From the NCBI RefSeq assembly GCF_013041615.1, contig NZ_JABEPQ010000001.1, forward strand, positions 612,976 to 676,975: 64,000 nt of DNA, written 5' to 3'. Origin of the DNA: Knoellia koreensis (GTDB lineage: Bacteria > Actinomycetota > Actinomycetes > Actinomycetales > Dermatophilaceae). Numbering within the stretch: the first letter of the stretch is position 1; every line of letters starts with the position of its first letter. The notes beneath the pieces are model-generated. The model ran no database searches. It was not told the origin of the DNA and worked only from the letters and a program-made list of their open reading frames with translations. Below, piece after piece: positions 1-64,000 of the stretch. The position numbers and the translations under genes were made by a program.

Positions 1-129
1 CGGCATACCAAGGCTGGCGAGCTGAGCGAGCACGTCAACGAGCTGGTCCTCGTGTCGACGGCCGATGGTGGGGCCGCGGTCGTGGGTTCGGTGCCGACCT
101 ACCGCGGCGAGGGAAAGGCGTTCCTGTGA
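1..129 (+). CDS. C-terminus of D-threonine aldolase / D-serine deaminase-like PLP enzyme (partial)
   Basis: Only the last 42 codons are present. They read RHTKAGELSEHVNEL and end in VPTYRGEGKAFL. This matches, from memory, the C-terminal end of the alanine-racemase-N / DSD1-like 'amino acid deaminase/aldolase' family. In that family the TYRGEGKAF tail closes the beta-domain that carries metal ligands. The stop overlaps the start of the lactone oxidase by GTGA, so the two are probably one operon; this pairing is common in actinobacteria. The 5' part lies outside the window, so PLP lysine and substrate cannot be judged. Confidence 0.6.
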   Translation, partial: RHTKAGELSEHVNELVLVSTADGGAAVVGSVPTYRGEGKAFL

Positions 130-1427
130 CGACGACGTGGCAGAACTGGGGACGCAGCGTGCGCGCCGAACCCGTGGAGGTCGCTCAGCCCGGCAGCGTG
201 GGCGAGGTGGTCGAGGTCGTCCGCGGTGCGCGAGAGCGTGGGTTGACAGTCCGACCGGTTGGCGCCGGCCACTCGTTCACCGCCATCGCCGCGACGGACG
301 GTGTGCTGCTTGATCTTTCGCGACTTTCGGGCGTGCTGGAGGCCGACATCGGCTCCGGTCGGGTACGCCTTGGCGCCGGGACCCACCTACACCAGCTGCC
401 GGACCTGCTGGGCCCGCTCGGGCTGGCGCTGGAGAACATGGGCGACATCGACCAGCAGACCATCGCCGGGGCGATCTCGACGGGGACACACGGGACCGGT
501 GCGACGTTCCGCGGGCTCGCGGCACAGGTCGTCGGGGTCACGCTCATCACGGCATCCGGCGACATTCTCGAGGTGGGGGAGGAGTCCAACGCCGACCTGC
601 TTCCCGCGGTCGCGCTGGGACTCGGCGCCCTCGGCATCCTCGTCGACGTGACCGTGCAGTGTGTGCCGGCGTTCCTCCTGCGCGCGCACGAGAGCTCGGC
701 CGGCCTCGAGGACGTGCTCTCGAACTTTGACGAGTTCGCCGTCGCCGACCACTTCGAGTGCTACTGGTTCCCGGGAACCTCGCGAGTGCAGACCAAGACC
801 AACACCCGCGTGCCCATCGACGTCCCGCACCGGCCCCCGGGGCGCGTCGCCAGAACGCTCGACCAGCGGGTCGTGCAGAACGGGCTCCTGCGGGCGGTAT
901 GCGAGATCGGTGTCGCCGCACCACGATTCACGCCGCCGCTCAACCGGCTGGCCACCCGCGTGCTTGGGGAGAAGGTCTACACCGACCGCTCGCACGCCGT
1001 GTTCACCAGCCCGCGCCACGTCCGCTTCCGGGAGAGCGAGTATGCCGTGCCGCGTGCGGCCCTGCCCGAGGCCGTCCGCGCCTTGCGAACGCTCGTCGAG
1101 CGCAACGCCTGGCGGATCAGCTTCCCGGTCGAGATCCGCGCGGCTGCGGCGGACGATCTCTGGCTGTCCACCGCGCACGGACGGGACTCCGGTTACATCG
1201 CCGTACACCGCTACTGGAAGGAGGACTACGTCCCGTACTTCAGGGCGTTCGACACCCTCATGCGCGACTTCGAGGGGCGACCGCACTGGGGAAAGCTGCA
1301 CTTCCAGGACTCCGAGTCGCTGGCGGGGGTCTACCCGAAGCTCGGTGACTTCGCGGCGGTCCGCGACCGGCTCGACCCGAACCGCCTTTTCGGAAACGCG
1401 TACCTGCGAAAGGTGCTGGGGGAGTAG
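126..1427 (+). CDS. D-arabinono-1,4-lactone oxidase / L-gulonolactone oxidase family
   Basis: FAD-dependent aldonolactone oxidase of 433 residues, which oxidises a sugar lactone in an ascorbate-type reaction; the natural bacterial substrate is usually unknown. The N-terminal FAD_binding_4 domain has VGAGHSF at residues 45-51; the histidine is where related enzymes attach FAD covalently. The C-terminal ALO domain ends with HWGK at about 387-390 and the typical DPNRLFGNAYL tail. No signal peptide is visible, so it is probably cytosolic. The GTG start overlaps the upstream stop by 4 bp, implying translational coupling to the PLP enzyme. Confidence 0.88.
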   Translation: MTTTWQNWGRSVRAEPVEVAQPGSVGEVVEVVRGARERGLTVRPVGAGHSFTAIAATDGVLLDLSRLSGVLEADIGSGRVRLGAGTHLHQLPDLLGPLGLALENMGDIDQQTIAGAISTGTHGTGATFRGLAAQVVGVTLITASGDILEVGEESNADLLPAVALGLGALGILVDVTVQCVPAFLLRAHESSAGLEDVLSNFDEFAVADHFECYWFPGTSRVQTKTNTRVPIDVPHRPPGRVARTLDQRVVQNGLLRAVCEIGVAAPRFTPPLNRLATRVLGEKVYTDRSHAVFTSPRHVRFRESEYAVPRAALPEAVRALRTLVERNAWRISFPVEIRAAAADDLWLSTAHGRDSGYIAVHRYWKEDYVPYFRAFDTLMRDFEGRPHWGKLHFQDSESLAGVYPKLGDFAAVRDRLDPNRLFGNAYLRKVLGE

Positions 1428-1502
1428 CGCGTTCAGGCCCGGCCCGACCGGCAGGCGGAGGCACGGCCCCTCTCTGGCGTGCCCGCGGCATACGACCCTG
1501 CC

Positions 1503-2612
1503 ATGATCACGGGCATGAACTCTGTGGTTGCGGAGCGCACCTTCGTCCGGTCCGACCTGGTGATCCTGGGCGGGGGAGCGGTAGCCGTCATCCTCGCGGC
1601 GGTCACGCACTTCGTCGGTGCCGGTGCGGTGATCCCCTTCGTCTGCTCGGCCGCCGCGGTCACCCTGCTGGCTTCGCTGGTCGGCCGGTCCGTGGAACAG
1701 CTGGGGGACCGGTTCGGGCCCGGTGCGACCGGCGTCCTGCAGTCGGCGCTCGGCAACCTGCCAGAGCTGTTCATCGCCCTGTTTGCACTCAAGGCCGGCC
1801 TTGTCGCGGTCGTGCAGGCGGCCCTCATCGGGTCGATCCTGGCGAACCTGCTGCTGGTGCTCGGGCTCGCGTTCCTCGTCGGCGGGCTCAAGCACGGAAC
1901 CCAGCAGCTCGACTCCGAGCGCGCACGCAGCATCATCGTGCTGATGGTGCTTTCCGTTGCTGCCATGGTGGTTCCGTCGTTGGCGTTCTACGTACATACC
2001 CCCGCGGAGAAACACGAGTCGACGCTGTCGATCATCGTCTCTGTGGTGCTGCTGGTGCTGTTCGCCCTGACGCTTCCGGCGTCGCTGCGCAAGCAACAGC
2101 GCGCGGGGGAGTCGGGCGCGGAGCAGGAGGCGACGGAGTCAGAGGCGCCGCGGTGGCCGCTGTGGCTGGCTGTCGGACTGCTCGCCCTCGCGGCCATCGC
2201 AGCCGCCTTTGTCTCCGACTGGTTCGTCGTCGCCCTCGAGCCGGCCATGGAGGCGCTGAACATCTCCGAGGCGTTCGCCGGTCTCGTCGTCGTGGCGATC
2301 GCGGGCAACGCGATCGAGAACGTCGTCGGCGTGCAGCTGGCCGCGGCCGGGCGTTCGGAGTACGCCTTCTCCGTCGTCATCAACAGCCCCATGCAGATCG
2401 CGCTCGTGCTGGCGCCGTTGCTGGTGATCCTGTCGCAGGTCTTCGGGTTCGCGACGCTGACACTGGTGTTCCCGCCCATGCTGGTCGTCGCGGTAGTGAT
2501 TGCCGTGATCCTCACCGCCTTCATCACCTTCGACGGCGAGTCGACCTGGATCGAGGGCGCGGCACTGATCGCCGTCTACATCGTCATCGCCGCGTCGTTC
2601 TGGTGGGGCTGA
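1503..2612 (+). CDS. CaCA/CAX-family cation:proton antiporter (Ca2+/H+)
   Basis: Integral membrane antiporter of about 369 residues. It has the two inverted repeats of the Ca2+:cation antiporter family: the first carries GNLPELFIALFALKAG followed by GSILANLLLVLG, the second AGNAIENVV followed by NSPMQIALVL. The paired acidic residues in these helices (the E of NLPEL and the E of AIENV) are the transport-site residues of CAX proteins. A hydrophilic acidic loop (about 205-225) separates the halves. Start choice is uncertain: ATG 1503, ATG 1515 or upstream GTG 1479, none with a good Shine-Dalgarno. A GTATGCCG-family site lies at 1486 just before the start. Confidence 0.85.
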   Translation: MITGMNSVVAERTFVRSDLVILGGGAVAVILAAVTHFVGAGAVIPFVCSAAAVTLLASLVGRSVEQLGDRFGPGATGVLQSALGNLPELFIALFALKAGLVAVVQAALIGSILANLLLVLGLAFLVGGLKHGTQQLDSERARSIIVLMVLSVAAMVVPSLAFYVHTPAEKHESTLSIIVSVVLLVLFALTLPASLRKQQRAGESGAEQEATESEAPRWPLWLAVGLLALAAIAAAFVSDWFVVALEPAMEALNISEAFAGLVVVAIAGNAIENVVGVQLAAAGRSEYAFSVVINSPMQIALVLAPLLVILSQVFGFATLTLVFPPMLVVAVVIAVILTAFITFDGESTWIEGAALIAVYIVIAASFWWG

Positions 2613-2619
2613 ACCCGTC

Positions 2620-3213
2620 GTGACGGGTCTCTTCGGGCAGGACGCGTATGCCGTGCGCTTCGACTGGGGACCCGTCGGCGCCACGGCGGTGGGCGCAGAG
2701 GTGAGCGTGGTGGTCGACGTCCTCAGCTTCACGACATCGGTCACGGTCGCGGTCGAGCGCGGAATGCGGGTGTTCCCGTTCGCCTGGAAGGACAGTCGGG
2801 CGCAGGAGTTCGCCCAGTCTCGGGACGCGGTGCTCGCCGTCGGCAGGCTCGAGGCGACCAGGCCCGGCGCCGTTCCCGCTCCGTCGTTGTCGCCAGCCCA
2901 GCTGACGTCGTGCCCGTTGGTCCCGCGACTGGTCCTTCCTTCTCCGAACGGATCTTCGATCACGACCGTGCTGCAGGATTCCAGGTCGACCGACGACGTG
3001 TTCAGTCCGGAAGCCAGGTCCGCGGCAGACCTGTTCGTCGCCGTCGCCGACGCCGGACGGCTGGATGAGTCCATGCACAACTGTGTGGGCGGCCGCGAGC
3101 TCATCGCCAAGGGGTTCGTGGCCGACGTCGACGTGGCCGCTGAGCTGGATGCGTCAACAACCGTGCCCGTGCTGGTCGACGGTGCATTCGCTCCTATTGG
3201 TCAGGGCGAGTAA
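2620..3213 (+). CDS. ComB-like 2-phosphosulfolactate phosphatase, shortened
   Basis: Resembles ComB, which removes phosphate from 2-phosphosulfolactate (coenzyme M-type sulfonate chemistry) but is widespread in bacteria lacking that pathway. Family signatures visible are VVVDVLSFTTSV near residues 30-41, LVLPSPNGSSITT near 105-117 and, near the end, CVGGRELIAKGFVADVDVAA. Family members are about 235 residues; this one is 197. The segment normally between 'NGS' and 'SPEA', which holds a conserved Cys-Leu-Arg-Asn and the GER..G..RP.ED..GAGA region, appears missing as an in-frame deletion. It may be inactive or a decaying gene. GTG start 8 bp after the antiporter stop. Confidence 0.6.
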   Translation: MTGLFGQDAYAVRFDWGPVGATAVGAEVSVVVDVLSFTTSVTVAVERGMRVFPFAWKDSRAQEFAQSRDAVLAVGRLEATRPGAVPAPSLSPAQLTSCPLVPRLVLPSPNGSSITTVLQDSRSTDDVFSPEARSAADLFVAVADAGRLDESMHNCVGGRELIAKGFVADVDVAAELDASTTVPVLVDGAFAPIGQGE

Positions 3214-3386
3214 ACGCCGATAATCCACATTATGTCATTTCAGTGAAGGCGAGCGCGTGTGGGCTCATCGCCCTCCACTGCCCCGCTGGGACTGACCTGT
3301 CCCGAGCAGATGACACCGGGGCTGCCGTATGCGAAGTCACGAAACCCGTTCGCCGACGCCAGATACCGCCGTCTACCTTGGTGCCA

Positions 3387-3896
3387 GTGAGACCTGTGAC
3401 TGAAGCCGAGATCCGTGGCTCCTTCGTCAACGCCTCCAAGGGCGACGCCAAGCGCGCTGACCTGCCCGACCTCAGTGCCGTGGCGTGGGACAACCTCGAC
3501 TACCTCGGCTGGGTGGACGCCAAGCGCGAACAGCTCGCCTACACGACGTTCGTCGTCGACACGGGCGACGGCGATGAGGTTCGCACCATGCTGCTGCGCC
3601 GGGCCCCCGCCCCGCGCGAACGCCGCAAGCTGATGTGCTCGTGGTGCCAGGACATCACCGCCACGGACAACGTGACGCTGTTCGTCGCGCCCCGGGCCGG
3701 GGCCAGCGGTCGCATGGGCAACACGGTCGGCACGTCGATCTGCACCGACTTCTCCTGCTCGAAGAACTCGCGACGGGTCCCCACCTCGATGGAGCTCCAG
3801 GACCAGGCTGACCGGGCCTGGTGGCGGCAGCAGCGGGTCGATGGGCTGCGCGAGCGGTCCCGCAAGTTCCTCGACGTGGTCATGGAGACCGCCTGA
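3387..3896 (+). CDS. FBP-domain (FusB/FusC-type treble-clef zinc finger) protein
   Basis: About 169 residues. It begins with the family opening TEAEIRGSFVNASKGDAKR and has a zinc-binding cluster made of LMCSWCQD and GTSICTDFSC, the C-x2-C / C-x4-C arrangement of the treble-clef finger in FusB-type elongation factor G-binding proteins. FusB proteins rescue ribosomes stalled with EF-G and fusidic acid; whether this housekeeping-type homologue binds EF-G is not shown. GTG codons at 3381, 3387 and 3396 are all possible starts; 3387 was chosen by similarity at the N-terminus. The upstream 170 bp contain no other gene. Confidence 0.75.
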   Translation: MRPVTEAEIRGSFVNASKGDAKRADLPDLSAVAWDNLDYLGWVDAKREQLAYTTFVVDTGDGDEVRTMLLRRAPAPRERRKLMCSWCQDITATDNVTLFVAPRAGASGRMGNTVGTSICTDFSCSKNSRRVPTSMELQDQADRAWWRQQRVDGLRERSRKFLDVVMETA

Positions 3897-3998
3897 GCCA
3901 CTGACGTCATGTCCCCTGACGTCATTCAGGGACGCCGCCGACTCTTTCAGGGTTGACCCCGATCCCGTGGTGCACTGCGAGTTCTTAGCGTTTGCCCC

Positions 3999-4445
3999 AT
4001 GTACCGCCTCTCCTCGTGGTTGTTACGCGCGACCGTGACGTTGCACGCGATCATGGCGATCGCCCAGCCGTTCTCCATGGGCGAGTACCTCGACGGTGTC
4101 ATCGGCGCCCTGACCTGGCACGCGGCCATCGGCGGCAGCCTCTTCCTCGTCACCGGTCTGGCTGGCACCGCATCCCTCGTGCTGGTGCTCCAGCGCGCTC
4201 CCCTGCGCCTCCTCGTGCCCCCGACGGTGCTGTTCGTCGCGGAGATCGCGCAGATTGCACTCGGTGGTGCACGGGTCCTCGCGATCCACATCCCGCTCGG
4301 CGTGGCCATCATCGGTGCCTCGGTGTGGTGGGCCTGGTGGGTCTGGCGGCCGGCCACCGCGCGACGTCGGGTGCCGGCGCGCCTGCAGGCAGTGCCACCG
4401 CTGGCTCCCGCAGACACGAGCGGCCAACACGTGGTTGCCCGATGA
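3999..4445 (+). CDS. Small integral membrane protein upstream of multicopper oxidase
   Basis: A 148-residue protein with four hydrophobic segments (about 8-25, 38-62, 70-90 and 93-113) and a basic, proline-rich cytoplasmic tail. Several histidines sit in or near the helices (for example at about 16 and 42), which could bind haem or copper, but no family is recognised. Its stop overlaps the multicopper oxidase start by ATGA, so the two are almost certainly co-translated. That suggests an electron-transfer or export partner for the oxidase (inference). Confidence 0.6.
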   Translation: MYRLSSWLLRATVTLHAIMAIAQPFSMGEYLDGVIGALTWHAAIGGSLFLVTGLAGTASLVLVLQRAPLRLLVPPTVLFVAEIAQIALGGARVLAIHIPLGVAIIGASVWWAWWVWRPATARRRVPARLQAVPPLAPADTSGQHVVAR

Positions 4446-5995
4446 GGCAGCTGACCAGACGTGACCTCGGCAAGCTCGTCGGCGTGGGTGCGGTGGCTGC
4501 TGCAGGCATGTCGACCCTGTCGGGGTGCGGCAACGATGTCCGGGGCACCAGCGCCACCCTGCTGCGCAGCCGGCGCCCACTCCCGACGGCCTTCGAGGTG
4601 CCGCTCCCCCGGCCGGCGGTCCGTTGTCCCGACTCGTCCGGTCGGCTTGCGATCGTCCAGCGGGTCGCCGACGTCGAGATCCTGCCCGGGGTGAAGACGC
4701 AGGTGTGGGGCTACGACGGGACGTTTCCCGGGCCGACCATCGAGACCCGCGCCGGCTCCCCCGTCACGATCACCCACACGAACGAGCTCCCCGTCCCGAC
4801 CGCGACCCACCTGCACGGCGGCCACACCCCGTCCGACAGCGATGGCTGGCCGACCGACCTCGTCGAGCCTCGTGGCGCAACCGCAAGGGCGACCGGCGGC
4901 CCGTCCCACAGTGGCGGCCACGCGAGCATGGCCGACCCAGATGCCAATGTTTCCAACGGTTCTCGCGACTACCGCTACCCCATGGACCAACAGGCGGCGA
5001 CGCTCTGGTACCACGACCACCGCATGGACTTCACGGGCCCAGCCGTGTGGCGTGGCCTGGCGGGCATGCACCTCGTCCGCGACGACCACGAGGACTCCCT
5101 CGGGCTCCCCCACGGCGAACGCGAGCTGCCCCTGCTCATCGCCGACCGCTCGTTCGACTCCGACGGAGCGCTCCGCTACCCGTCCCGGGACCGCACCCTT
5201 CGCGTGCCAGGCGTCACGGACCAGTGGATGTCCGGCGTCCTCGGCGACGTGATGCTCGTGAACGGCGCTCCGTGGCCCGTCGCCGAGGTCGACGCAGCCC
5301 GCTACCGGCTGCGAATCGTCAACGCCTGCAACGCTCGTCGCGTCACCTTGGTCTTCGAAACGGGAGGACGCGGTATGCCGCTCACGCAGGTCGGCTCCGA
5401 CGGCGGGCTCCTCGCGCGCCCACGATTGCTGCGTGAGCTCATCCTCGCACCGGGCGAGCGAGTCGACGTCGTGGTGGACTTCGGCACGGTCCCCGTGGGG
5501 AGTCGAGTGACCGTGCGGAACACGGTGGGTGGCGGGTCAACCTCGCAGGTGATGCAGTTCGTCGTCGCCCGCAGGGCCTCCGACGACAGCCGCGTTCCCG
5601 ACCGGCTGGCCGAGCGCGCCCCCGGCCTCACGGTCCCGGCCTCGGCACCGCGACGACACTTCACCTTCGCCATGGGCAGCGACGGCGGCACCGCCCTGTG
5701 GACCATCAACGGCAAGCCCTTCGACCCGAGCCGCGCCCTCGCATCGACGCCCCGTGACCAGACCGAGGTCTGGCGGGTCACGTCCAACGTCCACCACCCG
5801 GTCCACCTGCACCTCGACCCGTTCATCGTCATCGGCCGCGAGGAGCTCGGGTGGAAGGACACGGTCGACATGAGACCCGGTGAGACCCTCGACCTCGCTG
5901 TCCGCTTCCACGACTACGCAGGCCGCTACGTCATGCACTGCCACAACCTCGAGCACGAGGACATGGCGATGATGGCGCGCTTCGACGTCACGTGA
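4442..5995 (+). CDS. Tat-exported multicopper oxidase, putative lipoprotein
   Basis: 517 residues. The N-terminus reads MRQLTRRDLGKLVG followed by a hydrophobic stretch and LSGC, a twin-arginine signal with a possible lipobox, so export as a folded copper protein anchored to the membrane is likely. All four copper-ligand clusters are visible: HLHGGH near 123, WYHDHR near 190, HPVHLHLD near 452 and HCHNLEHEDM near 498. This is a three-domain CueO/bilirubin-oxidase-type enzyme coupling substrate oxidation to reduction of O2 to water. No methionine-rich insert is evident, so copper(I) oxidation is not specifically indicated. A small Ser/Gly/His-rich loop at about 150-165 could bind metal. Confidence 0.9.
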   Translation: MRQLTRRDLGKLVGVGAVAAAGMSTLSGCGNDVRGTSATLLRSRRPLPTAFEVPLPRPAVRCPDSSGRLAIVQRVADVEILPGVKTQVWGYDGTFPGPTIETRAGSPVTITHTNELPVPTATHLHGGHTPSDSDGWPTDLVEPRGATARATGGPSHSGGHASMADPDANVSNGSRDYRYPMDQQAATLWYHDHRMDFTGPAVWRGLAGMHLVRDDHEDSLGLPHGERELPLLIADRSFDSDGALRYPSRDRTLRVPGVTDQWMSGVLGDVMLVNGAPWPVAEVDAARYRLRIVNACNARRVTLVFETGGRGMPLTQVGSDGGLLARPRLLRELILAPGERVDVVVDFGTVPVGSRVTVRNTVGGGSTSQVMQFVVARRASDDSRVPDRLAERAPGLTVPASAPRRHFTFAMGSDGGTALWTINGKPFDPSRALASTPRDQTEVWRVTSNVHHPVHLHLDPFIVIGREELGWKDTVDMRPGETLDLAVRFHDYAGRYVMHCHNLEHEDMAMMARFDVT

Positions 5996-6023
5996 ACCGC
6001 GTCCGCGTGCCAGACTCGGCGCG

Positions 6024-6923
6024 ATGGCGGCATACCGGTTCTCCAACCTGACCAGCGCTGTCGCCGACCACCGTTCGCCCCTGAGGCGCTACCTCGACGA
6101 CCACTTCCCGCACGTCCGTCCGGTCCAACACGCCTACCGCGAGCCACCACGACGGCTCCTCGTCCCCGGCGGTCCCTCCGACCCGGCAGCCATCGGCGCG
6201 GCATACGACCTCGGCGTCAGGTTCGTCCTCGACCCGACCCACTCCCCCAGCATCGCCCTCTACGGCTTCGTCACCGAACCCCGGCTGCTCGCCGTCGTCG
6301 ACGCCGTGGTGTCACGCGCGCAGTCTGCGGCGGCGCACCAGGACGACGGCCAGGCCCGCGACGACCTCGCCCGGGCGTGCTGGGCGCTGGCGTGGTGCAC
6401 CGACGTCTACCGCAGCGGCGGCATCCGACCGGAGTCACCGCTGGCACCGCTGCTCGCCACCGGCACGTTCACCCCTGATGCCCTCCTTCGCCTCGCCCAG
6501 CCGGACGCCCTGCGCCAGCTCGACGAGCTCGCCCGCCTGAGCCGCCAGCACCTGCTCCCACAGTTGGGTCGCCCGGTGGCGCTGGGCCCCACCTTCGAGG
6601 CATCCGCCCTGTGCGCCGCCGACGCCGACCTCATCGCCGGGCGCCTCCTGGTCGACCTCAAGACCCGGCTCGGGCCCAAGGACAAGGAGACCGGCCGGCG
6701 CAGCGACCGCCTGCGGACCGTCGACCTCTACCAGCTCGTCGCCTACGTGCTGTTCGACCGGCACGACAGGTTCGCGGTCGACTCCGTCGGCATCTACTCC
6801 GCACGCTACGCCACACTCATCACGTGGCCCCTCCAGCAGCTGCTCGACGACCTCGCCGACCAACCCGTCGACCTCCCGCGCGCCCGTGCGCAGGTGTGGC
6901 GCCTCCTGGGCGGAGCGGGCTGA
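6024..6923 (+). CDS. Hypothetical protein with possible PD-(D/E)XK nuclease core
   Basis: 299 residues, soluble. I do not recognise a named family, but similar proteins opening with 'YRFSNLTSAVADHRSPLRRYL' in two stretches seem widespread in actinobacteria. The segment ADADLIAGRLLVDLKTR at about 197-213 has the D-x(n)-DxK spacing of PD-(D/E)XK phosphodiesterases. It is followed by VDLYQLVAYVLFDRHD and a GIYSARYATLITW strand, as in the alpha/beta layout of that fold. A nuclease role is inference. It stands alone, convergent with the DUF1345 gene. A CGGCATAC site overlaps its second to fifth codons. Confidence 0.55.
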   Translation: MAAYRFSNLTSAVADHRSPLRRYLDDHFPHVRPVQHAYREPPRRLLVPGGPSDPAAIGAAYDLGVRFVLDPTHSPSIALYGFVTEPRLLAVVDAVVSRAQSAAAHQDDGQARDDLARACWALAWCTDVYRSGGIRPESPLAPLLATGTFTPDALLRLAQPDALRQLDELARLSRQHLLPQLGRPVALGPTFEASALCAADADLIAGRLLVDLKTRLGPKDKETGRRSDRLRTVDLYQLVAYVLFDRHDRFAVDSVGIYSARYATLITWPLQQLLDDLADQPVDLPRARAQVWRLLGGAG

Positions 6924-6932
6924 GCCACGTCC

Positions 6933-7661
6933 TCAGATCGAGGCGAGCGCGCCCACGACGATCGCCAGGATCACGGTGTTGAACACGAAGGCGAGAGCCC
7001 CCTGACCGCTCACGGCCTTGCGCATCCGGGTGGTTGTCACGTCGATGTCGGTCGTCCCGAAGGTCGTCATCGCCATCAGGGCAAAGTAGAAGTAGTCCCA
7101 CCACACCGGCTGGCCGCCTCCCGGCAGGCTCAGGCCCTTCCCGTCGTCGTCGGACTGCACCCGCGCGTAGTAGACGGCATACCCGACCACCACCGTCGCC
7201 CAGCTCACGGCGACGGTCGCGATCGCGAGGCTCGCCAGGAGTCCGCGACTGGCCCCGTGTGCGACCGCGTCGAGGCGCGGCAGGATCGCCGCCCCGGCAA
7301 AGGCCACGATGGACAGGGCAAGGGCCGAGTCGGGTCCGTCACCACCGCCCAGGAACCACCGCAGGAGCGGCCCGGGCGGACGCGGCCGGTGGACGAGCCG
7401 GGCCAGCTCGTCGGCGCTCTCCTGGTGGAACGCCTTCCACGTGAGGACGTCGTAGACGAGCCCGTAGATGATCCAGATGACCATCACCGCACTGATCTGG
7501 GACACCGAGAAGTCACCGTCACGCGCTGCCACGACCAGGACGAACACGAGGACGGGGACGATGGCGACCACGATCGCAACGCCCGCGCGCTTGAAGTCGT
7601 CGTGGAACCATCGGCGCCTGGTCGGCGTCGCGGCAGTGCGTGGCGTCGTCACCGTGAGCAT
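6933..7661 (-). CDS. DUF1345 integral membrane protein
   Basis: 242 residues with about six hydrophobic helices. The C-terminal half carries the DUF1345 pattern: [19 protein letters not shown], then [20 protein letters not shown]. The family is uncharacterised; the FGTTD loop is reminiscent of an ion-channel pore helix but there is no real selectivity filter. It is divergent from rlmC with only about 32 bp between starts, so both promoters are compressed into that gap. Confidence 0.7.
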
Positions 7662-7693
7662 CCTAGGGGTCCGGAGTCACTTACCCTGTGCCG

Positions 7694-8842
7694 GTGCAGT
7701 GCGACTACTTCGACGCGGGCGTGTGCCGTTCGTGCACCCTCATGGGCGTCGGGTATGCCGCGCAGCTGGCAGAGAAGGACGCTCACGTCCGCGCGGTGCT
7801 GACCGAGGTCGTGACGCCTGGCGCGTGGACCGATCCCTTTTCGAGTCGTGAGAACGGTTTTCGCAACAAAGCCAAGCTTGTGGTCGGGGGCCGGCGGGGG
7901 TCGCCCGTTCTCGGGATCCTTGACGACGACTCGCGCGTGGTCGACCTGACCCGGTGCGGGCTCTACGAGCCGGGTCTGCACGAGGCGGTTCTTCGCCTGC
8001 CCCAGCTGGTGGGCGAGATCGGCCTGACGCCGTACGACGTTGCCACCCGCAACGGTGAGCTCAAACACCTGCTGGTGACCCACTCCCCCGACGGCGAGCT
8101 CATGCTGCGCTTCGTCCTGCGGTCCGAGGGACAGCTGCGACGGTTGCGCGAGCACCTGCCAACCATCCAGCGGGTGTTACCGACCGCCAAGGTCGTCACG
8201 GCCAACCTCCTGCCCGAGCACAAGGCCCTCCTCGAGGGTGACGAGGAGGTCGTGCTTTCTCCTGAGGCCACTCTTCCCATGCAGGTCAACGGGATCCGGC
8301 TCCACCTGCGGCCCCGCAGCTTCTTCCAGACCAACACCGAGGTGGCCGCCGGGCTCTACCGCCAGGCGCAGGACTGGCTGTCCGACACCGCCACCCAGAC
8401 GCTTTGGGACCTCTACTGCGGCGTCGGCGGCTTCGCCCTCCACGCGATGACCGCCGCCACCGCCCCGCAGCGGGTCGTCGGCATCGAGGTGTCAGCCGAC
8501 GCCGTGGCGTCCGCCGAGCTCTCCACTCAGGCACTCGCCAGTCGAAAGCCGTTGCCACAGTGGGTGTTCCACGCTGGCGACGCCACGGCATACGCCCACG
8601 ACAACCCCGCACCGGACACCGTCCTCGTCAACCCGCCACGACGCGGCATCGGCACGGACCTGTCCCACTGGCTGGAGAGCAGCCGAACCGTGCAACGCGT
8701 GCTCTACTCCTCGTGCAACGCCGAGTCGCTCGCGCGCGACCTCGGCCTCATGCCGTCGCTGAAACCCATCCGGGCACGCCTCTTCGACATGTTCCCGCAG
8801 ACCCGGCACCACGAGGTGCTCGTGCTGCTGGAGCGGGGCTGA
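7694..8842 (+). CDS. rlmC: 23S rRNA (uracil-5)-methyltransferase RlmC/RumB family
   Basis: 382 residues, close to E. coli RlmC (375). The start GTG 7694 is chosen because MQCDYFDAGVCRSC aligns with the family N-terminus, where Cys3, Cys12, Cys15 and a later Cys (DLTRCGLY) bind a 4Fe-4S cluster. Motifs: FFQTNTEVAAGLY, the SAM-binding WDLYCGVGGFALH, VNPPRRGIG, and SSCNAESLARD whose Cys (about 341) is the catalytic nucleophile. It methylates U747 of 23S rRNA in E. coli; the exact target here is inferred. Confidence 0.88.
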   Translation: MQCDYFDAGVCRSCTLMGVGYAAQLAEKDAHVRAVLTEVVTPGAWTDPFSSRENGFRNKAKLVVGGRRGSPVLGILDDDSRVVDLTRCGLYEPGLHEAVLRLPQLVGEIGLTPYDVATRNGELKHLLVTHSPDGELMLRFVLRSEGQLRRLREHLPTIQRVLPTAKVVTANLLPEHKALLEGDEEVVLSPEATLPMQVNGIRLHLRPRSFFQTNTEVAAGLYRQAQDWLSDTATQTLWDLYCGVGGFALHAMTAATAPQRVVGIEVSADAVASAELSTQALASRKPLPQWVFHAGDATAYAHDNPAPDTVLVNPPRRGIGTDLSHWLESSRTVQRVLYSSCNAESLARDLGLMPSLKPIRARLFDMFPQTRHHEVLVLLERG

Positions 8843-8843
8843 G

Positions 8844-9131
8844 TCAGCTCGCCTGGCTCGCGATCATCACGGCGCGCTCCTCGGGGGTCGTGCCACCCCA
8901 CACGCCGTACGGCTCGCGAACCTCCAGCGCGTGCTCGAGACACCGCCGGAGCACCGGGCAGGTCGCGCAGACGGCCTTGGCGGCTGCGTCGCGGTTGTGT
9001 CGCTTGCGTCCGCGCTCGGCCTCGCCATGGAAGAACTGTTCGGGCCCCGTGCTGCGGCAGGCACCGTCCACCTGCCACTCGTAGTTGGCCAGCAGCGGCT
9101 GAGGAAGTCGCTTGATGTTGCCCACGTCCAT
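8844..9131 (-). CDS. WhiB-family iron-sulfur transcription factor (WhiB3/WhiD-like)
   Basis: 95 residues. It has the four cluster ligands Cys25, Cys55, Cys58 and Cys64 (C-x29-C-x2-C-x5-C), followed by the PYGVWGG turn at about 74-80 that all WhiB proteins use to contact sigma-A region 4. Start ATG 9131 is fixed by an excellent Shine-Dalgarno (AAAGGAGG, 6 nt upstream). Sequence order and the HALEVREPYGVWGG segment look most like WhiB3/WhiD. It senses redox or NO through its 4Fe-4S cluster in relatives. Divergent from the B12-binding MerR gene across about 175 bp. Confidence 0.92.
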   Translation of the reverse strand: MDVGNIKRLPQPLLANYEWQVDGACRSTGPEQFFHGEAERGRKRHNRDAAAKAVCATCPVLRRCLEHALEVREPYGVWGGTTPEERAVMIASQAS

Positions 9132-9201
9132 GAGTCGCCTCCTTTGCTCGACGCCCTCGAGGGGCGGGTCACGCGGCACTGGTTCAACCGGGCAGGCCCC
9201 A

Positions 9202-9215
9202 ACTTATGCAAAAGT
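9202..9215. promoter_or_regulatory. Imperfect palindrome ACTTATGCAAAAGT, candidate operator
   Basis: An AT-rich 14-mer in otherwise GC-rich DNA, with arms ACTT / AAGT around a central TGCA; only the two A positions flanking the centre break symmetry. It sits 71 bp upstream of the whiB-like start and 92 bp upstream of the merR start, so it could serve either promoter. MerR-type regulators bind such dyads, so autoregulation by the adjacent gene is plausible but inferred. Confidence 0.4.
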
Positions 9216-9306
9216 GCTTCACGCGACAACACCCTGAGCAAGTTTTATCGTGGTGTCGACGCCAAGCCCCGTGGGCAGGCCCCCCGACCGAAGGAGGTGG
9301 GGCATC

Positions 9307-10308
9307 ATGGCGGACGTGCCGAATGACGCGTCGACGACCGACCACGACGTCGACTGGCCGGTGGGACGGGTGGCCGAACGCGTCGGTGTTCCCGCCGCCA
9401 CCTTGCGCACGTGGGACCGCCGCTACGGCATTGGTCCGTCGCTGCGCACCGGCGGTGGCCACCGCCGCTACACCGAGGAGGACGTGCGGCGCGTGCGGGT
9501 CATGGCCCGCTTCATCGGCCGTGGCGTACCCGCGCTCACTGCTGCGCGGATCGCCTCCGCCATGGACTCCGAGCGCCTGCGGATCGAGGTGCCGAACGCC
9601 TCGGCTCAGACCGCTGGCGAGGACGCGGCCACTGCACTGCAGGGCACGTCCTTCGACACTGGCCATGACTCGACCGTGCTCGACGGTCCCATCGCCGAGA
9701 TCAGCAGCGCAGCCATCGCGCTGCACGCCCAGACGCTGACGTCGCTCTACCGCAAGACCTTGCGCGAACGCGACCTCGTCAGCGCATGGACCGACGTCTT
9801 CTCCCCCGCGCTGCGCCTCATCGGTGAGCAGTGGGGCGAAGGGGCGCTCGGTGTCGAGTCCGAGCACCTCGCCAGCGAGCTCCTCGTCGCCGAGCTTCGT
9901 GCGATCATCCACGCCGCCCGGCCACCGCACCCCCGCCGTAGCGTCCTGCTCGCCGGCGCGGACGATGAGCAGCACTACCTGCCCCTGCTCGCCCTCCAGG
10001 CCGAGCTGGCGCGCCAGGGTCTCTCGGCGGCATACCTGGGACCGCGTCTGCCCACCCGTGCGCTCGGTGACCTCATCACCAGGCGCCAGCCCGACGCCGT
10101 CTTCCTCTGGGCGTCGATGGAACGACCCGACGCCGAGCCACTGTGGCACACCCTCGCCACGGCCACCGGTCCCCTCGACGTCGTGCTCGGCGGACCCGGG
10201 TGGCCGAACACCCTGCCGCGCGTCGCCGACGGGGTGAAGGTGACGCGGGTGAGCGACCTGGCCGCCGCTGCCCGCGCACTCCAGCACCTCCCGGAGGCAC
10301 CGGGCTGA
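9307..10308 (+). CDS. MerR-type regulator with B12-binding domain (CarH/LitR-like)
   Basis: 333 residues. An N-terminal MerR winged helix (about 15-85: VGRVAERVGVPAATLRTWDRRYG, split for length at PAAT) is followed by a four-helix cap and a cobalamin-binding domain. The W-x9-EH motif that caps adenosylcobalamin in CarH is present (W at about 175, then EH in VESEHLAS). A histidine at about 223 (DEQHYLP) matches the lower axial ligand, although the usual following glycine is missing. Start ATG 9307 is supported by GAAGGAGGTG 8 nt upstream. CarH/LitR proteins repress light-inducible genes until B12 photolysis; no carotenoid or photolyase gene is nearby, so targets are unknown. Confidence 0.82.
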   Translation: MADVPNDASTTDHDVDWPVGRVAERVGVPAATLRTWDRRYGIGPSLRTGGGHRRYTEEDVRRVRVMARFIGRGVPALTAARIASAMDSERLRIEVPNASAQTAGEDAATALQGTSFDTGHDSTVLDGPIAEISSAAIALHAQTLTSLYRKTLRERDLVSAWTDVFSPALRLIGEQWGEGALGVESEHLASELLVAELRAIIHAARPPHPRRSVLLAGADDEQHYLPLLALQAELARQGLSAAYLGPRLPTRALGDLITRRQPDAVFLWASMERPDAEPLWHTLATATGPLDVVLGGPGWPNTLPRVADGVKVTRVSDLAAAARALQHLPEAPG

Positions 10309-10330
10309 CCCTGGCCGTAGCGTGGGTGGC

Positions 10331-11176
10331 ATGAGTGCCGACACCACCTTCACCCACCAGCTCAACGACGGAACCACCGTGCCCGCCATCGGGTTCGGCA
10401 CCTATCCACTGCGCGGCGAGGACGGCACCTCCGCACTCGCCTCGGCCCTCGACGTCGGCTACCGCTACCTCGACTCCGCGGTCAACTACGAGAACGAGTC
10501 CGAGGTCGGGGAAGCCTTGCGCCGCAGCGAGATCCCGCGCGCTGAGGTTCGTCTGGCGACCAAGATCCCGGGTCGCTCACAGGCCCGCGACAAGGCGCTG
10601 CACTCCCTCACGGAGTCCGCCGAGCGCTTCGGCGTCGAGACCATCGATGTCGCGCTCATCCACTGGCCCAACCCGAGCGTCGACCTCTACGTCGAGGCGT
10701 GGGAGGCGCTCGTGCAGGCACAGCGCGACGGAGTCGTCACCACCATCGGGGTCAGCAACTTCAGCGCCGCCCACCTCCAGCGCATCATCGACGCCACCGG
10801 GGTCACGCCGGCCATCAACCAGATCGAGCTGCACCCCTACTTCCCCCAGGTTGAGCTGCGCGCCACCAACGACGAGCTCGGCATCCTCACCCAGGCGTGG
10901 AGCCCACTCGGCAAGAACCCCACCCCGTTCGAGGAGGCGCCGGTCGTCGCCGCGGCCAAGGCGCACGACGTCACGCCCGCGCAGGTCGTCCTGCGCTGGC
11001 ACCTGCAGATCGGCTCCATGCCCCTGCCCAAGTCGGCGTCAGCGCAGCGGCAGCGCGAGAACCTCGACGTGTTCGGGTTCGAGCTCACCGAGGACGAGGT
11101 GGCCGCGATCACTGCGTTGGGCCGGGCCGACGGTCGGCGCTTCGGCGGCGACCCGGACACCCACGAGGAGATGTAG
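10331..11176 (+). CDS. Aldo/keto reductase (2,5-diketogluconate reductase type)
   Basis: 281 residues, single AKR TIM-barrel. The catalytic tetrad is visible: Asp in YLDSAVNYENE, Tyr in the same motif, Lys in LATKIPG and His in ALIHWPNPSVD. The GVSNFSAAHLQ and INQIELHPYFPQ signatures place it with DkgA/B-like reductases. NADPH-dependent reduction of aldehydes or ketones is expected; the substrate cannot be read from sequence. ATG 10331 lies 22 bp after the merR stop, so transcription together with that gene is possible. Confidence 0.87.
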   Translation: MSADTTFTHQLNDGTTVPAIGFGTYPLRGEDGTSALASALDVGYRYLDSAVNYENESEVGEALRRSEIPRAEVRLATKIPGRSQARDKALHSLTESAERFGVETIDVALIHWPNPSVDLYVEAWEALVQAQRDGVVTTIGVSNFSAAHLQRIIDATGVTPAINQIELHPYFPQVELRATNDELGILTQAWSPLGKNPTPFEEAPVVAAAKAHDVTPAQVVLRWHLQIGSMPLPKSASAQRQRENLDVFGFELTEDEVAAITALGRADGRRFGGDPDTHEEM

Positions 11177-11184
11177 CGGCAGGC

Positions 11185-11805
11185 TCACTCGAACGGCGTC
11201 GGGTCACCGGCACCGACCCGCACCACCTCTGGCGCGCCGTCCGAGAAGTCGACGACGGTCGTGGGCTCGGTGCCGCACTCCCCCACGTCGATCACGGCGT
11301 CGACCTGGTGGTCGAGCTCGTCCTTGACCACCCAGCCCTCCGTCATGGGGTCGGTCTCACCGGGCAGGATCAGGGTGCTCGACAGCAGCGGCTCACCCAG
11401 CTCGTCGAGGAGCGCCTGCACGACGCGGAACTCGGGGATGCGCACGCCGACCGTCTTCTTCTTCGGGTGCAGGAGCCGCCGCGGCACCTCCTTGGTGGCG
11501 GGGAGGATGAACGTGTACGGGCCCGGCGTCGCCGCCTTGATGGCGCGGAACACCGAGTTGTCGATGTGCACGAGCTGGCCGAGCTGGGCGAAGTCGCGGC
11601 AGACAAGCGTGAAGTGGTGCCGGTCGTCGAGGTGGCGGATCCGCACGATGCGGTCCTTGCCGTCCTGGTTGCCCAGGGCGCACCCGAGGGCGTAGCCCGA
11701 GTCCGTCGGGTAGGCCAGCAGGCCGCCGTCACGCACCATCGTGACCGCCTGCCCCACAAGGCGGGGCTGGGGGTCGACGGGGTGGATGTCGAGATAGCGT
11801 GCCAT
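11185..11805 (-). CDS. YciO-type threonylcarbamoyl-AMP synthase family protein
   Basis: 206 residues, one YrdC/Sua5 domain. Typical features are GGLLAYPTDSGYALGC near the N-terminus, KDRIVRIRHLD, the 'TPGPYTFILPATKEVPRRL' nucleotide-binding region (split at FIL) and VGVRIPEF. YrdC proteins make threonylcarbamoyl-adenylate for tRNA t6A37; the YciO subgroup, to which length and start MARYLDIHP point, is paralogous and less clear in function. Convergent with the aldo/keto reductase and divergent from tdh; a full GGTATGCCGCGTGG site (11815-11828) sits in the divergent gap. Confidence 0.8.
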   Translation of the reverse strand: MARYLDIHPVDPQPRLVGQAVTMVRDGGLLAYPTDSGYALGCALGNQDGKDRIVRIRHLDDRHHFTLVCRDFAQLGQLVHIDNSVFRAIKAATPGPYTFILPATKEVPRRLLHPKKKTVGVRIPEFRVVQALLDELGEPLLSSTLILPGETDPMTEGWVVKDELDHQVDAVIDVGECGTEPTTVVDFSDGAPEVVRVGAGDPTPFE

Positions 11806-11844
11806 GCCGTCAAGGGTATGCCGCGTGGTCACTAGGGTGGTCGC

Positions 11845-12882
11845 GTGCGCGCCCTCGTGAAGACCCAGGCCGGTCCCGGACTCTCGCTCGTGGACGTGCC
11901 CGAACCCAGTCCCGGGCCGACGGACGTGAAGATCCGGGTGCTGCGGGCGGGCCTGTGCGGCACCGACCTGCACCTCGAGCAGTGGGACGACTGGGCGGCC
12001 TCGACGGTGAAGCCGCCCATGACCATCGGACACGAGTTCTACGGCGAGGTGGTCGAGGTCGGCGAGGACGTCGACTCGGTGCGCGTGGGCCAGCGGGTCT
12101 CCGGTGAGGGGCACATCGTGTGCGGCACCTGCCGCAACTGCCGCGCGGGCCGCCGGCACATGTGCATCAACACGATCGGTGTCGGGGTCAACCGCGATGG
12201 TGCGTTCGCCGACTACGTGGTGATCCCCGCCTCCAACGCGTGGATCCAGCCCGACGACCTCGACCCCGACCTTGCGGCGGTGTTCGACCCGTTCGGCAAC
12301 GCCACGCACACGGCCCTCCAGTGGCCGATGGCCGGCGAGGACGTCCTCATCACCGGTGCCGGCCCGATCGGCGTCATGGCTGCCTCGATCGCCCGGCACG
12401 TCGGCGCCCGGCACGTTGTCGTCACCGACATCAGCGACTACCGACTCGGGTTGGCCAAGGAGGCCGGCGCCGACCTCGTCGTCAACGCCTCGACCGGGAC
12501 ACTGCGCGAGGCGATGAACACCCTCGGCATGAAGGAGGGCTTCGACATCGGGCTGGAGATGTCGGGCGTCCCCAGCGCGGTCGAGGACATGCTGGCGCAC
12601 CTGAACCACGGCGGGCGGGTGGCGATGCTGGGGCTGCCCAAGGACCCGTTCCCGGTCGACTGGGGCAAGGTCATCACCCACATGATCACCATCAAGGGCA
12701 TCTACGGCCGCGAGATGTACGACACCTGGTACGCCATGAGCTCGATGCTCGGCAACAGCGAGCTGCTGCGTCGGCGGATCGCCTCGGTCATCACCCACCG
12801 CTTCCCTGCCGAGCAGTGGCAGGACGCGTTCGCCGCCGCCCGGTCCGGGCAGTGCGGCAAGGTCATCATGGACTGGAGCTGA
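11845..12882 (+). CDS. tdh: L-threonine 3-dehydrogenase
   Basis: 345 residues, zinc-dependent medium-chain dehydrogenase that oxidises threonine to 2-amino-3-ketobutyrate with NAD+. Catalytic zinc ligands Cys38 (GLCGTD) and His63-Glu64 (IGHEF), structural zinc ligands Cys93, 96, 99 and 107, and a Rossmann GAGPIGVMAA motif are all visible. IKGIYGREMYDTWY near 280 is characteristic of true Tdh rather than sorbitol dehydrogenases. The start of kbl follows 9 bp after the stop, forming the two-gene threonine-to-glycine pathway. Confidence 0.94.
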   Translation: MRALVKTQAGPGLSLVDVPEPSPGPTDVKIRVLRAGLCGTDLHLEQWDDWAASTVKPPMTIGHEFYGEVVEVGEDVDSVRVGQRVSGEGHIVCGTCRNCRAGRRHMCINTIGVGVNRDGAFADYVVIPASNAWIQPDDLDPDLAAVFDPFGNATHTALQWPMAGEDVLITGAGPIGVMAASIARHVGARHVVVTDISDYRLGLAKEAGADLVVNASTGTLREAMNTLGMKEGFDIGLEMSGVPSAVEDMLAHLNHGGRVAMLGLPKDPFPVDWGKVITHMITIKGIYGREMYDTWYAMSSMLGNSELLRRRIASVITHRFPAEQWQDAFAAARSGQCGKVIMDWS

Positions 12883-12891
12883 AGGAGCGAC

Positions 12892-14081
<1,190 letters not shown>

Positions 14082-14085
<4 letters not shown>

Positions 14086-14528
14086 GCCTGACGCTCCTCG
14101 ACCGGCGTGCCCTTGACGACGGTGCGGGTGACGGTGCACAGCCGGTCGTGCGACATCGCGATCGCCTTGGGCAGCATCTCCCGGGCCTTGTCGCCGGCCT
14201 CGCCCTCGTCGAACCGCACCGTGAAGGTCACGGCGAGGTCGCTCATCTCGTTGCGGCCCTCGGCGTCCTTGGTCTTGACGCCCTCGGTCACGACGTCGAA
14301 CGTCGTCGGCTCGGCGCGCTTGCTCACGATGAAGTCGACGTCGACGGCGCTGCACCCGGCGATCGCGGTCAGCAGCAGCTCGACCGGCGTGAACTCCTCG
14401 CTTTCGCCGCCACCACCGAAGCGCAGTGTGCCGCCGCGGGCGTTCGTTGCCTCGTAGAGCCCCTTCTCGACGCGGGTGAAGCTCACCGAGCGGTGCCCCG
14501 TGCCCGTGCCGCCAGTCTCCTCAGTCAT
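14082..14528 (-). CDS. OsmC-family protein
   Basis: 148 residues, OsmC/Ohr fold (peroxiredoxin-like or uncharacterised hydroperoxide-handling protein). The central [21 protein letters not shown] carries one conserved Cys; the second Cys is in [12 protein letters not shown]. The start at 14528 is chosen because ATG overlaps the upstream gene's TGA as TGATG; ATG 14540 is an alternative. Last gene of a four-gene minus-strand operon beginning with phzF. Confidence 0.82.
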
Positions 14529-15067
14529 CACCGACCCCATTTCTGCGCCATTGCGCGAACCACCGTCATGTTGCGTGCCGTACCGGTCACGCCGAGCATC
14601 TTCTCCAGCCGTGCGCTGGTCAGCCTGGCCTGGTGGAACGGCACGGCGTAGTCCATGAGGACATCCTTCCCCATGACGAAGGCGCGTTCACCGGCGACGT
14701 CCCACGCCTCCACCTCGGCCTTGGCCGCAGCCGTGGGCGCCTTGTCGCAGAAGAGGACGTAGCGCGTGGTCGCCCCGGACGACGCCTCGGGTATGCCGTC
14801 CACAGCCTCGACCAGGGGCGGCAGCTCCTGCGGTCGCCGGACGACTGCGACGATCTCGAACCCGGCGTGCTCGGTGAGCACGCGGCCCACCTCTGCCTCG
14901 ATCTTGGGGATGCTGCGCATGGTGGTGGCGACGAGGAAGTTTCCGGTCTGGATGTGGGACTCGACCTCGCCGAACCCGGCTTCCTCCAAGGCTTTTCGCG
15001 CCTCAGCGATCTTGAGCTGGCGCTTGGAGACGTTCACTGCTCGCAGGAGTGCGATGAACTCAGGCAT
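14528..15067 (-). CDS. DUF1697 protein
   Basis: 179 residues. The opening IALLRAVNVSKRQLKIAEAR and SHIQTGNFLVATTMRS match DUF1697, a small family with no established function. It overlaps the upstream serine hydrolase by 8 bp and the downstream osmC by one base, so it is translated within the operon. A GTATGCCG site at 14791 is accommodated by a rare ATA codon in DGIPEAS. Confidence 0.8.
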   Translation of the reverse strand: MPEFIALLRAVNVSKRQLKIAEARKALEEAGFGEVESHIQTGNFLVATTMRSIPKIEAEVGRVLTEHAGFEIVAVVRRPQELPPLVEAVDGIPEASSGATTRYVLFCDKAPTAAAKAEVEAWDVAGERAFVMGKDVLMDYAVPFHQARLTSARLEKMLGVTGTARNMTVVRAMAQKWGR

Positions 15068-15923
15068 CGATCGGCTCCGTCCTCACCAGACCCCGGAGGG
15101 CGCGACCGATGCGCTGCATGCCATCGAGCGCCACGGCGCGTCCCGCGGGGTGGCTGGCGTCGTCCCAGTGTGTCAGCACGGCATACGCAACGGTCCGTGC
15201 CTCACCGACCACCACGCCCACGTCACCTCGCACGTCTGAGATCGTGCCCGTCTTGTTCCAGAGCTGCACGCCGAGGTCGGGCTCGTCGTGGCACAGGGGG
15301 TCGAGGTCGAACGCGCCTCCGACCATGGAGAGGTCCGCGTTGAGGGCCAACCAGCCCAGCACCCGCTCGGACACTGCCGCGCTCACGACGTCGCGCCGGT
15401 GCAGGCGAGCCAGCAACGCGGCATACCCGGCTGCGGTGCCGCTGGAGAGGCCGAACGGGCTCTCCACGGCGGGGCGTGGTTTGGCGTGGAGGCCGACGTA
15501 GCGGTGCAGCGATATGTCTTTGATGCCAACGGTTTTTGCGCGGTTACGGACGACCTCGGGACCGCCGACTCGGCGCAGCAGGACGTTGGTGGCCAGGTTG
15601 TCGCTGAATGCGCCGACGAGGGTCGCGCAGTCGACGGCGGGCAGAGCGGCGGCGGTCAGGTGCCACCACAGACCCGAGTCGTCGACCCAGTCATCGTCTC
15701 CGTGGGCCAGCAGCTCGGACTCCGCCAGGGTGCCGACCTCGAACTGCGCTGCGACCTCGACGAGGAGCAACAGCTTGCCCAGGCTGGCCGAGGCCTGCTC
15801 GGTGTCGGCGTCGTGGCACACGAGGTGCTCGTCGGTGGTTGGATCGACCATGCAGACACGCCACTGCACCAACGCGTCTGCTGCAACCGCCGCCGCCACT
15901 GCCTGCTCGAGATCCGCGCTCAC
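15060..15923 (-). CDS. Class A beta-lactamase-like serine hydrolase without signal peptide
   Basis: 287 residues with the three class A / penicillin-binding motifs: SxxK as SLGK (47-50), SDN (107-109, FSDNLATN) and KTG (about 225, WNKTGT). There is no hydrophobic N-terminal signal, and an Ala-rich cytosolic-looking start instead, so a periplasmic resistance role is unlikely. The Glu166-type omega-loop residue is not obvious. Overlaps phzF by 4 bp upstream and DUF1697 downstream. Related actinobacterial 'serine hydrolase' proteins are uncharacterised. Confidence 0.8.
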   Translation of the reverse strand: MSADLEQAVAAAVAADALVQWRVCMVDPTTDEHLVCHDADTEQASASLGKLLLLVEVAAQFEVGTLAESELLAHGDDDWVDDSGLWWHLTAAALPAVDCATLVGAFSDNLATNVLLRRVGGPEVVRNRAKTVGIKDISLHRYVGLHAKPRPAVESPFGLSSGTAAGYAALLARLHRRDVVSAAVSERVLGWLALNADLSMVGGAFDLDPLCHDEPDLGVQLWNKTGTISDVRGDVGVVVGEARTVAYAVLTHWDDASHPAGRAVALDGMQRIGRALRGLVRTEPIDA

Positions 15924-16765
15924 AGCTCGAGCTCCCCCGCGCCGAGGTCGCGCACGAGACCACCCACCCGGACCGTGCCGTCAGTGTCCACGGACAGCTC
16001 GAGGGTCGAGGGTCGGTGCATCGCGTCACCTTGGCTGATCTGCCACTGGCCGGACTCCCCTGCCGCGTGAAGGGCGACCCCGAGGTTCGAGCAGGCGGAC
16101 CCGGTTGCGGCGTCCTCCCAGACTCCCGTGCCGTCGGTGATGAGCGCCCGTGCCTCGATGGTGCCGTCACCCGATGGCGCCCACAGGTAGACGAGCACCT
16201 CTCCCCCGCTGCGACCCATCGCGGCATACGACGGCATAGCGCTCGGGACGACGCGCGCGCGTCGCACCACGCCGGCGTCGCGTGCGCGGGCGATGACCTG
16301 AGAGGTGCCGACGGAGACCTGTTGGACGGGGCCTGGCAGGTCGTCTGGCTCGAGGCCGAGTCCAAGGGCCAGCTGGACGGGGTCGAGGTCGGCCTCGACC
16401 GCTCCCGGCCTCGCGGTGAGGATCCACGAGTCCCCTTGTGCCGCAACGGGAACGACGCCAGCGGGCATGGACAGCGACAGTTCGTCGCCACCGAGACCGA
16501 GGCCCCTGGCGACGTGGGCCGTCCCCAAGGTGGGGTGGCCGGCGAAAGGCATCTCGAAGGTCGCGGTGAAGATGCGCACCCCGGCATCGGCGCCGTCGTC
16601 GGGCCGGACGATGAAGGTCGTCTCGGACAGGTTGAACTGACGAGCCAGCGCCTGCATCTGGTCGTCGTCGAGCCCGGAACCGTCCTCGAAGACGCACAAC
16701 GCATTGCCGGAGAACGGGTCACCGGGGCGGGCAAAGACGTTCAGCAGCCGGTACCTCAGTCGCAT
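15920..16765 (-). CDS. PhzF-family isomerase/epimerase
   Basis: 281 residues, diaminopimelate-epimerase-like two-lobed fold. Family marks are DPFSGNALCVF at 16-26 and NLSETTFIV with the catalytic Glu48, plus FAGHPTLGTAH. PhzF isomerises trans-2,3-dihydro-3-hydroxyanthranilate in phenazine synthesis, but most homologues act elsewhere and no phenazine genes are here. First gene of the minus-strand operon; divergent from the histidine phosphatase gene with about 30 bp between starts. Confidence 0.85.
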   Translation of the reverse strand: MRLRYRLLNVFARPGDPFSGNALCVFEDGSGLDDDQMQALARQFNLSETTFIVRPDDGADAGVRIFTATFEMPFAGHPTLGTAHVARGLGLGGDELSLSMPAGVVPVAAQGDSWILTARPGAVEADLDPVQLALGLGLEPDDLPGPVQQVSVGTSQVIARARDAGVVRRARVVPSAMPSYAAMGRSGGEVLVYLWAPSGDGTIEARALITDGTGVWEDAATGSACSNLGVALHAAGESGQWQISQGDAMHRPSTLELSVDTDGTVRVGGLVRDLGAGELEL

Positions 16766-16795
16766 GCGCCCACTGTGTCAGACAGACTGACCCTC

Positions 16796-17404
16796 GTGAC
16801 TGCGACCCACAAAGCCCCGTCCGGCCGTCTCGTGCTGCTGCGTCACGGCGAGACCGAGTGGTCGAAGTCCGGCCAGCACACCGGCGTCACCGACCTACCC
16901 CTGACCGAGAATGGCGAACGCGTCGCGCGAAACCTCGCTCCCCTGTTGAAGGAGTACGACTTCCGCCTCGTGCTGTCGTCGCCGTTGCAACGGGCCAGGC
17001 GGACGGCCGAGCTCGCCGGGCTGACCCCCGAGATCACCGAGGACCTGCGCGAGTGGGACTACGGCGGCTACGAGGGCCTCACCACGCCGCAGATCCGCGA
17101 ACAGCTCGGCGACGAGACCTGGACCGTCTTCAAGGACGGGGTTGTGCCGGGCGAGACACCGGGTGAGACCGTCGAAGAGGTTGCGGCGCGAGCCTCCCGA
17201 GTGCTTGCCAGGGTCCGGCCGCTGCTGGCCGAGGGCGACGTGGCGCTGGTCGGGCACGGGCACAACCTGCGCGTACTCACCACGGTCTACCTCCAGCAGG
17301 AGCCTCGGATGGGTGCGCAGATTCTCCTCGACGCCGGGTCGCTGTCGGTGCTGCGACCGGAGCACGCCGTCCCCTCGATCGCCTTGTGGAACCGGGTGCC
17401 CTGA
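16796..17404 (+). CDS. Histidine phosphatase (phosphoglycerate-mutase superfamily)
   Basis: 202 residues. The phosphorylated histidine lies in LLRHGETEW (His17), with the accessory arginine in SSPLQRARRTAEL, Glu in LREWDYGGYEG and the second His in LVGHGHNLR. Similar actinobacterial proteins are annotated as acid phosphatase; the substrate cannot be inferred. GTG 16796 is the first in-frame start that keeps the family N-terminus; it lies tightly divergent to phzF. Confidence 0.87.
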   Translation: MTATHKAPSGRLVLLRHGETEWSKSGQHTGVTDLPLTENGERVARNLAPLLKEYDFRLVLSSPLQRARRTAELAGLTPEITEDLREWDYGGYEGLTTPQIREQLGDETWTVFKDGVVPGETPGETVEEVAARASRVLARVRPLLAEGDVALVGHGHNLRVLTTVYLQQEPRMGAQILLDAGSLSVLRPEHAVPSIALWNRVP

Positions 17405-17580
17405 GGGGCTCGGTGGCACGGCCTGCGAAGGCTGCTCAACGTGCGGTTGCGTCGTGTTTCGGCGTGACCTCTGCGTCGGTGTGGCTTGACCGCGCTCGGG
17501 ACGAGCGAGTCATCGCGGGTCGGGTCGCGCAGGTTGGTCACCTCTCGATGGGTGTGGGGTGGAGGTGGCCCTGGACATCC

Positions 17581-17800
17581 GGCTGATCGTGCGCCGTGCG
17601 GTTGCTGGTTCGTGGCTCACGGTTAGCGTGCCGTTCGGCTTGGTGGTTGGCGGGTTTCAGGCGTTGGGGAGGACTGGCTGATCGGGCGCAGGTATGCCGC
17701 GTGGCCGGGTCTCGGCGCGGCGCACCTTGGGGTGTGGTTGGGCTGAAAAGGCGCTGGGGAGGACTGGCTGATCGTGCCCGCTGCTGTTGCTGGTTCGTGC
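17581..17800 (+). repeat. Imperfect direct repeats in a 568-bp gene-free stretch
   Basis: Between 17405 and 17972 there is no credible gene. It contains a 25-bp repeat (17660-17684 and 17750-17774, one mismatch, offset exactly 90 bp) with core GGGGAGGACTGGCTGATCG, and a 34-bp repeat (17581-17614 and 17766-17799, about 30 of 34 identical) beginning GGCTGATCGTGC and ending GTTGCTGGTTCGTG. The two units overlap at GGCTGATCG. A full GGTATGCCGCGTGG copy lies inside at 17691-17704. They look like remnants of local duplication or of an intergenic repeat family next to the 13E12 gene. Confidence 0.7.
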
Positions 17801-17936
17801 CCCTTCTACTTGTGGCGCGGGCGGCTTGGGTGCCGGGGCGTGCGTTCGTCTATGGGGCCTTGGGCGGCCTTCGGTCACTGCCGGCCTTGTGAACGAATTC
17901 TCTTGGAAACACACAGGATTCGGTGTGGACAAGTTC

Positions 17937-17980
17937 TTGTCGCTGTCGGCGGGTCCGAGTACAATCGAACACATGATCGA
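17937..17980 (+). promoter_or_regulatory. Candidate LexA-controlled, leaderless promoter of the 13E12 gene
   Basis: TTGTCG (17937-17942), a 17-bp spacer and TACAAT (17960-17965) form a good sigma-70-type promoter whose predicted transcription start falls within a base or two of ATG 17973, and there is no Shine-Dalgarno. Overlapping it, TCGAACacatGATCGA (17965-17980) matches the actinobacterial SOS box TCGAAC-N4-GTTCGA at 11 of 12 positions. LexA bound here would cover the -10 element and the start codon. Confidence 0.6.
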
Positions 17981-20183
17981 TATCGTGGAGCTGTTGCGGA
18001 CGGTGAGCGCTGACGCTGCCCGTCTGGCGGATGCTCCACGGCGGGAGTCGATCGACGACTTCGTCCAGCTCGTGGGTGACACCCAGCGTCTGGTCAGCAT
18101 GGTGCAGGCCGTGCAGACGGTGGCGATCGCGAACGTGTCCGCGATCGAGGACGTCGTCGACCCGGGCACCGGTGAGGTCGTCGAGCAGTTCCGCGGGTAC
18201 GGCCACCACCGCATGGACGCCGCCGCCCTCGTCAGCGACGAGCTCGGCGTGACCGCCCGCGGTGCGGAGACCAGGGTCGGTGTCGCAGCCCAGCTGGCGG
18301 GGCGGTACCCGTGCGTGCTCGAAGCGATGGGTCAGGGCCGGATCGACCCGTACCGGGCCAGCATCATCGAACACGAACTGGCCGATGCCCCCGACAACGC
18401 CGTGGAGGCGGTGCTGGCCAAGATCGAACCCCACCTCGGCAAGGAGACCGGTGGGCGGTTGCGGCAACGCGTGCGCCGCGTCCTGGGGCAGGTGGCTGCG
18501 GAGTTCCTGCGCCAGAAAGCCGCCCAAGCGCGTAAGGAGCGGTCGCTGCAGCGCTGGCCCGGTGACGGGCCCGGCGTCGACACCTGGGTCGCGTCGTTGC
18601 CGGTGGAGCAGTCGCAGAAGGCGTGGTCCGCGATCGACTCCCTCGCCCGCGAGTACGTGCGCGCCGGACACAACACGTGCATTGAGCAGGCCCGGGCGGA
18701 CGCGATGCTCGCGTTCATCGACGGCAACACCCGCGCCGAGTACGTCATCCAAGTCGCGGTCCCCGAGTCCCGCCTCAATGGTGCGCTGGCAAGCGTCACC
18801 GAACCGTTCGCGAGACAGCCGCAAGGCCCGCCCAAGACCCGACAGGCTCCCTTGACCGGTACTTCCGGTGCCCACGCGAACGAGCGAGTCCGAAGCTCGG
18901 ATGCGTCACCAGTTGCGACCGGCGCAGAGGGCGCGGCGGTTGACACGGCCGACCTCGATGCTTGGGTGCGGCAAGTGCTACGCGACAACGGAATCGGTAA
19001 ACATTGCACCGCCACCGGGCCACCCGCACTCACAGGACCCCCCACCCGAACCATCCCTGAGGACTGGGGCGTCGACGGCGAAGGCAAGGGCAAGGGCCGC
19101 AAGAGGAAGAAGCTGCGTGCTGCCGACCCGAGTGCGCCCGCGACCGCAGGTGGTCGACCGGTGGCCTTGCCGGCGCTGGCTCCTCGGCGGGTGCGGATCG
19201 ACATCCTGCCCTGCGACGAGTCGACCGGCGCCTACACCTCCACCCCGGTCAGCAGCTGGACCATCACACCCACCGGTCAGGACAAGACCCGTGGCGGTGA
19301 CCACGCCACCGCAAGGGCAGCCACCAGCCGCAACGGCAACGCGAGCTCGACAGGGAAGGCGGACCGGGCCGGTCCCACCGGGAACGCCCGCTCGACAGGG
19401 AACGCGGACCGGACCCGAAGCACAGGTTCGACACGGGTGGCAGGCCGGAGCGGAAATGCTGGCTCGGAAGGCAACTCGGGCTCGACTGGAAACGCGCGCC
19501 TGACCGGCTCGTCCGGCGTGGCGTCGATTGAGGCAGCCTTCGCCGACGCGGTGGTGCGGCGGTGCGCGGTCCCGGAACCGGTCGTGATCGGGTACCGGCC
19601 CACCGAAGCCATGATCCGCACCGTCAAATCCAGGGACGGACACTGCCGGTTCCCCGGCTGCACCGTCGCCGCCACCTTCTGCGACCTCGACCACGTCAGC
19701 CCCTGGCGTGAAGGGTCCACCCTGACCCGGGTGAGCAACCTGATCTGCCTGTGCCGACGCCACCACCGCACCAAACAACTCCGCCGCTGGTCCGTACGCA
19801 TGCTCCCCGGCGCCATCGTCGAATGGACCGACCCCACCGGCCGCACCCGAACCACCCACCCGGTCAACCACCTCAACCCCGACCCCCAGCCCTGGCTCGA
19901 TGACGACGGCCAACCCATCGCTGACGACACCGGCGCTGCAACAGACCGCCCGGTCGAGCTGCCCTCATTGCTCGACGAACAGCTCGAGTACCTCACCGAC
20001 CACCGCGAATGCTTCGGCCCCCAACACCGCAACATCTGCGACGAGTACGGCAAACCCATCGGCCAGCTCATCACCCCCGGCAGCCTGTGGACCGTCGACC
20101 TCACCGACGACTACGCCTCCCACCTCGCGAGCCACCACTCCACCCGCCACCGGCCCAACGCCGACGACCCACCACCATTCTGA
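17973..20183 (+). CDS. 13E12-repeat family protein: DUF222 plus HNH endonuclease
   Basis: 736 residues. An N-terminal DUF222 region (about 5-290) is followed by a variable linker and a C-terminal HNH nuclease at about 553-606, with zinc cysteines in CRFPGCTV and the catalytic core DLDHVSPWREG...NLICLCRRHHRTK. The linker (about 449-513) is low-complexity, built from degenerate STGNAR-like units. Family members are often multicopy and associated with mobile DNA (mycobacterial REP13E12 is a phage phiRv1 attachment target); several are SOS-induced, agreeing with the LexA box seen here. ATG 17973 is chosen from the promoter; an open frame continues upstream to 17787 but reads as non-coding. Confidence 0.85.
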   Translation: MIDIVELLRTVSADAARLADAPRRESIDDFVQLVGDTQRLVSMVQAVQTVAIANVSAIEDVVDPGTGEVVEQFRGYGHHRMDAAALVSDELGVTARGAETRVGVAAQLAGRYPCVLEAMGQGRIDPYRASIIEHELADAPDNAVEAVLAKIEPHLGKETGGRLRQRVRRVLGQVAAEFLRQKAAQARKERSLQRWPGDGPGVDTWVASLPVEQSQKAWSAIDSLAREYVRAGHNTCIEQARADAMLAFIDGNTRAEYVIQVAVPESRLNGALASVTEPFARQPQGPPKTRQAPLTGTSGAHANERVRSSDASPVATGAEGAAVDTADLDAWVRQVLRDNGIGKHCTATGPPALTGPPTRTIPEDWGVDGEGKGKGRKRKKLRAADPSAPATAGGRPVALPALAPRRVRIDILPCDESTGAYTSTPVSSWTITPTGQDKTRGGDHATARAATSRNGNASSTGKADRAGPTGNARSTGNADRTRSTGSTRVAGRSGNAGSEGNSGSTGNARLTGSSGVASIEAAFADAVVRRCAVPEPVVIGYRPTEAMIRTVKSRDGHCRFPGCTVAATFCDLDHVSPWREGSTLTRVSNLICLCRRHHRTKQLRRWSVRMLPGAIVEWTDPTGRTRTTHPVNHLNPDPQPWLDDDGQPIADDTGAATDRPVELPSLLDEQLEYLTDHRECFGPQHRNICDEYGKPIGQLITPGSLWTVDLTDDYASHLASHHSTRHRPNADDPPPF

Positions 20184-20233
20184 GCGAGGTGCCGTTCCAG
20201 ACCGGGCAACGGGCACTACGGGCGCTCACCCGG

Positions 20234-20893
20234 CTACGAGCGGTGGGCTCGAGTGCGTGGCGGCCGCACGACCGTGAGGTCCGAACGGCGAGGCGCAGCA
20301 ACGAGATCCGGTATGCCGGGCACCGACGCCGCCGGCACGGCGCCCGCATCCGTGGGCCAGTCGCGCCCACCCTCGTCACCAAAGGCCGCGACCGAGCTGG
20401 CCTCCCCCGGCGTGAACCGCGGCCCGTACCGCACCCCGTCCAAACCCACGTCGGCGAACGCGCGCGCCCACGCCTGGGGCACGGCATACGGCACCATCGT
20501 CTCGAGCTCGCGCGTCACACCGAACCCGCCGGCAGCGCGTGACTGGACGTCTGCCAACCGCCACGCCGACGGTGCATGCAGTCGCGACACAATCGCATCC
20601 TCCAGCGCCGACTCCGGCAGCTCGCGGCGCACCGCGAGCACTGGACCCAGCCGTTCGCGCACGGCGCTCTCGGCATCCAACGCGAGGTAGCAGGTGCCGC
20701 GTGGCGACGGCAGGTCGAACCGCCCACCACCGTCGTTGCCGAACCACCACGCCCCGCGATCCGCACGGTGACAACGGAACAGATCGTCCTCCGCGTGGAC
20801 CTCCGCCACCGGAAAGCCCTCCAACGATCCCTGTGGCGCGCGGTGCGCCACCCGCTCGCGCTCCCCCACCTCAGGCAGCCCACCGGGCAGCAT
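20234..20893 (-). CDS. RES-domain toxin (NAD+-degrading type)
   Basis: About 219 residues. The RES pattern is visible: FRCHRADRG near the start with the conserved Arg, then RFDLPSPRGTCYLALDAESA with the Glu, and late GVRYGPRFTPGEASSVAAFG containing the terminal Arg/Ser motif. RES toxins such as MbcT and Res deplete NAD+ by phosphorolysis or hydrolysis. ATG 20893 lies inside the 3' end of the antitoxin gene (23-bp overlap); GTG 20869, right after the antitoxin stop, is an alternative. The first 35 residues are outside the domain. Confidence 0.75.
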   Translation of the reverse strand: MLPGGLPEVGERERVAHRAPQGSLEGFPVAEVHAEDDLFRCHRADRGAWWFGNDGGGRFDLPSPRGTCYLALDAESAVRERLGPVLAVRRELPESALEDAIVSRLHAPSAWRLADVQSRAAGGFGVTRELETMVPYAVPQAWARAFADVGLDGVRYGPRFTPGEASSVAAFGDEGGRDWPTDAGAVPAASVPGIPDLVAAPRRSDLTVVRPPRTRAHRS

Positions 20894-21413
20894 CCGCGGC
20901 CGCCGCCTCGGCAACGTGCGCCACCGCCGCAGCCGACGAACGATGCACCACGAGGTAGTCGACCGCGCTGTGCCCCTCGAAAACCTCGCTCGGCGTGGTG
21001 AGCCAGGCCCCGACGGTCCACCCGTCGACACCGGCCCGCGTGAAGATGCCGACAGCGTCCTGCACACCCGGCCGCACCTGCCCGTTGCGCCCGAACTGCA
21101 GTGACGGATACACAAGGTGCCCGTCACTGGTCCGTGCCGCGAGCACCGTCCCCCGCCGCACCCGGTCGAACAGCGCCTGCCGCGAGATCCCGAGCCACGC
21201 CACCAACCCCGCCGTGTCGTAGAACGGCGCGAGCGGCTCGTCCAACGGATGCACCGTCGGCAGCGCAGCCACCATCCGCTCGGCCAGCTCCTCGACGTCC
21301 TCGAGCTCCAGGGTCCGCCCCTGCGCCTCGAGCTCCGCGGCGCGAGCCTCGACTCGCTCGCGCACGGCAGCCGCCAATGCTTCCACCGCCGTCGTATCGA
21401 CTGTCCGGCTCAT
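20871..21413 (-). CDS. RES-partner antitoxin (Xre/MbcA-like)
   Basis: 180 residues. A coiled-coil-like N-terminus rich in Ala/Glu/Arg (about 5-45) precedes a helix-turn-helix (DTAGLVAWLGISRQALFDRV). The C-terminal part, FTRAGVDGWTVGAWLTTPSEVF, resembles the DUF2384 toxin-binding domain. Position immediately upstream of and overlapping the RES gene supports an antitoxin role. ATG 21413 has GGAGGTGG upstream. This long N-terminal extension is unlike compact Xre antitoxins. Confidence 0.72.
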   Translation of the reverse strand: MSRTVDTTAVEALAAAVRERVEARAAELEAQGRTLELEDVEELAERMVAALPTVHPLDEPLAPFYDTAGLVAWLGISRQALFDRVRRGTVLAARTSDGHLVYPSLQFGRNGQVRPGVQDAVGIFTRAGVDGWTVGAWLTTPSEVFEGHSAVDYLVVHRSSAAAVAHVAEAAAADAARWAA

Positions 21414-21453
21414 CACTCCACCTCCACACGGTGACGCCCCACCCAGTCCGAGC

Positions 21454-21469
21454 CGTCAAGGGCGTCAAG
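21454..21469. promoter_or_regulatory. Tandem CGTCAAG repeats upstream of the toxin-antitoxin operon
   Basis: CGTCAAG occurs at 21454-21460 and again at 21463-21469, about 41 bp before the antitoxin start. On the minus strand this reads CTTGACG twice; either TTGACG could be a -35 element and the tandem pair could be the operator for antitoxin autoregulation. Inferred from position only. Confidence 0.35.
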
Positions 21470-21595
21470 GTCGTACAACAACCATAACCCCAGGGCACGA
21501 CACCGCAGTCTCAGGGCACGCACGAGCAACGCCCCGACGTCGAGCGCAGCGTCGGCGCACCTTCCGAGCCCGCGCCCCCGTCCAAGGGGTCGCCC

Positions 21596-23083
21596 CTACG
21601 GCAGCTCCCAGGTGTGGACCGGCTCGTTGCTGTGCATGTTCTCGGCATACCTGCGCAGCATCTGCGCCAACGCGCTCTGCCGGTCCATGCCCTTGCCCTC
21701 GGTCTCGAGCCGGTTCACCGTGTCCGTCATCCACGTGGCCCCATTGCGCCCCGTCGTGCAGCGCCCCTCGATGACCGAGAGATACCGGTCGCGCACCTTC
21801 TCCGACACGCCCCACTCGGTCAGGCCCTCGTAGGCCATCGGCAGCAGGTGCCGCAGCACCAGCTCGTCGGACCGCACCTCGCCGAATCCCGGCCAGTAGA
21901 GCCGCGACTCGATGCCGTCGCGGGCAGCGTTGACGAAGTTCTGCTCGGCCACCGCAAAGCTCATCTTGGTCCACACCGGGCGGTCGTCGGCGGCGAGCTT
22001 GCGGATCACGCCGTAGTAGAACGCAGCGTTCGCGAGGACGTCGATGAGGGTCGGGCCGGCCGGCAGCACCCGGTTCTCGACCCGCAGGTGGGGCTTGCCC
22101 TTGACGATGTCGTAGATGGGCCGGTTCCACCGGTAGACGGTGCCGTTGTGCAGCCGCAGCTCCGCGAGGCTCGGCGCCTCCCCGGCTTCGAGCAGCGCCA
22201 CCGGGTCCTCGTCACTGACCTCCGCGAGCAGCGCCGGGAAGTACCGCACGTTCTCCTCGAACAGGTCGAAGATCGAGGTGATCCACCGCTCGCCAAAGAA
22301 CACGCGGGGCCGCACCCCTTGGTTCTTGAGCTCGATCGCGCGGGTGTCGGTTGCCTGCGTGAACAACGGGATCCGCGTCTCGGCATACAGCCGCTTGCCG
22401 TAGAAGTAGGGGCTGTTCGCCGCCAGCGCCACCTGCGGCGCCGACAGCGCCTGCGCGGCGTTCCAGTGGGCGGCGAAGTCCTGCGGCGACACCTGCAGGT
22501 GCAGCTGGACACTGGTGCACGCCGACTCCGGTGCGATCGAGTCGGCGTACGTCGCGACCCGCTCCCCCGTCGGCCCCTCGATGTCGAGGTAGATGTCCTC
22601 GCCGCGCGCGTAGAAGATCGAGTCGTTCAACGCGGCATACCGGTTGTTGGCGCTGATCCACTCGCCCTCGAAGTCCTCGGGCATGATCGTCGGCAGGATG
22701 CCGACGGCGACGATGTGGGCGCCCCGCTTGCGGGCGGCCGCGTCCGCGGCGTTGAGCGAGCCACGCATCTCGTCCTCGAGCTCGATCGCGGCATCACCCG
22801 GCAAGGGCCGCGGCGGCACGTTGAGCTCGATGTTGTAGCGAGCCAGCTCCGTCTGGAAGCCGGGGTCGGCGATCTCCTCGAGCACCTCGGCGTTGGCGAA
22901 GTTGGGCTGGTAGTCGTCATCGACGAGGTTGAGCTCGATCTCCATGCCCGTCATCGGGCGGTCGAACTCGAACACGCTCTGCGACAGCATCCGCTCGAAC
23001 ACGTCGAGGTTCTGTCGCACCTTCTCGCGATACCGCTGGCGCTGCTCCCGTGTGTAGCTCTGCGCGTTCACCTCTTCGCCCAC
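21596..23083 (-). CDS. Glutamate-cysteine ligase family (GCS2-type carboxylate-amine ligase)
   Basis: 495 residues. The opening MGEEVNAQSYTREQRQRYR and the GMEIELNLVDD motif (catalytic Glu residues binding Mg-ATP) followed by NIELNVPPRPLPG mark the actinobacterial glutamate-cysteine ligase-like family. It also has ESACTSVQLHLQVSP and RVENRVLPAGPT in the C-terminal half. Members ligate glutamate to an amine such as cysteine; whether the product serves ergothioneine or another thiol is unknown. GTG 23083 start. Divergent from sbcD, with a 177-bp gap containing a small hairpin. Confidence 0.8.
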   Translation of the reverse strand: MGEEVNAQSYTREQRQRYREKVRQNLDVFERMLSQSVFEFDRPMTGMEIELNLVDDDYQPNFANAEVLEEIADPGFQTELARYNIELNVPPRPLPGDAAIELEDEMRGSLNAADAAARKRGAHIVAVGILPTIMPEDFEGEWISANNRYAALNDSIFYARGEDIYLDIEGPTGERVATYADSIAPESACTSVQLHLQVSPQDFAAHWNAAQALSAPQVALAANSPYFYGKRLYAETRIPLFTQATDTRAIELKNQGVRPRVFFGERWITSIFDLFEENVRYFPALLAEVSDEDPVALLEAGEAPSLAELRLHNGTVYRWNRPIYDIVKGKPHLRVENRVLPAGPTLIDVLANAAFYYGVIRKLAADDRPVWTKMSFAVAEQNFVNAARDGIESRLYWPGFGEVRSDELVLRHLLPMAYEGLTEWGVSEKVRDRYLSVIEGRCTTGRNGATWMTDTVNRLETEGKGMDRQSALAQMLRRYAENMHSNEPVHTWELP

Positions 23084-23184
23084 GAAGACCTCCCGGTGTG
23101 GTCGAGCAGCCTGGTCGAGCACTGCGTGCCGTGGCCACGACCCAACCACACGGCGGGCACGCGTGCCACCACTTGCCAGCGGAG

Positions 23185-23201
23185 TCTCTCGACGCGAGAG
23201 A
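23185..23201. promoter_or_regulatory. Perfect 7-bp inverted repeat in the GCS-sbcD divergent gap
   Basis: TCTCTCG-ACG-CGAGAGA is a perfect dyad, 60 bp before the sbcD start and 102 bp before the ligase start. A protein-binding operator for one of the divergent promoters is the simplest reading; there is no U-tract to suggest a terminator. Confidence 0.35.
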
Positions 23202-23260
23202 AGCGGGCCACGCCGAGGCAATTCACGAGCCCTGTCGGTCCGTGCTCCTAGCCTGCAGGT

Positions 23261-24457
23261 GTGCGGTTCCTCCACACCTCCGACTGGCACCTGGGGCGCT
23301 CGTTCCACCAGGTGGGACTCCTGCCTGCGCAGTCGGAGTTCCTCGACCACCTCGTCGAGGTCGTGCGGGCCGAGCAGGTCGACGCCGTGCTGGTCTCCGG
23401 CGACGTCTACGACCGCGCCTTGCCCGCGCCGGACACCGTGCAGCTGCTGTCCGAGACGGTGACCCGCCTGGTCGACACCGGGGCCACGGTGGTCCTGTCC
23501 AGCGGCAACCACGACTCGGCGATCCGGCTCGGGTTCGCCAGCGAGCTGCTTGCCCGCACCGGCGTCCACATCCGCACGTCGGTCGACACGATCGGTCAGC
23601 CCGTCGTCGTCGACGGGGTCGCCGTCTACCCCCTTCCCTACCTCGAGCCGTCGGTCGCAGCAGGTCCGTTGGCGACGTCGACCCCCACCCACGCCGGCGT
23701 GCTCACGGCCGCGATGGACCGGGTCCGTGCCGACGTCGCCACCCGCGGACTGCCGTCGGTCGTGATGGCCCACGCCTTCGTCACCGGCGGCGCCACGAGC
23801 GAGTCCGAGCGCGACATCTCCGTCGGCGGTGTGAGCGCGGTGCACCCGTCGGTCTTCCAGGGTGTGGGGTATGCCGCCCTGGGCCACCTCCACGGTCGCC
23901 AGCAGGTCTCGGACTCGGTGCGCTACAGCGGCTCACCCGTGGCGATGTCGTTCAGCGAGCACCGCCACACCAAGGCCTCGTGGCTGGTCGACCTCGACGG
24001 CTCCGGCCTCACCGTGGAGGAGGTGCCGGCACCGGTCCACCGCCAGCTCGCAGTGCTGCGCGGCGACCTCGACGCCCTGCTGCTCGACCCCACCCTGACC
24101 TGGGCCGAGAACGCCTACTGCCAGGTCACCCTCACCGACCCCGTGCGCCCGCTCGGGGCGATGGAACAGCTGCGCCGCCGGTTCGCCCACACCCTCGTGC
24201 TCCAGTTCGACCCCCAGGGCGCCGCCGTGCCAGTCCGCACCTACGTCGAACGCACCTCCGCGGCCGACCCGGTCGACGTCTGCTGCGACTTCCTCGGGCA
24301 CGTGCGAGGCGGGTATGCCGCGACGCAGGACGAGCGTGCACTCGTCACCGAAGCGGTCGAGGCCGTCCGTCTCCACCGCGGCTCCCGCGACGACGAGGGG
24401 CGCGTCGCCGACGACGCAACCACGCGGCATACCAGTGCCTCGAAGGGCGTGGCATGA
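23261..24457 (+). CDS. sbcD: Exonuclease SbcD (Mre11-like nuclease subunit)
   Basis: 398 residues, calcineurin-type phosphoesterase binding two Mn2+. Ligand motifs in order: TSDWHLGRSF (Asp8, His10), SGDVYDRA near 47, SGNHDS near 85, MAHAF near 168 and GHLHGRQ near 209. It partners SbcC to open hairpins and trim blocked double-strand ends. The C-terminal tail runs through a full CCACGCGGCATACC site (24420-24433), encoding RHT just before the end. The sbcC ATG follows 10 bp after the stop. Confidence 0.93.
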   Translation: MRFLHTSDWHLGRSFHQVGLLPAQSEFLDHLVEVVRAEQVDAVLVSGDVYDRALPAPDTVQLLSETVTRLVDTGATVVLSSGNHDSAIRLGFASELLARTGVHIRTSVDTIGQPVVVDGVAVYPLPYLEPSVAAGPLATSTPTHAGVLTAAMDRVRADVATRGLPSVVMAHAFVTGGATSESERDISVGGVSAVHPSVFQGVGYAALGHLHGRQQVSDSVRYSGSPVAMSFSEHRHTKASWLVDLDGSGLTVEEVPAPVHRQLAVLRGDLDALLLDPTLTWAENAYCQVTLTDPVRPLGAMEQLRRRFAHTLVLQFDPQGAAVPVRTYVERTSAADPVDVCCDFLGHVRGGYAATQDERALVTEAVEAVRLHRGSRDDEGRVADDATTRHTSASKGVA

Positions 24458-24467
24458 GGGGCATCTC

Positions 24468-27400
24468 ATGAGGCTCCACCGGCTCACGGTCACGGCCTTC
24501 GGGCCTTTCGCGGGCACCGCTGAGGTCGACCTCGACGCCGTCGCCGAAGGTGGGATCTTCCTCATCCGCGGGGCCACCGGTGCGGGCAAGACCAGCCTGC
24601 TCGACGCCATCTGCTTCGCGCTCTACGCCGACGTCCCGGGCGCACGGACCAAGAAGGGGCTGCACAGCGACCACGCCGACCGCGGCGTGGTGCCGTCCGT
24701 GACGCTCGAGCTGACGGCCGCGGGCCGACGGCTGCGGGTGGAGCGGTCGCCGGAGTTCCGGCGCCCCAAGACGCGCGGCAAGGGCGAGGTGTCGGTGCCG
24801 GCCAAGGCCCAGCTGTGGGAGCTGCGCGACGGCACCTGGGAGCCGCTGAGCACCCGGCACGACGAGATCGCCGAGGTCATCGACGACGTGCTGGGCATGG
24901 GGCTGGCGCAGTTCGCCAAGGTCGTGCTGCTTCCGCAGGGCGACTTCGCGACGTTCCTGCGGGCCACCCCGGAGGAGCGCCGGGGGCTGCTCGAGCGGCT
25001 CTTCGACGTCGCCGGGTACGTCGGCATCGAGGAGTGGTTCGTCGAGCAACGCAAGCTGGCCAGTGCCGCACTCGACGAGGCCCATCGTGAGCTGCGGACC
25101 CACCTCACGATGGTCACCGAACACCTCGCTGCCGCGCCAGTTTCGTTGGTGGACAACGAGATCGGCACCGACGACGAAGACGCTTCCCTCGTCGAGCTGA
25201 CTCCGGCAGAGGTGCCGTCACGGCTCGACACGGTCGTCGCAGCCCTCGAGCGCGCCGCGGCTGAGTCCTTGGCTGCGCTGGACGACGCCAAGGCCGGGTC
25301 CGAGACGGCCTCAGCCGCGCTGGCCGCTGCCCGTGGCCTCGCCGCAACCCAGGCGCGCGGGCGCCAGGCGGCGGCCTCGCTCGCCCAGCTCGATGCGTCC
25401 GCCGAGGAGCATGCCGCCGCGCTCGACCGGCTCGAGGTCGCCGGGCGCGCAGCGTCGCTGGCAGGCGAGCTCAAGGCGCTCGACCGCGCCGCCGCAGCCC
25501 TGGCCCACGCCCGGACCACCCTGGAGACGGCGTCGGCCGCCACCGCATCGCTGGGAGTCGCAGACCTCACGGCTGACGACCTCACCGGTCAGCTGGACCG
25601 GCTCGAGGCCGCCGGGACCCACCTGCACGATGCCGCCGGAGCCGTCGCGCGCCTCGACCGAGCCCTCGGCGCACAGCGCGACGCCGTGACCACGGCGCAG
25701 CGGGCGCAGCAGCAGCTGGACCGGGCGGTGGATGAGCTGGACACCGCCACGGAGCGGCGCACCGAGGTCGTGACCGAGGTCGACGAGGCTGCGGCGGCCG
25801 AGGCCGCCCTGCCCATCGCCCGTCAGGCCGTCGAGGTGCTGGCGCGCAAGCACGCCCTGCGCACGGCCCAGGACGGCGACACCGCCACCCTCGCAACCAA
25901 GCGGCAGCTGCACGGCGAGCTCGTGTCGGTCGAACAGGAGGCGCGGGCGGTCTACCTCGACCTGCGCGAGGCACGGCTCGACGGCATGGCCGGCGAGCTC
26001 GCCGCCCGGCTCGAGGACGGCGCACCCTGTCCGGTGTGTGGTGCCAGTGAGCACCCGCACCCGGCCTCCGACGGCGTGCCGGTCACGGCAGAGCAGGTGG
26101 CCGAGGCCGAGGACACCTGGCAGCAGGCGCGGGCTGCGGCCACCGACCTGCTGTCCGTGATCCGGGGGCTCGAGGCCACCATCGCCCAGCGTGACGACGA
26201 GCTCGCCGACACCGACGATGACGCTGCGTCCCTCCAGGCGGCGCTACTGGCCCGTCGCCGGGCGGTCGAGGCCCTCACGGTGGCGGCGGAAAGCCTTTCT
26301 GCGCGGCGGGCAGACCTTGCCTCGCTCGACGCTGCCATCGAGCAACACGAGGCCAGGGTTGCCTCGCTGCGGGAGACGGTCGCCGTGGCGTCGGCTGCTG
26401 CGGAGGGCGCCGAGCAGGACGGCGCACGCGAACGTGCCGCGGTCTCGGCGGCGCTGGACGACCACACGACGCTGTGCCCGTGCGGACCGCTCGGCAAGCC
26501 CGATGAGGGTCGGCCACTCGCCGACCAGGTCACGACGGCCAGCACCCGACACGAAGGAACGAAGCGGGACCTGAGCGCCCACCGGGAGGCGCTCGTCGTC
26601 GTCGAGAAGTGCGCCACCGACATGGGCGCAGCCGAGTCCGCCGTGCGTGAGTCGTTGGAGGACAACGGGTTTGACGACATCGAGCAAGCCCGCGCAGGTC
26701 AGCTTTCACCCGACGACACACGTCAGCTCAAGGACGCCGTCGCCGCCCACGACCGGGCCCGCGCCGTCGCCACCGCGACACTGTCCGAGGACGCGGTGAC
26801 CGAGGCGCTGGAGCAGCCCGAGCCGGACCTTGCGACGCTCGAGCAGGCCGCCGGCGAGGCCGCATCGGCGCTGAGCCAGGCCACCACGACCGATGCCCTC
26901 GTGCGGGCGAGCCTGGCGTCGATCCGCCGGGGCCGGACCAGCATCGTCGACCTCTGCGGACAGCTGGGCGAACGGGCCGCCCGTCACGACGTGCTCCGCG
27001 ACCTGGCCGACACGATCAGCGGGCAGGGCGGCAACAACGAGCTGCGGATGCGGCTGTCGGCGTTCGTCCTCGCGGCCCGGCTGGAGAAGGTCGCCGACCT
27101 GGCCAACGAACGCCTTTCCGCCATGGGCGACGGGCGGTACCGGCTGCGGCACACCGACGGGCTCGCCGCCCGGGGGGCGCGCAGTGGTCTGGGCCTGGAG
27201 GTCCTCGACCTGTGGACCGGTCAGACCCGGTCCACGACCTCGCTGTCCGGTGGTGAGTCGTTCATGGCGTCACTGGCCCTGGCGCTCGGGCTCGCCGACG
27301 CGGTTCGCGAGGAGTCCGGCGGCTTCGACCTGCAGACCCTGTTCGTCGACGAAGGGTTCGGCACCCTCGACGACGAGAGCCTCGAGCAGGTGCTCGACGT

Positions 27401-27554
27401 GCTCGACGGGCTGCGTGAAGGCGGGCGCGCCGTCGGCGTGGTCAGCCACGTCGCCGAGCTGCGCAACCGCATCACCAGCCAGGTGCTGGTGACCAAGACC
27501 GAGCACGGCTCCACGGTTCGCACCGTCAGCGTGGCCGACGACCCCGCCGCGTAG
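24468..27554 (+). CDS. sbcC: Exonuclease SbcC (Rad50-like SMC ATPase)
   Basis: 1028 residues. Walker A GATGAGKTS at about 35-43, long Ala/Glu/Arg-rich coiled coils, a zinc-hook CPVCG at about 521-525, ABC signature SLSGGESFMASLALALG and Walker B LFVDEGFGTLDDESL near 958 complete the Rad50 layout. ATP binding drives the SbcD nuclease. A second Cys pair (TLCPCGPLGK, near 666) lies in the returning coil and is odd for a single-hook protein. Start ATG 24468 gives the canonical MRLHRLTVTAFGPF. Confidence 0.93.
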   Translation: MRLHRLTVTAFGPFAGTAEVDLDAVAEGGIFLIRGATGAGKTSLLDAICFALYADVPGARTKKGLHSDHADRGVVPSVTLELTAAGRRLRVERSPEFRRPKTRGKGEVSVPAKAQLWELRDGTWEPLSTRHDEIAEVIDDVLGMGLAQFAKVVLLPQGDFATFLRATPEERRGLLERLFDVAGYVGIEEWFVEQRKLASAALDEAHRELRTHLTMVTEHLAAAPVSLVDNEIGTDDEDASLVELTPAEVPSRLDTVVAALERAAAESLAALDDAKAGSETASAALAAARGLAATQARGRQAAASLAQLDASAEEHAAALDRLEVAGRAASLAGELKALDRAAAALAHARTTLETASAATASLGVADLTADDLTGQLDRLEAAGTHLHDAAGAVARLDRALGAQRDAVTTAQRAQQQLDRAVDELDTATERRTEVVTEVDEAAAAEAALPIARQAVEVLARKHALRTAQDGDTATLATKRQLHGELVSVEQEARAVYLDLREARLDGMAGELAARLEDGAPCPVCGASEHPHPASDGVPVTAEQVAEAEDTWQQARAAATDLLSVIRGLEATIAQRDDELADTDDDAASLQAALLARRRAVEALTVAAESLSARRADLASLDAAIEQHEARVASLRETVAVASAAAEGAEQDGARERAAVSAALDDHTTLCPCGPLGKPDEGRPLADQVTTASTRHEGTKRDLSAHREALVVVEKCATDMGAAESAVRESLEDNGFDDIEQARAGQLSPDDTRQLKDAVAAHDRARAVATATLSEDAVTEALEQPEPDLATLEQAAGEAASALSQATTTDALVRASLASIRRGRTSIVDLCGQLGERAARHDVLRDLADTISGQGGNNELRMRLSAFVLAARLEKVADLANERLSAMGDGRYRLRHTDGLAARGARSGLGLEVLDLWTGQTRSTTSLSGGESFMASLALALGLADAVREESGGFDLQTLFVDEGFGTLDDESLEQVLDVLDGLREGGRAVGVVSHVAELRNRITSQVLVTKTEHGSTVRTVSVADDPAA

Positions 27555-27579
27555 CCGCCGCCAACGGCCGGCCCCGCGC

Positions 27580-30462
27580 TCAGCCCTCGAACGCCTCTGG
27601 CGGCGGGCAGGAGCAGACGAGGTTGCGGTCCCCGTAGGCGCCGTCGATACGCGCCACCGGCGGCCAGTACTTGTCCGCCGCCTCGACCCCGACCGGGAAG
27701 GCCGCGTCGGAGCGCTCGTACGGGTACTCCCACTTGCCGGCCAGTGCCTTCGCGGTGTGCGGGGCGTTGCGCAGCATGCTGTCCGCCAGCGCCACCTCAC
27801 CGGACTCGACCGCGGCGATCTCGCCACGAATCGCGATCATCGCGTCGCAGAACCGGTCGATCTCGTAGCGGTCCTCGCTCTCGGTCGGCTCGACCATCAG
27901 CGTCCCGGCCACCGGGAACGACATCGTCGGGGCGTGGAAGCCGTAGTCGATGAGCCGCTTGGCGACGTCGTCGACGGTCACGCCACTGCGCTTGGTGAGG
28001 TCCCGCAGGTCGAGGATGCACTCGTGGGCCACGATGCCGTCGTGACCGGCATACAGGACCGGGTAGTGCTCACGGAGGCGCGTGGCGATGTAGTTGGCGC
28101 CCAGGATCGCGACCTGCGTTGCGCGGGTGAGTCCCGCACCGCCCATGAGGCGCGCGTACGCCCACGAGATCGGCAGGATGCTCGCCGAGCCGTACGGTGC
28201 TGCGGAGATCGGACCGACGCCCGTCTCGGGACCGGCCTCGGCGGCCAGCGGGTGGTTGGGCAGGTGCGCAGCCAGGTGGGACCGCACCGCGACCGGACCG
28301 ACACCGGGGCCACCACCGCCGTGCGGGATGCAGAACGTCTTGTGCAGGTTCAGGTGCGAGACGTCGGCACCGAACTTGCCCGGTTTGGCCAGGCCGACGA
28401 GCGCGTTGAGGTTGGCGCCGTCGACGTAGACCTGGCCGCCGGCGTCGTGCACGAGGCCACACAGCTCGGTGATGGTGTCCTCGAAGACGCCGTGCGTGGA
28501 CGGGTAGGTCACCATGATCGCCGCCAGGTCGTCGCGGTGCTGGTCGACCTTGGCGCGCAGGTCGTCCATGTCGATGTCACCGCCGGGCGCGGTCTTGACG
28601 ACGACGACCTTCATCCCGGCCATGACGGCGCTGGCGGCGTTGGTGCCGTGGGCCGACGCGGGGATGAGGCAGATGCGGCGCTGCGACTGGCCGTTCGCCT
28701 CGTGGTAGGCGTGGATCGCGAGCAGGCCCGCGAACTCGCCCTGCGAGCCGGCGTTGGGCTGCAACGACACCGCGTCGTAGCCCGTGATCTCGCACAGCCA
28801 CGCCGACAGGTCGTCGATGAGGCTGCGGATGCCCTCGCTCTGGGTGGCGGGTGCAAACGGGTGCAGGTGCGCGAACTCGGGCCAGGTGACGGCGGCCATC
28901 TCGGTGGTCGCGTTCAGCTTCATCGTGCACGACCCCAGCGGGATCATCCCGCGGTCGAGCGCGAAGTCGCGGTCGGACAGCCGGCGCAGGTAGCGCAGCA
29001 TCGACGTCTCGCTGTGGTGGCTGCTGAACACGGGGTGCGTGAGGTACTCGCTCGTGCGGGTCAGCTCGGCCGGCCACTGCGGCTCAGCGACGGTGACCTC
29101 AGCCGGCCCGGTGACGCCGAAAGCCCCCCAGACCGCCTCGAGGTGGCGCAGGTCCGTGGTCTCGTCGACACTGATCGACACGTGGTCGGCGTCGACGCGC
29201 CAGAGGTTGACGCCGCGCTGGGCGGCCTGGTCGACGATCTCGTCGGCGCGGCCGGGCACCGACACCGTCACCGTGTCGAAGTAGTGCTGGGTCGTGATTT
29301 CGACGCCGCCGGACCGCAGGCCCTCGACCAGGGTGCGCGCGTGCCCGTGGACCCTGGTCGCGATGGCGGCCAGGCCCTGCGGGCCGTGGTACACGGCATA
29401 CATCGAGGCCATCACGGCCAGCAGCACCTGCGCGGTGCAGATGTTCGACGTGGCCTTCTCGCGACGGATGTGCTGCTCACGGGTCTGCAGCGCGAGGCGG
29501 TAGGCGGGTGCGCCCTCGGTGTCGACGCTGACGCCGACGAGCCGCCCGGGCAGGGACCGCTCGAGCCCGCTGCGCACGCTCATGTAGCCGGCGTGCGGAC
29601 CGCCGAAGCCCATCGGCACCCCGAACCGCTGGCTGGTGCCCACCGCGATGTCGGCGCCCCACTCCCCCGGCGCGGTCGCCAGGGTGAGGGCCAGCAGGTC
29701 GGCGGCGGCGGTGACCAGCGCGCCCGACTCGTGGGCGGCCGCGGCCAGCGCGCGCCAGTCGCGCAGCTCGCCGTCGGCGCCGGGGTACTGCACCAGCACG
29801 CCGAAGACGTCACGGTCACCAGCAGCCGCACGCAGGGCATCGGCCGAGTCGACGCCGTCGAGGTCGGCCACCACGACCGTGAGCCCCAGGGGGTTCGCGC
29901 GCGTCTGCATCACGGCGATCGTCTGCGGCAGCACGTGCCGGTCGACGAGCAGCACGGCCTCCTGCGCCACCTTGCTCGAGCGACGCATCAGCGTCATCGC
30001 CTCGGCCGCTGCCGTGCCCTCGTCGAGCAGAGAAGCGCCCGCGGTGTCGAGACCGGTCAGGTCGCTCACCACGGTCTGGAAGTTGAGGAGGGCCTCGAGC
30101 CGGCCCTGGGAGATCTCCGGCTGGTACGGCGTGTACGCGGTGTACCAGGCAGGGTTCTCGAGCACGTTGCGCTGGATCACGGCCGGGGTGATGGTGCCGT
30201 AGTAGCCGAGCCCGATCATCGAGGTGAAGACCTGGTTGCGGGCGGCCAGCCCGCGCAGCTCCCCGACCACGGCGTTCTCCGAGACGGCGGGGTCGACCCG
30301 CAGCGGCACGTCGGACCGGATGGCGCCGGGGATGGCGTGGTCGACCAGGGCCTCGAGCGAGTCGTGGCCGACGACCTCGAGCATCGCGGCGACGTCGTCA
30401 TCCCCGGGGCCGATGTGACGGCCGGCGAACTCGGGCAGTGCGGCAGTGGTGCGCGGGGACAT
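27580..30462 (-). CDS. gcvP: Glycine dehydrogenase (decarboxylating), P-protein
   Basis: 960 residues, the fused long form of P-protein. It decarboxylates glycine onto the lipoyl arm of GcvH (encoded at 33.4 kb). PLP lysine in [18 protein letters not shown] at about 706; N-terminal half has [12 protein letters not shown] and [11 protein letters not shown] 30462 is preferred over ATG 30507 because AGGAG lies 5-6 nt upstream of it, whereas the upstream one abuts the riboswitch aptamer. Preceded by a glycine riboswitch on the same strand. No gcvT is visible in the window. Confidence 0.95.
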
Positions 30463-30516
30463 GAGGCTCCTGAAGTCGAGTGCTCCGAACGCCTCCCCAT
30501 CTGTCACGGCGGACCG

Positions 30517-30630
30517 CTCCAGAGGTGCCTGACCCGTGCAGTCCTGGCGCCTGAGAGGTTCCGGGGAGTTTGCCCCTTCGGCGCCCCGTCGCTCCCGGTC
30601 GAACCGGTCACGCGGGGGCTCTCCCGCACG
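30517..30630 (-). promoter_or_regulatory. Glycine riboswitch (single aptamer) upstream of gcvP
   Basis: Read on the minus strand, the stretch has the gcvT-motif landmarks in order: CGGGAGAGCC, then GGCGCCGAAGGGGCAAACTC, CCCGGAACCTCTCAGGC, CCAGGAC and CTCTGGAG. Only one full aptamer is seen; the following 50 nt (to the AGGAG) could include a ghost partner stem. It lies 55 nt before the gcvP start, as expected for an on-switch inducing glycine degradation when glycine is high. Confidence 0.9.
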
Positions 30631-30656
30631 GGATGATCAGCGCGATCAGGATACAA

Positions 30657-30690
30657 CACGGTCCGCCTCCCCTTCGGGAAGCGGACCGTG
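30657..30690. terminator. Hairpin between the second merR gene and gcvP
   Basis: Arms 30657-30671 and 30676-30690 form a 15-bp stem with one mismatch around the loop CTTC. No U-run follows on either strand. It lies downstream of the MerR gene and upstream of the riboswitch on the same strand, so it probably ends the long pgsA-garA-merR transcript and insulates gcvP. Confidence 0.75.
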
Positions 30691-30712
30691 GATGAGCCGG
30701 TATGCCGGGTGG

Positions 30713-31294
30713 TCAGGCCAGGCGTGCGGCGCGCCTCGCGCTGAGCTCGTCGTCGGGGTGGGCCGCCGGTGCCTCGTCGTCGGCGCGCTCGCTGGGCAGC
30801 TCGGCCAGCGAGCCCTCGACCTCACGCCAGACGCGGCCCACGGCGATGCCGAACACACCCTGTCCGCCCTGGACCAGGTCGATGACCTCGTCGGCGGAGG
30901 TGCACTCGTAGACCGAGGCGCCGTCGCTCATCAACGTGATCTGGGCGAGGTCCTCGACGCCGCGGTCGCGCAGGTGCTGGATCGCCGTGCGGATCTGCTG
31001 GAGCGAGACGCCGGTGTCGAGCAGCCGCTTGACGACCTTGAGGACCAGGATGTCGCGGAACCCGTAGAGGCGCTGGGTGCCGGAGCCGGTCGCGCCCCGG
31101 ACCGACGGCTCGACCAGACCGGTGCGGGCCCAGTAGTCGAGCTGGCGGTAGGTGATGCCGGCGGCCTTGCACGCGGTGGGACCGCGGTAGCCGGCGTCCT
31201 CGCTCAGCTCGGGCAGGTCGTCCGTGAACAACAGCCCCTGGGCCGCCACCGGCACGCTCGTGTGGCCGTCGCGAGCCTCGTTGCTCGGGGTCAC
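30713..31294 (-). CDS. MerR-family regulator, Rv1830 (ResR/McdR)-like
   Basis: 193 residues. MerR helix-turn-helix with CKAAGITYRQLDYWARTGLVEPS, then QRLYGFRDILVLKVVKRLLD and a C-terminal effector-type domain (FGIAVGRVWREVEGSL). Sequence and position between the bifunctional nuclease and gcvP match mycobacterial Rv1830, linked to growth and division control. GTG 31294 is chosen because GGAGGTGA precedes it at ideal spacing; ATG 31309 is an alternative. A perfect-armed palindrome upstream suggests autoregulation. Confidence 0.85.
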   Translation of the reverse strand: MTPSNEARDGHTSVPVAAQGLLFTDDLPELSEDAGYRGPTACKAAGITYRQLDYWARTGLVEPSVRGATGSGTQRLYGFRDILVLKVVKRLLDTGVSLQQIRTAIQHLRDRGVEDLAQITLMSDGASVYECTSADEVIDLVQGGQGVFGIAVGRVWREVEGSLAELPSERADDEAPAAHPDDELSARRAARLA

Positions 31295-31319
31295 CGCGTT
31301 CACCTCCATTGCATCCTCG

Positions 31320-31333
31320 GGTGTAACTACACC
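31320..31333. promoter_or_regulatory. Palindrome GGTGTAACTACACC, candidate MerR operator
   Basis: Arms GGTGTA and TACACC match perfectly around AC. It lies 25 bp upstream of the chosen start of the Rv1830-like gene, in an AT-richer 183-bp gap, where a MerR protein would bind its own promoter. Binding is inferred. Confidence 0.45.
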
Positions 31334-31477
31334 ATCAGCATTAACACGTCTGCGTCGACGGTACGGGCGCGCATCAGCACAGGTCAACAACCACTCGACC
31401 TTACGGCTTCGGCGTGTCGCGCCCCGGACGCCAACCGTCAATCTTTAGTTGAGGGTAAGGATCTTGTGCTGGCGAGC

Positions 31478-31975
31478 TCAGCCCTCGGGACCGCTTTCGC
31501 CCGGTTTGGTCTCGAAGTCCTCGGCGGAGACGTGGTCGAGGAACTCCTTGAACCGCTCCACCTCGTCCTCGGGGTCCTCCTCCCCCGACATCGCCACCCC
31601 GGCCTCCTCGAGCAGCGACTCACCGGTGACGATCGTCGTGCCGGTACGCAACGCCAGCGCGATCGCGTCGGAGGACCGGGACGAGATCTCGGTGGTGCCG
31701 TCGAGGACCAGTGCGGCGTGGAAGACGCCGTCCTTGAGCTCGACGATGCGCACCTCGGTCAGCCGGTGGCCCAGCCCCTCGATGACGTTCTTGAGCAGGT
31801 CGTGCGTGAGCGGGCGCGGCGGCTCGATGCCCTGCTGGGCATAGGCGATCGCGGTCGCCTCCGCGGCGCCGATCCAGATCGGCAGGTAGCGGTCGCCGTC
31901 ACGCTCCCGCAACAGCACGATCGGGTGGTTGGTCGGCATCTCGACCCGCACTCCGAGGACATCAAGCACCTTCAC
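31478..31975 (-). CDS. Bifunctional nuclease family protein (DUF151)
   Basis: 165 residues, Rv1829-like. The opening KVLDVLGVRVEMPTNHPIVLL and LPIWIGAAEATAIAYAQQG are diagnostic of the DUF151/BFN family, whose plant members have DNase and RNase activity; the bacterial role is unclear. An acidic tail follows (EEDPEDEVERFKEFLDHVS). GTG 31975 is preferred to an ORF start 30 bp upstream because homologues begin at this point. Lies between the two MerR genes in the order conserved in mycobacteria. Confidence 0.87.
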   Translation of the reverse strand: MKVLDVLGVRVEMPTNHPIVLLRERDGDRYLPIWIGAAEATAIAYAQQGIEPPRPLTHDLLKNVIEGLGHRLTEVRIVELKDGVFHAALVLDGTTEISSRSSDAIALALRTGTTIVTGESLLEEAGVAMSGEEDPEDEVERFKEFLDHVSAEDFETKPGESGPEG

Positions 31976-32017
31976 CCCGCCACGGTACCTCGCATCCGGG
32001 GCCATGGCGCAGGCGGA

Positions 32018-32746
32018 TCAGGCTCGTCCGAGGCCGTCCTTGACCAGGGCCGTGTGCAGCGCGATGCACAGGCGCAGCACCTCGACGGTCGGGTCGTCCC
32101 CACCCGCGCCCTTGCCGCCCCGGGCACGACCGCGGTGTGGTGAGACGACCTGCTGCACGAGCCCGATCTCGCGGTCGGCAGCCGTGCGGAACGGGCGCAG
32201 GTGACGCGGTTCCACGCCGTATGCCGCGAGGGCACCGGCGGCGGTCGCGACGCGCAGGGCGGACTCGTCGTAGTGGCCGGAGTCGTCGGCCCGCACGAGG
32301 CCGAACGTCTCGAGCTCGCGCAGCACCTGCTCGTCCAGCCCGCTGGCACCGGCCAGCTCCTGGGCGGTGAGCCGCAACGAGTCCCCGGCCACCAGCTCGG
32401 CAGCCTCGGGCACGTCCGGGTCGGGAACGACCGCGGGGACTGCCGGCCGCGGCATACCCCCGTCGTCGGCGCGCGCGGGCGTGAGGCCACGGTCCATCGC
32501 GTCGAGGGCCTCACGGATCACCTTGAGCGGCCAGAAGTGGTCACGCTGCGCGCTGAGGATGTAGCGGAGGCGTTCGACGTCGGCGGCCGAGTAGGTGCGG
32601 TAGCCCGACGCGGTGCGGGCCGGGGTCAGCAGGCCCTCGGCCTCGAGGAAGCGGATCTTGGAGATCGAGACGTCCGGGAAGTCGTCCTGCACGGCGGCGA
32701 GAACGGCGCCGATCGTCATCGACGAACGGCTGGAGCGTGCGGCCAC
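32018..32746 (-). CDS. ftsR: MerR-family cell-division regulator FtsR (Rv1828-like)
   Basis: 242 residues. N-terminal MerR winged helix (TIGAVLAAVQDDFPDVSISK, then IRFLEAEGLLTPARTASGYR), followed by HFWPLKVIREALD and a C-terminal domain with LTAQELAGASGLDEQVL. Position next to garA and sequence match Rv1828 and corynebacterial FtsR, an activator of ftsZ. Start GTG 32746 lies 10 bp after the garA stop. Confidence 0.87.
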   Translation of the reverse strand: MAARSSRSSMTIGAVLAAVQDDFPDVSISKIRFLEAEGLLTPARTASGYRTYSAADVERLRYILSAQRDHFWPLKVIREALDAMDRGLTPARADDGGMPRPAVPAVVPDPDVPEAAELVAGDSLRLTAQELAGASGLDEQVLRELETFGLVRADDSGHYDESALRVATAAGALAAYGVEPRHLRPFRTAADREIGLVQQVVSPHRGRARGGKGAGGDDPTVEVLRLCIALHTALVKDGLGRA

Positions 32747-32755
32747 GTGCGCGGG

Positions 32756-33235
32756 TCAGGCCTTGCCGGCGTAGAAGACGAGCCGGAACTTGCCGATCTG
32801 GACCTCGTCACCGGTCTGCAGCGTCGCCTGGTCGATCCGCTCACGGTTGACGTAGGTGCCGTTGAGCGAGCCGACGTCGCGGACCACGAAGGTGTCGCCC
32901 TCGCGGCGGAACGTCGCGTGCTTGCGCGAGACGGTCACGTCGTCGAGGAAGATGTCGCTGTCGGGGTGACGACCGGAGTTGACCTCGTCGTCGTCGAGCA
33001 GGAACCGCGCCCCTGTGTTGGGACCGCGCAGGACCACCAGCAGGGCGGTGCCGGGGCGCAGGGCGTCGACGGTGGCCTGGTCGGCCTTGCTCAGGGCGAG
33101 GTCGGGCTCGGCGCTGGTGTCGACCTGCTCGAGGTCGTTGATGCCCGGCAGCCGCATCGTCGTCGGCTCGGGCTGGCGCGGCGCCTGCTCCGGCTGCTGC
33201 GCAGCGTTCTCTGCCGGGTTCTCGTTGCCACTCAT
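32756..33235 (-). CDS. garA: FHA-domain regulator GarA/OdhI-like
   Basis: 159 residues. C-terminal FHA domain (about 80-155) with GRHPDSDIFLDDVTVSRKH and GSLNGTYVN, whose Arg, Ser, His and Asn bind phosphothreonine. GarA/OdhI inhibits 2-oxoglutarate dehydrogenase and glutamate enzymes until phosphorylated on an N-terminal ETTS motif by PknB/PknG. Here the equivalent is PEPTTMRLPGIN: the two threonines remain but the context differs. ATG 33235 with GGAGG about 10 nt upstream. Confidence 0.9.
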   Translation of the reverse strand: MSGNENPAENAAQQPEQAPRQPEPTTMRLPGINDLEQVDTSAEPDLALSKADQATVDALRPGTALLVVLRGPNTGARFLLDDDEVNSGRHPDSDIFLDDVTVSRKHATFRREGDTFVVRDVGSLNGTYVNRERIDQATLQTGDEVQIGKFRLVFYAGKA

Positions 33236-33346
33236 GGCTCGTGCCTCCTCGTCCTGCCTTCGTCGCCCACGTCTAGCAAAGCACACACCCTAGGCGACGC
33301 CTCCGACAGTGCGCAGGCGATTACCCGGGGTGCGTGCCGGCCGTGC

Positions 33347-33736
33347 TCAGCCGAGCTGGGCCCGGTATGCCGTGACGTCCAGGAGCCCCTCGAGGGAGCC
33401 GGTGTCGCCCGGGCGCAGCTCGTACATCCAGCCCTCGCCGTAGGGGTCGGTGTTGACCAGCTCGGGCGTGGACTCGAGGGCGGAGTTGACCGCGGTCACC
33501 TCGCCGTCGAGCGGGGCGTACAGGTCACTGACCGACTTGGTGGACTCGACCTCGCCACAGGAGTCACCGGAGGAGACCGTGTCGCCGACGGCGGGGAGGC
33601 TGACGTAGACGACGTCGCCGAGCGAGTCCTGGGCGAAGGAGGTGATGCCGATGCGGACCACCCCGTCGTCGCCCTCGCGCACCCACTCGTGCTCGGCGGT
33701 GTAGCGCAGGTCCTCGGGGTACTCCAGCTCGCTCAT
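33347..33736 (-). CDS. gcvH: Glycine cleavage system H protein
   Basis: 129 residues. Carries the lipoyl lysine at 67 in GEVESTKSVSDLYAP and the family opening DLRYTAEHEWV. It shuttles the aminomethyl group from GcvP to GcvT. Located with garA rather than next to gcvP, exactly as in mycobacteria; it lacks its own riboswitch in the sequence seen. Confidence 0.94.
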   Translation of the reverse strand: MSELEYPEDLRYTAEHEWVREGDDGVVRIGITSFAQDSLGDVVYVSLPAVGDTVSSGDSCGEVESTKSVSDLYAPLDGEVTAVNSALESTPELVNTDPYGEGWMYELRPGDTGSLEGLLDVTAYRAQLG

Positions 33737-33773
33737 CGTGCTCCTCGGTCAGTGGGTCGCGTCGACGCGGCCC

Positions 33774-34595
33774 CTAGTTGGACCGCGCCGGAACGGGGCG
33801 AGCGTAACGAGCCTCTTCGACGCTGTGCAACGCGGTGATCTCGACCGTCTCCGACTGCCTGGTCGTGGAGTTCGCGCCGTCGCGGCGGATGGACTCGGTG
33901 ACACCGCCGGGGATGTCCATCGCCGAGGCCATCGTGGCGCTGTCGCCGATGGCGCGGATCGTGTACGGCGCGCTGATCCGCCGGCCGGAGACCTCGATGC
34001 CGCCGTCCACGTCGTCGAACCAGGTGTCGGCCACGACGCGGACGTCGTTGATCTGCACGGCTTCCGCACCGGCGTCGCGCAGCTCCTGCAGGGCGTCCAG
34101 CAGCCGGGCGCCGGTCACCTTGTTGTCCGGGTCGGTGATGGTGATGACGATGCCGGGACCCTTCGCCGGGCTCGTGCCGGTGAGTATGCCGAGGGTGTCG
34201 GCCCGCTCCTGCGCGGCCTTGAGCGCCTCGGCGCTGGTGTCGGCGCCGGACAGGAGTCGGTCGCGGGTGATCTCCAGGGCGCGGGTGTCGGTCGTCAGGC
34301 GGTCCTGCTCCTGGCTCACGTCGTCGAGGATCCGCACCAGCTCGTCCTCGCGCAGCTGGTCCAGGCCGCTGTTGTTGGTCTGCTGCACCTGGGTGGCGAT
34401 CGCGAAGCCCAGCCCGATCGCGAGCAGCGCCGCGAACGCGTTGGCCCGGGTCGCCCGCGGGCGCGACATGCGCAGCAGCCGCTGCCAGGCGGGGATGCCC
34501 TCGACGGAGGGCTGCTTCTGGCGTGGCTCGTCCTGGCGTGGCTCGTCCGGACGTGGCTCGTCCGGGCCGGGTCCTGGTGGCGTCGTGGCTGCCAT
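33774..34595 (-). CDS. DUF881 membrane-anchored protein (second copy)
   Basis: 273 residues. A Pro/Glu/Arg-rich cytoplasmic head (residues 5-30) contains near-perfect RPDEP / RQDEP repeats from a 12-nt DNA repeat. One transmembrane helix (about 53-70), a coiled coil (75-125) and the DUF881 domain (GPGIVITITDP, EAVQINDVRV, YTIRAIGDSATM) follow. DUF881 proteins flank sbp in most actinobacteria; a YlmC/FtsQ-region-like envelope role is suspected but unproven. Confidence 0.83.
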   Translation of the reverse strand: MAATTPPGPGPDEPRPDEPRQDEPRQKQPSVEGIPAWQRLLRMSRPRATRANAFAALLAIGLGFAIATQVQQTNNSGLDQLREDELVRILDDVSQEQDRLTTDTRALEITRDRLLSGADTSAEALKAAQERADTLGILTGTSPAKGPGIVITITDPDNKVTGARLLDALQELRDAGAEAVQINDVRVVADTWFDDVDGGIEVSGRRISAPYTIRAIGDSATMASAMDIPGGVTESIRRDGANSTTRQSETVEITALHSVEEARYARPVPARSN

Positions 34596-34598
34596 GGC

Positions 34599-34931
34599 TC
34601 AGGCCTTGAACAGGTGGCGGCGGATGGAGGCGACGTTGGAGAAGATGCGCACGCCGAGGACGACGACGACGCCGGTCGACAGCTGCGACCCCACGCCTAG
34701 CTGGTCGCCGAGGAACACGATGAACGCCGCCACCACCACGTTGGCGAGGAACGACACGACGAACACCTTGTCGTTGAAGATGCCGTCGAGCACGGCCCGC
34801 ACCGCCCCGAACACCGCGTCGAGCGCGGCGATCACGGCGATCGGCAGGTACGGCTGCAGGGCCACCGGGACGTCGGGGCCCCACACGAGGCCGATCACGA
34901 CGCCGCCGATGAGGCCGATGAGGGGTATCAC
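34599..34931 (-). CDS. sbp: Small basic protein Sbp (DUF1290)
   Basis: 110 residues with three or four hydrophobic helices: IPLIGLIGGVVIGLVWG, YLPIAVIAALDAVFGAVRA and VVSFLANVVVAAFIVFLGDQ. This is the DUF1290 'small basic protein' family, located between DUF881 genes and, in Bacillus, near ftsZ. Function unknown. Start overlaps the upstream DUF881 stop by 4 bp. Confidence 0.88.
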   Translation of the reverse strand: MIPLIGLIGGVVIGLVWGPDVPVALQPYLPIAVIAALDAVFGAVRAVLDGIFNDKVFVVSFLANVVVAAFIVFLGDQLGVGSQLSTGVVVVLGVRIFSNVASIRRHLFKA

Positions 34932-35842
34932 GGTGTCTCCGGGGTGGTCGGGGTGCGGTTGCTGGGTACCGTCGCGTTGGTGAGCGTCAGGGACGTCGCG
35001 GCGGGCAGCTTGAGGTCCTTGGCGGTCTCCATGGAAACACGGACGCCGTAGTTGTCCTTCAGGGCTCGCGCGTAGGCACCGGCGCTGGTGCCGGCGAACT
35101 CCGCCTCCAGGTTGGTGCTGTCACCGATCGCGCTGATCGTGTACGGCCGGGTCAGCGGCCGGTAGTTCACGAGGATGGCCTCGCCCGCGAACCGGATGGC
35201 CGAGCGCGATGTCAGCCGTTGCCCGTTGATCGCGATCGCCTCCGCGCCGGCCTCCCAGAGCCCGTTGACGATGACCTGGACGTCCTTGGCCACGACCTTG
35301 CCGTCGTCCTGGGTGGGGTTGGTGCGCGGGTTCCCGTCGGCGCTGTTGTCGCCGCCGTCGGCGTCGTCGAGGGTGAGTCGTATGCCGGGTCCGGTCACCT
35401 CCGTGCCCCCGGCCGCGAGGTCGAGCGTCGACAGCTTGTCCTTCAGGTCGGACGTGCCCGAGCCGAGTGCTGCCGCCTGGAGCTGGGTGACCTGGGTCTG
35501 CAGGGCCCGCAGGTTCGCCTCCTGCTTGTCCGCGGCCGCCCGGCGTGACTCGATCCGCGTGACCAGGTCGGTGCGCGCCTGGGCGACGTTCTTCGACGGC
35601 GCCCGCAGCTGCACCGCACCCAGGGTCAGCAGGAGTCCGACCACCAGCATCGCGGCCACCACGACGGGGGTGCGCACGCCCGTGCTCGCGGGGAGGCCGG
35701 CGGCCTCGCGACGCTGCGCCGCGGCGGCATACCCGGGGTCCAAGGGGCGCTCCATCATCGAGGTGAGGAGCGTCATCGACTCGTCGACCCGGCGACCCGG
35801 GCGGGTCGAGGGGGTCGGGGCGGAGCGGTGCGAGGTGGGCAC
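34928..35842 (-). CDS. DUF881 membrane-anchored protein (first copy)
   Basis: 304 residues. One transmembrane segment (VVVAAMLVVGLLLTLGAVQL near 59-78), a coiled coil (about 90-125) and a DUF881 domain with GPGIRLTLDDADG, AEAIAINGQRLT and YTISAIGDSTNLEAEF. It differs from its paralogue at 33.8 kb mainly in the longer N-terminus. A GTATGCCG site at 35380 is encoded with a rare ATA codon in PGIRL. Confidence 0.85.
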   Translation of the reverse strand: MPTSHRSAPTPSTRPGRRVDESMTLLTSMMERPLDPGYAAAAQRREAAGLPASTGVRTPVVVAAMLVVGLLLTLGAVQLRAPSKNVAQARTDLVTRIESRRAAADKQEANLRALQTQVTQLQAAALGSGTSDLKDKLSTLDLAAGGTEVTGPGIRLTLDDADGGDNSADGNPRTNPTQDDGKVVAKDVQVIVNGLWEAGAEAIAINGQRLTSRSAIRFAGEAILVNYRPLTRPYTISAIGDSTNLEAEFAGTSAGAYARALKDNYGVRVSMETAKDLKLPAATSLTLTNATVPSNRTPTTPETP

Positions 35843-35846
35843 GACG

Positions 35847-36464
35847 TCAGCCCCTCACCGGCGCCGCACGGTGGGCGGCCACGACCTGGCGGGCCTGGAC
35901 GATGTACATCACGCCGGCGACCCAGTAGAGGACGGTGCCCCACCACGCGAAGGCCCACCCGATCGGCTGGGCCCACTGCGCGAACGAGCTCGTGCCGTCG
36001 CCGAGCAGCAGCAGCGGGAAGGCGTAGAGCAGGTTGAAGGTGGCGGCCTTGCCGACGAAGTGGACCGGGAGCCCGACCTGGCCGTAGCGCCGGATGACCG
36101 CGAGGACCACCGCCAGCAGCAGCTCGCGCCCGACCAGCAGGGCCACGAGCCACCACGGGATGATCTCGCGCCAGGCCAGGCCGAAGAGCGTGGTGGCGAT
36201 GTAGAGCCGGTCGGCGAGCGGGTCGAGCAGCTCCCCCACCCGCGACACCAGGCCGAACCGGCGCGCGATCTTGCCGTCGAGGTAGTCGCTGACGCCCGAG
36301 GCCATCAGCGTCAGCAGCGCGATGACGTCGTGCTCGGTGAGGATCGCCCAGAGGAAGACGGGCACACCCACGAGCCGCAGGAACGACAGGACGTTGGGGA
36401 TGGTGAGGATGCGATCCGTCGTCGGTCCGCGGTCGCTGACAGCCCGGTCCGCGCGTTCCACCAC
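35847..36464 (-). CDS. CDP-alcohol phosphatidyltransferase (PgsA2-like)
   Basis: 205 residues, multi-helix membrane enzyme. The CDP-alcohol motif D-G-x2-A-R-x8-G-x3-D-x3-D is complete at about residues 60-87 (DYLDGKIARRFGL...GELLDPLADRL). It makes a phospholipid from CDP-diacylglycerol; cardiolipin or phosphatidylglycerol phosphate are the usual products for this position (Rv1822-like). First gene of the minus-strand block that runs to the second MerR gene. Confidence 0.87.
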   Translation of the reverse strand: MVERADRAVSDRGPTTDRILTIPNVLSFLRLVGVPVFLWAILTEHDVIALLTLMASGVSDYLDGKIARRFGLVSRVGELLDPLADRLYIATTLFGLAWREIIPWWLVALLVGRELLLAVVLAVIRRYGQVGLPVHFVGKAATFNLLYAFPLLLLGDGTSSFAQWAQPIGWAFAWWGTVLYWVAGVMYIVQARQVVAAHRAAPVRG

Positions 36465-36527
36465 GTCAGCAGCCTAACGGCCCGACCCGGGCGCGGATCG
36501 GCAGGCCGCGCCCGTAGGGTCGCTGCC

Positions 36528-37688
36528 ATGGACAACCCCCTCCTCGGTCCTGGGCTGGAACGGTTGCGGGAACGGCGCAGCGTCAAGTGGCGGGCCTACG
36601 ACCCGGACGTGCTGCCCCTGTGGGTCGCCGAGATGGATGTCGTGCCCGCCCCGGCGGTCCAGCGGGCGGTGCGGGACGCGGTCGAGGCCGGAGACACCGG
36701 TTACCCGTGGGCGCCGGACTTCTTCGAGGCGCTGGCGTCGTTCGCCAAGGAGCGGTGGGACTGGTCGCCCTCCCCCGCCGCGATGTCCCTGGTGCCCGAC
36801 GTGATGCTGGGCGTGGTGGAGGTGCTGCGGCTGTTCACCGACCCGGGTGGGCCGGTCGTGGTCAACTCCCCCGTCTACCCGCCGTACTTCCAGTTCGTGA
36901 CGAGCATGGGCCGCCGGGTGGTCGAGGCGCCGCTGGGTCCTGATGGACGGCTGGACCCGGCCAACTTGGAGCGGGCGTTCGGTGCGGCGACCGCGGACGG
37001 TGAGCGGGCGGCATACCTGCTGTGCTCCCCCCAGAACCCGACGGGGACGGTGCACACCGCGGCCGAGCTCACCGCCGCGTTCGAGCTGGCGGAGAGGTAT
37101 GCCGTCCGGGTCGTCGTCGACGAGATCCACGCGCCGCTCGTGCCTGCCGGGGCGACCTTCACTCCGGCGGTCGCGCTCGGCGCCGGCTCGCGTGTGGTGA
37201 GCGTGCTGTCGGCGTCGAAGGCGTTCAACCTGGCCGGACTGAAGGCAGCCATCGCGGTCGCCGGACCCGAGGCGGTGGCGGACCTGCGTCAGGTGCCCGA
37301 GGAGGTCACGCACGGCGCCAGCCACCTTGGCGTCATTGCCCAGTCGGCGGCATACCGGGAGGGCGGCGAGTGGCTCGACGCCCTGCTGGTGGGACTGGAC
37401 GAGAACCGTCGGCTGCTGGAAACCATTGTGGCACAACGTCTTCCGGACGTGGCGTACCGGCCGCCGGAGGCGACCTTCCTCGCGTGGCTCGACTTCACGG
37501 GCATCCCCGAGCTGGGCGACGACCCTGCGGCGGTGCTGCTGGAGCACGGTCGGGTCGCGCTGCACTCGGGACCGGCGTTCGGGTTCGGCGGGCCGGGGCA
37601 CGCACGGCTCAACTTCGGCACGTCACCGGACATCCTGGGCGAGGCGGTCGACCGGATCGCCACCGGCATCGCCGCGGTCAGGGGCTGA
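36528..37688 (+). CDS. MalY/PatB-type aminotransferase (cystathionine beta-lyase-like)
   Basis: 386 residues, fold-type I PLP enzyme. The opening ERRSVKWRAYDPDVLPLWVA with EMDVVPAPAV, the CSPQNPTGTVH loop, VVDEIHAPLV and the PLP lysine in SASKAFNLAGLK are MalY/PatB hallmarks, pointing to C-S beta-lyase activity. Start ATG 36528. Divergent from pgsA with about 60 bp between starts. Contains four GTATGCCG-type sites or near neighbours at 37009, 37097 and 37348. Confidence 0.87.
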   Translation: MDNPLLGPGLERLRERRSVKWRAYDPDVLPLWVAEMDVVPAPAVQRAVRDAVEAGDTGYPWAPDFFEALASFAKERWDWSPSPAAMSLVPDVMLGVVEVLRLFTDPGGPVVVNSPVYPPYFQFVTSMGRRVVEAPLGPDGRLDPANLERAFGAATADGERAAYLLCSPQNPTGTVHTAAELTAAFELAERYAVRVVVDEIHAPLVPAGATFTPAVALGAGSRVVSVLSASKAFNLAGLKAAIAVAGPEAVADLRQVPEEVTHGASHLGVIAQSAAYREGGEWLDALLVGLDENRRLLETIVAQRLPDVAYRPPEATFLAWLDFTGIPELGDDPAAVLLEHGRVALHSGPAFGFGGPGHARLNFGTSPDILGEAVDRIATGIAAVRG

Positions 37689-37766
37689 CCGACAGGGTGT
37701 ACACCGCGGCTCGCAGGGCATGCCGCGTGGTTGACGGGGCGCCTGCGGAGGCGGACTCTGCGAGTC

Positions 37767-38528
37767 ATGGGATTCGTGGTGGCGGCGGAGTCGTACGACC
37801 GGTTCATGGGGCGGTTCTCCGAGCAGCTCGCCGTGGTGCTCGCCGACGCGGTGGGAGTGTCACGTGGGCAGCGGGTGATCGACGTCGGCTGCGGACCCGG
37901 GGCGATGACCGCGGTGCTGGTCGAACGGCTCGGGCCGGATCACGTTGCGGCAGTGGACCCGTCGCCGCCGTTCGTAGCGGCGGTCAGGGAACGGTTCCCC
38001 GGGGTCGACGTGCAGGAGGGTGGCGCGGAGGAGCTGCGCTTCGACGACGACACCTTCGACCTGGCGGTGGCCGAGCTGGTGGTGCAGTTCATGACCGACC
38101 CGGTGCAAGGTGTGCGCGAGATGGGACGGGTGGTTCGCCCCGGCGGTGTCGTCGCGGCCTGCGTCTGGGACCACGGTGGTGGGACAGGGCCGCTGTCGCC
38201 GTTCTGGAAGGTCGTGCATCAGCTCGACTCGGAGGTAACCGGTGAGCGCGGTCAGGTCGGCACGAACCGCGGCGAGCTCGGCCGGGTGTTCCGGGACGCC
38301 GGCCTGCAGGATGTGGCCGAGAGCTCGCTCGAGGTGAGCTCGCGGTTCGAGACCTTCGAGGAGTGGTGGGAGCCGTACACGCTCGGTGTCGGCCCCTGTG
38401 GCGCCTATGTCGAATCGCTCGACGACGCCGGACGTCGCCGGCTCGAGGCTGCCTGCCGTGAAGCGCTACCCGACGCGCCCTTCACCATCACGGCCAAGGC
38501 CTGGTTCGCCACCGGCCGCCCCGCCTGA
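37767..38528 (+). CDS. Class I SAM-dependent methyltransferase
   Basis: 253 residues, Methyltransf_11/25-like. Motif I VIDVGCGPGAMTAVL (about 38-52), acidic motif II VAAVDPSPPFV, and the late motif LRFDDDTFDLAVAELVV are clear. Substrate unknown. Its last 63 bp overlap the convergent small membrane protein gene on the other strand. Confidence 0.82.
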   Translation: MGFVVAAESYDRFMGRFSEQLAVVLADAVGVSRGQRVIDVGCGPGAMTAVLVERLGPDHVAAVDPSPPFVAAVRERFPGVDVQEGGAEELRFDDDTFDLAVAELVVQFMTDPVQGVREMGRVVRPGGVVAACVWDHGGGTGPLSPFWKVVHQLDSEVTGERGQVGTNRGELGRVFRDAGLQDVAESSLEVSSRFETFEEWWEPYTLGVGPCGAYVESLDDAGRRRLEAACREALPDAPFTITAKAWFATGRPA

Positions 38529-38768
38529 GCGGCGCAGGCCCGCGTGGTAGCCGACCGCGGCGGCGACCACCACCAGTCCGAGCACCGCGATGACCCAGCC
38601 CGCGAGCTCGCGGTCGGTGACGAAGCGCACGACCGAACCGGACATCCGCTTGTCGGACGAGTAGGCGAACCATCCGCCCTGAGCGTCGGCCTGCAGCGCG
38701 ATGGCGACGCCGGTGACCAGGACCGCGGCGCCGGTCAGCACGGGGATCAGCCAGCTGCGCTTCCACAT
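38466..38768 (-). CDS. Small two-helix membrane protein, hypothetical
   Basis: 100 residues with hydrophobic stretches LIPVLTGAAVLVTGVAIAL (about 6-24) and WVIAVLGLVVVAAAVGYHAG (about 58-77) separated by an extracytoplasmic loop containing GGWFAYSSDKR. Similar two-TM proteins are common in actinobacteria and uncharacterised. The ATG at 38768 lacks a strong Shine-Dalgarno. The 3' end overlaps the methyltransferase gene on the opposite strand. Confidence 0.55.
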   Translation of the reverse strand: MWKRSWLIPVLTGAAVLVTGVAIALQADAQGGWFAYSSDKRMSGSVVRFVTDRELAGWVIAVLGLVVVAAAVGYHAGLRRSGGAAGGEPGLGRDGEGRVG

Positions 38769-38808
38769 GCCGTTCACGGTAGCCAGCGAGTCCGCGTTCG
38801 GCCTGTTG

Positions 38809-39477
38809 TCAGGCTCGAGCGTCGAGGCGGTGCCATCGTCCTTCGGAGACCACCTCGGCACCGGCGTCGGTGACCTTGATGGCGGTCTGGTCGTCCATGG
38901 CGTAGCACGGGCCGTCGATGGTGGCAGCCCACTTCTCTGCTTCCTCCATCGTGTTGGTGGGAAAGACGTCGAGGTGCGGGAAGATCGAGAACTCGACCAG
39001 ACCGAGGGTGCGGTCGTCGGGTGCGTCCGGCCATTCCACGAACGCGTCCCCGATCCGCGGCGTCATCACCATGCTGCCGGCGCTGACACCCACCCAGACG
39101 GTGTCGGGCAGGGACGGGAACACGTCGACCAGCCCAGACTCGCGCACCCAGTGGGCCAGGTAGGTGGCGTCGCCGCCATCGACGAGCAGTACGTCGGTCT
39201 CCCTGACCCAAGGCTCCCACCGGTCGCGTCCGATGGTCGGCAGCGCACTCAGCTCCAGTGTGCCAAGGGACTTCCACCCCAGCGTGGCCATGCCACCCCA
39301 CGGCGGAAGCCCGGTGACGAAGCCGCGCACCGACGTTGGCCCGCACATGGGGTGACCCCACTGGGCAGTCGGGACGAGCAGTGCGCTCGACTCCTCGATC
39401 GGCTTTCCCAGCAGGTCAGCCAAGGCTGCCCGGATGCTGTCGTTGGTGACGCCGCCGGACGTGAGCAGGAGCCGCAT
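38809..39477 (-). CDS. Peptidase E-like serine peptidase (family S51)
   Basis: 222 residues, glutamine-amidotransferase-like fold. The nucleophile serine is in VGVSAGSMV (Ser132), preceded by LLVDGGDATYL. Cyanophycinase and aspartyl dipeptidase are the best-known relatives. ATG 39477 is fixed by GGAGGT 7 nt upstream. Divergent from the NUDIX gene. Confidence 0.83.
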   Translation of the reverse strand: MRLLLTSGGVTNDSIRAALADLLGKPIEESSALLVPTAQWGHPMCGPTSVRGFVTGLPPWGGMATLGWKSLGTLELSALPTIGRDRWEPWVRETDVLLVDGGDATYLAHWVRESGLVDVFPSLPDTVWVGVSAGSMVMTPRIGDAFVEWPDAPDDRTLGLVEFSIFPHLDVFPTNTMEEAEKWAATIDGPCYAMDDQTAIKVTDAGAEVVSEGRWHRLDARA

Positions 39478-39559
39478 GCAGAAACCTCCATCGATGTCGG
39501 ACACCACACTGACCCGGCCACCGTCCCAAACTCATCGGGCCACCCCTAGCATTCGCCGA

Positions 39560-40036
39560 ATGGTCAGTCGCGAAATCGGCTACATCGAGGGATTGCGCCG
39601 GCACGTCGGCCACGCACCAGTGATCATGGCCTGCGCCGGCTGTGCGGTGATGGACGACTCCGGCCGCGTCCTGCTGCAGCGCCGGGGCGATGCTGAACAG
39701 ACCTGGGGGCTGCCCGGGGGTGCGATGGAGCTGGGCGAAACCCTTGAACAGACGGCGGTTCGCGAGACGCGAGAGGAGACCGGCCTCGACGTTCGCCCGC
39801 AGGAGCTGCTCGGTGTCTACACCGGGCCGCTGCACACCTACGCCAACGGCGATGTCGTCCAGTCCGTCGTCGTGATGCTCATCGCCACCCAGGTGGGTGG
39901 CAGCCTGTCGGTTGACGGTTCGGAAACGGTGCAGCTCGATTGGTTCGACCTGGATGAGCTGCCCAGTCCCCTCTTCGGCCCACACCAACCCATGCTCGGG
40001 GACCTGAAGGACGGACGCCGCGGCCGCTGGGTCTGA
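39560..40036 (+). CDS. NUDIX hydrolase
   Basis: 158 residues. The full Nudix box G-x5-E-x7-REUxEExGU lies at about 53-75 (GGAMELGETLEQ followed by TAVRETREETGLD). Opening MVSREIGYIEGLRRHVGHAP is shared by a group of actinobacterial NUDIX proteins of unknown substrate. It cleaves a nucleoside diphosphate linked to another moiety. Confidence 0.87.
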   Translation: MVSREIGYIEGLRRHVGHAPVIMACAGCAVMDDSGRVLLQRRGDAEQTWGLPGGAMELGETLEQTAVRETREETGLDVRPQELLGVYTGPLHTYANGDVVQSVVVMLIATQVGGSLSVDGSETVQLDWFDLDELPSPLFGPHQPMLGDLKDGRRGRWV

Positions 40037-40079
40037 GCTGCTTGCCTCCTGGCCGCCAGCCTCGCGCAACGCCCGACAA

Positions 40080-40122
40080 CGACGAAGGCCGGAACCGCTT
40101 CGCGGTTTCCGGCCCTTCGTCG
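40080..40122. terminator. Bidirectional hairpin after the NUDIX gene and tRNA-Pro
   Basis: CGACGAAGGCCGGAACCGC and its near-complement GCGGTTTCCGGCCCTTCGTCG (40080-40098 and 40102-40122) form a long GC-rich stem with small bulges. It lies downstream of both the plus-strand NUDIX gene and the minus-strand tRNA gene, whose 3' end is at 40125. Confidence 0.85.
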
Positions 40123-40124
40123 AG

Positions 40125-40198
<74 letters not shown>

Positions 40199-40246
40199 TG
40201 GCTTTCCCCACCAACCCGAGGGCCCGGCGGAGCGAACGAAACATTA

Positions 40247-40287
40247 GCGCACGGCATACCCACGCTTGAAATCGGTATGCCGTGCGC
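40247..40287. terminator. Inverted pair of CGGCATACC/GGTATGCCG motifs after der
   Basis: GCGCACGGCATACC (40247-40260) and GGTATGCCGTGCGC (40274-40287) are perfect 14-bp inverted arms around a 13-nt loop, starting 5 bp after the der stop codon. The hairpin is well placed to terminate der transcription and is made from two copies of the genome-iterated octamer, like the uptake-signal terminators of Neisseria and Haemophilus. Confidence 0.85.
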
Positions 40288-40291
40288 CGAC

Positions 40292-41749
40292 TCACTTGCG
40301 GCGGCGCTTCTCGCGCACGCGGACCGACACCTCGATGGGCGTGCCCTCGAAGCCGAACTCCTCGCGCAGCTTGCGCTCGAGGAAGCGCCGGTAGCCGGCC
40401 TCGATGAACCCCGACGCGAACACCACGAACCGCGGCGGCCGCGTCGAGGCCTGCGTGGCAAAGAGGATCCGGGGCTGCTTGCCACCGCGCACCGGGTGCG
40501 GGTGGGCGGCCACGATCTCGCCGAGGAAGGCGTTGAGCCGCCCGGTCGGGATGCGCTGGTCCCACGAGTCGAGCGACTTCTCCAACGCGGGGACGAGCTT
40601 GTCGACGGCCCGACCGGTCTTGGCGGAGATGTTGACCCGCGGCGCCCATGGCACCTGCACGAGCTCGCGCTCGATCTCGCGCTCGAGGTAGTAGCGACGC
40701 TCCTCGTCGAGGGTGTCCCACTTGTTGTAGGCGATGACGAGGGCGCGGCCGGAGTCGATGACCTGCTGCACGACGCGGATGTCCTGCTCGGCGATCGACT
40801 CGCCGGCGTCGATGAGCACGACCGCGACCTCGGCCTTCTCCAGCGCGGTCTGGGTGCGCAGCGATGCGTAGAAGTCGGCACCGCGCGTCTGGTGCACCCG
40901 CCGCCGGATGCCGGCCGTGTCGACGAACCGCCAGGTCTTGCCGCCGAGCTCGATGTACTCGTCCACCGGGTCACGCGTGGTGCCGGCGACGTTGTCGACG
41001 ACGACCCGCTCCGAGCCGGCCAGCTTGTTGAGCAGCGAGGACTTGCCGACGTTGGGGCGCCCGATCAGCGCCACCCGGCGCGGCCCCCCGCGCTGGTAGG
41101 CGCCGCCCACCGACGACACGTCCGGCAGCACCTCGAGCAGCGCGTCGAGGGCGTCACCGCTCCCCCGGCCGTGCAGCGCGGAGACCGGCCACGGCTGGCC
41201 CAGCCCGAGGTTCCACAGCGACGCAGCGTCGGCCTCCGTGCGCTCGTCGTCGACCTTGTTGGCGACGAGCACGACGGGTTTGCCCGACTTGCGCAGCAGC
41301 TTGACCACGGCCTCGTCGTCGTCGGTTGCGCCGACGGTGGCGTCGACCACGAACATCACGACATCGGCCAGCTCGACCGCGATCTCGGCCTGCTCGGCGA
41401 CGCGCAGGTGGATACCGGTGGCGTCGACCTCCCAGCCGCCGGTGTCGACGAGGGTGAACTCGCGGCCCGACCACTCGGCGTCGTACGCCACCCGGTCGCG
41501 GGTCACGCCGGGCACGTCCTCGACGACAGCCTCGCGCCGACCCAGGATGCGGTTGACGAGGGTGGACTTGCCGACGTTGGGGCGGCCGATGACGGCGACG
41601 ACCGGTCGCGGCCCGTCCTCGAAGCCCGGCCCCTTCCCCTCCGCCGCCTCCTCGAGGAGCGCACGGTCCTCGTCGCTGAGGTCGAAGTCCTCCAGGCCGG
41701 CGCGCAGGGCGCGCTCGACCGCGGAGTCGTCGGTCTGGTGCTCGGTCAC
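40292..41749 (-). CDS. der: Ribosome-assembly GTPase Der (EngA)
   Basis: 485 residues with an acidic N-terminal extension (about 45 aa) typical of actinobacteria, two tandem G domains (P-loops GRPNVGKST at 55-63 and GRPNVGKSS near 226) and a KH-like domain with [11 protein letters not shown]. It is essential for 50S assembly. GTG 41749 is chosen over upstream starts because the preceding sequence reads as non-coding. A full GGTATGCCGCGTGG copy lies in the 116-bp gap upstream. Confidence 0.94.
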
Positions 41750-41865
41750 GGGGGCCTCGAAACGTTTGGTGTGAGTGGGTGGTGCCGACCACGACTTGCA
41801 GGTATGCCGCGTGGCCGGCACACATTGTCGCGCACTGTGGCGGGTGCGACCGACCGGCTCGGCAC

Positions 41866-42540
41866 TCAGCCGTCGTCCTCGGGGAGAAACACCTGGTGCC
41901 GTTGCTGCGATTCCCGCACGTGCTCGGCCAGCGCGACCCGGACCTGCTCGGTGGCTGCAGCCAGCCGTTCCCGACCGCTGGCCCCGGGAGCGGCCACCAG
42001 GTCGAGCGGCGCGCCGAACTCCACGACCATGCGGCTGCGCAGCCGAGGCAGCGAGCCCTTGCTGGCCCCGGTCGCCCGCGTGCCGAGGAAGGCGACCGGC
42101 ACGACCCGCGCCCCACCCTGCTGGGCGAGCCAGGCGGCCCCCTGCTGGACGGCTGCGACGTCGCCGCGCCCGCGCGTGCCCTCGGGGAAGATGCCGACGG
42201 CTCCCCCGGCCTGCAGCACCGAGACGGCCGCCATGAGGGCCGCGCGGTCACCGGCGCCGCGGGTCACCGGGATGTGGCCGATGAAGGTCAGGAACCGGCC
42301 GAGCAGCCCCTTGAACATCTCCCGCTTGATGAGCACGGCGGTGGGTCGCGGCGCGAGCCCGGGCAGCATGGGTCCGTCGAGGAACCCGACGTGGTTGGCC
42401 ACGAACACCACCGGCCCGGTGCGCGGCACGCGGTCCCGCCCGATCACCGCCACCCGGTAGAGCGCGTGGAACAGCGGCCAGCCCACGACCATGTTGATCC
42501 GTGCCCGCCACGCCGGCGTGGGCGCAGCGACATCGCTCAC
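41866..42540 (-). CDS. 1-acyl-sn-glycerol-3-phosphate acyltransferase (PlsC family)
   Basis: 224 residues. Catalytic N-H-x4-D motif as NHVGFLD (49-55), glycerophosphate-binding FPEGTRG near 118-124 and an amphipathic N-terminal membrane segment. Transfers an acyl chain to lysophosphatidate. Start overlaps the cmk stop by GTGA. Confidence 0.87.
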
Positions 42541-43241
42541 GCGGGGACCTTGTCCGGCGCGACTCGCCGCACCACGTCGAGCAACGCCTGGACGCTCTGC
42601 TCGAAGTCGAGGTCGGAGGTGTCGACCAGGGTCACGCCCTCCGCGGCCTCGGTGAACTCCGACACCGTCGAGTCGTCGGCGTCACGCCGCACGATCTGGT
42701 CGCGGGTGGCTTCCACCGCGTCGTCGTGGTCGGCGCCGTGCAGCTCCTTGGAGCGGCGCCGCAGCCGCGCCTCGACACTCGCCGTGAGCAGCACCCGCAC
42801 GTCCGCGTCGGGTGCGACGACCGTCGTGATGTCGCGGCCCTCGGCGACGACGCCCCCCGTGCGCCCGGCGATCTCGGCGATGAGGTCCCGTTGCAGCTGC
42901 TGGAGCACCGGCCGGACGGAAGTGTTCGTCGCGACCTTCGACACCACCTCGGAGACGCGGGTGGTGCGGATGTCCTCCTCGATCTCGCGACCGCTCACCC
43001 GCACGCTCGGGGTGCTCGGGTCCGTGCCCATCTCCAACGGGATGTCACGCGCAGCCTGCGCCACCGCGTCGCGGTCCTCGAGGTCGACCCCCTCCTCCAG
43101 GCACCACCAGGTCACGGCGCGGTACATCGCGCCCGTGTCGAGGTAGCCGACGCCGAGCGCATGGGCGGCTGCCCGGGAGACGCTGGACTTCCCCGAGCCG
43201 GAGGGGCCGTCGACGGCGATCACCAGGTGCTCTGAACTCAT
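42537..43241 (-). CDS. cmk: Cytidylate kinase
   Basis: 234 residues. P-loop GPSGSGKSS at 12-20, YLDTGAMYRAVT, and EGRDITTVVAPDADVR are signature CMP kinase segments. Phosphorylates CMP and dCMP. ATG 43241; overlapping plsC downstream. The rluB-tyrA-cmk-plsC-der order is typical of actinobacteria. Confidence 0.94.
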   Translation of the reverse strand: MSSEHLVIAVDGPSGSGKSSVSRAAAHALGVGYLDTGAMYRAVTWWCLEEGVDLEDRDAVAQAARDIPLEMGTDPSTPSVRVSGREIEEDIRTTRVSEVVSKVATNTSVRPVLQQLQRDLIAEIAGRTGGVVAEGRDITTVVAPDADVRVLLTASVEARLRRRSKELHGADHDDAVEATRDQIVRRDADDSTVSEFTEAAEGVTLVDTSDLDFEQSVQALLDVVRRVAPDKVPA

Positions 43242-43252
43242 GGCGGAGCAGC

Positions 43253-43762
43253 CTAACGGTGACCCACGCCCGCCGGGGGACGCCACCGCCCCAGCACCAT
43301 CCACGCGGCATACCCCACCACCGCCACCAGGCTGGCGAGCATGACGACGACCGACCACGCAGGCAGCCGGGAGTCGGCCGCCCTGCTGGCCACCAGCATC
43401 GTCGGCGGGATCGAGCAGAGGAGCACGAAGACGATGGCTCCGAGGACGTAGAGGTCGCGCCGCAGCATCGCCCGCGCCTGCGGCAGCCGTTCCGGCGTCG
43501 TCCAGTAGTCCTTGTGCGGCAGGTTCACCCACGGGGACGTGAGCGACAACCGGCCCGCGAGGAACCCGAAGATGGCCACCATCAGGACCCCCAGCAGGAC
43601 GAGCATCGCGAGCGACTCCCAGCGACTGCCCCAGCGGTCGGCGACGCCAGAACCGCTCCAGTGCTGCGGCACGCGCGTCGGCATCGCCAGGAACGTGCCG
43701 ACGACCAGGACCGCATAGACCACCACGAGGGCCCAGAACACCCGCGCTGCAACGCTTCTCAC
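43253..43762 (-). CDS. DUF1648-type membrane protein
   Basis: 169 residues with four helices. The first half has PTRVPQHWSGSGVADRWGSRW, the DUF1648 motif found in SdpI-like immunity proteins; no other SdpI parts are present. GTG 43762 overlaps the tyrA stop as GTGA and is preferred to TTG 43777. A full CCACGCGGCATACC site at 43301-43314 encodes part of GYAAWMV near the C-terminus. Confidence 0.7.
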   Translation of the reverse strand: MRSVAARVFWALVVVYAVLVVGTFLAMPTRVPQHWSGSGVADRWGSRWESLAMLVLLGVLMVAIFGFLAGRLSLTSPWVNLPHKDYWTTPERLPQARAMLRRDLYVLGAIVFVLLCSIPPTMLVASRAADSRLPAWSVVVMLASLVAVVGYAAWMVLGRWRPPAGVGHR

Positions 43763-44850
43763 CCGTGCAGTCTCCAACCCCGGGCCTGCAGCTCCTCCCC
43801 CAGCCGCTCGGCGACGGACGGGAGCACGGAGACCTCGGCGAGCCCGAACGGCTGGCCGAGGCCGTGCTCGAGGTGCAGGTCCTCGAGGTTGACGCCGGCG
43901 TCGCCGACGTCGTGGAGCAGCCGGGCGAGCTCGCCCGGTTCGTCGGGGACCAGGACCGTGACGACGGTGTATGCCGTGGGCGCGGCACCGTGCTTGCCCG
44001 GGATCCGCGCATGGCCGGCGTTGCCGTGGGACACGATGCGGGCGAGGACCTCGCGGGCACCGATGCCGTCACCGTCGGCGAGCGTGTCGAGGGCAGCGAT
44101 CACCTCCGCGAGCTCGTCACGCATCTCGGCCAGGACGGTGCGCACCGCCGGTGCGTTGCCGGCCAAGATCTGGGTCCACAGCTGCGGGTCACTGGCCGCG
44201 ATCCGCGTGACATCACGAATTCCCTGTCCCGACAACGAAACTGCGGGGTCGGTGAGGTCGCGAAGGCGGCTGGCGACGAGGGAGGACGCGAGCTGCGGAA
44301 CGTGCGAGACCACCGCGACGGCGGCGTCGTGCTCGGCCGGGCTCATCGTCGACACCGTGCCCCCGGCGGCTCGTGCGAGCTCCTGGACGACCGCGACGGC
44401 CTCGGGCGAGGAGTCCTCGTGCGGCACGACGACCCACGCCCGGCCGTCGAACAGGTCACCACGCGCGGCGACCGCGCCGGAACGCTCGCGACCGGCCATC
44501 GGGTGCGAGCCGGCATACCGGCTCAGGTCTGCGCCACGGGACCGGACGTCCTCGAGCACCGCGACCTTGACCGACGCGACATCGGTCACGACCGCGCGCG
44601 GCCACGCGGCCAGCTCGTCGGCGACGACGCCCCCCGCCACGTCGGGCGGTGCGGCGACGACCACGACATCGGGCTCGCCAGCGTCTGGGTCACCTTGCGC
44701 CGCAACGGAACCCGCACCGAGGTCACGTGCCAACGCGACGGCGGTCGGCGACGGGTCACTCAGCGACACGGCATACCCGGCCCGGCTCAGGGCGATGCCC
44801 AGGCTCGTGCCGATGAGGCCGGTGCCGACGATGCGTACGCGGGTGGTCAC
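43759..44850 (-). CDS. tyrA: Prephenate dehydrogenase with ACT domain
   Basis: 363 residues. Rossmann motif VGTGLIGTSLGIAL at the N-terminus, the substrate loop GSHPMAGRERSG, HDAAVAVVSHVPQL and a C-terminal ACT domain (PDEPGELARLLHDVGDAGVN) that usually mediates tyrosine feedback. Converts prephenate to 4-hydroxyphenylpyruvate with NAD+. Confidence 0.92.
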   Translation of the reverse strand: MTTRVRIVGTGLIGTSLGIALSRAGYAVSLSDPSPTAVALARDLGAGSVAAQGDPDAGEPDVVVVAAPPDVAGGVVADELAAWPRAVVTDVASVKVAVLEDVRSRGADLSRYAGSHPMAGRERSGAVAARGDLFDGRAWVVVPHEDSSPEAVAVVQELARAAGGTVSTMSPAEHDAAVAVVSHVPQLASSLVASRLRDLTDPAVSLSGQGIRDVTRIAASDPQLWTQILAGNAPAVRTVLAEMRDELAEVIAALDTLADGDGIGAREVLARIVSHGNAGHARIPGKHGAAPTAYTVVTVLVPDEPGELARLLHDVGDAGVNLEDLHLEHGLGQPFGLAEVSVLPSVAERLGEELQARGWRLHG

Positions 44851-44872
44851 GCCCGAAGGCTATCGAGCGACC

Positions 44873-45769
44873 TCACAGGCCCGCGGACGAGTAGAGCTCG
44901 CCGACCTCCTTGGACGTGAGCTTGCGCATCTTGCCGGGCTTGGTGTCGCCGAGCCGGATCGGCCCGACCTGGGTGCGGACGAGCGACAGCACCGGGTGCC
45001 CCACGGCGTCGAGCAGCCGGCGCACGATGTGCTTGCGCCCCTCGTGGAGCACCACCTCGACCAGCGCCTTGCCCGGTTGGGAGTCCACGACACGGAACGA
45101 GTCGACCGACGCCGGACCGTCCTCGAGCTGCACGCCCTCGCGCAGCCGCTTGCCGAGGTCGCGCGGCAGCGGGCCGGGCACCTGGGCGAGGTAGGTCTTG
45201 AGGACGCCGTACTGCGGGTGCTGGAGCCGGTGGGCGAGGTCGCCGTCGTTGGTGAGCAGCAGCAGGCCCTCGGTGTCGGCGTCGAGCCGGCCGACGTGGA
45301 ACAGCCGCTGCTCTCGGTTGCCGACGTAGTCGCCGATGTTGATGCGGCCCAGCTCGTCGCTCATCGTCGTGACGACCCCGAGCGGCTTGTTGAACGCGAA
45401 GTAGAGGCGCGACTCGTCCAGCTGCACCCGGACGCCGTCGACGTGGACGACCTGGTCGGGGCGGATGCGCACCCCCAGCTCGGTCACGACCTGCCCGTCG
45501 ACCTCGACCCGGCCGTCGGCGATGAGGTTCTCGCACACGCGCCGCGACCCGACTCCCGCTGCGGCGAGCAGCTTCTGGAGGCGTATGCCGTCGGGGTCGT
45601 GCACGTCGATGTCCGGCTTGGGTGCCTCTCGCGGCGTGCGGGTGGGCTGGCTGCGCTTGGTCGTGCCGGAGCCGCCGCGCTGGGGCCGGGCCGGCTTGCC
45701 CGAGCGGGCTGCCGTGGGCCGGGCCGGGCGGCGGGGCTGGCCGTTGCCGCGGTTCTTCGGGGGTGTCAT
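44873..45769 (-). CDS. rluB: 23S rRNA pseudouridine synthase RluB family
   Basis: 298 residues. A basic Pro/Arg/Lys-rich N-terminal extension (1-55) leads to an S4 RNA-binding domain (RLQKLLAAAGVGSRRVCE) and a pseudouridine synthase domain with catalytic Asp in GRLDADTEGLLLLTND. The start overlaps scpB by 4 bp. The exact uridine modified is inferred from E. coli RluB. Confidence 0.87.
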   Translation of the reverse strand: MTPPKNRGNGQPRRPARPTAARSGKPARPQRGGSGTTKRSQPTRTPREAPKPDIDVHDPDGIRLQKLLAAAGVGSRRVCENLIADGRVEVDGQVVTELGVRIRPDQVVHVDGVRVQLDESRLYFAFNKPLGVVTTMSDELGRINIGDYVGNREQRLFHVGRLDADTEGLLLLTNDGDLAHRLQHPQYGVLKTYLAQVPGPLPRDLGKRLREGVQLEDGPASVDSFRVVDSQPGKALVEVVLHEGRKHIVRRLLDAVGHPVLSLVRTQVGPIRLGDTKPGKMRKLTSKEVGELYSSAGL

Positions 45770-46404
45770 CCGCGTCCCTGTTCTGCGATCTCGTCGAGCA
45801 CGTCGACCTCGGGCAGGTATGGCGCCAGGGCCGGCAGCTCGTCCAGCGACTGGAGCCCGAGGCGCTGGAGGAAGTAGTCGGTGGTGCCGTAGAGGACCGC
45901 GCCGCCCTCACCCTCGGCGCCCAGCTCCTCGATCAGCCCACGGGTGAGCAGGGTGCGCACCACGCCGTCGACGTTGACGCCGCGCACAGCGCTGACCCGC
46001 GACCGCGAGATCGGCTGGCGGTAGGCGATGACGGCGAGCGTCTCCAGCGACGCCTGGGTGAGCTTGGCCTGCTGGCCGTCGAGGAGGAACTTCTCCACCA
46101 CCGGCGCGTAGTCGCTGCGGCTGTACACGCGCCAGCCACCCGCGACCTGGCGCAGGGTGAAGCCGCGCTGCTGCGCGGCATACTCCTCCTCCAGCTCGGC
46201 CAGGTGACCCCGCACGTCCTCGACCGGCAGCTCGAGCGCCGACGCCAGGGCCACGTCGGTGACCGGCTCGTCGACGACCATGAGCACCGCCTCGATGGCC
46301 GAACGCGCACCACCGGGGAACTCGCCCACGTCGAAGGCGATCTGTTCCTCCGGCACCACCTCGTCGGGGGCGGTCTCCTCGACCTGCGCCTGGGGCTCAC
46401 TCAT
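45766..46404 (-). CDS. scpB: Segregation and condensation protein B
   Basis: 212 residues. Two winged-helix domains typical of ScpB: AIEAVLMVVDEPVTDVALAS and LETLAVIAYRQPISRSRVSA with VRGVNVDGVVRTLLTRGLI. Bridges the SMC-ScpA ring. Overlaps scpA by 8 bp; SMC itself is not in the window. Confidence 0.93.
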   Translation of the reverse strand: MSEPQAQVEETAPDEVVPEEQIAFDVGEFPGGARSAIEAVLMVVDEPVTDVALASALELPVEDVRGHLAELEEEYAAQQRGFTLRQVAGGWRVYSRSDYAPVVEKFLLDGQQAKLTQASLETLAVIAYRQPISRSRVSAVRGVNVDGVVRTLLTRGLIEELGAEGEGGAVLYGTTDYFLQRLGLQSLDELPALAPYLPEVDVLDEIAEQGRG

Positions 46405-47299
46405 CGTCGGTGTTCTCCTGTGTGTCGCTGGCGTCGCCCTCGTCGAACTCGTCGCTGACCTCGATGTCGCCGTCGTCCGTGCCGGTCCAGCGCACGGTCA
46501 GCTCACCGAGCGCCTCGGCCTGCTCGAAGGCGATCGCCGCCTCGCGGAACAGCTCGAGCAGTGCGAGGAACCGCGCGACGATCACGAGCGTGTTGTCGGC
46601 GTCGGCCACGAGCGAGCGGAACGACGTGACCCGCTCCCGCCGCAGCCGCTGCCCGATGATGCCGGCCTGCTCGCGGACGCTGACCTGCGGGGCGTGCAGG
46701 TGGTCCAGACCGACCGACGGCGGCACCTTCGGCGTCATCGCCTTGGCCGCGATCATCGCCAGCTGCTCGGGCGTGATGCCCATGACCAGCTCGGGCAGCA
46801 GCTTGGCGAACTGCGGCTCGATCCCGGCCTGCCGCGCGGTCATCCGCCCGATCGTGGTCATCCGCTCACCGAAGTTGAACGCGATGTCCTTGAACGCGCG
46901 GTACTGCAGCAGCCGGGCGAACAGCAGGTCGCGCGCCTCGATGAGGGCGAGGTCCTCCTCGTCCTGCGGCCCGGTCTGCGGCAGCAGTCGGGACGCCTTG
47001 AGGTCGAGCAGGGTGGCGGCGATGAGCAGGAACTCCGAGGCCTGGGAGAGGTCCCAGTCGGTGTCTGCCGCCTGCGCGGCCTTGATGTGGGCGATGAACT
47101 CGTCGGTCACCTTGGCCAGGGCGATCTCGGTGATGTCGAGCTTGTGCTTGCTGATGAGGCCGAGCAGCAACTCGAACGGCCCCGAGAACACGTCGAGGTG
47201 CACCTCGAACGGGGTCGACGAACCGCGCCGGGTGATGACGCCTCCCGGCGTGATCGTGGGTGCGGACTCCTCGGGCACCTCGGCAGCCACCTCGGTCAC
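46397..47299 (-). CDS. scpA: Segregation and condensation protein A (kleisin)
   Basis: 300 residues. The N-terminal kleisin segment FEVHLDVFSGPFELLLGLI with SKHKLDITEIAL contacts the SMC head, and the C-terminal winged helix has ARFLALLELFREAAIAFEQ. GTG start 47299, 6 bp after the parA stop at 47305. Confidence 0.93.
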   Translation of the reverse strand: MTEVAAEVPEESAPTITPGGVITRRGSSTPFEVHLDVFSGPFELLLGLISKHKLDITEIALAKVTDEFIAHIKAAQAADTDWDLSQASEFLLIAATLLDLKASRLLPQTGPQDEEDLALIEARDLLFARLLQYRAFKDIAFNFGERMTTIGRMTARQAGIEPQFAKLLPELVMGITPEQLAMIAAKAMTPKVPPSVGLDHLHAPQVSVREQAGIIGQRLRRERVTSFRSLVADADNTLVIVARFLALLELFREAAIAFEQAEALGELTVRWTGTDDGDIEVSDEFDEGDASDTQENTDDE

Positions 47300-47304
47300 G
47301 GCGG

Positions 47305-48249
47305 TCAGGCCGCACCGCCCCGCGCGATGAGCTCGCGGGCGAGCTGGCGGTATGCCGCGGCACCGCTGTGCGAGGACTCGTAGGTCGTGATCGGCTCGGC
47401 TGCGAGGGACGCGTCGGGGAACTTGACCGTGCGGCTGATGACGGTGTGGAACACCTGGTCACCGAAGTGGTCGACCACGCTCGCGACGACCTCGCGCGAG
47501 TGGTTGGTGCGGGAGTCGAACATCGTCGCGAGGATGCCGTCGATCTGAAGCCGCGGGTTGAGCCGGTCGGTGATCTTGTTGATCGTGTCGATGAGCAGCG
47601 CCACACCGCGCATCGCGAAGTACTCGGTCTCGAGCGGGATCACGACGCCGTGGGCGGCCGTGAGCGCGTTGACGGTGAGCAGGCCGAGCGACGGCTGGCA
47701 GTCGATGAGGATGACGTCGTAGTCGTCGAGCACGGGCCGCAGCACCCGGGCGAGGATCTGCTCGCGGGCGACCTCGCCGACGAGCTGCACCTCCGCGGCC
47801 GACAGGTCGATGTTGGCCGGCACGACGTCGAGGCCGTCGATGGTGGTGTGCTGGATGACGTCGCGCACGTCGTGGCCCCGCTCGACGAGCAGGTTGTAGA
47901 TGGTCACGTCGAGCTCGTTGGCGCGCACACCCAGCCCCACGGACAGGGCGCCCTGCGGGTCGAAGTCGATGAGCAGCACCTTGCGGCCCACCTCGGCGAG
48001 CGCGGCGCCCAGGTTGATGGTGGTCGTGGTCTTGCCGACGCCACCCTTCTGGTTGCACATGGCGATGATGCGGGCCGGGCCGTGGCTGGCGAGCTTCGCC
48101 GGCTCGGGGAAGTCGGGCAGCGGCCGACCGGTGGGCCCGATCTGGCCGGCTCCGGCGCCCTCGGTGCCGGGCAGGTGGTCACTGCTCGACGACGCGGCGT
48201 CCGCGGGGACCTCCGACGGGATCGGGGTCGTGGTCACCTCAGGGTCCAC
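47305..48249 (-). CDS. ParA/Soj-type chromosome-partitioning ATPase
   Basis: About 314 residues. Deviant Walker A KGGVGKTTTT at about 68-77, LLIDFDPQGALSVGLG, and LIDCQPSLGLLTVNAL typical of ParA ATPases. This is the 'second' ParA encoded next to scpA in actinobacteria, distinct from the origin parAB operon; its cargo is unclear. GTG 48249 is favoured by GGGAG about 11 nt upstream; GTG 48309 is possible. The N-terminal 55 residues are disordered-looking. Confidence 0.88.
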   Translation of the reverse strand: MDPEVTTTPIPSEVPADAASSSSDHLPGTEGAGAGQIGPTGRPLPDFPEPAKLASHGPARIIAMCNQKGGVGKTTTTINLGAALAEVGRKVLLIDFDPQGALSVGLGVRANELDVTIYNLLVERGHDVRDVIQHTTIDGLDVVPANIDLSAAEVQLVGEVAREQILARVLRPVLDDYDVILIDCQPSLGLLTVNALTAAHGVVIPLETEYFAMRGVALLIDTINKITDRLNPRLQIDGILATMFDSRTNHSREVVASVVDHFGDQVFHTVISRTVKFPDASLAAEPITTYESSHSGAAAYRQLARELIARGGAA

Positions 48250-48343
48250 TGTCGTTTCACTCCCGGTGCGCTGGCGTTCGTCGGTCAGCCTCTCGCTGAT
48301 CGCACCGACCCTATCAGCGTGATTCGCCCGGTTCGCGCTCTGC

Positions 48344-49273
48344 TCAGCGGGCGCGCGGGTGGGCCTGCGCATAGACCTCGCGGAGCCGTTGGACGGTCAC
48401 GAGCGTGTAGATCTGGGTGGTCGTCACCGAGGCGTGCCCGAGCAGCTCCTGGACGACGCGGACGTCGGCGCCGCCCTCGAGCAGGTGGGTGGCGAACGAG
48501 TGCCGCAGCGTGTGCGGCGACAGGTGACCGGCGAGCCCGGCCCGGTCGGCCGCCTGCCGCAGCGCCGCCCACGCCGACTGGCGCGACAGGCGGTTCCCCC
48601 GCTGGTTGAGGAACACCGCGGGCGTCCCCTTGCCCCCGGTCGACAGGGCCGGACGCCCACGCACGAGGTAGGCGGACAGCGCCGCCGCGGCATACGAGCC
48701 CAGCGGGACGATGCGCTCCTTGCGCCCCTTGCCGAAGAGCCGCACGACCCCCTCGTCGGTGTCGATGTCGTCGAGGTCGAGGCCGACGGCCTCGCTGATG
48801 CGCGCCCCGCAGCCGTAGAGGACCTCGAGCAGGGCGCGGTCACGCAGCGAGACCGGCGTGTCGCCGAGGCTGGCGGCGTCGAGGAGGCGCTCCACCTCGT
48901 CGATGCCGATCGCCTTGGGCAGGCGCGAGGGCGGCTTGGGTGGGCTGACCGAGGCGGCCGGGTCGGTGCCCACCTCACCCTCGAGCGCGAGGAACTTGTG
49001 GAAGCCGCGCACCGCGACGAGGGTGCGGGCTGCCGACGACGCCGCGAGCGGCGGGTGGTCTGCGCTGCCCTCGCGCAGCGCCGCGAGGAAGTCGGTGACG
49101 TGGGCTTCGGTGACGTCGCCCGGGTCGCTCACGCCACGACCGGACAGGTATGCCGTGTAGCGGGCGAGGTCGCGCCGGTAGGACTTGAGGGTGTTGTCGC
49201 TGGCGCCGCGCTCGACCTGGAGGTGGCCGAGCCAGTCCTGCACGGCCCGGTGGAGCGCGGTCGTGGCAGGCAC
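48344..49273 (-). CDS. xerD: Tyrosine recombinase XerD
   Basis: 309 residues. N-terminal core-binding domain (1-110) and catalytic domain with Arg158 (GARISE), Lys182 (GKGRKER), His254-x2-Arg257 (SPHTLRHSF), His280 (LGHAS) and Tyr289 (TQIYT). Resolves chromosome dimers at dif, with FtsK. The position upstream of parA-scpA-scpB is the conserved one in actinobacteria. Confidence 0.92.
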
Positions 49274-49291
49274 GGTGGGAGTGTAGGCGCC

Positions 49292-49906
49292 ATGAAGCTC
49301 TACGCAGACCTGCCGGGCCGCCGCACCATGCAGATCCTCGCCGACGTCGCCATGGTGGCGTGGGTGTGCCTCTGGGCCTGGGTGGGCCGCCTGGTCCACG
49401 ACACGACGATGGAGCTGGCCGCGCCGGGGCGGAAGCTGCAGAGCGCGGGCACGGGGTTCCGCGACCAGATGACCAGTGCGGGTGACCGGGTGAGCGACGT
49501 CCCCCTGGTCGGCGACAAGATCGCCGGACCGTTCCGCACCGCCGGTGGGGCCGGGACGACGATCGAGCAAGCGGGCACCGACCTCGTCGACTCGGTCACC
49601 AAGCTCGCGAACCTGCTCGGCTGGGTCACCGCCCTCGTGCCGATCGTCATCGTCGGGCTGGTGTGGCTGCTGCTGCGGGGCCGGTTCGTGCGACGGGCCA
49701 GCGCGGCTCAGCGCTTCATCGACGCAGCGGCCGACCTCGACCTCTTCGCGTTGCGGGCCATGGCGCGTCAGCCGATGCGCAAGATCGCCGACGTCTCCGA
49801 CGACCCCACCGGCGCGTGGCGACGCGGCGACCCCGCCGTCATCCGGGCCCTGGCCCTGCTGGAGCTCAAGGACTCGGGTCTGCGCCCGCCGTCACCTGCG
49901 GCCTGA
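49292..49906 (+). CDS. Two-helix membrane protein, hypothetical
   Basis: 204 residues. Hydrophobic segments at about 16-34 ([20 protein letters not shown]) and 114-131 ([18 protein letters not shown]) flank a likely extracytoplasmic amphipathic region; the tail carries [19 protein letters not shown]. Family recurs in actinobacteria next to xerD/hisS; function unknown. Its start is divergent to xerD with 18 bp between. The 3' end overlaps hisS by 41 bp on the other strand. Confidence 0.7.
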
Positions 49907-51215
49907 GGTCCTCGGCGGGCGGCTGCCACGTCGATGCGTCGGCGTCGTCTTGCTGGCCCGAGCGGATGTCCTTGACCTGGTCGCCCCCGGACTCGGCCGC
50001 ACCCGGGAACCAGACGTACGGGATCCCACGCCGCTCGGCATACCGGATCTGCTTGCCGAACTTGGCCGGCTTGGGTGCGACCTCGCACGGTATGCCGCGC
50101 TGCCGCAGCGCCGTGGCGATGCCCACCGAGGTGGGGCGTGACTCCTCGTCGTTGACGGCGACCAGGACGGCCGCCGGGGTCGAGCGCGAGGCGGTGACCA
50201 GCCCCTTGGACAGCAGCAGCCCGAGCAGGCGCGAGACACCGATCGAGATGCCGACCCCGGGGTAGGTCGTCTTCCCGTCCGAGGCGAGCGAGTCGTAGCG
50301 CCCGCCGGAGCAGAACGAGCCCCACGACTCGTAGCCGGCGAGCTGGGTCTCGTAGACGGTGCCGGTGTAGTAGTCGAGGCCCCGGGCGATCTTGAGGTCC
50401 GCGACCATGGCGCCGGGCGCGTTGTCCATGCCCGCGCGGATCACGGCGGCGAGCGCGTCGAGCCCCTCGTCGAGCGTGGGGTGCGAGACCCCGAGCGCCC
50501 GCACCTGCTCGACGAAGGACAGGTCGGCAGAACGGATCCCGGCCAGCGCGAGGCACTGCTGCGCCTGCTCGGGCGTGCACCCGGCGGCGACGAGCTGCTC
50601 GGCCACCTTGTCCGGGCCGATCTTGTCGAGCTTGTCGACGATGCGCAGCGTGCCGGCCACGTCCTCGATGCCGATGCCGCGGTAGAAGCCCTCGGGGATC
50701 TTGCGGTTGTTGACCTGGATCACCATCGGCGGGATCGGCAGCTTGCGGAAGACCTCGGCGATGACCAGCGGCATCTCGGCCTCGAAGTGCGGCGCCAGCT
50801 CGCCCACGTCGACGACGTCGATGTCGGCCTGGGTGAACTCGCGGTAGCGGCCCTCCTGCGGCCGCTCGCCGCGCCACACCTTCTGGATCTGGTAGCGGCG
50901 GAACGGGAACGACAGGTGCCCGGCGTTCTCGAGCACGTAGCGCGCGAACGGCACGGTGAGGTCGAAGTGCAACCCCAGCTCGGAGTCCGCAGCCGCCGTC
51001 GCCTCGTCGGCCGCGAGCCGCCGGATGCCGTAGATCTCCTTGTCCGCGTCGCCGCCCTTGCCGAGCAGCCGCTCGACGGGCTCGACCGCCCGCGTCTCGA
51101 TCGAGGGGTACCCGTGCAGCTCGAACGTCTCGCGGATGACGTCGAGGAAGTGCTGTTCGACGATGCGCTGGGACGGGAGGTACTCGGGGAAACCGCTGAT
51201 CGGGCTGATCTTCAC
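49866..51215 (-). CDS. hisS: Histidyl-tRNA synthetase
   Basis: 449 residues, class II synthetase. [14 protein letters not shown], the histidine-specific [13 protein letters not shown] loop and motif 3 [14 protein letters not shown] are present, followed by an anticodon-binding domain with [21 protein letters not shown] start overlaps the MBL hydrolase stop by 4 bp. Two octamer sites at 50036 and 50090 lie in its C-terminal domain, one encoded through ATA. Confidence 0.93.
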
Positions 51216-51913
51216 GCGGTCAATCCTTGCAGGTAGGGGTTGGTCGCCCGCTCACGGTCCATCGTCGTCGCCGGCCCGTGCCCTGGCAGCACGAGCGTCG
51301 TGTCCGGCAGGGGCAGGACGACGTCGCGCAGCGAGCGCTGCATCGCCGCGTCGCTGCCACCGGGCAGGTCGGTGCGGCCGATGGCGCCGGCGAACAGCAC
51401 GTCGCCGGAGATCACGGTCGAGTCCACGTCGACCTGGTCGGACACGCCGTCCGGCACGGACGGCATACGGAAGAGCACCGAGCCCTCGGTGTGCCCGGGC
51501 GCGTGCAGCACCTCCACGTCGAGGCCGGCGAGCGAGAGCCGCTCGTGGTCACGGACGTCGACGACGTGCTCGGGCTCCTTCCACGTCGCCTTGCGCCCGA
51601 ACTGCTGCTCCACCATGGCCAGCAGCGGCGGGCTGATGAGGGCCAGGGGGTCCTTGAGGCGATAGGCGTCGTCCGCGTGGATGTATGCCGCGGTGTCGCC
51701 TCCGCAGACGGGCGTCACCGAGTAGACGTGGTCGAGGTGGCCGTGGGTCAGCAGGACCGCAGCCGGGCGCAGGCGGTGCTCGGTGAGCAGTTCGCGCAGG
51801 GTCTCTTCCACACCGATGCCCGGGTCGACGATGAGGCACTCCTCGCCCACTGCCGGGGCGATGACGTAGCAGTTGGCGTCGATGACCTGGCCGGGGAACG
51901 CGAACGTCAGCAC
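51212..51913 (-). CDS. MBL-fold hydrolase (glyoxalase II-like)
   Basis: 233 residues, metallo-beta-lactamase fold with THGHLDHVY (metal ligands), HAPGHTEGSV and late LPGHGPATT. Similar to YcbL/GloB-type hydrolases acting on thioesters such as S-lactoylglutathione or analogues. First gene of a two-gene unit with hisS. Confidence 0.85.
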   Translation of the reverse strand: MLTFAFPGQVIDANCYVIAPAVGEECLIVDPGIGVEETLRELLTEHRLRPAAVLLTHGHLDHVYSVTPVCGGDTAAYIHADDAYRLKDPLALISPPLLAMVEQQFGRKATWKEPEHVVDVRDHERLSLAGLDVEVLHAPGHTEGSVLFRMPSVPDGVSDQVDVDSTVISGDVLFAGAIGRTDLPGGSDAAMQRSLRDVVLPLPDTTLVLPGHGPATTMDRERATNPYLQGLTA

Positions 51914-51958
51914 CCTCGCGACTCTAGCCAGCCACCTGGTGGGTTAGCGTCACCGACC

Positions 51959-54010
51959 ATGACCGGTCCGACGGTGGTCCGCGACCCTTGGGGCGTCCCG
52001 CAGCTGTGGGCGCCCGACGTCATCACCCTGTCCCGGCTGCACGGTTGGGTCACCGCGCTCGACCGGGCCTGGCAGCTCACGACGCTGCGCTGGCGCAGCG
52101 AGGGCCGGATGGCGCAGCACCTCGGCCACAACTGGGTGTCGGCCGACGTGTTCGCCCGGCAGGCGCGGCTCGAGGACACGGCCCGCCGCGCGCACGAGCG
52201 GCTCGACGACGAGACCAGGGCCTGGGTCACGGCCTACGCGGACGGGGTGACGGCGGGGCTCGCAGAGGCAACGGCGCAGACCCCCGAGCTGGCCGCGCTC
52301 GAGGTCGAGCCGGAGCCATGGCAGCCGTGGACGCCACTGTCGACGCTGCTGCTGCAGCACGTGCTGTTCGGCAGCCTGCCGGCCAAGCTGTGGCGCGACC
52401 ACGTGCGCCGGGTGAGCCCTGCCGCCCGCCAGCTGCTCGACGCCGCACCCGGCAGCGGCGACGGCGACGGGCCCGCCGGCGGCAGCAACGCCTGGGCCGT
52501 CGCGGGCGTCCGCTCCGCCACGGGGCTGCCGATGGTCGCCGGAGACCCGCATCGCACCATCGAGCTGCCCGGCGTCTACCAGCAGGTGCGGCTCGCCTGT
52601 CCCGACTTCGATGTGGTCGGCTTCGCCTTCGCCGGGGTGCCGGGTGTGCCGCACTTCGGCCACGCCGGACCCGTTGCCTGGGGCATCACCAACGCGATGG
52701 CCGACTGCCACGACGTGTATGTCGAGGACCTGCGCCGCAGTAACCACGGGCTCGAGGCCCGTGGTCCGGATGGCTGGGCACCTGCCGACACCCGGATCGA
52801 GACGGTGACGGTCGCGGGCGGCGTGCCCGTCACCGTCGAGATCGTCGAGACCGCGCGGGGCTGCGTCGTGGTCGGCGGCCCCGACGAGGACCGCGCGCTC
52901 TCGGTGCGCATGGCCCCGCGCGTGCTGCTCGACACCGGCATCGCCTCCGCCCTCGCGCTGCTGCGCGCCCGGTCGACGCAGGACGTCGAGGCCGCCTGGG
53001 CGGGCTGGGTCGAACCCGTCAACGCCGTCCTCACCGCCGATGACACCGGACGGGTCGTCGAGCTCACGGCAGGCCGGGTTCCGTTGCGGCACAACGACAA
53101 CCGCGAAGGTCCCGTGCCAGCGTGGGAGCCGGGGCACGAGTGGACCGGCTGGGCGGAACACGGTCGGGCGCCCGTGGACGACGTCGCCGTCCACGCCAAC
53201 CACTCCTCCGCGCTGACCTCGCCACACGGTCGTGACTTCGCCTCGGACGCGCGGGTCGACCGCATCGCCGACCTCCTGGCCGGGAAGGCGACGTTCGACG
53301 TCGACGACCACCGCGGCATACACATGGACACGTTCCACTCCCCCGCCCCCCGCCTCCTCGCGCGCACCCGGCACCTCGCCGGGCTCTCCCCCGCTGCCGA
53401 AGGCCTGCGGGAGGAGCTGCTCGCCTGGGACGCGCGGATGGATGCCGACAGCGTGCAGGCGGGCAGGTATGCCGCGTGGCGGGCCGCCGTGCTCCGTGAC
53501 CTCTGCGCCCATCCGCTCCTGGCCCCTTTGGTGGCGGGTGACCTGCCTACGGTCTTCGCGCCGTGGATGTCCGTGGGCTCCCGGGTGCTGCAGCGGCTCG
53601 AGGCGCTCCTCGACGACCCGCCAGCGGGCTTCGACGTGGAAGCCGCACTGGCGGCGGGGCTCGAGGCAGCCGCGGCCCACGAGGGCACCTGGGGTGAGCG
53701 GCACCGGCTGGCCGCGGTGGTGGTCGTGGCGCCCGGCGAGCCCCCAGCCGAGCACGTCAGCGTCTCCGGCGACCGCGACTGCGTCCTCGCGACGTCGTCG
53801 CTGCCTGATGCCGACGACGTCGCGGTCCAGGGGCCGGCGGCGCGGTACGTGTGGGACCTGTCGGACCGGTCCCGCAGCCGGTGGGTCGTGCCACACGGCG
53901 CCGTGGGCCGCACCGGCGACCCGCACCAGCTCGACCAGCAACCGCTGTGGCTCGCCGGTGAGCTGGTGCCGGTGCCGGACGACCGGCTGGGTCCAAGGCG
54001 CCCTGCCTAG
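51959..54010 (+). CDS. Penicillin acylase family (Ntn-hydrolase), no signal peptide
   Basis: 683 residues. The autoproteolytic site is GGSNAWAVAG, with the nucleophile Ser176 becoming the beta-subunit N-terminus; HRTIELPGVYQQV and FGHAGPVAWGITNA in the beta part are further landmarks. Penicillin and homoserine-lactone acylases share this fold but are normally exported; here no signal sequence is seen before the alpha-chain, so the product may be cytosolic. Substrate unknown. ATG 51959 starts 45 bp from the divergent MBL gene. Confidence 0.83.
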   Translation: MTGPTVVRDPWGVPQLWAPDVITLSRLHGWVTALDRAWQLTTLRWRSEGRMAQHLGHNWVSADVFARQARLEDTARRAHERLDDETRAWVTAYADGVTAGLAEATAQTPELAALEVEPEPWQPWTPLSTLLLQHVLFGSLPAKLWRDHVRRVSPAARQLLDAAPGSGDGDGPAGGSNAWAVAGVRSATGLPMVAGDPHRTIELPGVYQQVRLACPDFDVVGFAFAGVPGVPHFGHAGPVAWGITNAMADCHDVYVEDLRRSNHGLEARGPDGWAPADTRIETVTVAGGVPVTVEIVETARGCVVVGGPDEDRALSVRMAPRVLLDTGIASALALLRARSTQDVEAAWAGWVEPVNAVLTADDTGRVVELTAGRVPLRHNDNREGPVPAWEPGHEWTGWAEHGRAPVDDVAVHANHSSALTSPHGRDFASDARVDRIADLLAGKATFDVDDHRGIHMDTFHSPAPRLLARTRHLAGLSPAAEGLREELLAWDARMDADSVQAGRYAAWRAAVLRDLCAHPLLAPLVAGDLPTVFAPWMSVGSRVLQRLEALLDDPPAGFDVEAALAAGLEAAAAHEGTWGERHRLAAVVVVAPGEPPAEHVSVSGDRDCVLATSSLPDADDVAVQGPAARYVWDLSDRSRSRWVVPHGAVGRTGDPHQLDQQPLWLAGELVPVPDDRLGPRRPA

Positions 54011-54086
54011 ACTGTCGCCCACGACGGCCGCCCTCGACGGGCGACCACACGGCATACCCACTTGCCATCGACGATCGGGAGCACTG

Positions 54087-54908
54087 GTGACCAAGGAGCA
54101 GGAGCGGGCACGCGCACGCCGACGGGCGGAAAGGCTCGACGCGAAAATCGCCGCCAAGCAGGCCGAGGCAGCACGCAACAAGCAGGTCGCCGCCGTGGTG
54201 GCCGCCGTGCTCGTGGTCGTCGCGGCCTTCGTCGTCATCGCCACGAAGATGTCCGGCGACGACAGCCCCACCCCCGCCGCGGGAGGCACCACCTCGAGCC
54301 AGCCGACGCCCTCGGCGACCACCGCCGCCGTCGCGGGCTGCAAGCCCGCCCCGGCCGTCCCCGGCACCAAGGCCCAGCTGAAGCTGCCCGACAAGAAGAC
54401 CGCGGCAGGCAAGACCTACAACGCCGTCGTCAGCACCAACTGTGGCGACATCACCCTCGAGCTCGACGGCGCCAAGGCACCGCAGACGGTGGCGTCGTTC
54501 GTGCAGCTGGCCCGGCAGAACTACTTCAAGGACTCGCCCTGCCACCGGCTGACCACCTCCGGCATCTTCGTGCTCCAGTGCGGCGACCCGGCGGGCGGCA
54601 CCGGCCAGGGCCCCGGCTACAGCTTCGGCATCGAGAACGCGCCCAAGGACGGCACCTACCCGACCGGCACCCTGGCCATGGCGCGCACGCAGGACCCGAA
54701 CTCCAATGCCGACCAGTTCTTCATCGTCTACAAGGACACCAAGCTGCCCACCGAGGGCGGTGGCTACTCCATCTTCGGCAAGGTCACCAAGGGTTTGGAT
54801 ATTGTCGAGAAGATCGCCGCAGCAGGTGCGGCTGGTGGTGCCGGTGACGGCGCCCCCAACGCACCCATCAGCATCCTCACGGTTGCTGTGACCGAGAAGA
54901 AGGCCTGA
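54087..54908 (+). CDS. Membrane-anchored cyclophilin-type peptidyl-prolyl isomerase
   Basis: 273 residues. A basic cytosolic coil (1-30), one transmembrane helix (about 33-53), a Ser/Thr/Pro-rich linker and a cyclophilin domain: HRLTTSGIFVLQCGDP, GTLAMARTQDPNSNADQFFI and SIFGKVTKGLDIVEKI. Acts on proline peptide bonds outside the membrane. GTG 54087 has GGGAG 6 nt upstream. A CGGCATACC site lies in the 76-bp gap before it. The DUF349 gene follows after 1 bp. Confidence 0.87.
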   Translation: MTKEQERARARRRAERLDAKIAAKQAEAARNKQVAAVVAAVLVVVAAFVVIATKMSGDDSPTPAAGGTTSSQPTPSATTAAVAGCKPAPAVPGTKAQLKLPDKKTAAGKTYNAVVSTNCGDITLELDGAKAPQTVASFVQLARQNYFKDSPCHRLTTSGIFVLQCGDPAGGTGQGPGYSFGIENAPKDGTYPTGTLAMARTQDPNSNADQFFIVYKDTKLPTEGGGYSIFGKVTKGLDIVEKIAAAGAAGGAGDGAPNAPISILTVAVTEKKA

Positions 54909-54909
54909 C

Positions 54910-56289
54910 GTGACCGAGCAGACGCCCAAGCCCACCCCGCCGAAGCCCGGTCCGCCTCCCGGAGCCACGCCCGCGGCGGTGCGCAAGGTCGCCCACGCAC
55001 CGCAGCCCACGCTGACGCCCAACACGCCCAGCGGCCCCCCGGCCGAGTCGTTCGGGCGCGTGGCCGAGGACGGCACGGTGTTCGTCCGGACCGCGGACGG
55101 CGAGCGGGAGGTCGGCGCCTACCCCGACGCGACCCCCGAGGAGGCGCTGCACTACTTCGCCCGCAAGTACGACGAGCTCTACGCGTCGGCCGACCTGCTG
55201 CACCAGCGCCTGACCGGCACGGACCTGTCCGCCAAGGACGCCACGGACGGCCTGGCCAAGCTGCGCGAGCACATCGCCGAGGCGAACGTCGTCGGTGACC
55301 TCGCCGCCCTCGACGCGCTCGTCACCCAGATCGAGGGCGAGGTGGCCACCCGGCGCGAGACCGAGGCCGCCGAGCGGACCGCCGCACGGGCCGCGGCCGC
55401 GACCGAGCGCGAGACGATCGTCGCCGAGGCCGAGAAGATCGCCGCCCAGCCCGAGAACAAGGTGCAGTGGAAGGCCAGCGGCGCCCGCATGCGCGAGCTG
55501 CTCGAGGAGTGGAAGAAGCACCAGCGCAGCGGAGCCCGGCTCGACCGTGAGACCGAGGGTGCGCTGTGGCAGCGGTTCTCCTCTGCCCGCAACTCCTTCG
55601 ACAAGTCGAGGCGGGTCCACTTCGCCCAGCTCGAGGGCACACAGGCCGAGGCCAAGGCGCTCAAGCAGGAGCTCGTCAAGGAGGCTGAGGCGCTCGCGTC
55701 CAGCAAGGACTGGGGTCCCACCGCGGGCGCCTACAAGCGGCTCATGGACCGCTGGCGCAAGGCCGGACGCGCGTCCCGCGCCGACGACGACGCCCTGTGG
55801 GAGCGGTTCAAGGCCGCGCAGGACACCTTCTTCAACGCCAAGGACGAGGTCGCGGCCAAGGAGGACGAGGAGTTCCGCGCCAACCTCGTGGTGAAGGAGG
55901 AGCTGCTCAAGGAGGCCGAGGCGATCCTGCCCATCACCGACCTCGAGGCCGCCAAGACCGCACTGCGCGCCGTCCAGGACAAGTGGGACGCCGCTGGCAA
56001 GGTCCCCCGCGCAGACGTGGACCGCATGGAGAAGGGCATGCGGCGCGTCGAGCAGGCCGTCCGCGACGCCGACGAGAAGCGGTGGAAGCAGACCAACCCC
56101 GAGGTGGCTGCCCGCGCCCAGTCGATGGTCGACCAGCTCGAGGCGTCCGTGGCGTCCCTGCGCGACGACGTCGCCAAGGCGCAGGCCTCCGGCAACGACA
56201 AGAAGGTCAAGGACGCCCAGGCCAAGCTCGAGGCGCAGGAGCAGTGGCTCGCCCAGGCCCGCGGCAACCTCGACGAGTTCGGAGGCTAG
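54910..56289 (+). CDS. DUF349 helical-repeat protein
   Basis: 459 residues. A Pro-rich start (1-35) precedes a globular piece ([20 protein letters not shown]) and three or more DUF349 units, each with a W-x-aromatic pattern such as [41 protein letters not shown] and [13 protein letters not shown]. Uncharacterised; very rich in Ala/Glu/Lys helices and probably a coiled rod. Its TAG shares CTAG with the convergent rel stop. Confidence 0.87.
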
Positions 56290-58604
56290 GCCTTCGGCGC
56301 GGTCGCCTTGGTGCCGGTGATGCGGTAGACGTCGAACACGCCGTCGATCTTGCGCACCGAGTTGATGACGTGGTCGAGGTGGCCGGGGTCGCCCATCTCG
56401 AAGGTGAACTTGCTGATCGCCACCCGGTCGCGTGAGGTCTGCACCGACGCCGACAGGATGTTGACGTGCTGGTCGGACAGCACCCGCGTGACGTCCGACA
56501 GGAGCCGGTTGCGGTCGAGCGCCTCGACCTGGAGCTGCACGAGGAACACCGACGCCGCCGACGGCGCCCACTCGACCTCGATCATCCGATCCGGTTGGGA
56601 CAGAAGGGATTCGGCGTTGGTGCAGTCGGTGCGGTGCACGGAGACACCGTTGCCCCGCGTGATGAACCCCATGATCGGGTCGCCCGGCACCGGGGTGCAG
56701 CAGCGGGCCAGCTTCACCCACACGTCAGCCGTGCCGACGACGACCACGCCCGGGTCGCCCGACCGCCGCCGCATCGACCGCGTGCGGGTCGGGGTCGTCG
56801 CCTCGGCCAGGTCCTCGGACGCACCCTCCTCGCCGCCGAGCGACGCCACGAGGCGACCCACCACGTGCTGGGCGGACACGTGCCCCTCGCCCACCGCGGC
56901 ATACAACGCATCGATGTCCTGGTAACGCAGCTCGGAGGCGAGACCGGTCAGGGTCTCGACTGTGAGCAGGCGCGTGAGCGGCAGGCCCTCCTTGCGCATC
57001 GCCTTGGCGATGGCGTCCTTGCCGGTCTCGATCATCTCCTCGCGGCGCTCCTTGGAGAACCACTGGCGGATCTTGTTGCGCGCCCGCGGGGACTTCACGA
57101 ACGTCAGCCAGTCACGCGAGGGTCCGGCCCCGTCGGCCTTGGAGGTGAGCACCTCGACGACGTCGCCGTTCTCGAGCGTCGACTCCAGCGGCACGAGGCG
57201 GCCGTTGACCCGCCCGCCGATGCAGTGGTGCCCGACCTCGGTGTGCACGGCGTAGGCGAAGTCGACCGGCGTCGCCCCGGCCGGCAGCGCCACGACCTCA
57301 CCCTTGGGGGTGAAGACGTAGACCTCGCGCGCGTTGATCTCGAACCGCAGCGAGTCGAGGAACTCTCCCGGGTCGGAGGTCTCCTTCTGCCAGTCGAGCA
57401 GCTGGCGCAGCCACGCCATGTCGTTGATGGGGCCGGTCTCGCCGTCCCTGGTGCCCGCGCCCGCCGCCGCGGTCGCGTCCTCCTTGTACTTCCAGTGCGC
57501 CGCGACACCGTACTCGGCCCGACGGTGCATGGTGTGGGTGCGGATCTGGATCTCGACCGGCTTGCCCTGCGGGCCGATCACGGTGGTGTGCAAGGACTGG
57601 TACATGTTGAACTTCGGCATCGCGATGTAGTCCTTGAACCGCCCGGGCAGGGGGTTCCACCGCGCGTGCAAGGCGCCGAGCGCCGCATAACAGTCACGCA
57701 CCGAGTCGACCAGCACGCGCACCGCGACGAGGTCGTAGATGTCCTCGAAGTCGCGGCCGCGCACGATCATCTTCTGGTAGACGGAGTAGTAGTGCTTAGG
57801 CCGGCCCGTGACCGTGGCCTTGATCTTGGCGGACTTCAGGTCGGTGCCGACCTGTTCGCGCACCCCGGCAAGGAACTCCTCACGCGCCGGCGCACGCTCC
57901 GCCACGAGCCGCACGATCTCGTCGTAGACCTTGGGGTAGAGCGTCGCGAACGAGAGGTCCTCGAGCTCCCACTTGATGGTGTTCATGCCGAGCCGGTGGG
58001 CCAGCGGCGCGTAGATCTCGAGGGTCTCGCGGGCCTTGCGCTGCGCCGACTCGACCGAGACGTAGCGCCACGTGCGGGCGTTGTGCAGCCGGTCCGCAAG
58101 CTTGATGACGAGCACGCGGATGTCGCGCGACATCGCCACGACCATCTTGCGGACGGTCTCGGCCTGCGCGGCGTCGCCGTACGTCACCTTGTCGAGCTTG
58201 GTGACGCCGTCGACGAGCATCGCGACCTCGGAGCCGAAGTCCTTCTCCAGCTGGGCGAGGCTGTATGCCGTGTCCTCGACCGTGTCGTGCAGCAGCGCGG
58301 CCGCGAGGGTGGGCGGGGTCATGCCCAGCTCGGCGAGGATGGTCGTCACCGCGAGCGGGTGGGTGATGTACGCGTCGCCGGACTTGCGCTTCTGGCCCCG
58401 GTGGGCCTCCTCGGCGACGACGTAGGCGCGCTCGATGACGTCGAGGTCGGCCTTGGGGTGGGTGGCTCGCACCGTCTGGAGCAGTGGCTCCAGGACCGGG
58501 TTGCTGGGGGTACCCCTGGACCCGAAGCGCGCGAGCCGGGCGCGGACCCTGCTGGCCGAGGACGTGCCGGTGCCGATGGGCCCGGTGACGACGTCCTCAG
58601 TCAT
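56286..58604 (-). CDS. rel: Bifunctional (p)ppGpp synthetase/hydrolase Rel
   Basis: 772 residues. HD hydrolase domain ([20 protein letters not shown] written in two parts; LLHDTVEDT), synthetase domain ([20 protein letters not shown]), TGS domain ([22 protein letters not shown]), a zinc-finger-like region ([20 protein letters not shown]) and a C-terminal ACT domain. Makes and destroys the stringent alarmone. It is the single long RSH typical of actinobacteria. Start GTG/ATG near 58604. Confidence 0.93.
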
Positions 58605-58620
58605 GCACAGAGCCTACGTC

Positions 58621-59154
58621 TCACTCCCCGTCCACGACGACCAGGGTGCGGACATCGCGCCCGGTCAGGCGGTCCCGGCCGTGCAGGAACGCCAGCTCGA
58701 CGAGGGTCTCGAAGGCCACGACGGTCGCGCCCAGCTGCTCGACGAGACGGCAGGCGGCCTCGGCGGTGCCGCCGGTGGCGAGTACGTCGTCGACGACCAG
58801 GACCCGCTGCCCGGGGTGGAACGAGTCGTCGTGCACCTCGATGGTGGCGCTGCCGTACTCGAGGTCGTAGGACAGGGCCACGGTCGGCCCGGGCAGCTTG
58901 CCCGCCTTGCGGATCGGGACGAAACCGGTGCCCAGCTCGAGGGCGAGGGCGGCGCCGAAGACGAACCCGCGCGCCTCGATGCCGGTCACGACGTCGACCT
59001 GGCCACGCCAGCGCTGCGCCATGTCACCGAGGACGTCGGCGAACAGCTGGCCGTCGGCCAGCACGGGCGTGATGTCCTTGAACACCACGCCCGTCGCCGG
59101 GAAGTCGGGGATGTCGCGCAGGGTCGCCGTGACGCGTTCGGTGAGGGTGCTCAT
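58621..59154 (-). CDS. apt: Adenine phosphoribosyltransferase
   Basis: 177 residues. The PRPP-binding loop VLVVDDVLATGGTAEAA and IEARGFVFGAALALELG are diagnostic. Salvages adenine to AMP. Located between secF and rel as is common in actinobacteria. ATG 59154; a full GGTATGCCGCGTGG site (59157-59170) immediately precedes the start. Confidence 0.93.
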   Translation of the reverse strand: MSTLTERVTATLRDIPDFPATGVVFKDITPVLADGQLFADVLGDMAQRWRGQVDVVTGIEARGFVFGAALALELGTGFVPIRKAGKLPGPTVALSYDLEYGSATIEVHDDSFHPGQRVLVVDDVLATGGTAEAACRLVEQLGATVVAFETLVELAFLHGRDRLTGRDVRTLVVVDGE

Positions 59155-59176
59155 CAGGTATGCCGCGTGGCGCCGG

Positions 59177-60358
59177 TCAGCGACGCGACTTCGGCGGGCG
59201 CTTGGGCTGGTTGCGCGGACCGGACGAGGCGTAGCGGTGCGTCTCGCGCGCCGGTGCCGCCGTGCGCACTGCCGTGGCAACCTTCTCGCGCCCGGTGTCG
59301 CCTGCGGCGTCACCATCGGACGTCACCACGCCACCCTCGTCGTCGTGCTCGACACCGGGAGCGATGTCGTGCGACGTCGGGGCGCCGTGACGCTGCTGGT
59401 AGCGCTCGGCCGCCTTGTCGAGGGCGACCACGGCGGGCTCCTTGGCGCGCAGCGTGACCAGCAGCGGGGTGGCGATGAAGATCGAGGAGTACGCACCGAC
59501 CGCCATACCGATGAACAGCACGAGGGACAGGTCGAGCAGGGTGCCCGGCCCGATCGTCGCGAAGCCCACGAGCAGAACCGCGAGGGTCGGCAGCAACGCC
59601 ACGACCGTGGTGTTGATCGACCGGACCACGGTCTGGTTGACGGCCTGCGCGTAGGTGACCCGCTTGCCGGCGAACGCCTCCTGAGTGTTCTCACGCACCT
59701 TGTCGAAGACGACCACGGTGTCGTAGAGCGAGTAGCCCAGGACGGTGAGGAAGCCGATCATCGTCGCCGGCGACACCTCGAACCCGGTGAGGGCGTAGAT
59801 GCCGACGGTGATCACCATGTCGTGGATCATCGCGGCCAGGGCCGCCAGCGCCATCTTCCAGGTGCGGAAGTAGATCGCCATGACGATCATCGTCAGCACG
59901 AGGAAGACGATGAGCGCCCGCAACGCCTGCTGGCTCACCGAGGCACCCCACGAGGGCCCGATGAAGTTGGCGTTGACGTTGGTCACCGGCACCTTGAACT
60001 CGGTGGCCAGCGCCTGCCGCACGTCGGCGGACTGTGCGTCGTTGAGCTGTTCGGTCTGGACGCGGATGGTGCTGGCGCCCAGCTTGGTGACGTTCGCGTC
60101 CTGGGTCGCGACAACCGTGTGGACGGCGTCCGTGGCCCGGCTCTCGTAGCTCGACGTGCTCTGGTTGCCGGCGGCGACGCGGAACTCCGAGCCACCGGTG
60201 AACTCCAGGCCCAGGTTGAGCTTGAAGACGAGCAGGCCCACGAGGGCGATGAGGGTGAGGACACCCGAGATGAGGTACCAGCGCTTGCGGTTCCTGATGA
60301 ACCCGATCGAGCGCTTGCCCGTGTAGAGGTCGTTGCCGAGCTGGGCGAAGTTGATCAC
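59177..60358 (-). CDS. secF: Protein translocase subunit SecF
   Basis: 393 residues, six transmembrane helices. GLEFTGGSEFRV in the periplasmic domain, HDMVITVGIYALTG and GYSLYDTVVVFDKVRENT in the helical core are SecF marks. A basic tail (about 330-393) follows. GTG 60358 overlaps the secD stop as GTGA. Works with SecD to drive late export using proton motive force. Confidence 0.94.
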   Translation of the reverse strand: MINFAQLGNDLYTGKRSIGFIRNRKRWYLISGVLTLIALVGLLVFKLNLGLEFTGGSEFRVAAGNQSTSSYESRATDAVHTVVATQDANVTKLGASTIRVQTEQLNDAQSADVRQALATEFKVPVTNVNANFIGPSWGASVSQQALRALIVFLVLTMIVMAIYFRTWKMALAALAAMIHDMVITVGIYALTGFEVSPATMIGFLTVLGYSLYDTVVVFDKVRENTQEAFAGKRVTYAQAVNQTVVRSINTTVVALLPTLAVLLVGFATIGPGTLLDLSLVLFIGMAVGAYSSIFIATPLLVTLRAKEPAVVALDKAAERYQQRHGAPTSHDIAPGVEHDDEGGVVTSDGDAAGDTGREKVATAVRTAAPARETHRYASSGPRNQPKRPPKSRR

Positions 60359-62145
60359 CGGGCACCTCCCTTCGCCATCGAGACGGCCGGTGCGGCGAAC
60401 CGTCCACGCCCCACGTAGCGCGGCGACACCTTGGCGCCGAGCCGCTCCGGGCTGAGGCCCGACCACTTGTGGCCGCCACCGAAGAACTTGGTCTCCGCGA
60501 GCAGGCCGACGAGCGGGTGGGTGAACAGGAACACGATGAGGATGTCGATCAGCGTCGTGAGGCCGAGCGTGAACGCGAAGCCGCGCACGCCGGACGACGC
60601 CAGGAAGTAGAGCACCACGGCAGCGAGGAAGTTCACGCCGTCGGCGACGAGGATCGTGCGCCGGGCGCGCCTCCAGCCGGTCTCGACCGCGGCCCGCAAC
60701 GGCCGGCCCTCGCGGACCTCGTCACGGATACGTTCGAAGTAGACGATGAACGAGTCGGCCGTGACTCCGATGGCGACCACCAGACCCGTCACGCCGGCCA
60801 TGTCGAGCCGGTAGTTGTGCGACCACCCGAGGATGGTGATGGTGAGGTAGGTCAGGATGCCGGCGATCGCGATCGACGCGAGGGTGACCAGACCGAGCGC
60901 GCGGTACTGGATGAGCGAGTAGATGCCGACGAGCAGCAGGCCGACGAGGCCGGCGATGACACCCATGCGCAGCTGCTCGGTGCCGAGCGTGGGGCTGATC
61001 TGCTCACGGGTCTGGAGGGTGAACGAGATCGGCAGCGCACCGAACTTCAGCTGGTTGGCGAGGTCGCGGGCGCTCTCGATGGTGAAGCTGCCGGTGATGC
61101 TGGCGTTGCCGTCGAGGATCGCGGACTGGAAGTACGGCGCGACGATGACCTGGTTGTCGAGCACCGCAGCCATCTGGTTCTGCGGGGTCGGCAGGCTCAC
61201 CATGCGCTTGCTGGCGTCGGCGTAGGCCTTGGTGCCCTCGCCCTTGAACGACAGCTGGATCTCGACGGTGCTCGAGGGCTGACCGTTGGACAGCGGCTGG
61301 TAACCGGCCTGGGCGTTCTTGATCTGGTCACCGCCGACGATGACCGGGCCGAGGACGTACTTGTTGCCGTTGTCACCGCAGGTGACCAGAGGCTTCTTCG
61401 GGTCGTTGACCAGACCGTCGAGCACGCCCGGCTTGGCGCAGTCGAGCGCCTGGAACTGCTGGCTGATCTCCGGGGTGATCCACGCCAGGTCGTTCGGGTC
61501 CTTCGGCGCCGAGCTGCCGGTGTTCGGCGCGCTGGTCGTCGCGGTGCCCGACGGCTTGGTCGCGGCAGGCGTCGGCGGCGGGGTGGTGCTGCGGACGAAC
61601 GCCTGCGGCACGGCACTGCCGGCACCGGTGGTCGAGGCCGAGGCAGTGGCGCTGGGCTTGGGCGTGCCCGTGGCGCTGCCGGTCGCCGTGCCCGTGGGCT
61701 TGCCCGTCGTGGTGCCGCTCGTGGTCCCGGTCGGGACTGGCTGGTTGGTGCCCGGTGCCTCCGCGAGCACGCCGCGGAACTGCATCTGGCTCGAGCGGCG
61801 GATGGCGTCCTCGTCCTGCTTGGACGGCTCACCAGGCATGCTGACGACGATGTTCTCGCCGCCGCGCGTGGTGACCTCGGCGCCGGACACGCCGTTGGAG
61901 TCGATGCGCTGGACGATGATGCCGCGCGCCTGGTCGAGCTGCTCGGCGGTGACCTTCTGGTCGCCCACGAGCTTGGGCTGCAGCACGATCTGGGTGCCGC
62001 CCTCGAGGTCGAGCCCGAGCTTGGGCGCGTAGCTGCCCGAGCCCCAGACGTTGGAGCCGACGAGCAGTCCGGCGAGGACCACGAAGATGCCGGCGAGAGT
62101 CGCAAGGACCTTGAGGGGCTTGCGCTTGTACGGGTTGATTGCCAC
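60355..62145 (-). CDS. secD: Protein translocase subunit SecD
   Basis: About 596 residues. LGLDLEGGTQIVL in domain P1, SMPGEPSKQDEDAIR, and a C-terminal six-helix bundle with LDMAGVTGLVVAIGVTADSF. Between P1 subdomains is a long Thr/Pro/Ser/Gly/Ala-rich insert (about 118-215) rich in PTGTTSGTTTGK-like repeats, absent from the short SecD of E. coli. GTG 62145 is preferred over TTG 62151. Confidence 0.93.
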   Translation of the reverse strand: MAINPYKRKPLKVLATLAGIFVVLAGLLVGSNVWGSGSYAPKLGLDLEGGTQIVLQPKLVGDQKVTAEQLDQARGIIVQRIDSNGVSGAEVTTRGGENIVVSMPGEPSKQDEDAIRRSSQMQFRGVLAEAPGTNQPVPTGTTSGTTTGKPTGTATGSATGTPKPSATASASTTGAGSAVPQAFVRSTTPPPTPAATKPSGTATTSAPNTGSSAPKDPNDLAWITPEISQQFQALDCAKPGVLDGLVNDPKKPLVTCGDNGNKYVLGPVIVGGDQIKNAQAGYQPLSNGQPSSTVEIQLSFKGEGTKAYADASKRMVSLPTPQNQMAAVLDNQVIVAPYFQSAILDGNASITGSFTIESARDLANQLKFGALPISFTLQTREQISPTLGTEQLRMGVIAGLVGLLLVGIYSLIQYRALGLVTLASIAIAGILTYLTITILGWSHNYRLDMAGVTGLVVAIGVTADSFIVYFERIRDEVREGRPLRAAVETGWRRARRTILVADGVNFLAAVVLYFLASSGVRGFAFTLGLTTLIDILIVFLFTHPLVGLLAETKFFGGGHKWSGLSPERLGAKVSPRYVGRGRFAAPAVSMAKGGAR

Positions 62146-62157
62146 GGGCAAAGGCCT

Positions 62158-62463
62158 TTAGTCGGTGCTGGTGGTGTCGGTGGCGTTCGTCGGCGTGGCG
62201 GGCGGCGTCTTGGTGCCGATCGCGCGCCGGTCGAAGCGGACCTGGACGCCCGGGGAGACCTCGAGGGTGACGGCGGCGTCGTCGAGCGCGATGATCCGCC
62301 CGAAGAGGCCCGAGGTCGTGCACACCTCGTCGCCGACGGCGAGGCCGGCCTGCAGGTTCTGCACCTCGCGCTGCCGACGGCGCTGGCTGAACACCATGAA
62401 GATGATCAGGGCCACCGGCAGGAGGAAGATGAGCAGGCTGGACGCGGACGAGCCGCCATTCAT
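62158..62463 (-). CDS. yajC: Preprotein translocase accessory subunit YajC
   Basis: 101 residues: short N-terminus, one hydrophobic helix (SLLIFLLPVALIIFMVF), a basic QRRRQREVQ segment, and the soluble domain with GDEVCTTSGLFGRI. ATG 62463 is preceded by AAGGA. Joins SecDF at the Sec channel. Confidence 0.9.
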   Translation of the reverse strand: MNGGSSASSLLIFLLPVALIIFMVFSQRRRQREVQNLQAGLAVGDEVCTTSGLFGRIIALDDAAVTLEVSPGVQVRFDRRAIGTKTPPATPTNATDTTSTD

Positions 62464-62532
62464 GTCATGGTCCTTCAGGGCAGGTGGAGAGGCCGCGCCG
62501 GTCTGGGCGACCGCCCGAGTGTAGGTGACACA

Positions 62533-62593
62533 CGGCATACCGACCAACGCGCCTCACCGATGCCACGTTCCAATCCGCGGGTATGCCGCGTGG
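62533..62593. repeat. Inverted octamer pair in the yajC-ruvB gap
   Basis: CACACGGCATACC ends at 62541 and GGTATGCCGCGTGG runs 62580-62593; the 12-bp arms ACACGGCATACC and GGTATGCCGCGT pair with one mismatch over a loop of nearly 40 nt. It lies between the yajC start and the ruvB stop on the minus strand, so a terminator role for ruvB is possible. Less compact than the pair after der. Confidence 0.6.
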
Positions 62594-62606
62594 TCACGCG
62601 GGTGCC

Positions 62607-63734
62607 TCAGTCGCCGAAGCGGCCCTCGCCGTCGAGCGGCAACGGCGTCTGCACGTCGGCGCCCCGTGGCGGGGTGAGGCCGAGGTGCTGCCAGGCCAGA
62701 GCCGTGGCGGCGCGGCCGCGGGGCGTGCGGGTGATGAGGCCTTCGCGCACGAGGAACGGCTCGGCGACCGTCTCGACGGTGTCGGCCTCCTCCCCCACGG
62801 CGACGGCAAGCGTCGACAGGCCCACGGGCCCGCCGCCGAAGCGGCGGCACAACGCGTCGAGCACGGCCCGGTCGAGCCGGTCGAGGCCGAGGTCGTCGAC
62901 GTCGAACAGCGCCAGCGCGGCGTGCGCGGCCTCCTCGTCGACGACGTCGCGCCCGTGCACCTGCGCCCAGTCGCGCACCCGCCGCAGCAGCCGGTTGGCG
63001 ATACGCGGTGTGCCGCGCGAGCGACGCGCGATCTCGCTGATGCCGGCCGCATCGGCGGCAACCTCGAGCAGCCCGGCCGACCGCGCCAGGATCGTCTCGA
63101 GCTCGTCGACGGCGTAGAAGTCGAGGTGCCCGGTGAACCCGAACCGGTCGCGCAACGGCGCCGGCAACAGGCCCGCGCGCGTCGTCGCGCCGACGACGGT
63201 GAACGGGGGCAGCTCCAGCGGGATGGCGGTCGCGCCCGGGCCCTTGCCGACGATCACGTCGACGCGGAAGTCCTCCATGGCGAGGTAGAGCATCTCCTCG
63301 GCCGACCGCGACATCCGGTGGATCTCGTCGAGGAACAGCACCTCGCCCTCCATCAGCGAGGACAGGACCGAGGCGAGGTCGCCGGCGTGCTGGATGGCCG
63401 GGCCGCTGGTGATGCGGATCGGGCGTTCGAGCTCGGAGCCGATGAGCATGGCCAGGGTCGTCTTGCCGAGACCCGGCGGGCCCGAGAGCAGCACGTGGTC
63501 CGGTGGCGTGCCGCGCCGGCGCGCTGCCTCCAGCACCAGGGACAGCTGGTCGCGCACCCGCGACTGCCCGGCGAACTCGGCCAGGCGACGCGGACGCAGG
63601 GCCGCCTCGACGGTGCGTTCGTCGGCGTCACCCTGGGCGTCGACCACGCGGGCCGTGGCGTCGTAGGACTCGTCGCGCTCGCGGTCGCCGAACACGTCGC
63701 CGTCGTGCATCTCAGAGGAGTAGCCGTCGCTCAC
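62607..63734 (-). CDS. ruvB: Holliday junction branch-migration helicase RuvB
   Basis: 375 residues, AAA+ ATPase. Walker [10 protein letters not shown] at 85-93, Walker [11 protein letters not shown], sensor [11 protein letters not shown] and C-terminal winged helix with [16 protein letters not shown]. An acidic N-terminal extension (1-40) precedes the core. GTG start overlaps the ruvA stop by 4 bp. Confidence 0.95.
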
Positions 63735-64000
63735 CGGGGCCCCAGCTCACGCAGCGCTGCCCGCAGCCGTGTCGACACGTCCGCCGACTCATCCACCGTG
63801 TCGGCGACCTTGCCCACGGCGTCGTCGGCCTGCTTGGCCGAGTAGCCCAGCCCGACGAGGGCCTCGGCCACCTGGTCGCGCCAGGCGGCGGCCGGTGCCG
63901 CACCCGCGGCGGGTGCGGTGTCCGCGGCAGCCGCGCCGGACGGCATACCCAGCTTGTCACGCAGCTCCAGGACGATGCGCTCGGCGCCCTTCTTGCCGAT
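63731..64000 (-). CDS. ruvA: Holliday junction DNA-binding protein RuvA (C-terminal part)
   Basis: The window holds the last 89 codons; the 5' part lies beyond the right edge. The visible part starts [19 protein letters not shown], the helix-hairpin-helix region of RuvA, followed by an Ala-rich linker and the C-terminal domain III ([20 protein letters not shown]) that contacts RuvB. A CGGCATAC site at 63941 lies in the linker. Confidence 0.93.

Follow-up and report, generated by a model that had tools for sequence, protein, structure and literature searches.

A dense, exactly spelled octamer with lineage-bound dialects in Actinomycetota: a putative DNA-uptake word

Introduction

A 64-kb stretch of DNA from a soil actinobacterium, referred to here as the window, carries the octamer GTATGCCG about once per kilobase on both strands, which raises the question of what makes and keeps so short a word so frequent. 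A sequence-only reading of the window had likened it to the DNA uptake sequences of Neisseriaceae (DUS) and Pasteurellaceae (USS). To our knowledge, tags for the uptake of kin DNA are so far known only from these two Gram-negative families. No uptake word in actinobacteria is reported by title or abstract in the open-licence literature searched, and no uptake or transformation data for the hosts treated here were found in it. Among the matches listed for a query with the bare octamer GTATGCCG, all look unrelated by title; our guess is that they are chance occurrences in primers and sequences.

Results

Exactness and codon-aware excess

Exact matches to GTATGCCG number 62 in the window, 28 on the plus and 34 on the minus strand, precisely as the sequence-only reading had estimated. 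It had expected two to three copies; a third-order Markov model gives 2.8 and dinucleotide shuffles of the window (n = 100) a mean of 0.98 with a maximum of 4. The excess had been understated. All 62 GTATGCC 7-mers of the window are followed by G, where this had been claimed for nearly all of them. The exact matches on both strands, with gene context from in-house gene calls, are as follows.

1..8, minus strand, copy at window edge
1040..1047, plus strand, copy
1486..1493, minus strand, copy
2646..2653, plus strand, copy
5373..5380, plus strand, copy
6028..6035, minus strand, copy
6199..6206, minus strand, copy
7175..7182, minus strand, copy
7753..7760, plus strand, copy
8586..8593, minus strand, copy
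10028..10035, minus strand, copy
11816..11823, plus strand, intergenic copy
14791..14798, plus strand, copy
15179..15186, minus strand, copy
15419..15426, minus strand, copy
16222..16229, minus strand, copy
17692..17699, plus strand, intergenic copy
20311..20318, plus strand, copy
20482..20489, minus strand, copy
21643..21650, minus strand, copy
22381..22388, minus strand, copy
22633..22640, minus strand, copy
23869..23876, plus strand, copy
24313..24320, plus strand, copy partially overlapping a predicted gene start
24425..24432, minus strand, copy
28047..28054, minus strand, copy
29394..29401, minus strand, copy
30700..30707, plus strand, intergenic copy
32219..32226, plus strand, copy
32450..32457, minus strand, copy
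33365..33372, plus strand, copy
34184..34191, plus strand, copy
35380..35387, plus strand, copy
35725..35732, minus strand, copy
37009..37016, minus strand, copy
37097..37104, plus strand, copy
37348..37355, minus strand, copy
40252..40259, minus strand, intergenic copy, inverted-pair arm (partner 40275..40282)
40275..40282, plus strand, intergenic copy, inverted-pair arm (partner 40252..40259)
41802..41809, plus strand, copy
43306..43313, minus strand, copy
43969..43976, plus strand, copy
44511..44518, minus strand, copy
44769..44776, minus strand, copy
45583..45590, plus strand, copy
46176..46183, minus strand, copy
47350..47357, plus strand, copy
48688..48695, minus strand, copy
49148..49155, plus strand, copy
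50036..50043, minus strand, copy
50090..50097, plus strand, copy
51461..51468, minus strand, copy
51683..51690, plus strand, copy
53314..53321, minus strand, copy
53467..53474, plus strand, copy
54050..54057, minus strand, intergenic copy
56897..56904, minus strand, copy
58263..58270, plus strand, copy
59158..59165, plus strand, copy
62533..62540, minus strand, copy
62581..62588, plus strand, intergenic copy
63941..63948, minus strand, copy partially overlapping a predicted gene end

Throughout the 4.28-Mb genome, that of a Pedococcus relative, GTATGCCG occurs 3,986 times (1,983 plus, 2,003 minus) and the reversed word, a rough control, 114 times (54 plus, 60 minus). Of the two outcomes that had been named as fatal to the claim, a genome-wide ratio near 1 under a codon-aware model and an excess confined to the window, neither was observed.

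Fifty-two of the window sites are fully genic, eight are intergenic and two partial. The genic sites run along the gene in 28 cases and against it in 24, in agreement with the strand balance and indifference to gene direction first described. A preference for certain codons or dipeptides (Tyr-Ala, Ala-Tyr) might generate such a word as a by-product, and 37 of the 52 coding sites do lie in one of the two frames encoding these dipeptides. However, 300 synonymous-codon shuffles, which leave the proteins the same, yielded 2.2 copies on average and never more than 7, as compared to 54 observed in the gene strings of the window (58 genes from a simple in-house caller, with overlapping genes counted twice). 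Other frames and both strands are used as well, and the eight intergenic copies lie in about 4 kb. The excess thus survives the codon-shuffle check that had been proposed with the sequence-only reading, and the by-product explanation is ruled out by it. Within the window genes, 22 of 33 TAT codons sit inside GTATGCCG. A short exact word at roughly 0.5-2 per kb, spread genome-wide and far above codon-aware expectation, is also what characterizes DUS and USS.

In 396 kb of the host genome, a sample that leaves out two word-poor accessory Tad loci, 354 exact copies were seen against 17 expected, and the 24 one-mismatch neighbours totalled 248 against 292 expected, i.e., showed no group excess. 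The flanks are softer than the core octamer. Numbered from the initial G of the octamer (position 0), the 61 window sites with complete flanks have G at -1 in 38 cases, a pyrimidine (C or T) at +8 in 52, and G at +9 and +12 in 46 and 38, respectively.

The lack of a one-mismatch excess would suit a correcting process. In this scenario, the word would be made and kept by a DNA methyltransferase together with methylation-directed mismatch repair, or by some other bias of repair, and dialects would track changes of enzyme. Such an origin has been proposed for cyanobacterial HIP1. That word is very frequent but almost missing in certain species, in which alternate words take its place along with a matching methyltransferase (available text of PMC4390886). 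However, HIP1 and the alternate HIPs are palindromic and methyltransferase-linked (available text of PMC4390886), whereas GTATGCCG and its dialects are non-palindromic and the firm dialects depart from it by single, asymmetric changes at positions 2, 6 or 7. Together with the inverted pairs described below, this renders a HIP-like origin unlikely.

Strand neutrality, spacing and site retention

Strand counts over 15 segments of 12-120 kb (167 plus vs. 194 minus, heterogeneity chi-square 12.7) reveal no polarity when read segment by segment. As in DUS and USS, both strands are used without replication or gene polarity; the strand bias of Chi and KOPS is not seen at the level of segments. A Chi-like recombination hotspot word with a RecBCD/AddAB/AdnAB-type reader would likewise be abundant, host-specific and spelled by lineage, as Chi words are. 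Chi words usually favour one strand with respect to replication, however, and neither the absence of polarity across the segments nor an excess of inverted pairs would be foreseen, which makes this explanation very improbable.

Intervals between copies are slightly more even than random (CV 0.87, n=287 intervals). In near relatives, 28 of 73 GTATGCCG sites are retained, as compared to 20-24% of other octamers.

Inverted pairs and mobile DNA

Inverted pairs of the form GTATGCCG-N3..33-CGGCATAC number 111 in the genome and the opposite arrangement 47, each against about 29 expected by our own arithmetic; inverted pairs are over-represented in DUS and USS as well. The first form outnumbers the opposite one in each of the 11 host-genus genomes. 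This excess is not universal in other genera, as the opposite form is commoner in G014 (14 vs. 27) and G028 (2 vs. 12). Such a pair excess is not known to us as a HIP trait, which speaks against a HIP-like origin. One clear terminator-like case is found in the window:

40246..40288, minus strand, hairpin from an inverted GTATGCCG pair with a 15-bp outer stem (folding: -31.9 kcal/mol, z -4.86)

It lies directly beyond the stop codon of a minus-strand EngA/Der-type GTPase gene (40292-41821) and has a weak U-tract. In 436 kb of the host genome, five of eight pairs are intergenic and three coding.

Both word-free gaps examined, each of about 10.9 kb, hold recombinase or integrase genes (a serine recombinase and a tyrosine integrase). 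In the 11 genomes of the host genus, all three phage capsid genes that were found lie inside word-free gaps of 6.8-7.2 kb. On these few cases, the word is missing from recently acquired mobile DNA, as are DUS and USS.

Distribution among relatives and dialects

When related genera were counted, as had been proposed at the outset, all 11 genomes sampled from the host genus proved rich in GTATGCCG, and so did 26 of the family's 49 other sampled genera (939-4,724 copies, one genome per genus). G025 was scored as rich at 1,142 copies, where the control gave 453. As a dense word, exact GTATGCCG is missing from the other 23 of 49. Its count stays at or below 167 in the order's other families (38 genomes), and none of the 290 genomes that represent the rest of the class beyond the host family has more than 386 copies (control 176).

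This patchiness bears on a further explanation, namely that the word is the binding site of a chromosome-organizing or nucleoid protein (segregation, condensation) and is selected for even chromosome coverage. Its genome-wide, strand-neutral and slightly even placement and its absence from the examined mobile segments would fit such a role. However, the lack of the exact word in 23 of the 49 sampled genera, with close relatives differing, would be odd for an essential organizer, and the sites appear costly to coding freedom, as judged from the TAT codons. Known organizer sites are, moreover, rarer or polar. We therefore regard this role as distinctly unlikely.

Some relatives carry single-letter variants, GGATGCCG, GAATGCCG, GTATGACG and GTATGCGG, at about 0.3-1 per kb. 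GGATGCCG occurs 3,949 times in G036 and 3,816 times in G026, and GTATGACG 1,954 times in G037 and 1,557 times in G013; in sampled DNA of 40 and 60 kb, GAATGCCG is found alongside GTATGCCG in G022 and GTATGCGG in G030. The firm dialects each differ from GTATGCCG by one letter, at position 2, 6 or 7, and show no symmetry. The reversed-word control is rough: GGATGCCG outnumbers its control about 2-fold in the majority of genomes and, in some that have no dense word, as much as about 6-fold. Densities were therefore compared. A second family of the order, which we infer to be Microbacteriaceae, is likewise rich in GGATGCCG: 12 of 13 genomes carry it at 0.4-1.3 per kb, and the exception, G228, has 485 copies. 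Codon-aware counts of GGATGCCG are 48 vs. 10.2 in G095 and 17 vs. 5.3 in G208.

On a ComEC tree, the spellings cluster, with 17 dialect changes against a shuffled mean of 25.0 and a count as low in 0 of 200 shuffles. Dialects are thus congruent with phylogeny, as in DUS and USS, on a single-gene tree in which 12 of 40 inner branches are open and G011 is labelled as having no word. Tree-clustered dialects and absence from mobile DNA would equally fit any other host-specific word.

Other candidate words were also seen. GGATGCCG is weak in G011 (1,336 copies; codon-aware 21 vs. 8.8) and GGACGCCG in G060 (36 vs. 15.6). GTGTACCA, a candidate word of Nostocoides sp. F2B08 (12 vs. 0.4), was dropped because codon shuffling cuts its excess to 11 vs. 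6.7. GTACGCCG (G033, G049, G057 and, more weakly, G034) holds up under codon shuffling, but its carriers do not group together on the tree (3 changes; mean of shuffles 3.0); its status as a true word is doubtful. CGAAGGGG is possibly an unrelated word of the Janibacter/Marihabitans clade. No clear word was found in 32-80 kb per genome of G012, G018, G019, G020, G023, G024, G029, G038, G045, G050, G054 and G058, a sample size at which low-density words could escape; in 20 kb from sparse genomes, G006, G009 and G010 among them, even GTATGCCG did not rank first.

Competence genes and receptor candidates

The presence of comEA, comEC and pilin genes, another check proposed with the sequence-only reading, was borne out: Pfam matches in the host genome include comEC, comEA and TadA-, TadB-, TadE- and TadE/G-like genes, with a Tad pilus cluster. 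ComEA, ComEC and a pilus are thus present in the host, as in carriers of DUS and USS, but likewise in most word-less relatives. ComEC was detected in 92 and TadE in 97 of 98 genomes, word-rich and word-less alike, and the DNA-import machinery therefore does not predict the word. Four word-rich genomes lack a whole ComEC match: no match was obtained in G039, G042 and G043, whose assemblies are fragmented (58-95% complete), and ComEC is split into two pieces in G004 (2,537 copies). G016, which lacks TadE, and G058, which has no comEA within 20 kb around comEC, are without the word, and so are many genomes with TadE and comEA.

Matches to PF05157, the ATPase domain of type IVa pili, came from 22 of 98 genomes and from none of the 11 that represent the host genus, the present one included. 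The word is therefore independent of the classical type IV pilus, and the pilus involved would be of the Tad type.

No receptor candidate among pilins, ComEA and ComEC separates word-rich from word-less genomes. Pilins of the Tad cluster (Flp, TadE, TadF-like, TadG-like) are shared by word-rich and word-less genomes, and a comparison by eye, confined to loci with a full cluster, revealed no difference in their charge. Associations of ComEA and ComEC alignment columns with the word lie within or below the range of five same-locus control proteins in 18 word-rich and 12 word-less genomes, a set without G011, G033, G034, G046, G047, G049 and G057 (doubtful or other word).

Discussion

On these genomic grounds, GTATGCCG (loosely GGTATGCCG[C/T]GNNG) is quite probably the Pedococcus dialect of a putative actinobacterial DUS-like word that would be read by a Tad-type competence pilus. 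The likeness to DNA uptake sequences proposed at the outset has been strengthened by tree-clustered dialects, absence from the mobile segments examined, inverted-pair hairpins, lack of polarity and the presence of comEA, comEC and Tad genes; it is weakened in that ComEC and TadE are near-universal and neither correlates with the word. The structural, methylation-linked and nucleoid-protein roles also named in the sequence-only reading are less likely alternatives.

In the proposed mechanism, the host would be naturally competent with sequence-biased uptake. At the cell surface, a DNA receptor belonging to the competence apparatus, with a minor Tad/Flp pilus subunit as the likeliest candidate, would bind DNA that bears the word on either strand, ComEA and ComEC would then bring it inside, and RecA-type recombination would put it into the chromosome. 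Because word-bearing fragments would be imported more often, the exact word could spread by transformation and persist across the recombining core genome, in any orientation and in both genic and intergenic DNA. Recently arrived mobile DNA would still be without it, and drift of the receptor may yield single-letter dialects.

More broadly, we lean toward the view that Actinomycetota possess their own putative uptake-sequence system, presumably Tad/Flp-read, with at least five spellings in two families, which would be the third such lineage and the first in monoderms. If this is true, kin-selective natural transformation would be routine in a large bacterial group in which transformation has received hardly any study. 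If the word is an uptake tag, natural transformation could be read from genome sequence in two actinobacterial families, and work on why uptake words evolve would gain an independent replicate. Co-variation with dialect could guide the search for the DNA receptor of the Tad pilus, and the local word on donor DNA might aid laboratory transformation. If the word has some other role, its abundance and exact spelling across two families would still call for an explanation of another kind.

With regard to known systems, Micrococcus luteus belongs to the same order as the host, the Micrococcales. Its transformation requires a Tad/Flp pilus and it carries comEA/comEC and Tad clusters (available text of PMC4322843), a gene set that recurs in the present host; a comG cluster is absent according to the available text of PMC6370729. 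In contrast to the host genome with its putative word, no uptake word is reported for M. luteus, the terms "uptake sequence" and "sequence specific" being absent from the available text of PMC4322843.

HIP1 (GCGATCGC) and the alternate HIPs of cyanobacteria resemble the present words as very abundant octamers that are patchily distributed and swapped in some species; unlike HIP1, the words described here are non-palindromic.

The USS of Pasteurellaceae are strand-neutral and occur with inverted pairs, and the present word resembles them in density and in these two respects. It is unrelated to them in sequence and is a putative tag, whereas USS have a proved function in a transformable Gram-negative family with a type IV pilus. 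For a long time no receptor for USS was known, and one has been predicted only recently (available text of PMC12616744).

The DUS of Neisseriaceae make up about 1% of the N. meningitidis genome, are genic and also form terminator-linked inverted pairs, and occur in dialects a few letters apart that are congruent with the core-genome tree (available text of PMC3630211). Mobile elements in this family are recognizable by atypical word distribution (available text of PMC7371117). The present system differs from DUS in its monoderm actinobacterial host, in the proposed Tad-type pilus, with no type IVa pilus ATPase match, and in its octamer core as opposed to 10-12-mers; the receptor there is ComP, whereas a putative minor Tad pilus subunit is proposed here. 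It resembles DUS as a dense, short, largely genic word with inverted pairs and dialects a few letters apart (available text of PMC3630211). Just as Simonsiella muelleri holds two DUS dialects in one genome (available text of PMC3630211), two dialects occur together here, e.g., in G013, G022, G037 and G053.

Abundance in the window and the genome

In the window, the octamer GTATGCCG ("the word") is present in 62 exact copies, 28 on the plus strand and 34 on the minus strand, which reproduces the counts of the sequence-only reading. Dinucleotide shuffles predict 0.98 copies and a third-order Markov model 2.8, and the word ranks first by z-score among window 8-mers with at least 15 copies. Because 94% of the window is coding (58 genes predicted by our own gene caller), a codon-aware test was chosen in which synonymous codons were shuffled among these genes. 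The excess held up, with 54 copies observed vs a mean of 2.2 and a maximum of 7 in 300 shuffles, and 22 of the 33 TAT codons and six of the nine ATA codons in the predicted genes lie inside the word. Ten window proteins were scanned; all but one had a match, and most have core functions (EngA/Der-type GTPase, histidyl-tRNA synthetase, ScpA, ParA-like, SecD/SecF and glycine dehydrogenase).

The excess also extends genome-wide: the 4.28-Mb source genome (G000) carries 3,986 copies (0.93 per kb), evenly divided between the strands, vs 114 of the word read backwards. As a group, the one-mismatch neighbours show no excess in 396 kb of this genome (248 observed vs 292 expected). Three of them are nevertheless raised, namely GGATGCCG (71 vs 42), GAATGCCG (16 vs 7) and GTACGCCG (34 vs 19), and these are spellings common in some relatives. 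Maintenance of the kind proposed for HIP is a rival explanation of the abundance, and the non-palindromic form of the word counts against it. The cyanobacterial HIP1 word itself, GCGATCGC, is raised per 20 kb in two relatives, G072 (L234; 30 vs 7.1) and G030 (L048; 18 vs 3.6), in counts uncorrected for codons.

Distribution among relatives

The named proteins nearest to TadA of the source genome are those of Phycicoccus sp. Root101 (90%), Pedococcus bigeumensis (89%), Phycicoccus sp. Soil802 (88%) and Pedococcus cremeus (85%); judged by sequence, the source genome is a Pedococcus relative of the family Intrasporangiaceae, order Micrococcales (NCBI). Relatives were surveyed in 98 genomes, with each other genus of the family represented by a single genome. 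The word is abundant in every one of the 11 genomes of the genus, the source genome included (625-3,986 copies). Among the 49 other genera of the family, 26 carry 939-4,724 copies and 23 carry 7-293, and each of 38 genomes from other families of the order has at most 167. A class-wide survey of 296 genomes included 290 from outside the family, each with 386 copies or fewer, the maximum belonging to a 7.5-Mb genome whose own backwards control reaches 176. In named loci, mostly of ~21 kb each, the word was found in Pedococcus, Knoellia sinensis, Serinicoccus, several Ornithinimicrobium, Flexivirga, Metallococcus, a Lapillicoccus MAG and Arsenicicoccus cauae. In loci of mostly the same size it was absent from the family members Janibacter limosus, Phycicoccus endophyticus and jejuensis, Kribbia and Arsenicicoccus piscis, and, outside the family, from Blastococcus, Geodermatophilus and Cellulomonas.

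Dialects and other words

An unprompted search for the top 8-mer in 20-80 kb from each of 23 word-poor genera, and in 5-60 kb from some word-rich ones, revealed related spellings. GGATGCCG leads in G036 and G026 and GTATGCGG in G030, while two words occur side by side in G022 (GAATGCCG and GTATGCCG) and in G013 and G037 (GTATGACG and GTATGCCG). In all six genomes the dialect exceeds every codon shuffle (for example 37 vs 4.1 in G036, 26 vs 1.4 in G022 and 16 vs 1.9 in G030). Whole genomes contain 3,949 (G036), 3,816 (G026), 2,195 (G053) and 1,336 (G011) copies of GGATGCCG, which G053 mixes with 1,217 of GTATGCCG, and 1,954 (G037) and 1,557 (G013) copies of GTATGACG. In a tree of ComEC from 43 genomes, the sisters G026/G036, G013/G037 and G046/G047 (the last with CGAAGGGG) have a spelling in common, and G025/G031 a longer consensus, CGTATGCCGCT. 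The spelling labels cluster on this tree, requiring 17 changes vs a shuffled mean of 25.0, with none of 200 shuffles as low.

In a second family of the order, f19, probably Microbacteriaceae judging by GC, species richness and size, 12 of the 13 genomes have GGATGCCG at a density of 0.4-1.3 per kb; the same search gave ~0.25 per kb or less in all genomes outside it. Codon-aware counts in this family were 48 vs 10.2 in G095 (L242, L244) and 17 vs 5.3 in G208 (L246). In G079 (20 kb, L238) they were just 6 vs 2.4, and the top words were GGATGCCT and CGGATGCC.

Other words were also encountered. CGAAGGGG is abundant in the Janibacter/Marihabitans clade (L129, L130, L140, L160) and in G046 (L030, L054, L078, L100) and G047 (L031, L094), on both gene strands and independently of codons (52 vs 8.4, 27 vs 3.5 and 47 vs 6.7 after codon shuffling); it looks like a second uptake-like word, unrelated to GTATGCCG. 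GGAGCCGG is raised in G016 (L020, L083, L103; 53 vs 17.7 after codon shuffling), the sole genome of the 98 without a TadE match. The long consensus of G025, CGTATGCCGCTGRGC (17 sites; L045, L073, L074), includes GCCGCTG, which, apart from one missing base, matches the stretch GCCGTCTG within the DUS of Neisseria, GCCGTCTGAA (as given in PMC6370729); this likeness is probably a coincidence.

Inverted pairs, orientation and conservation

The source genome contains 111 inverted pairs of the form GTATGCCG-N3..33-CGGCATAC and 47 of the form CGGCATAC-N3..33-GTATGCCG, with ~29 of each expected by arithmetic from site densities. The GTATGCCG-first form is the commoner one in each of the 11 genus genomes, a preference that is not universal in other genera (GTATGCCG-first vs CGGCATAC-first, 14 vs 27 in G014 and 2 vs 12 in G028). 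In G025, the GTATGCCG-first form has near-perfect stems, such as GTATGCCGCTGAGC-CG-GCTCAGCGGCATAC. One CGGCATAC-first pair in the window yields a predicted hairpin (-31.9 kcal/mol, z -4.86) right after the stop codon of the EngA/Der-type gene, and eight pairs in 436 kb of the source genome comprise five intergenic and three coding ones.

Among rival functions, the word might be a chromosome-organising site or a Chi-like site; the latter is opposed by its lack of strand polarity, none being detected over 15 segments. Between near relatives (75-78% identity), 28 of 73 sites are unchanged in eight locus pairs, which are not independent; for other octamers the corresponding proportion is 20%, or 24% when they contain three A/T.

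Mobile DNA

Within the listed plus-strand sites of contig 1 (first 213 kb), the two widest gaps turned out to be word-free on both strands for ~10.9 kb each; random spacing predicts 0.16 gaps of this size per whole genome. A serine recombinase (PF00239, PF07508) is encoded in one of them; in the other lie genes for small excisionase-like HTH proteins and for a tyrosine integrase (PF00589). Three of the 11 genus genomes have a PF05065 capsid gene, in each case inside a word-free gap of 6.8-7.2 kb; in G001 and G002 gaps of this width are not very rare, and wider ones without a capsid gene lie near the capsid loci (one in G001, two in G002). Accessory Tad loci on contigs 8 and 15 of the source genome (L062, L064) are word-poor (4 copies per 20 kb in one, 3 in the other), while two other Tad loci are not, and an accessory Tad cluster of the word-rich G027 (L080) has no copy in 10.2 kb. 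The position of these accessory clusters in word-poor DNA suggests late arrival.

Uptake machinery and comparison with known systems

The search for competence and pilus genes proposed by the sequence-only reading was successful in the source genome: both comEA (HHH_3, SLBB) and comEC (Competence, Lactamase_B) were found, as was a Tad cluster that includes TadA-, TadB-, TadE- and TadE/G-like genes. According to PMC4322843, transformation of M. luteus requires tad genes. The machinery is general among the relatives (ComEC in 92 and TadE in 97 of 98 genomes), and, among the Tad pilins and the ComEA/ComEC columns compared, neither a gene nor a pattern of charge or residues was found to track GTATGCCG; together, these two observations form the chief gap in the case for uptake. 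Four word-rich genomes have no whole ComEC match, perhaps as an effect of assembly. In the word-rich G004 of the genus, the comEC match is split in two pieces (G004:C1:1517076-1517881), a frameshift affecting either the gene itself or its assembly.

GTATGCCG is classed here as a putative, not a proven, uptake sequence: that kind is defined by word-dependent uptake and a receptor, and no receptor was found among the proteins compared. No title or abstract in the literature searched reports an actinobacterial uptake word; if confirmed, the phylum, the monoderm host and the Tad-type pilus would all be new for uptake sequences. By analogy, it is fairly likely (about two thirds, in our judgement) that GTATGCCG works like one. 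In Neisseriaceae, tree-congruent dialects, mixed dialects within one genome and inverted pairs mark uptake sequences (PMC3630211), and mobile elements are distinguishable by word distribution (PMC7371117). The genomes studied here likewise exhibit tree-clustered and mixed dialects, inverted pairs and, in the segments examined, word-free mobile DNA.
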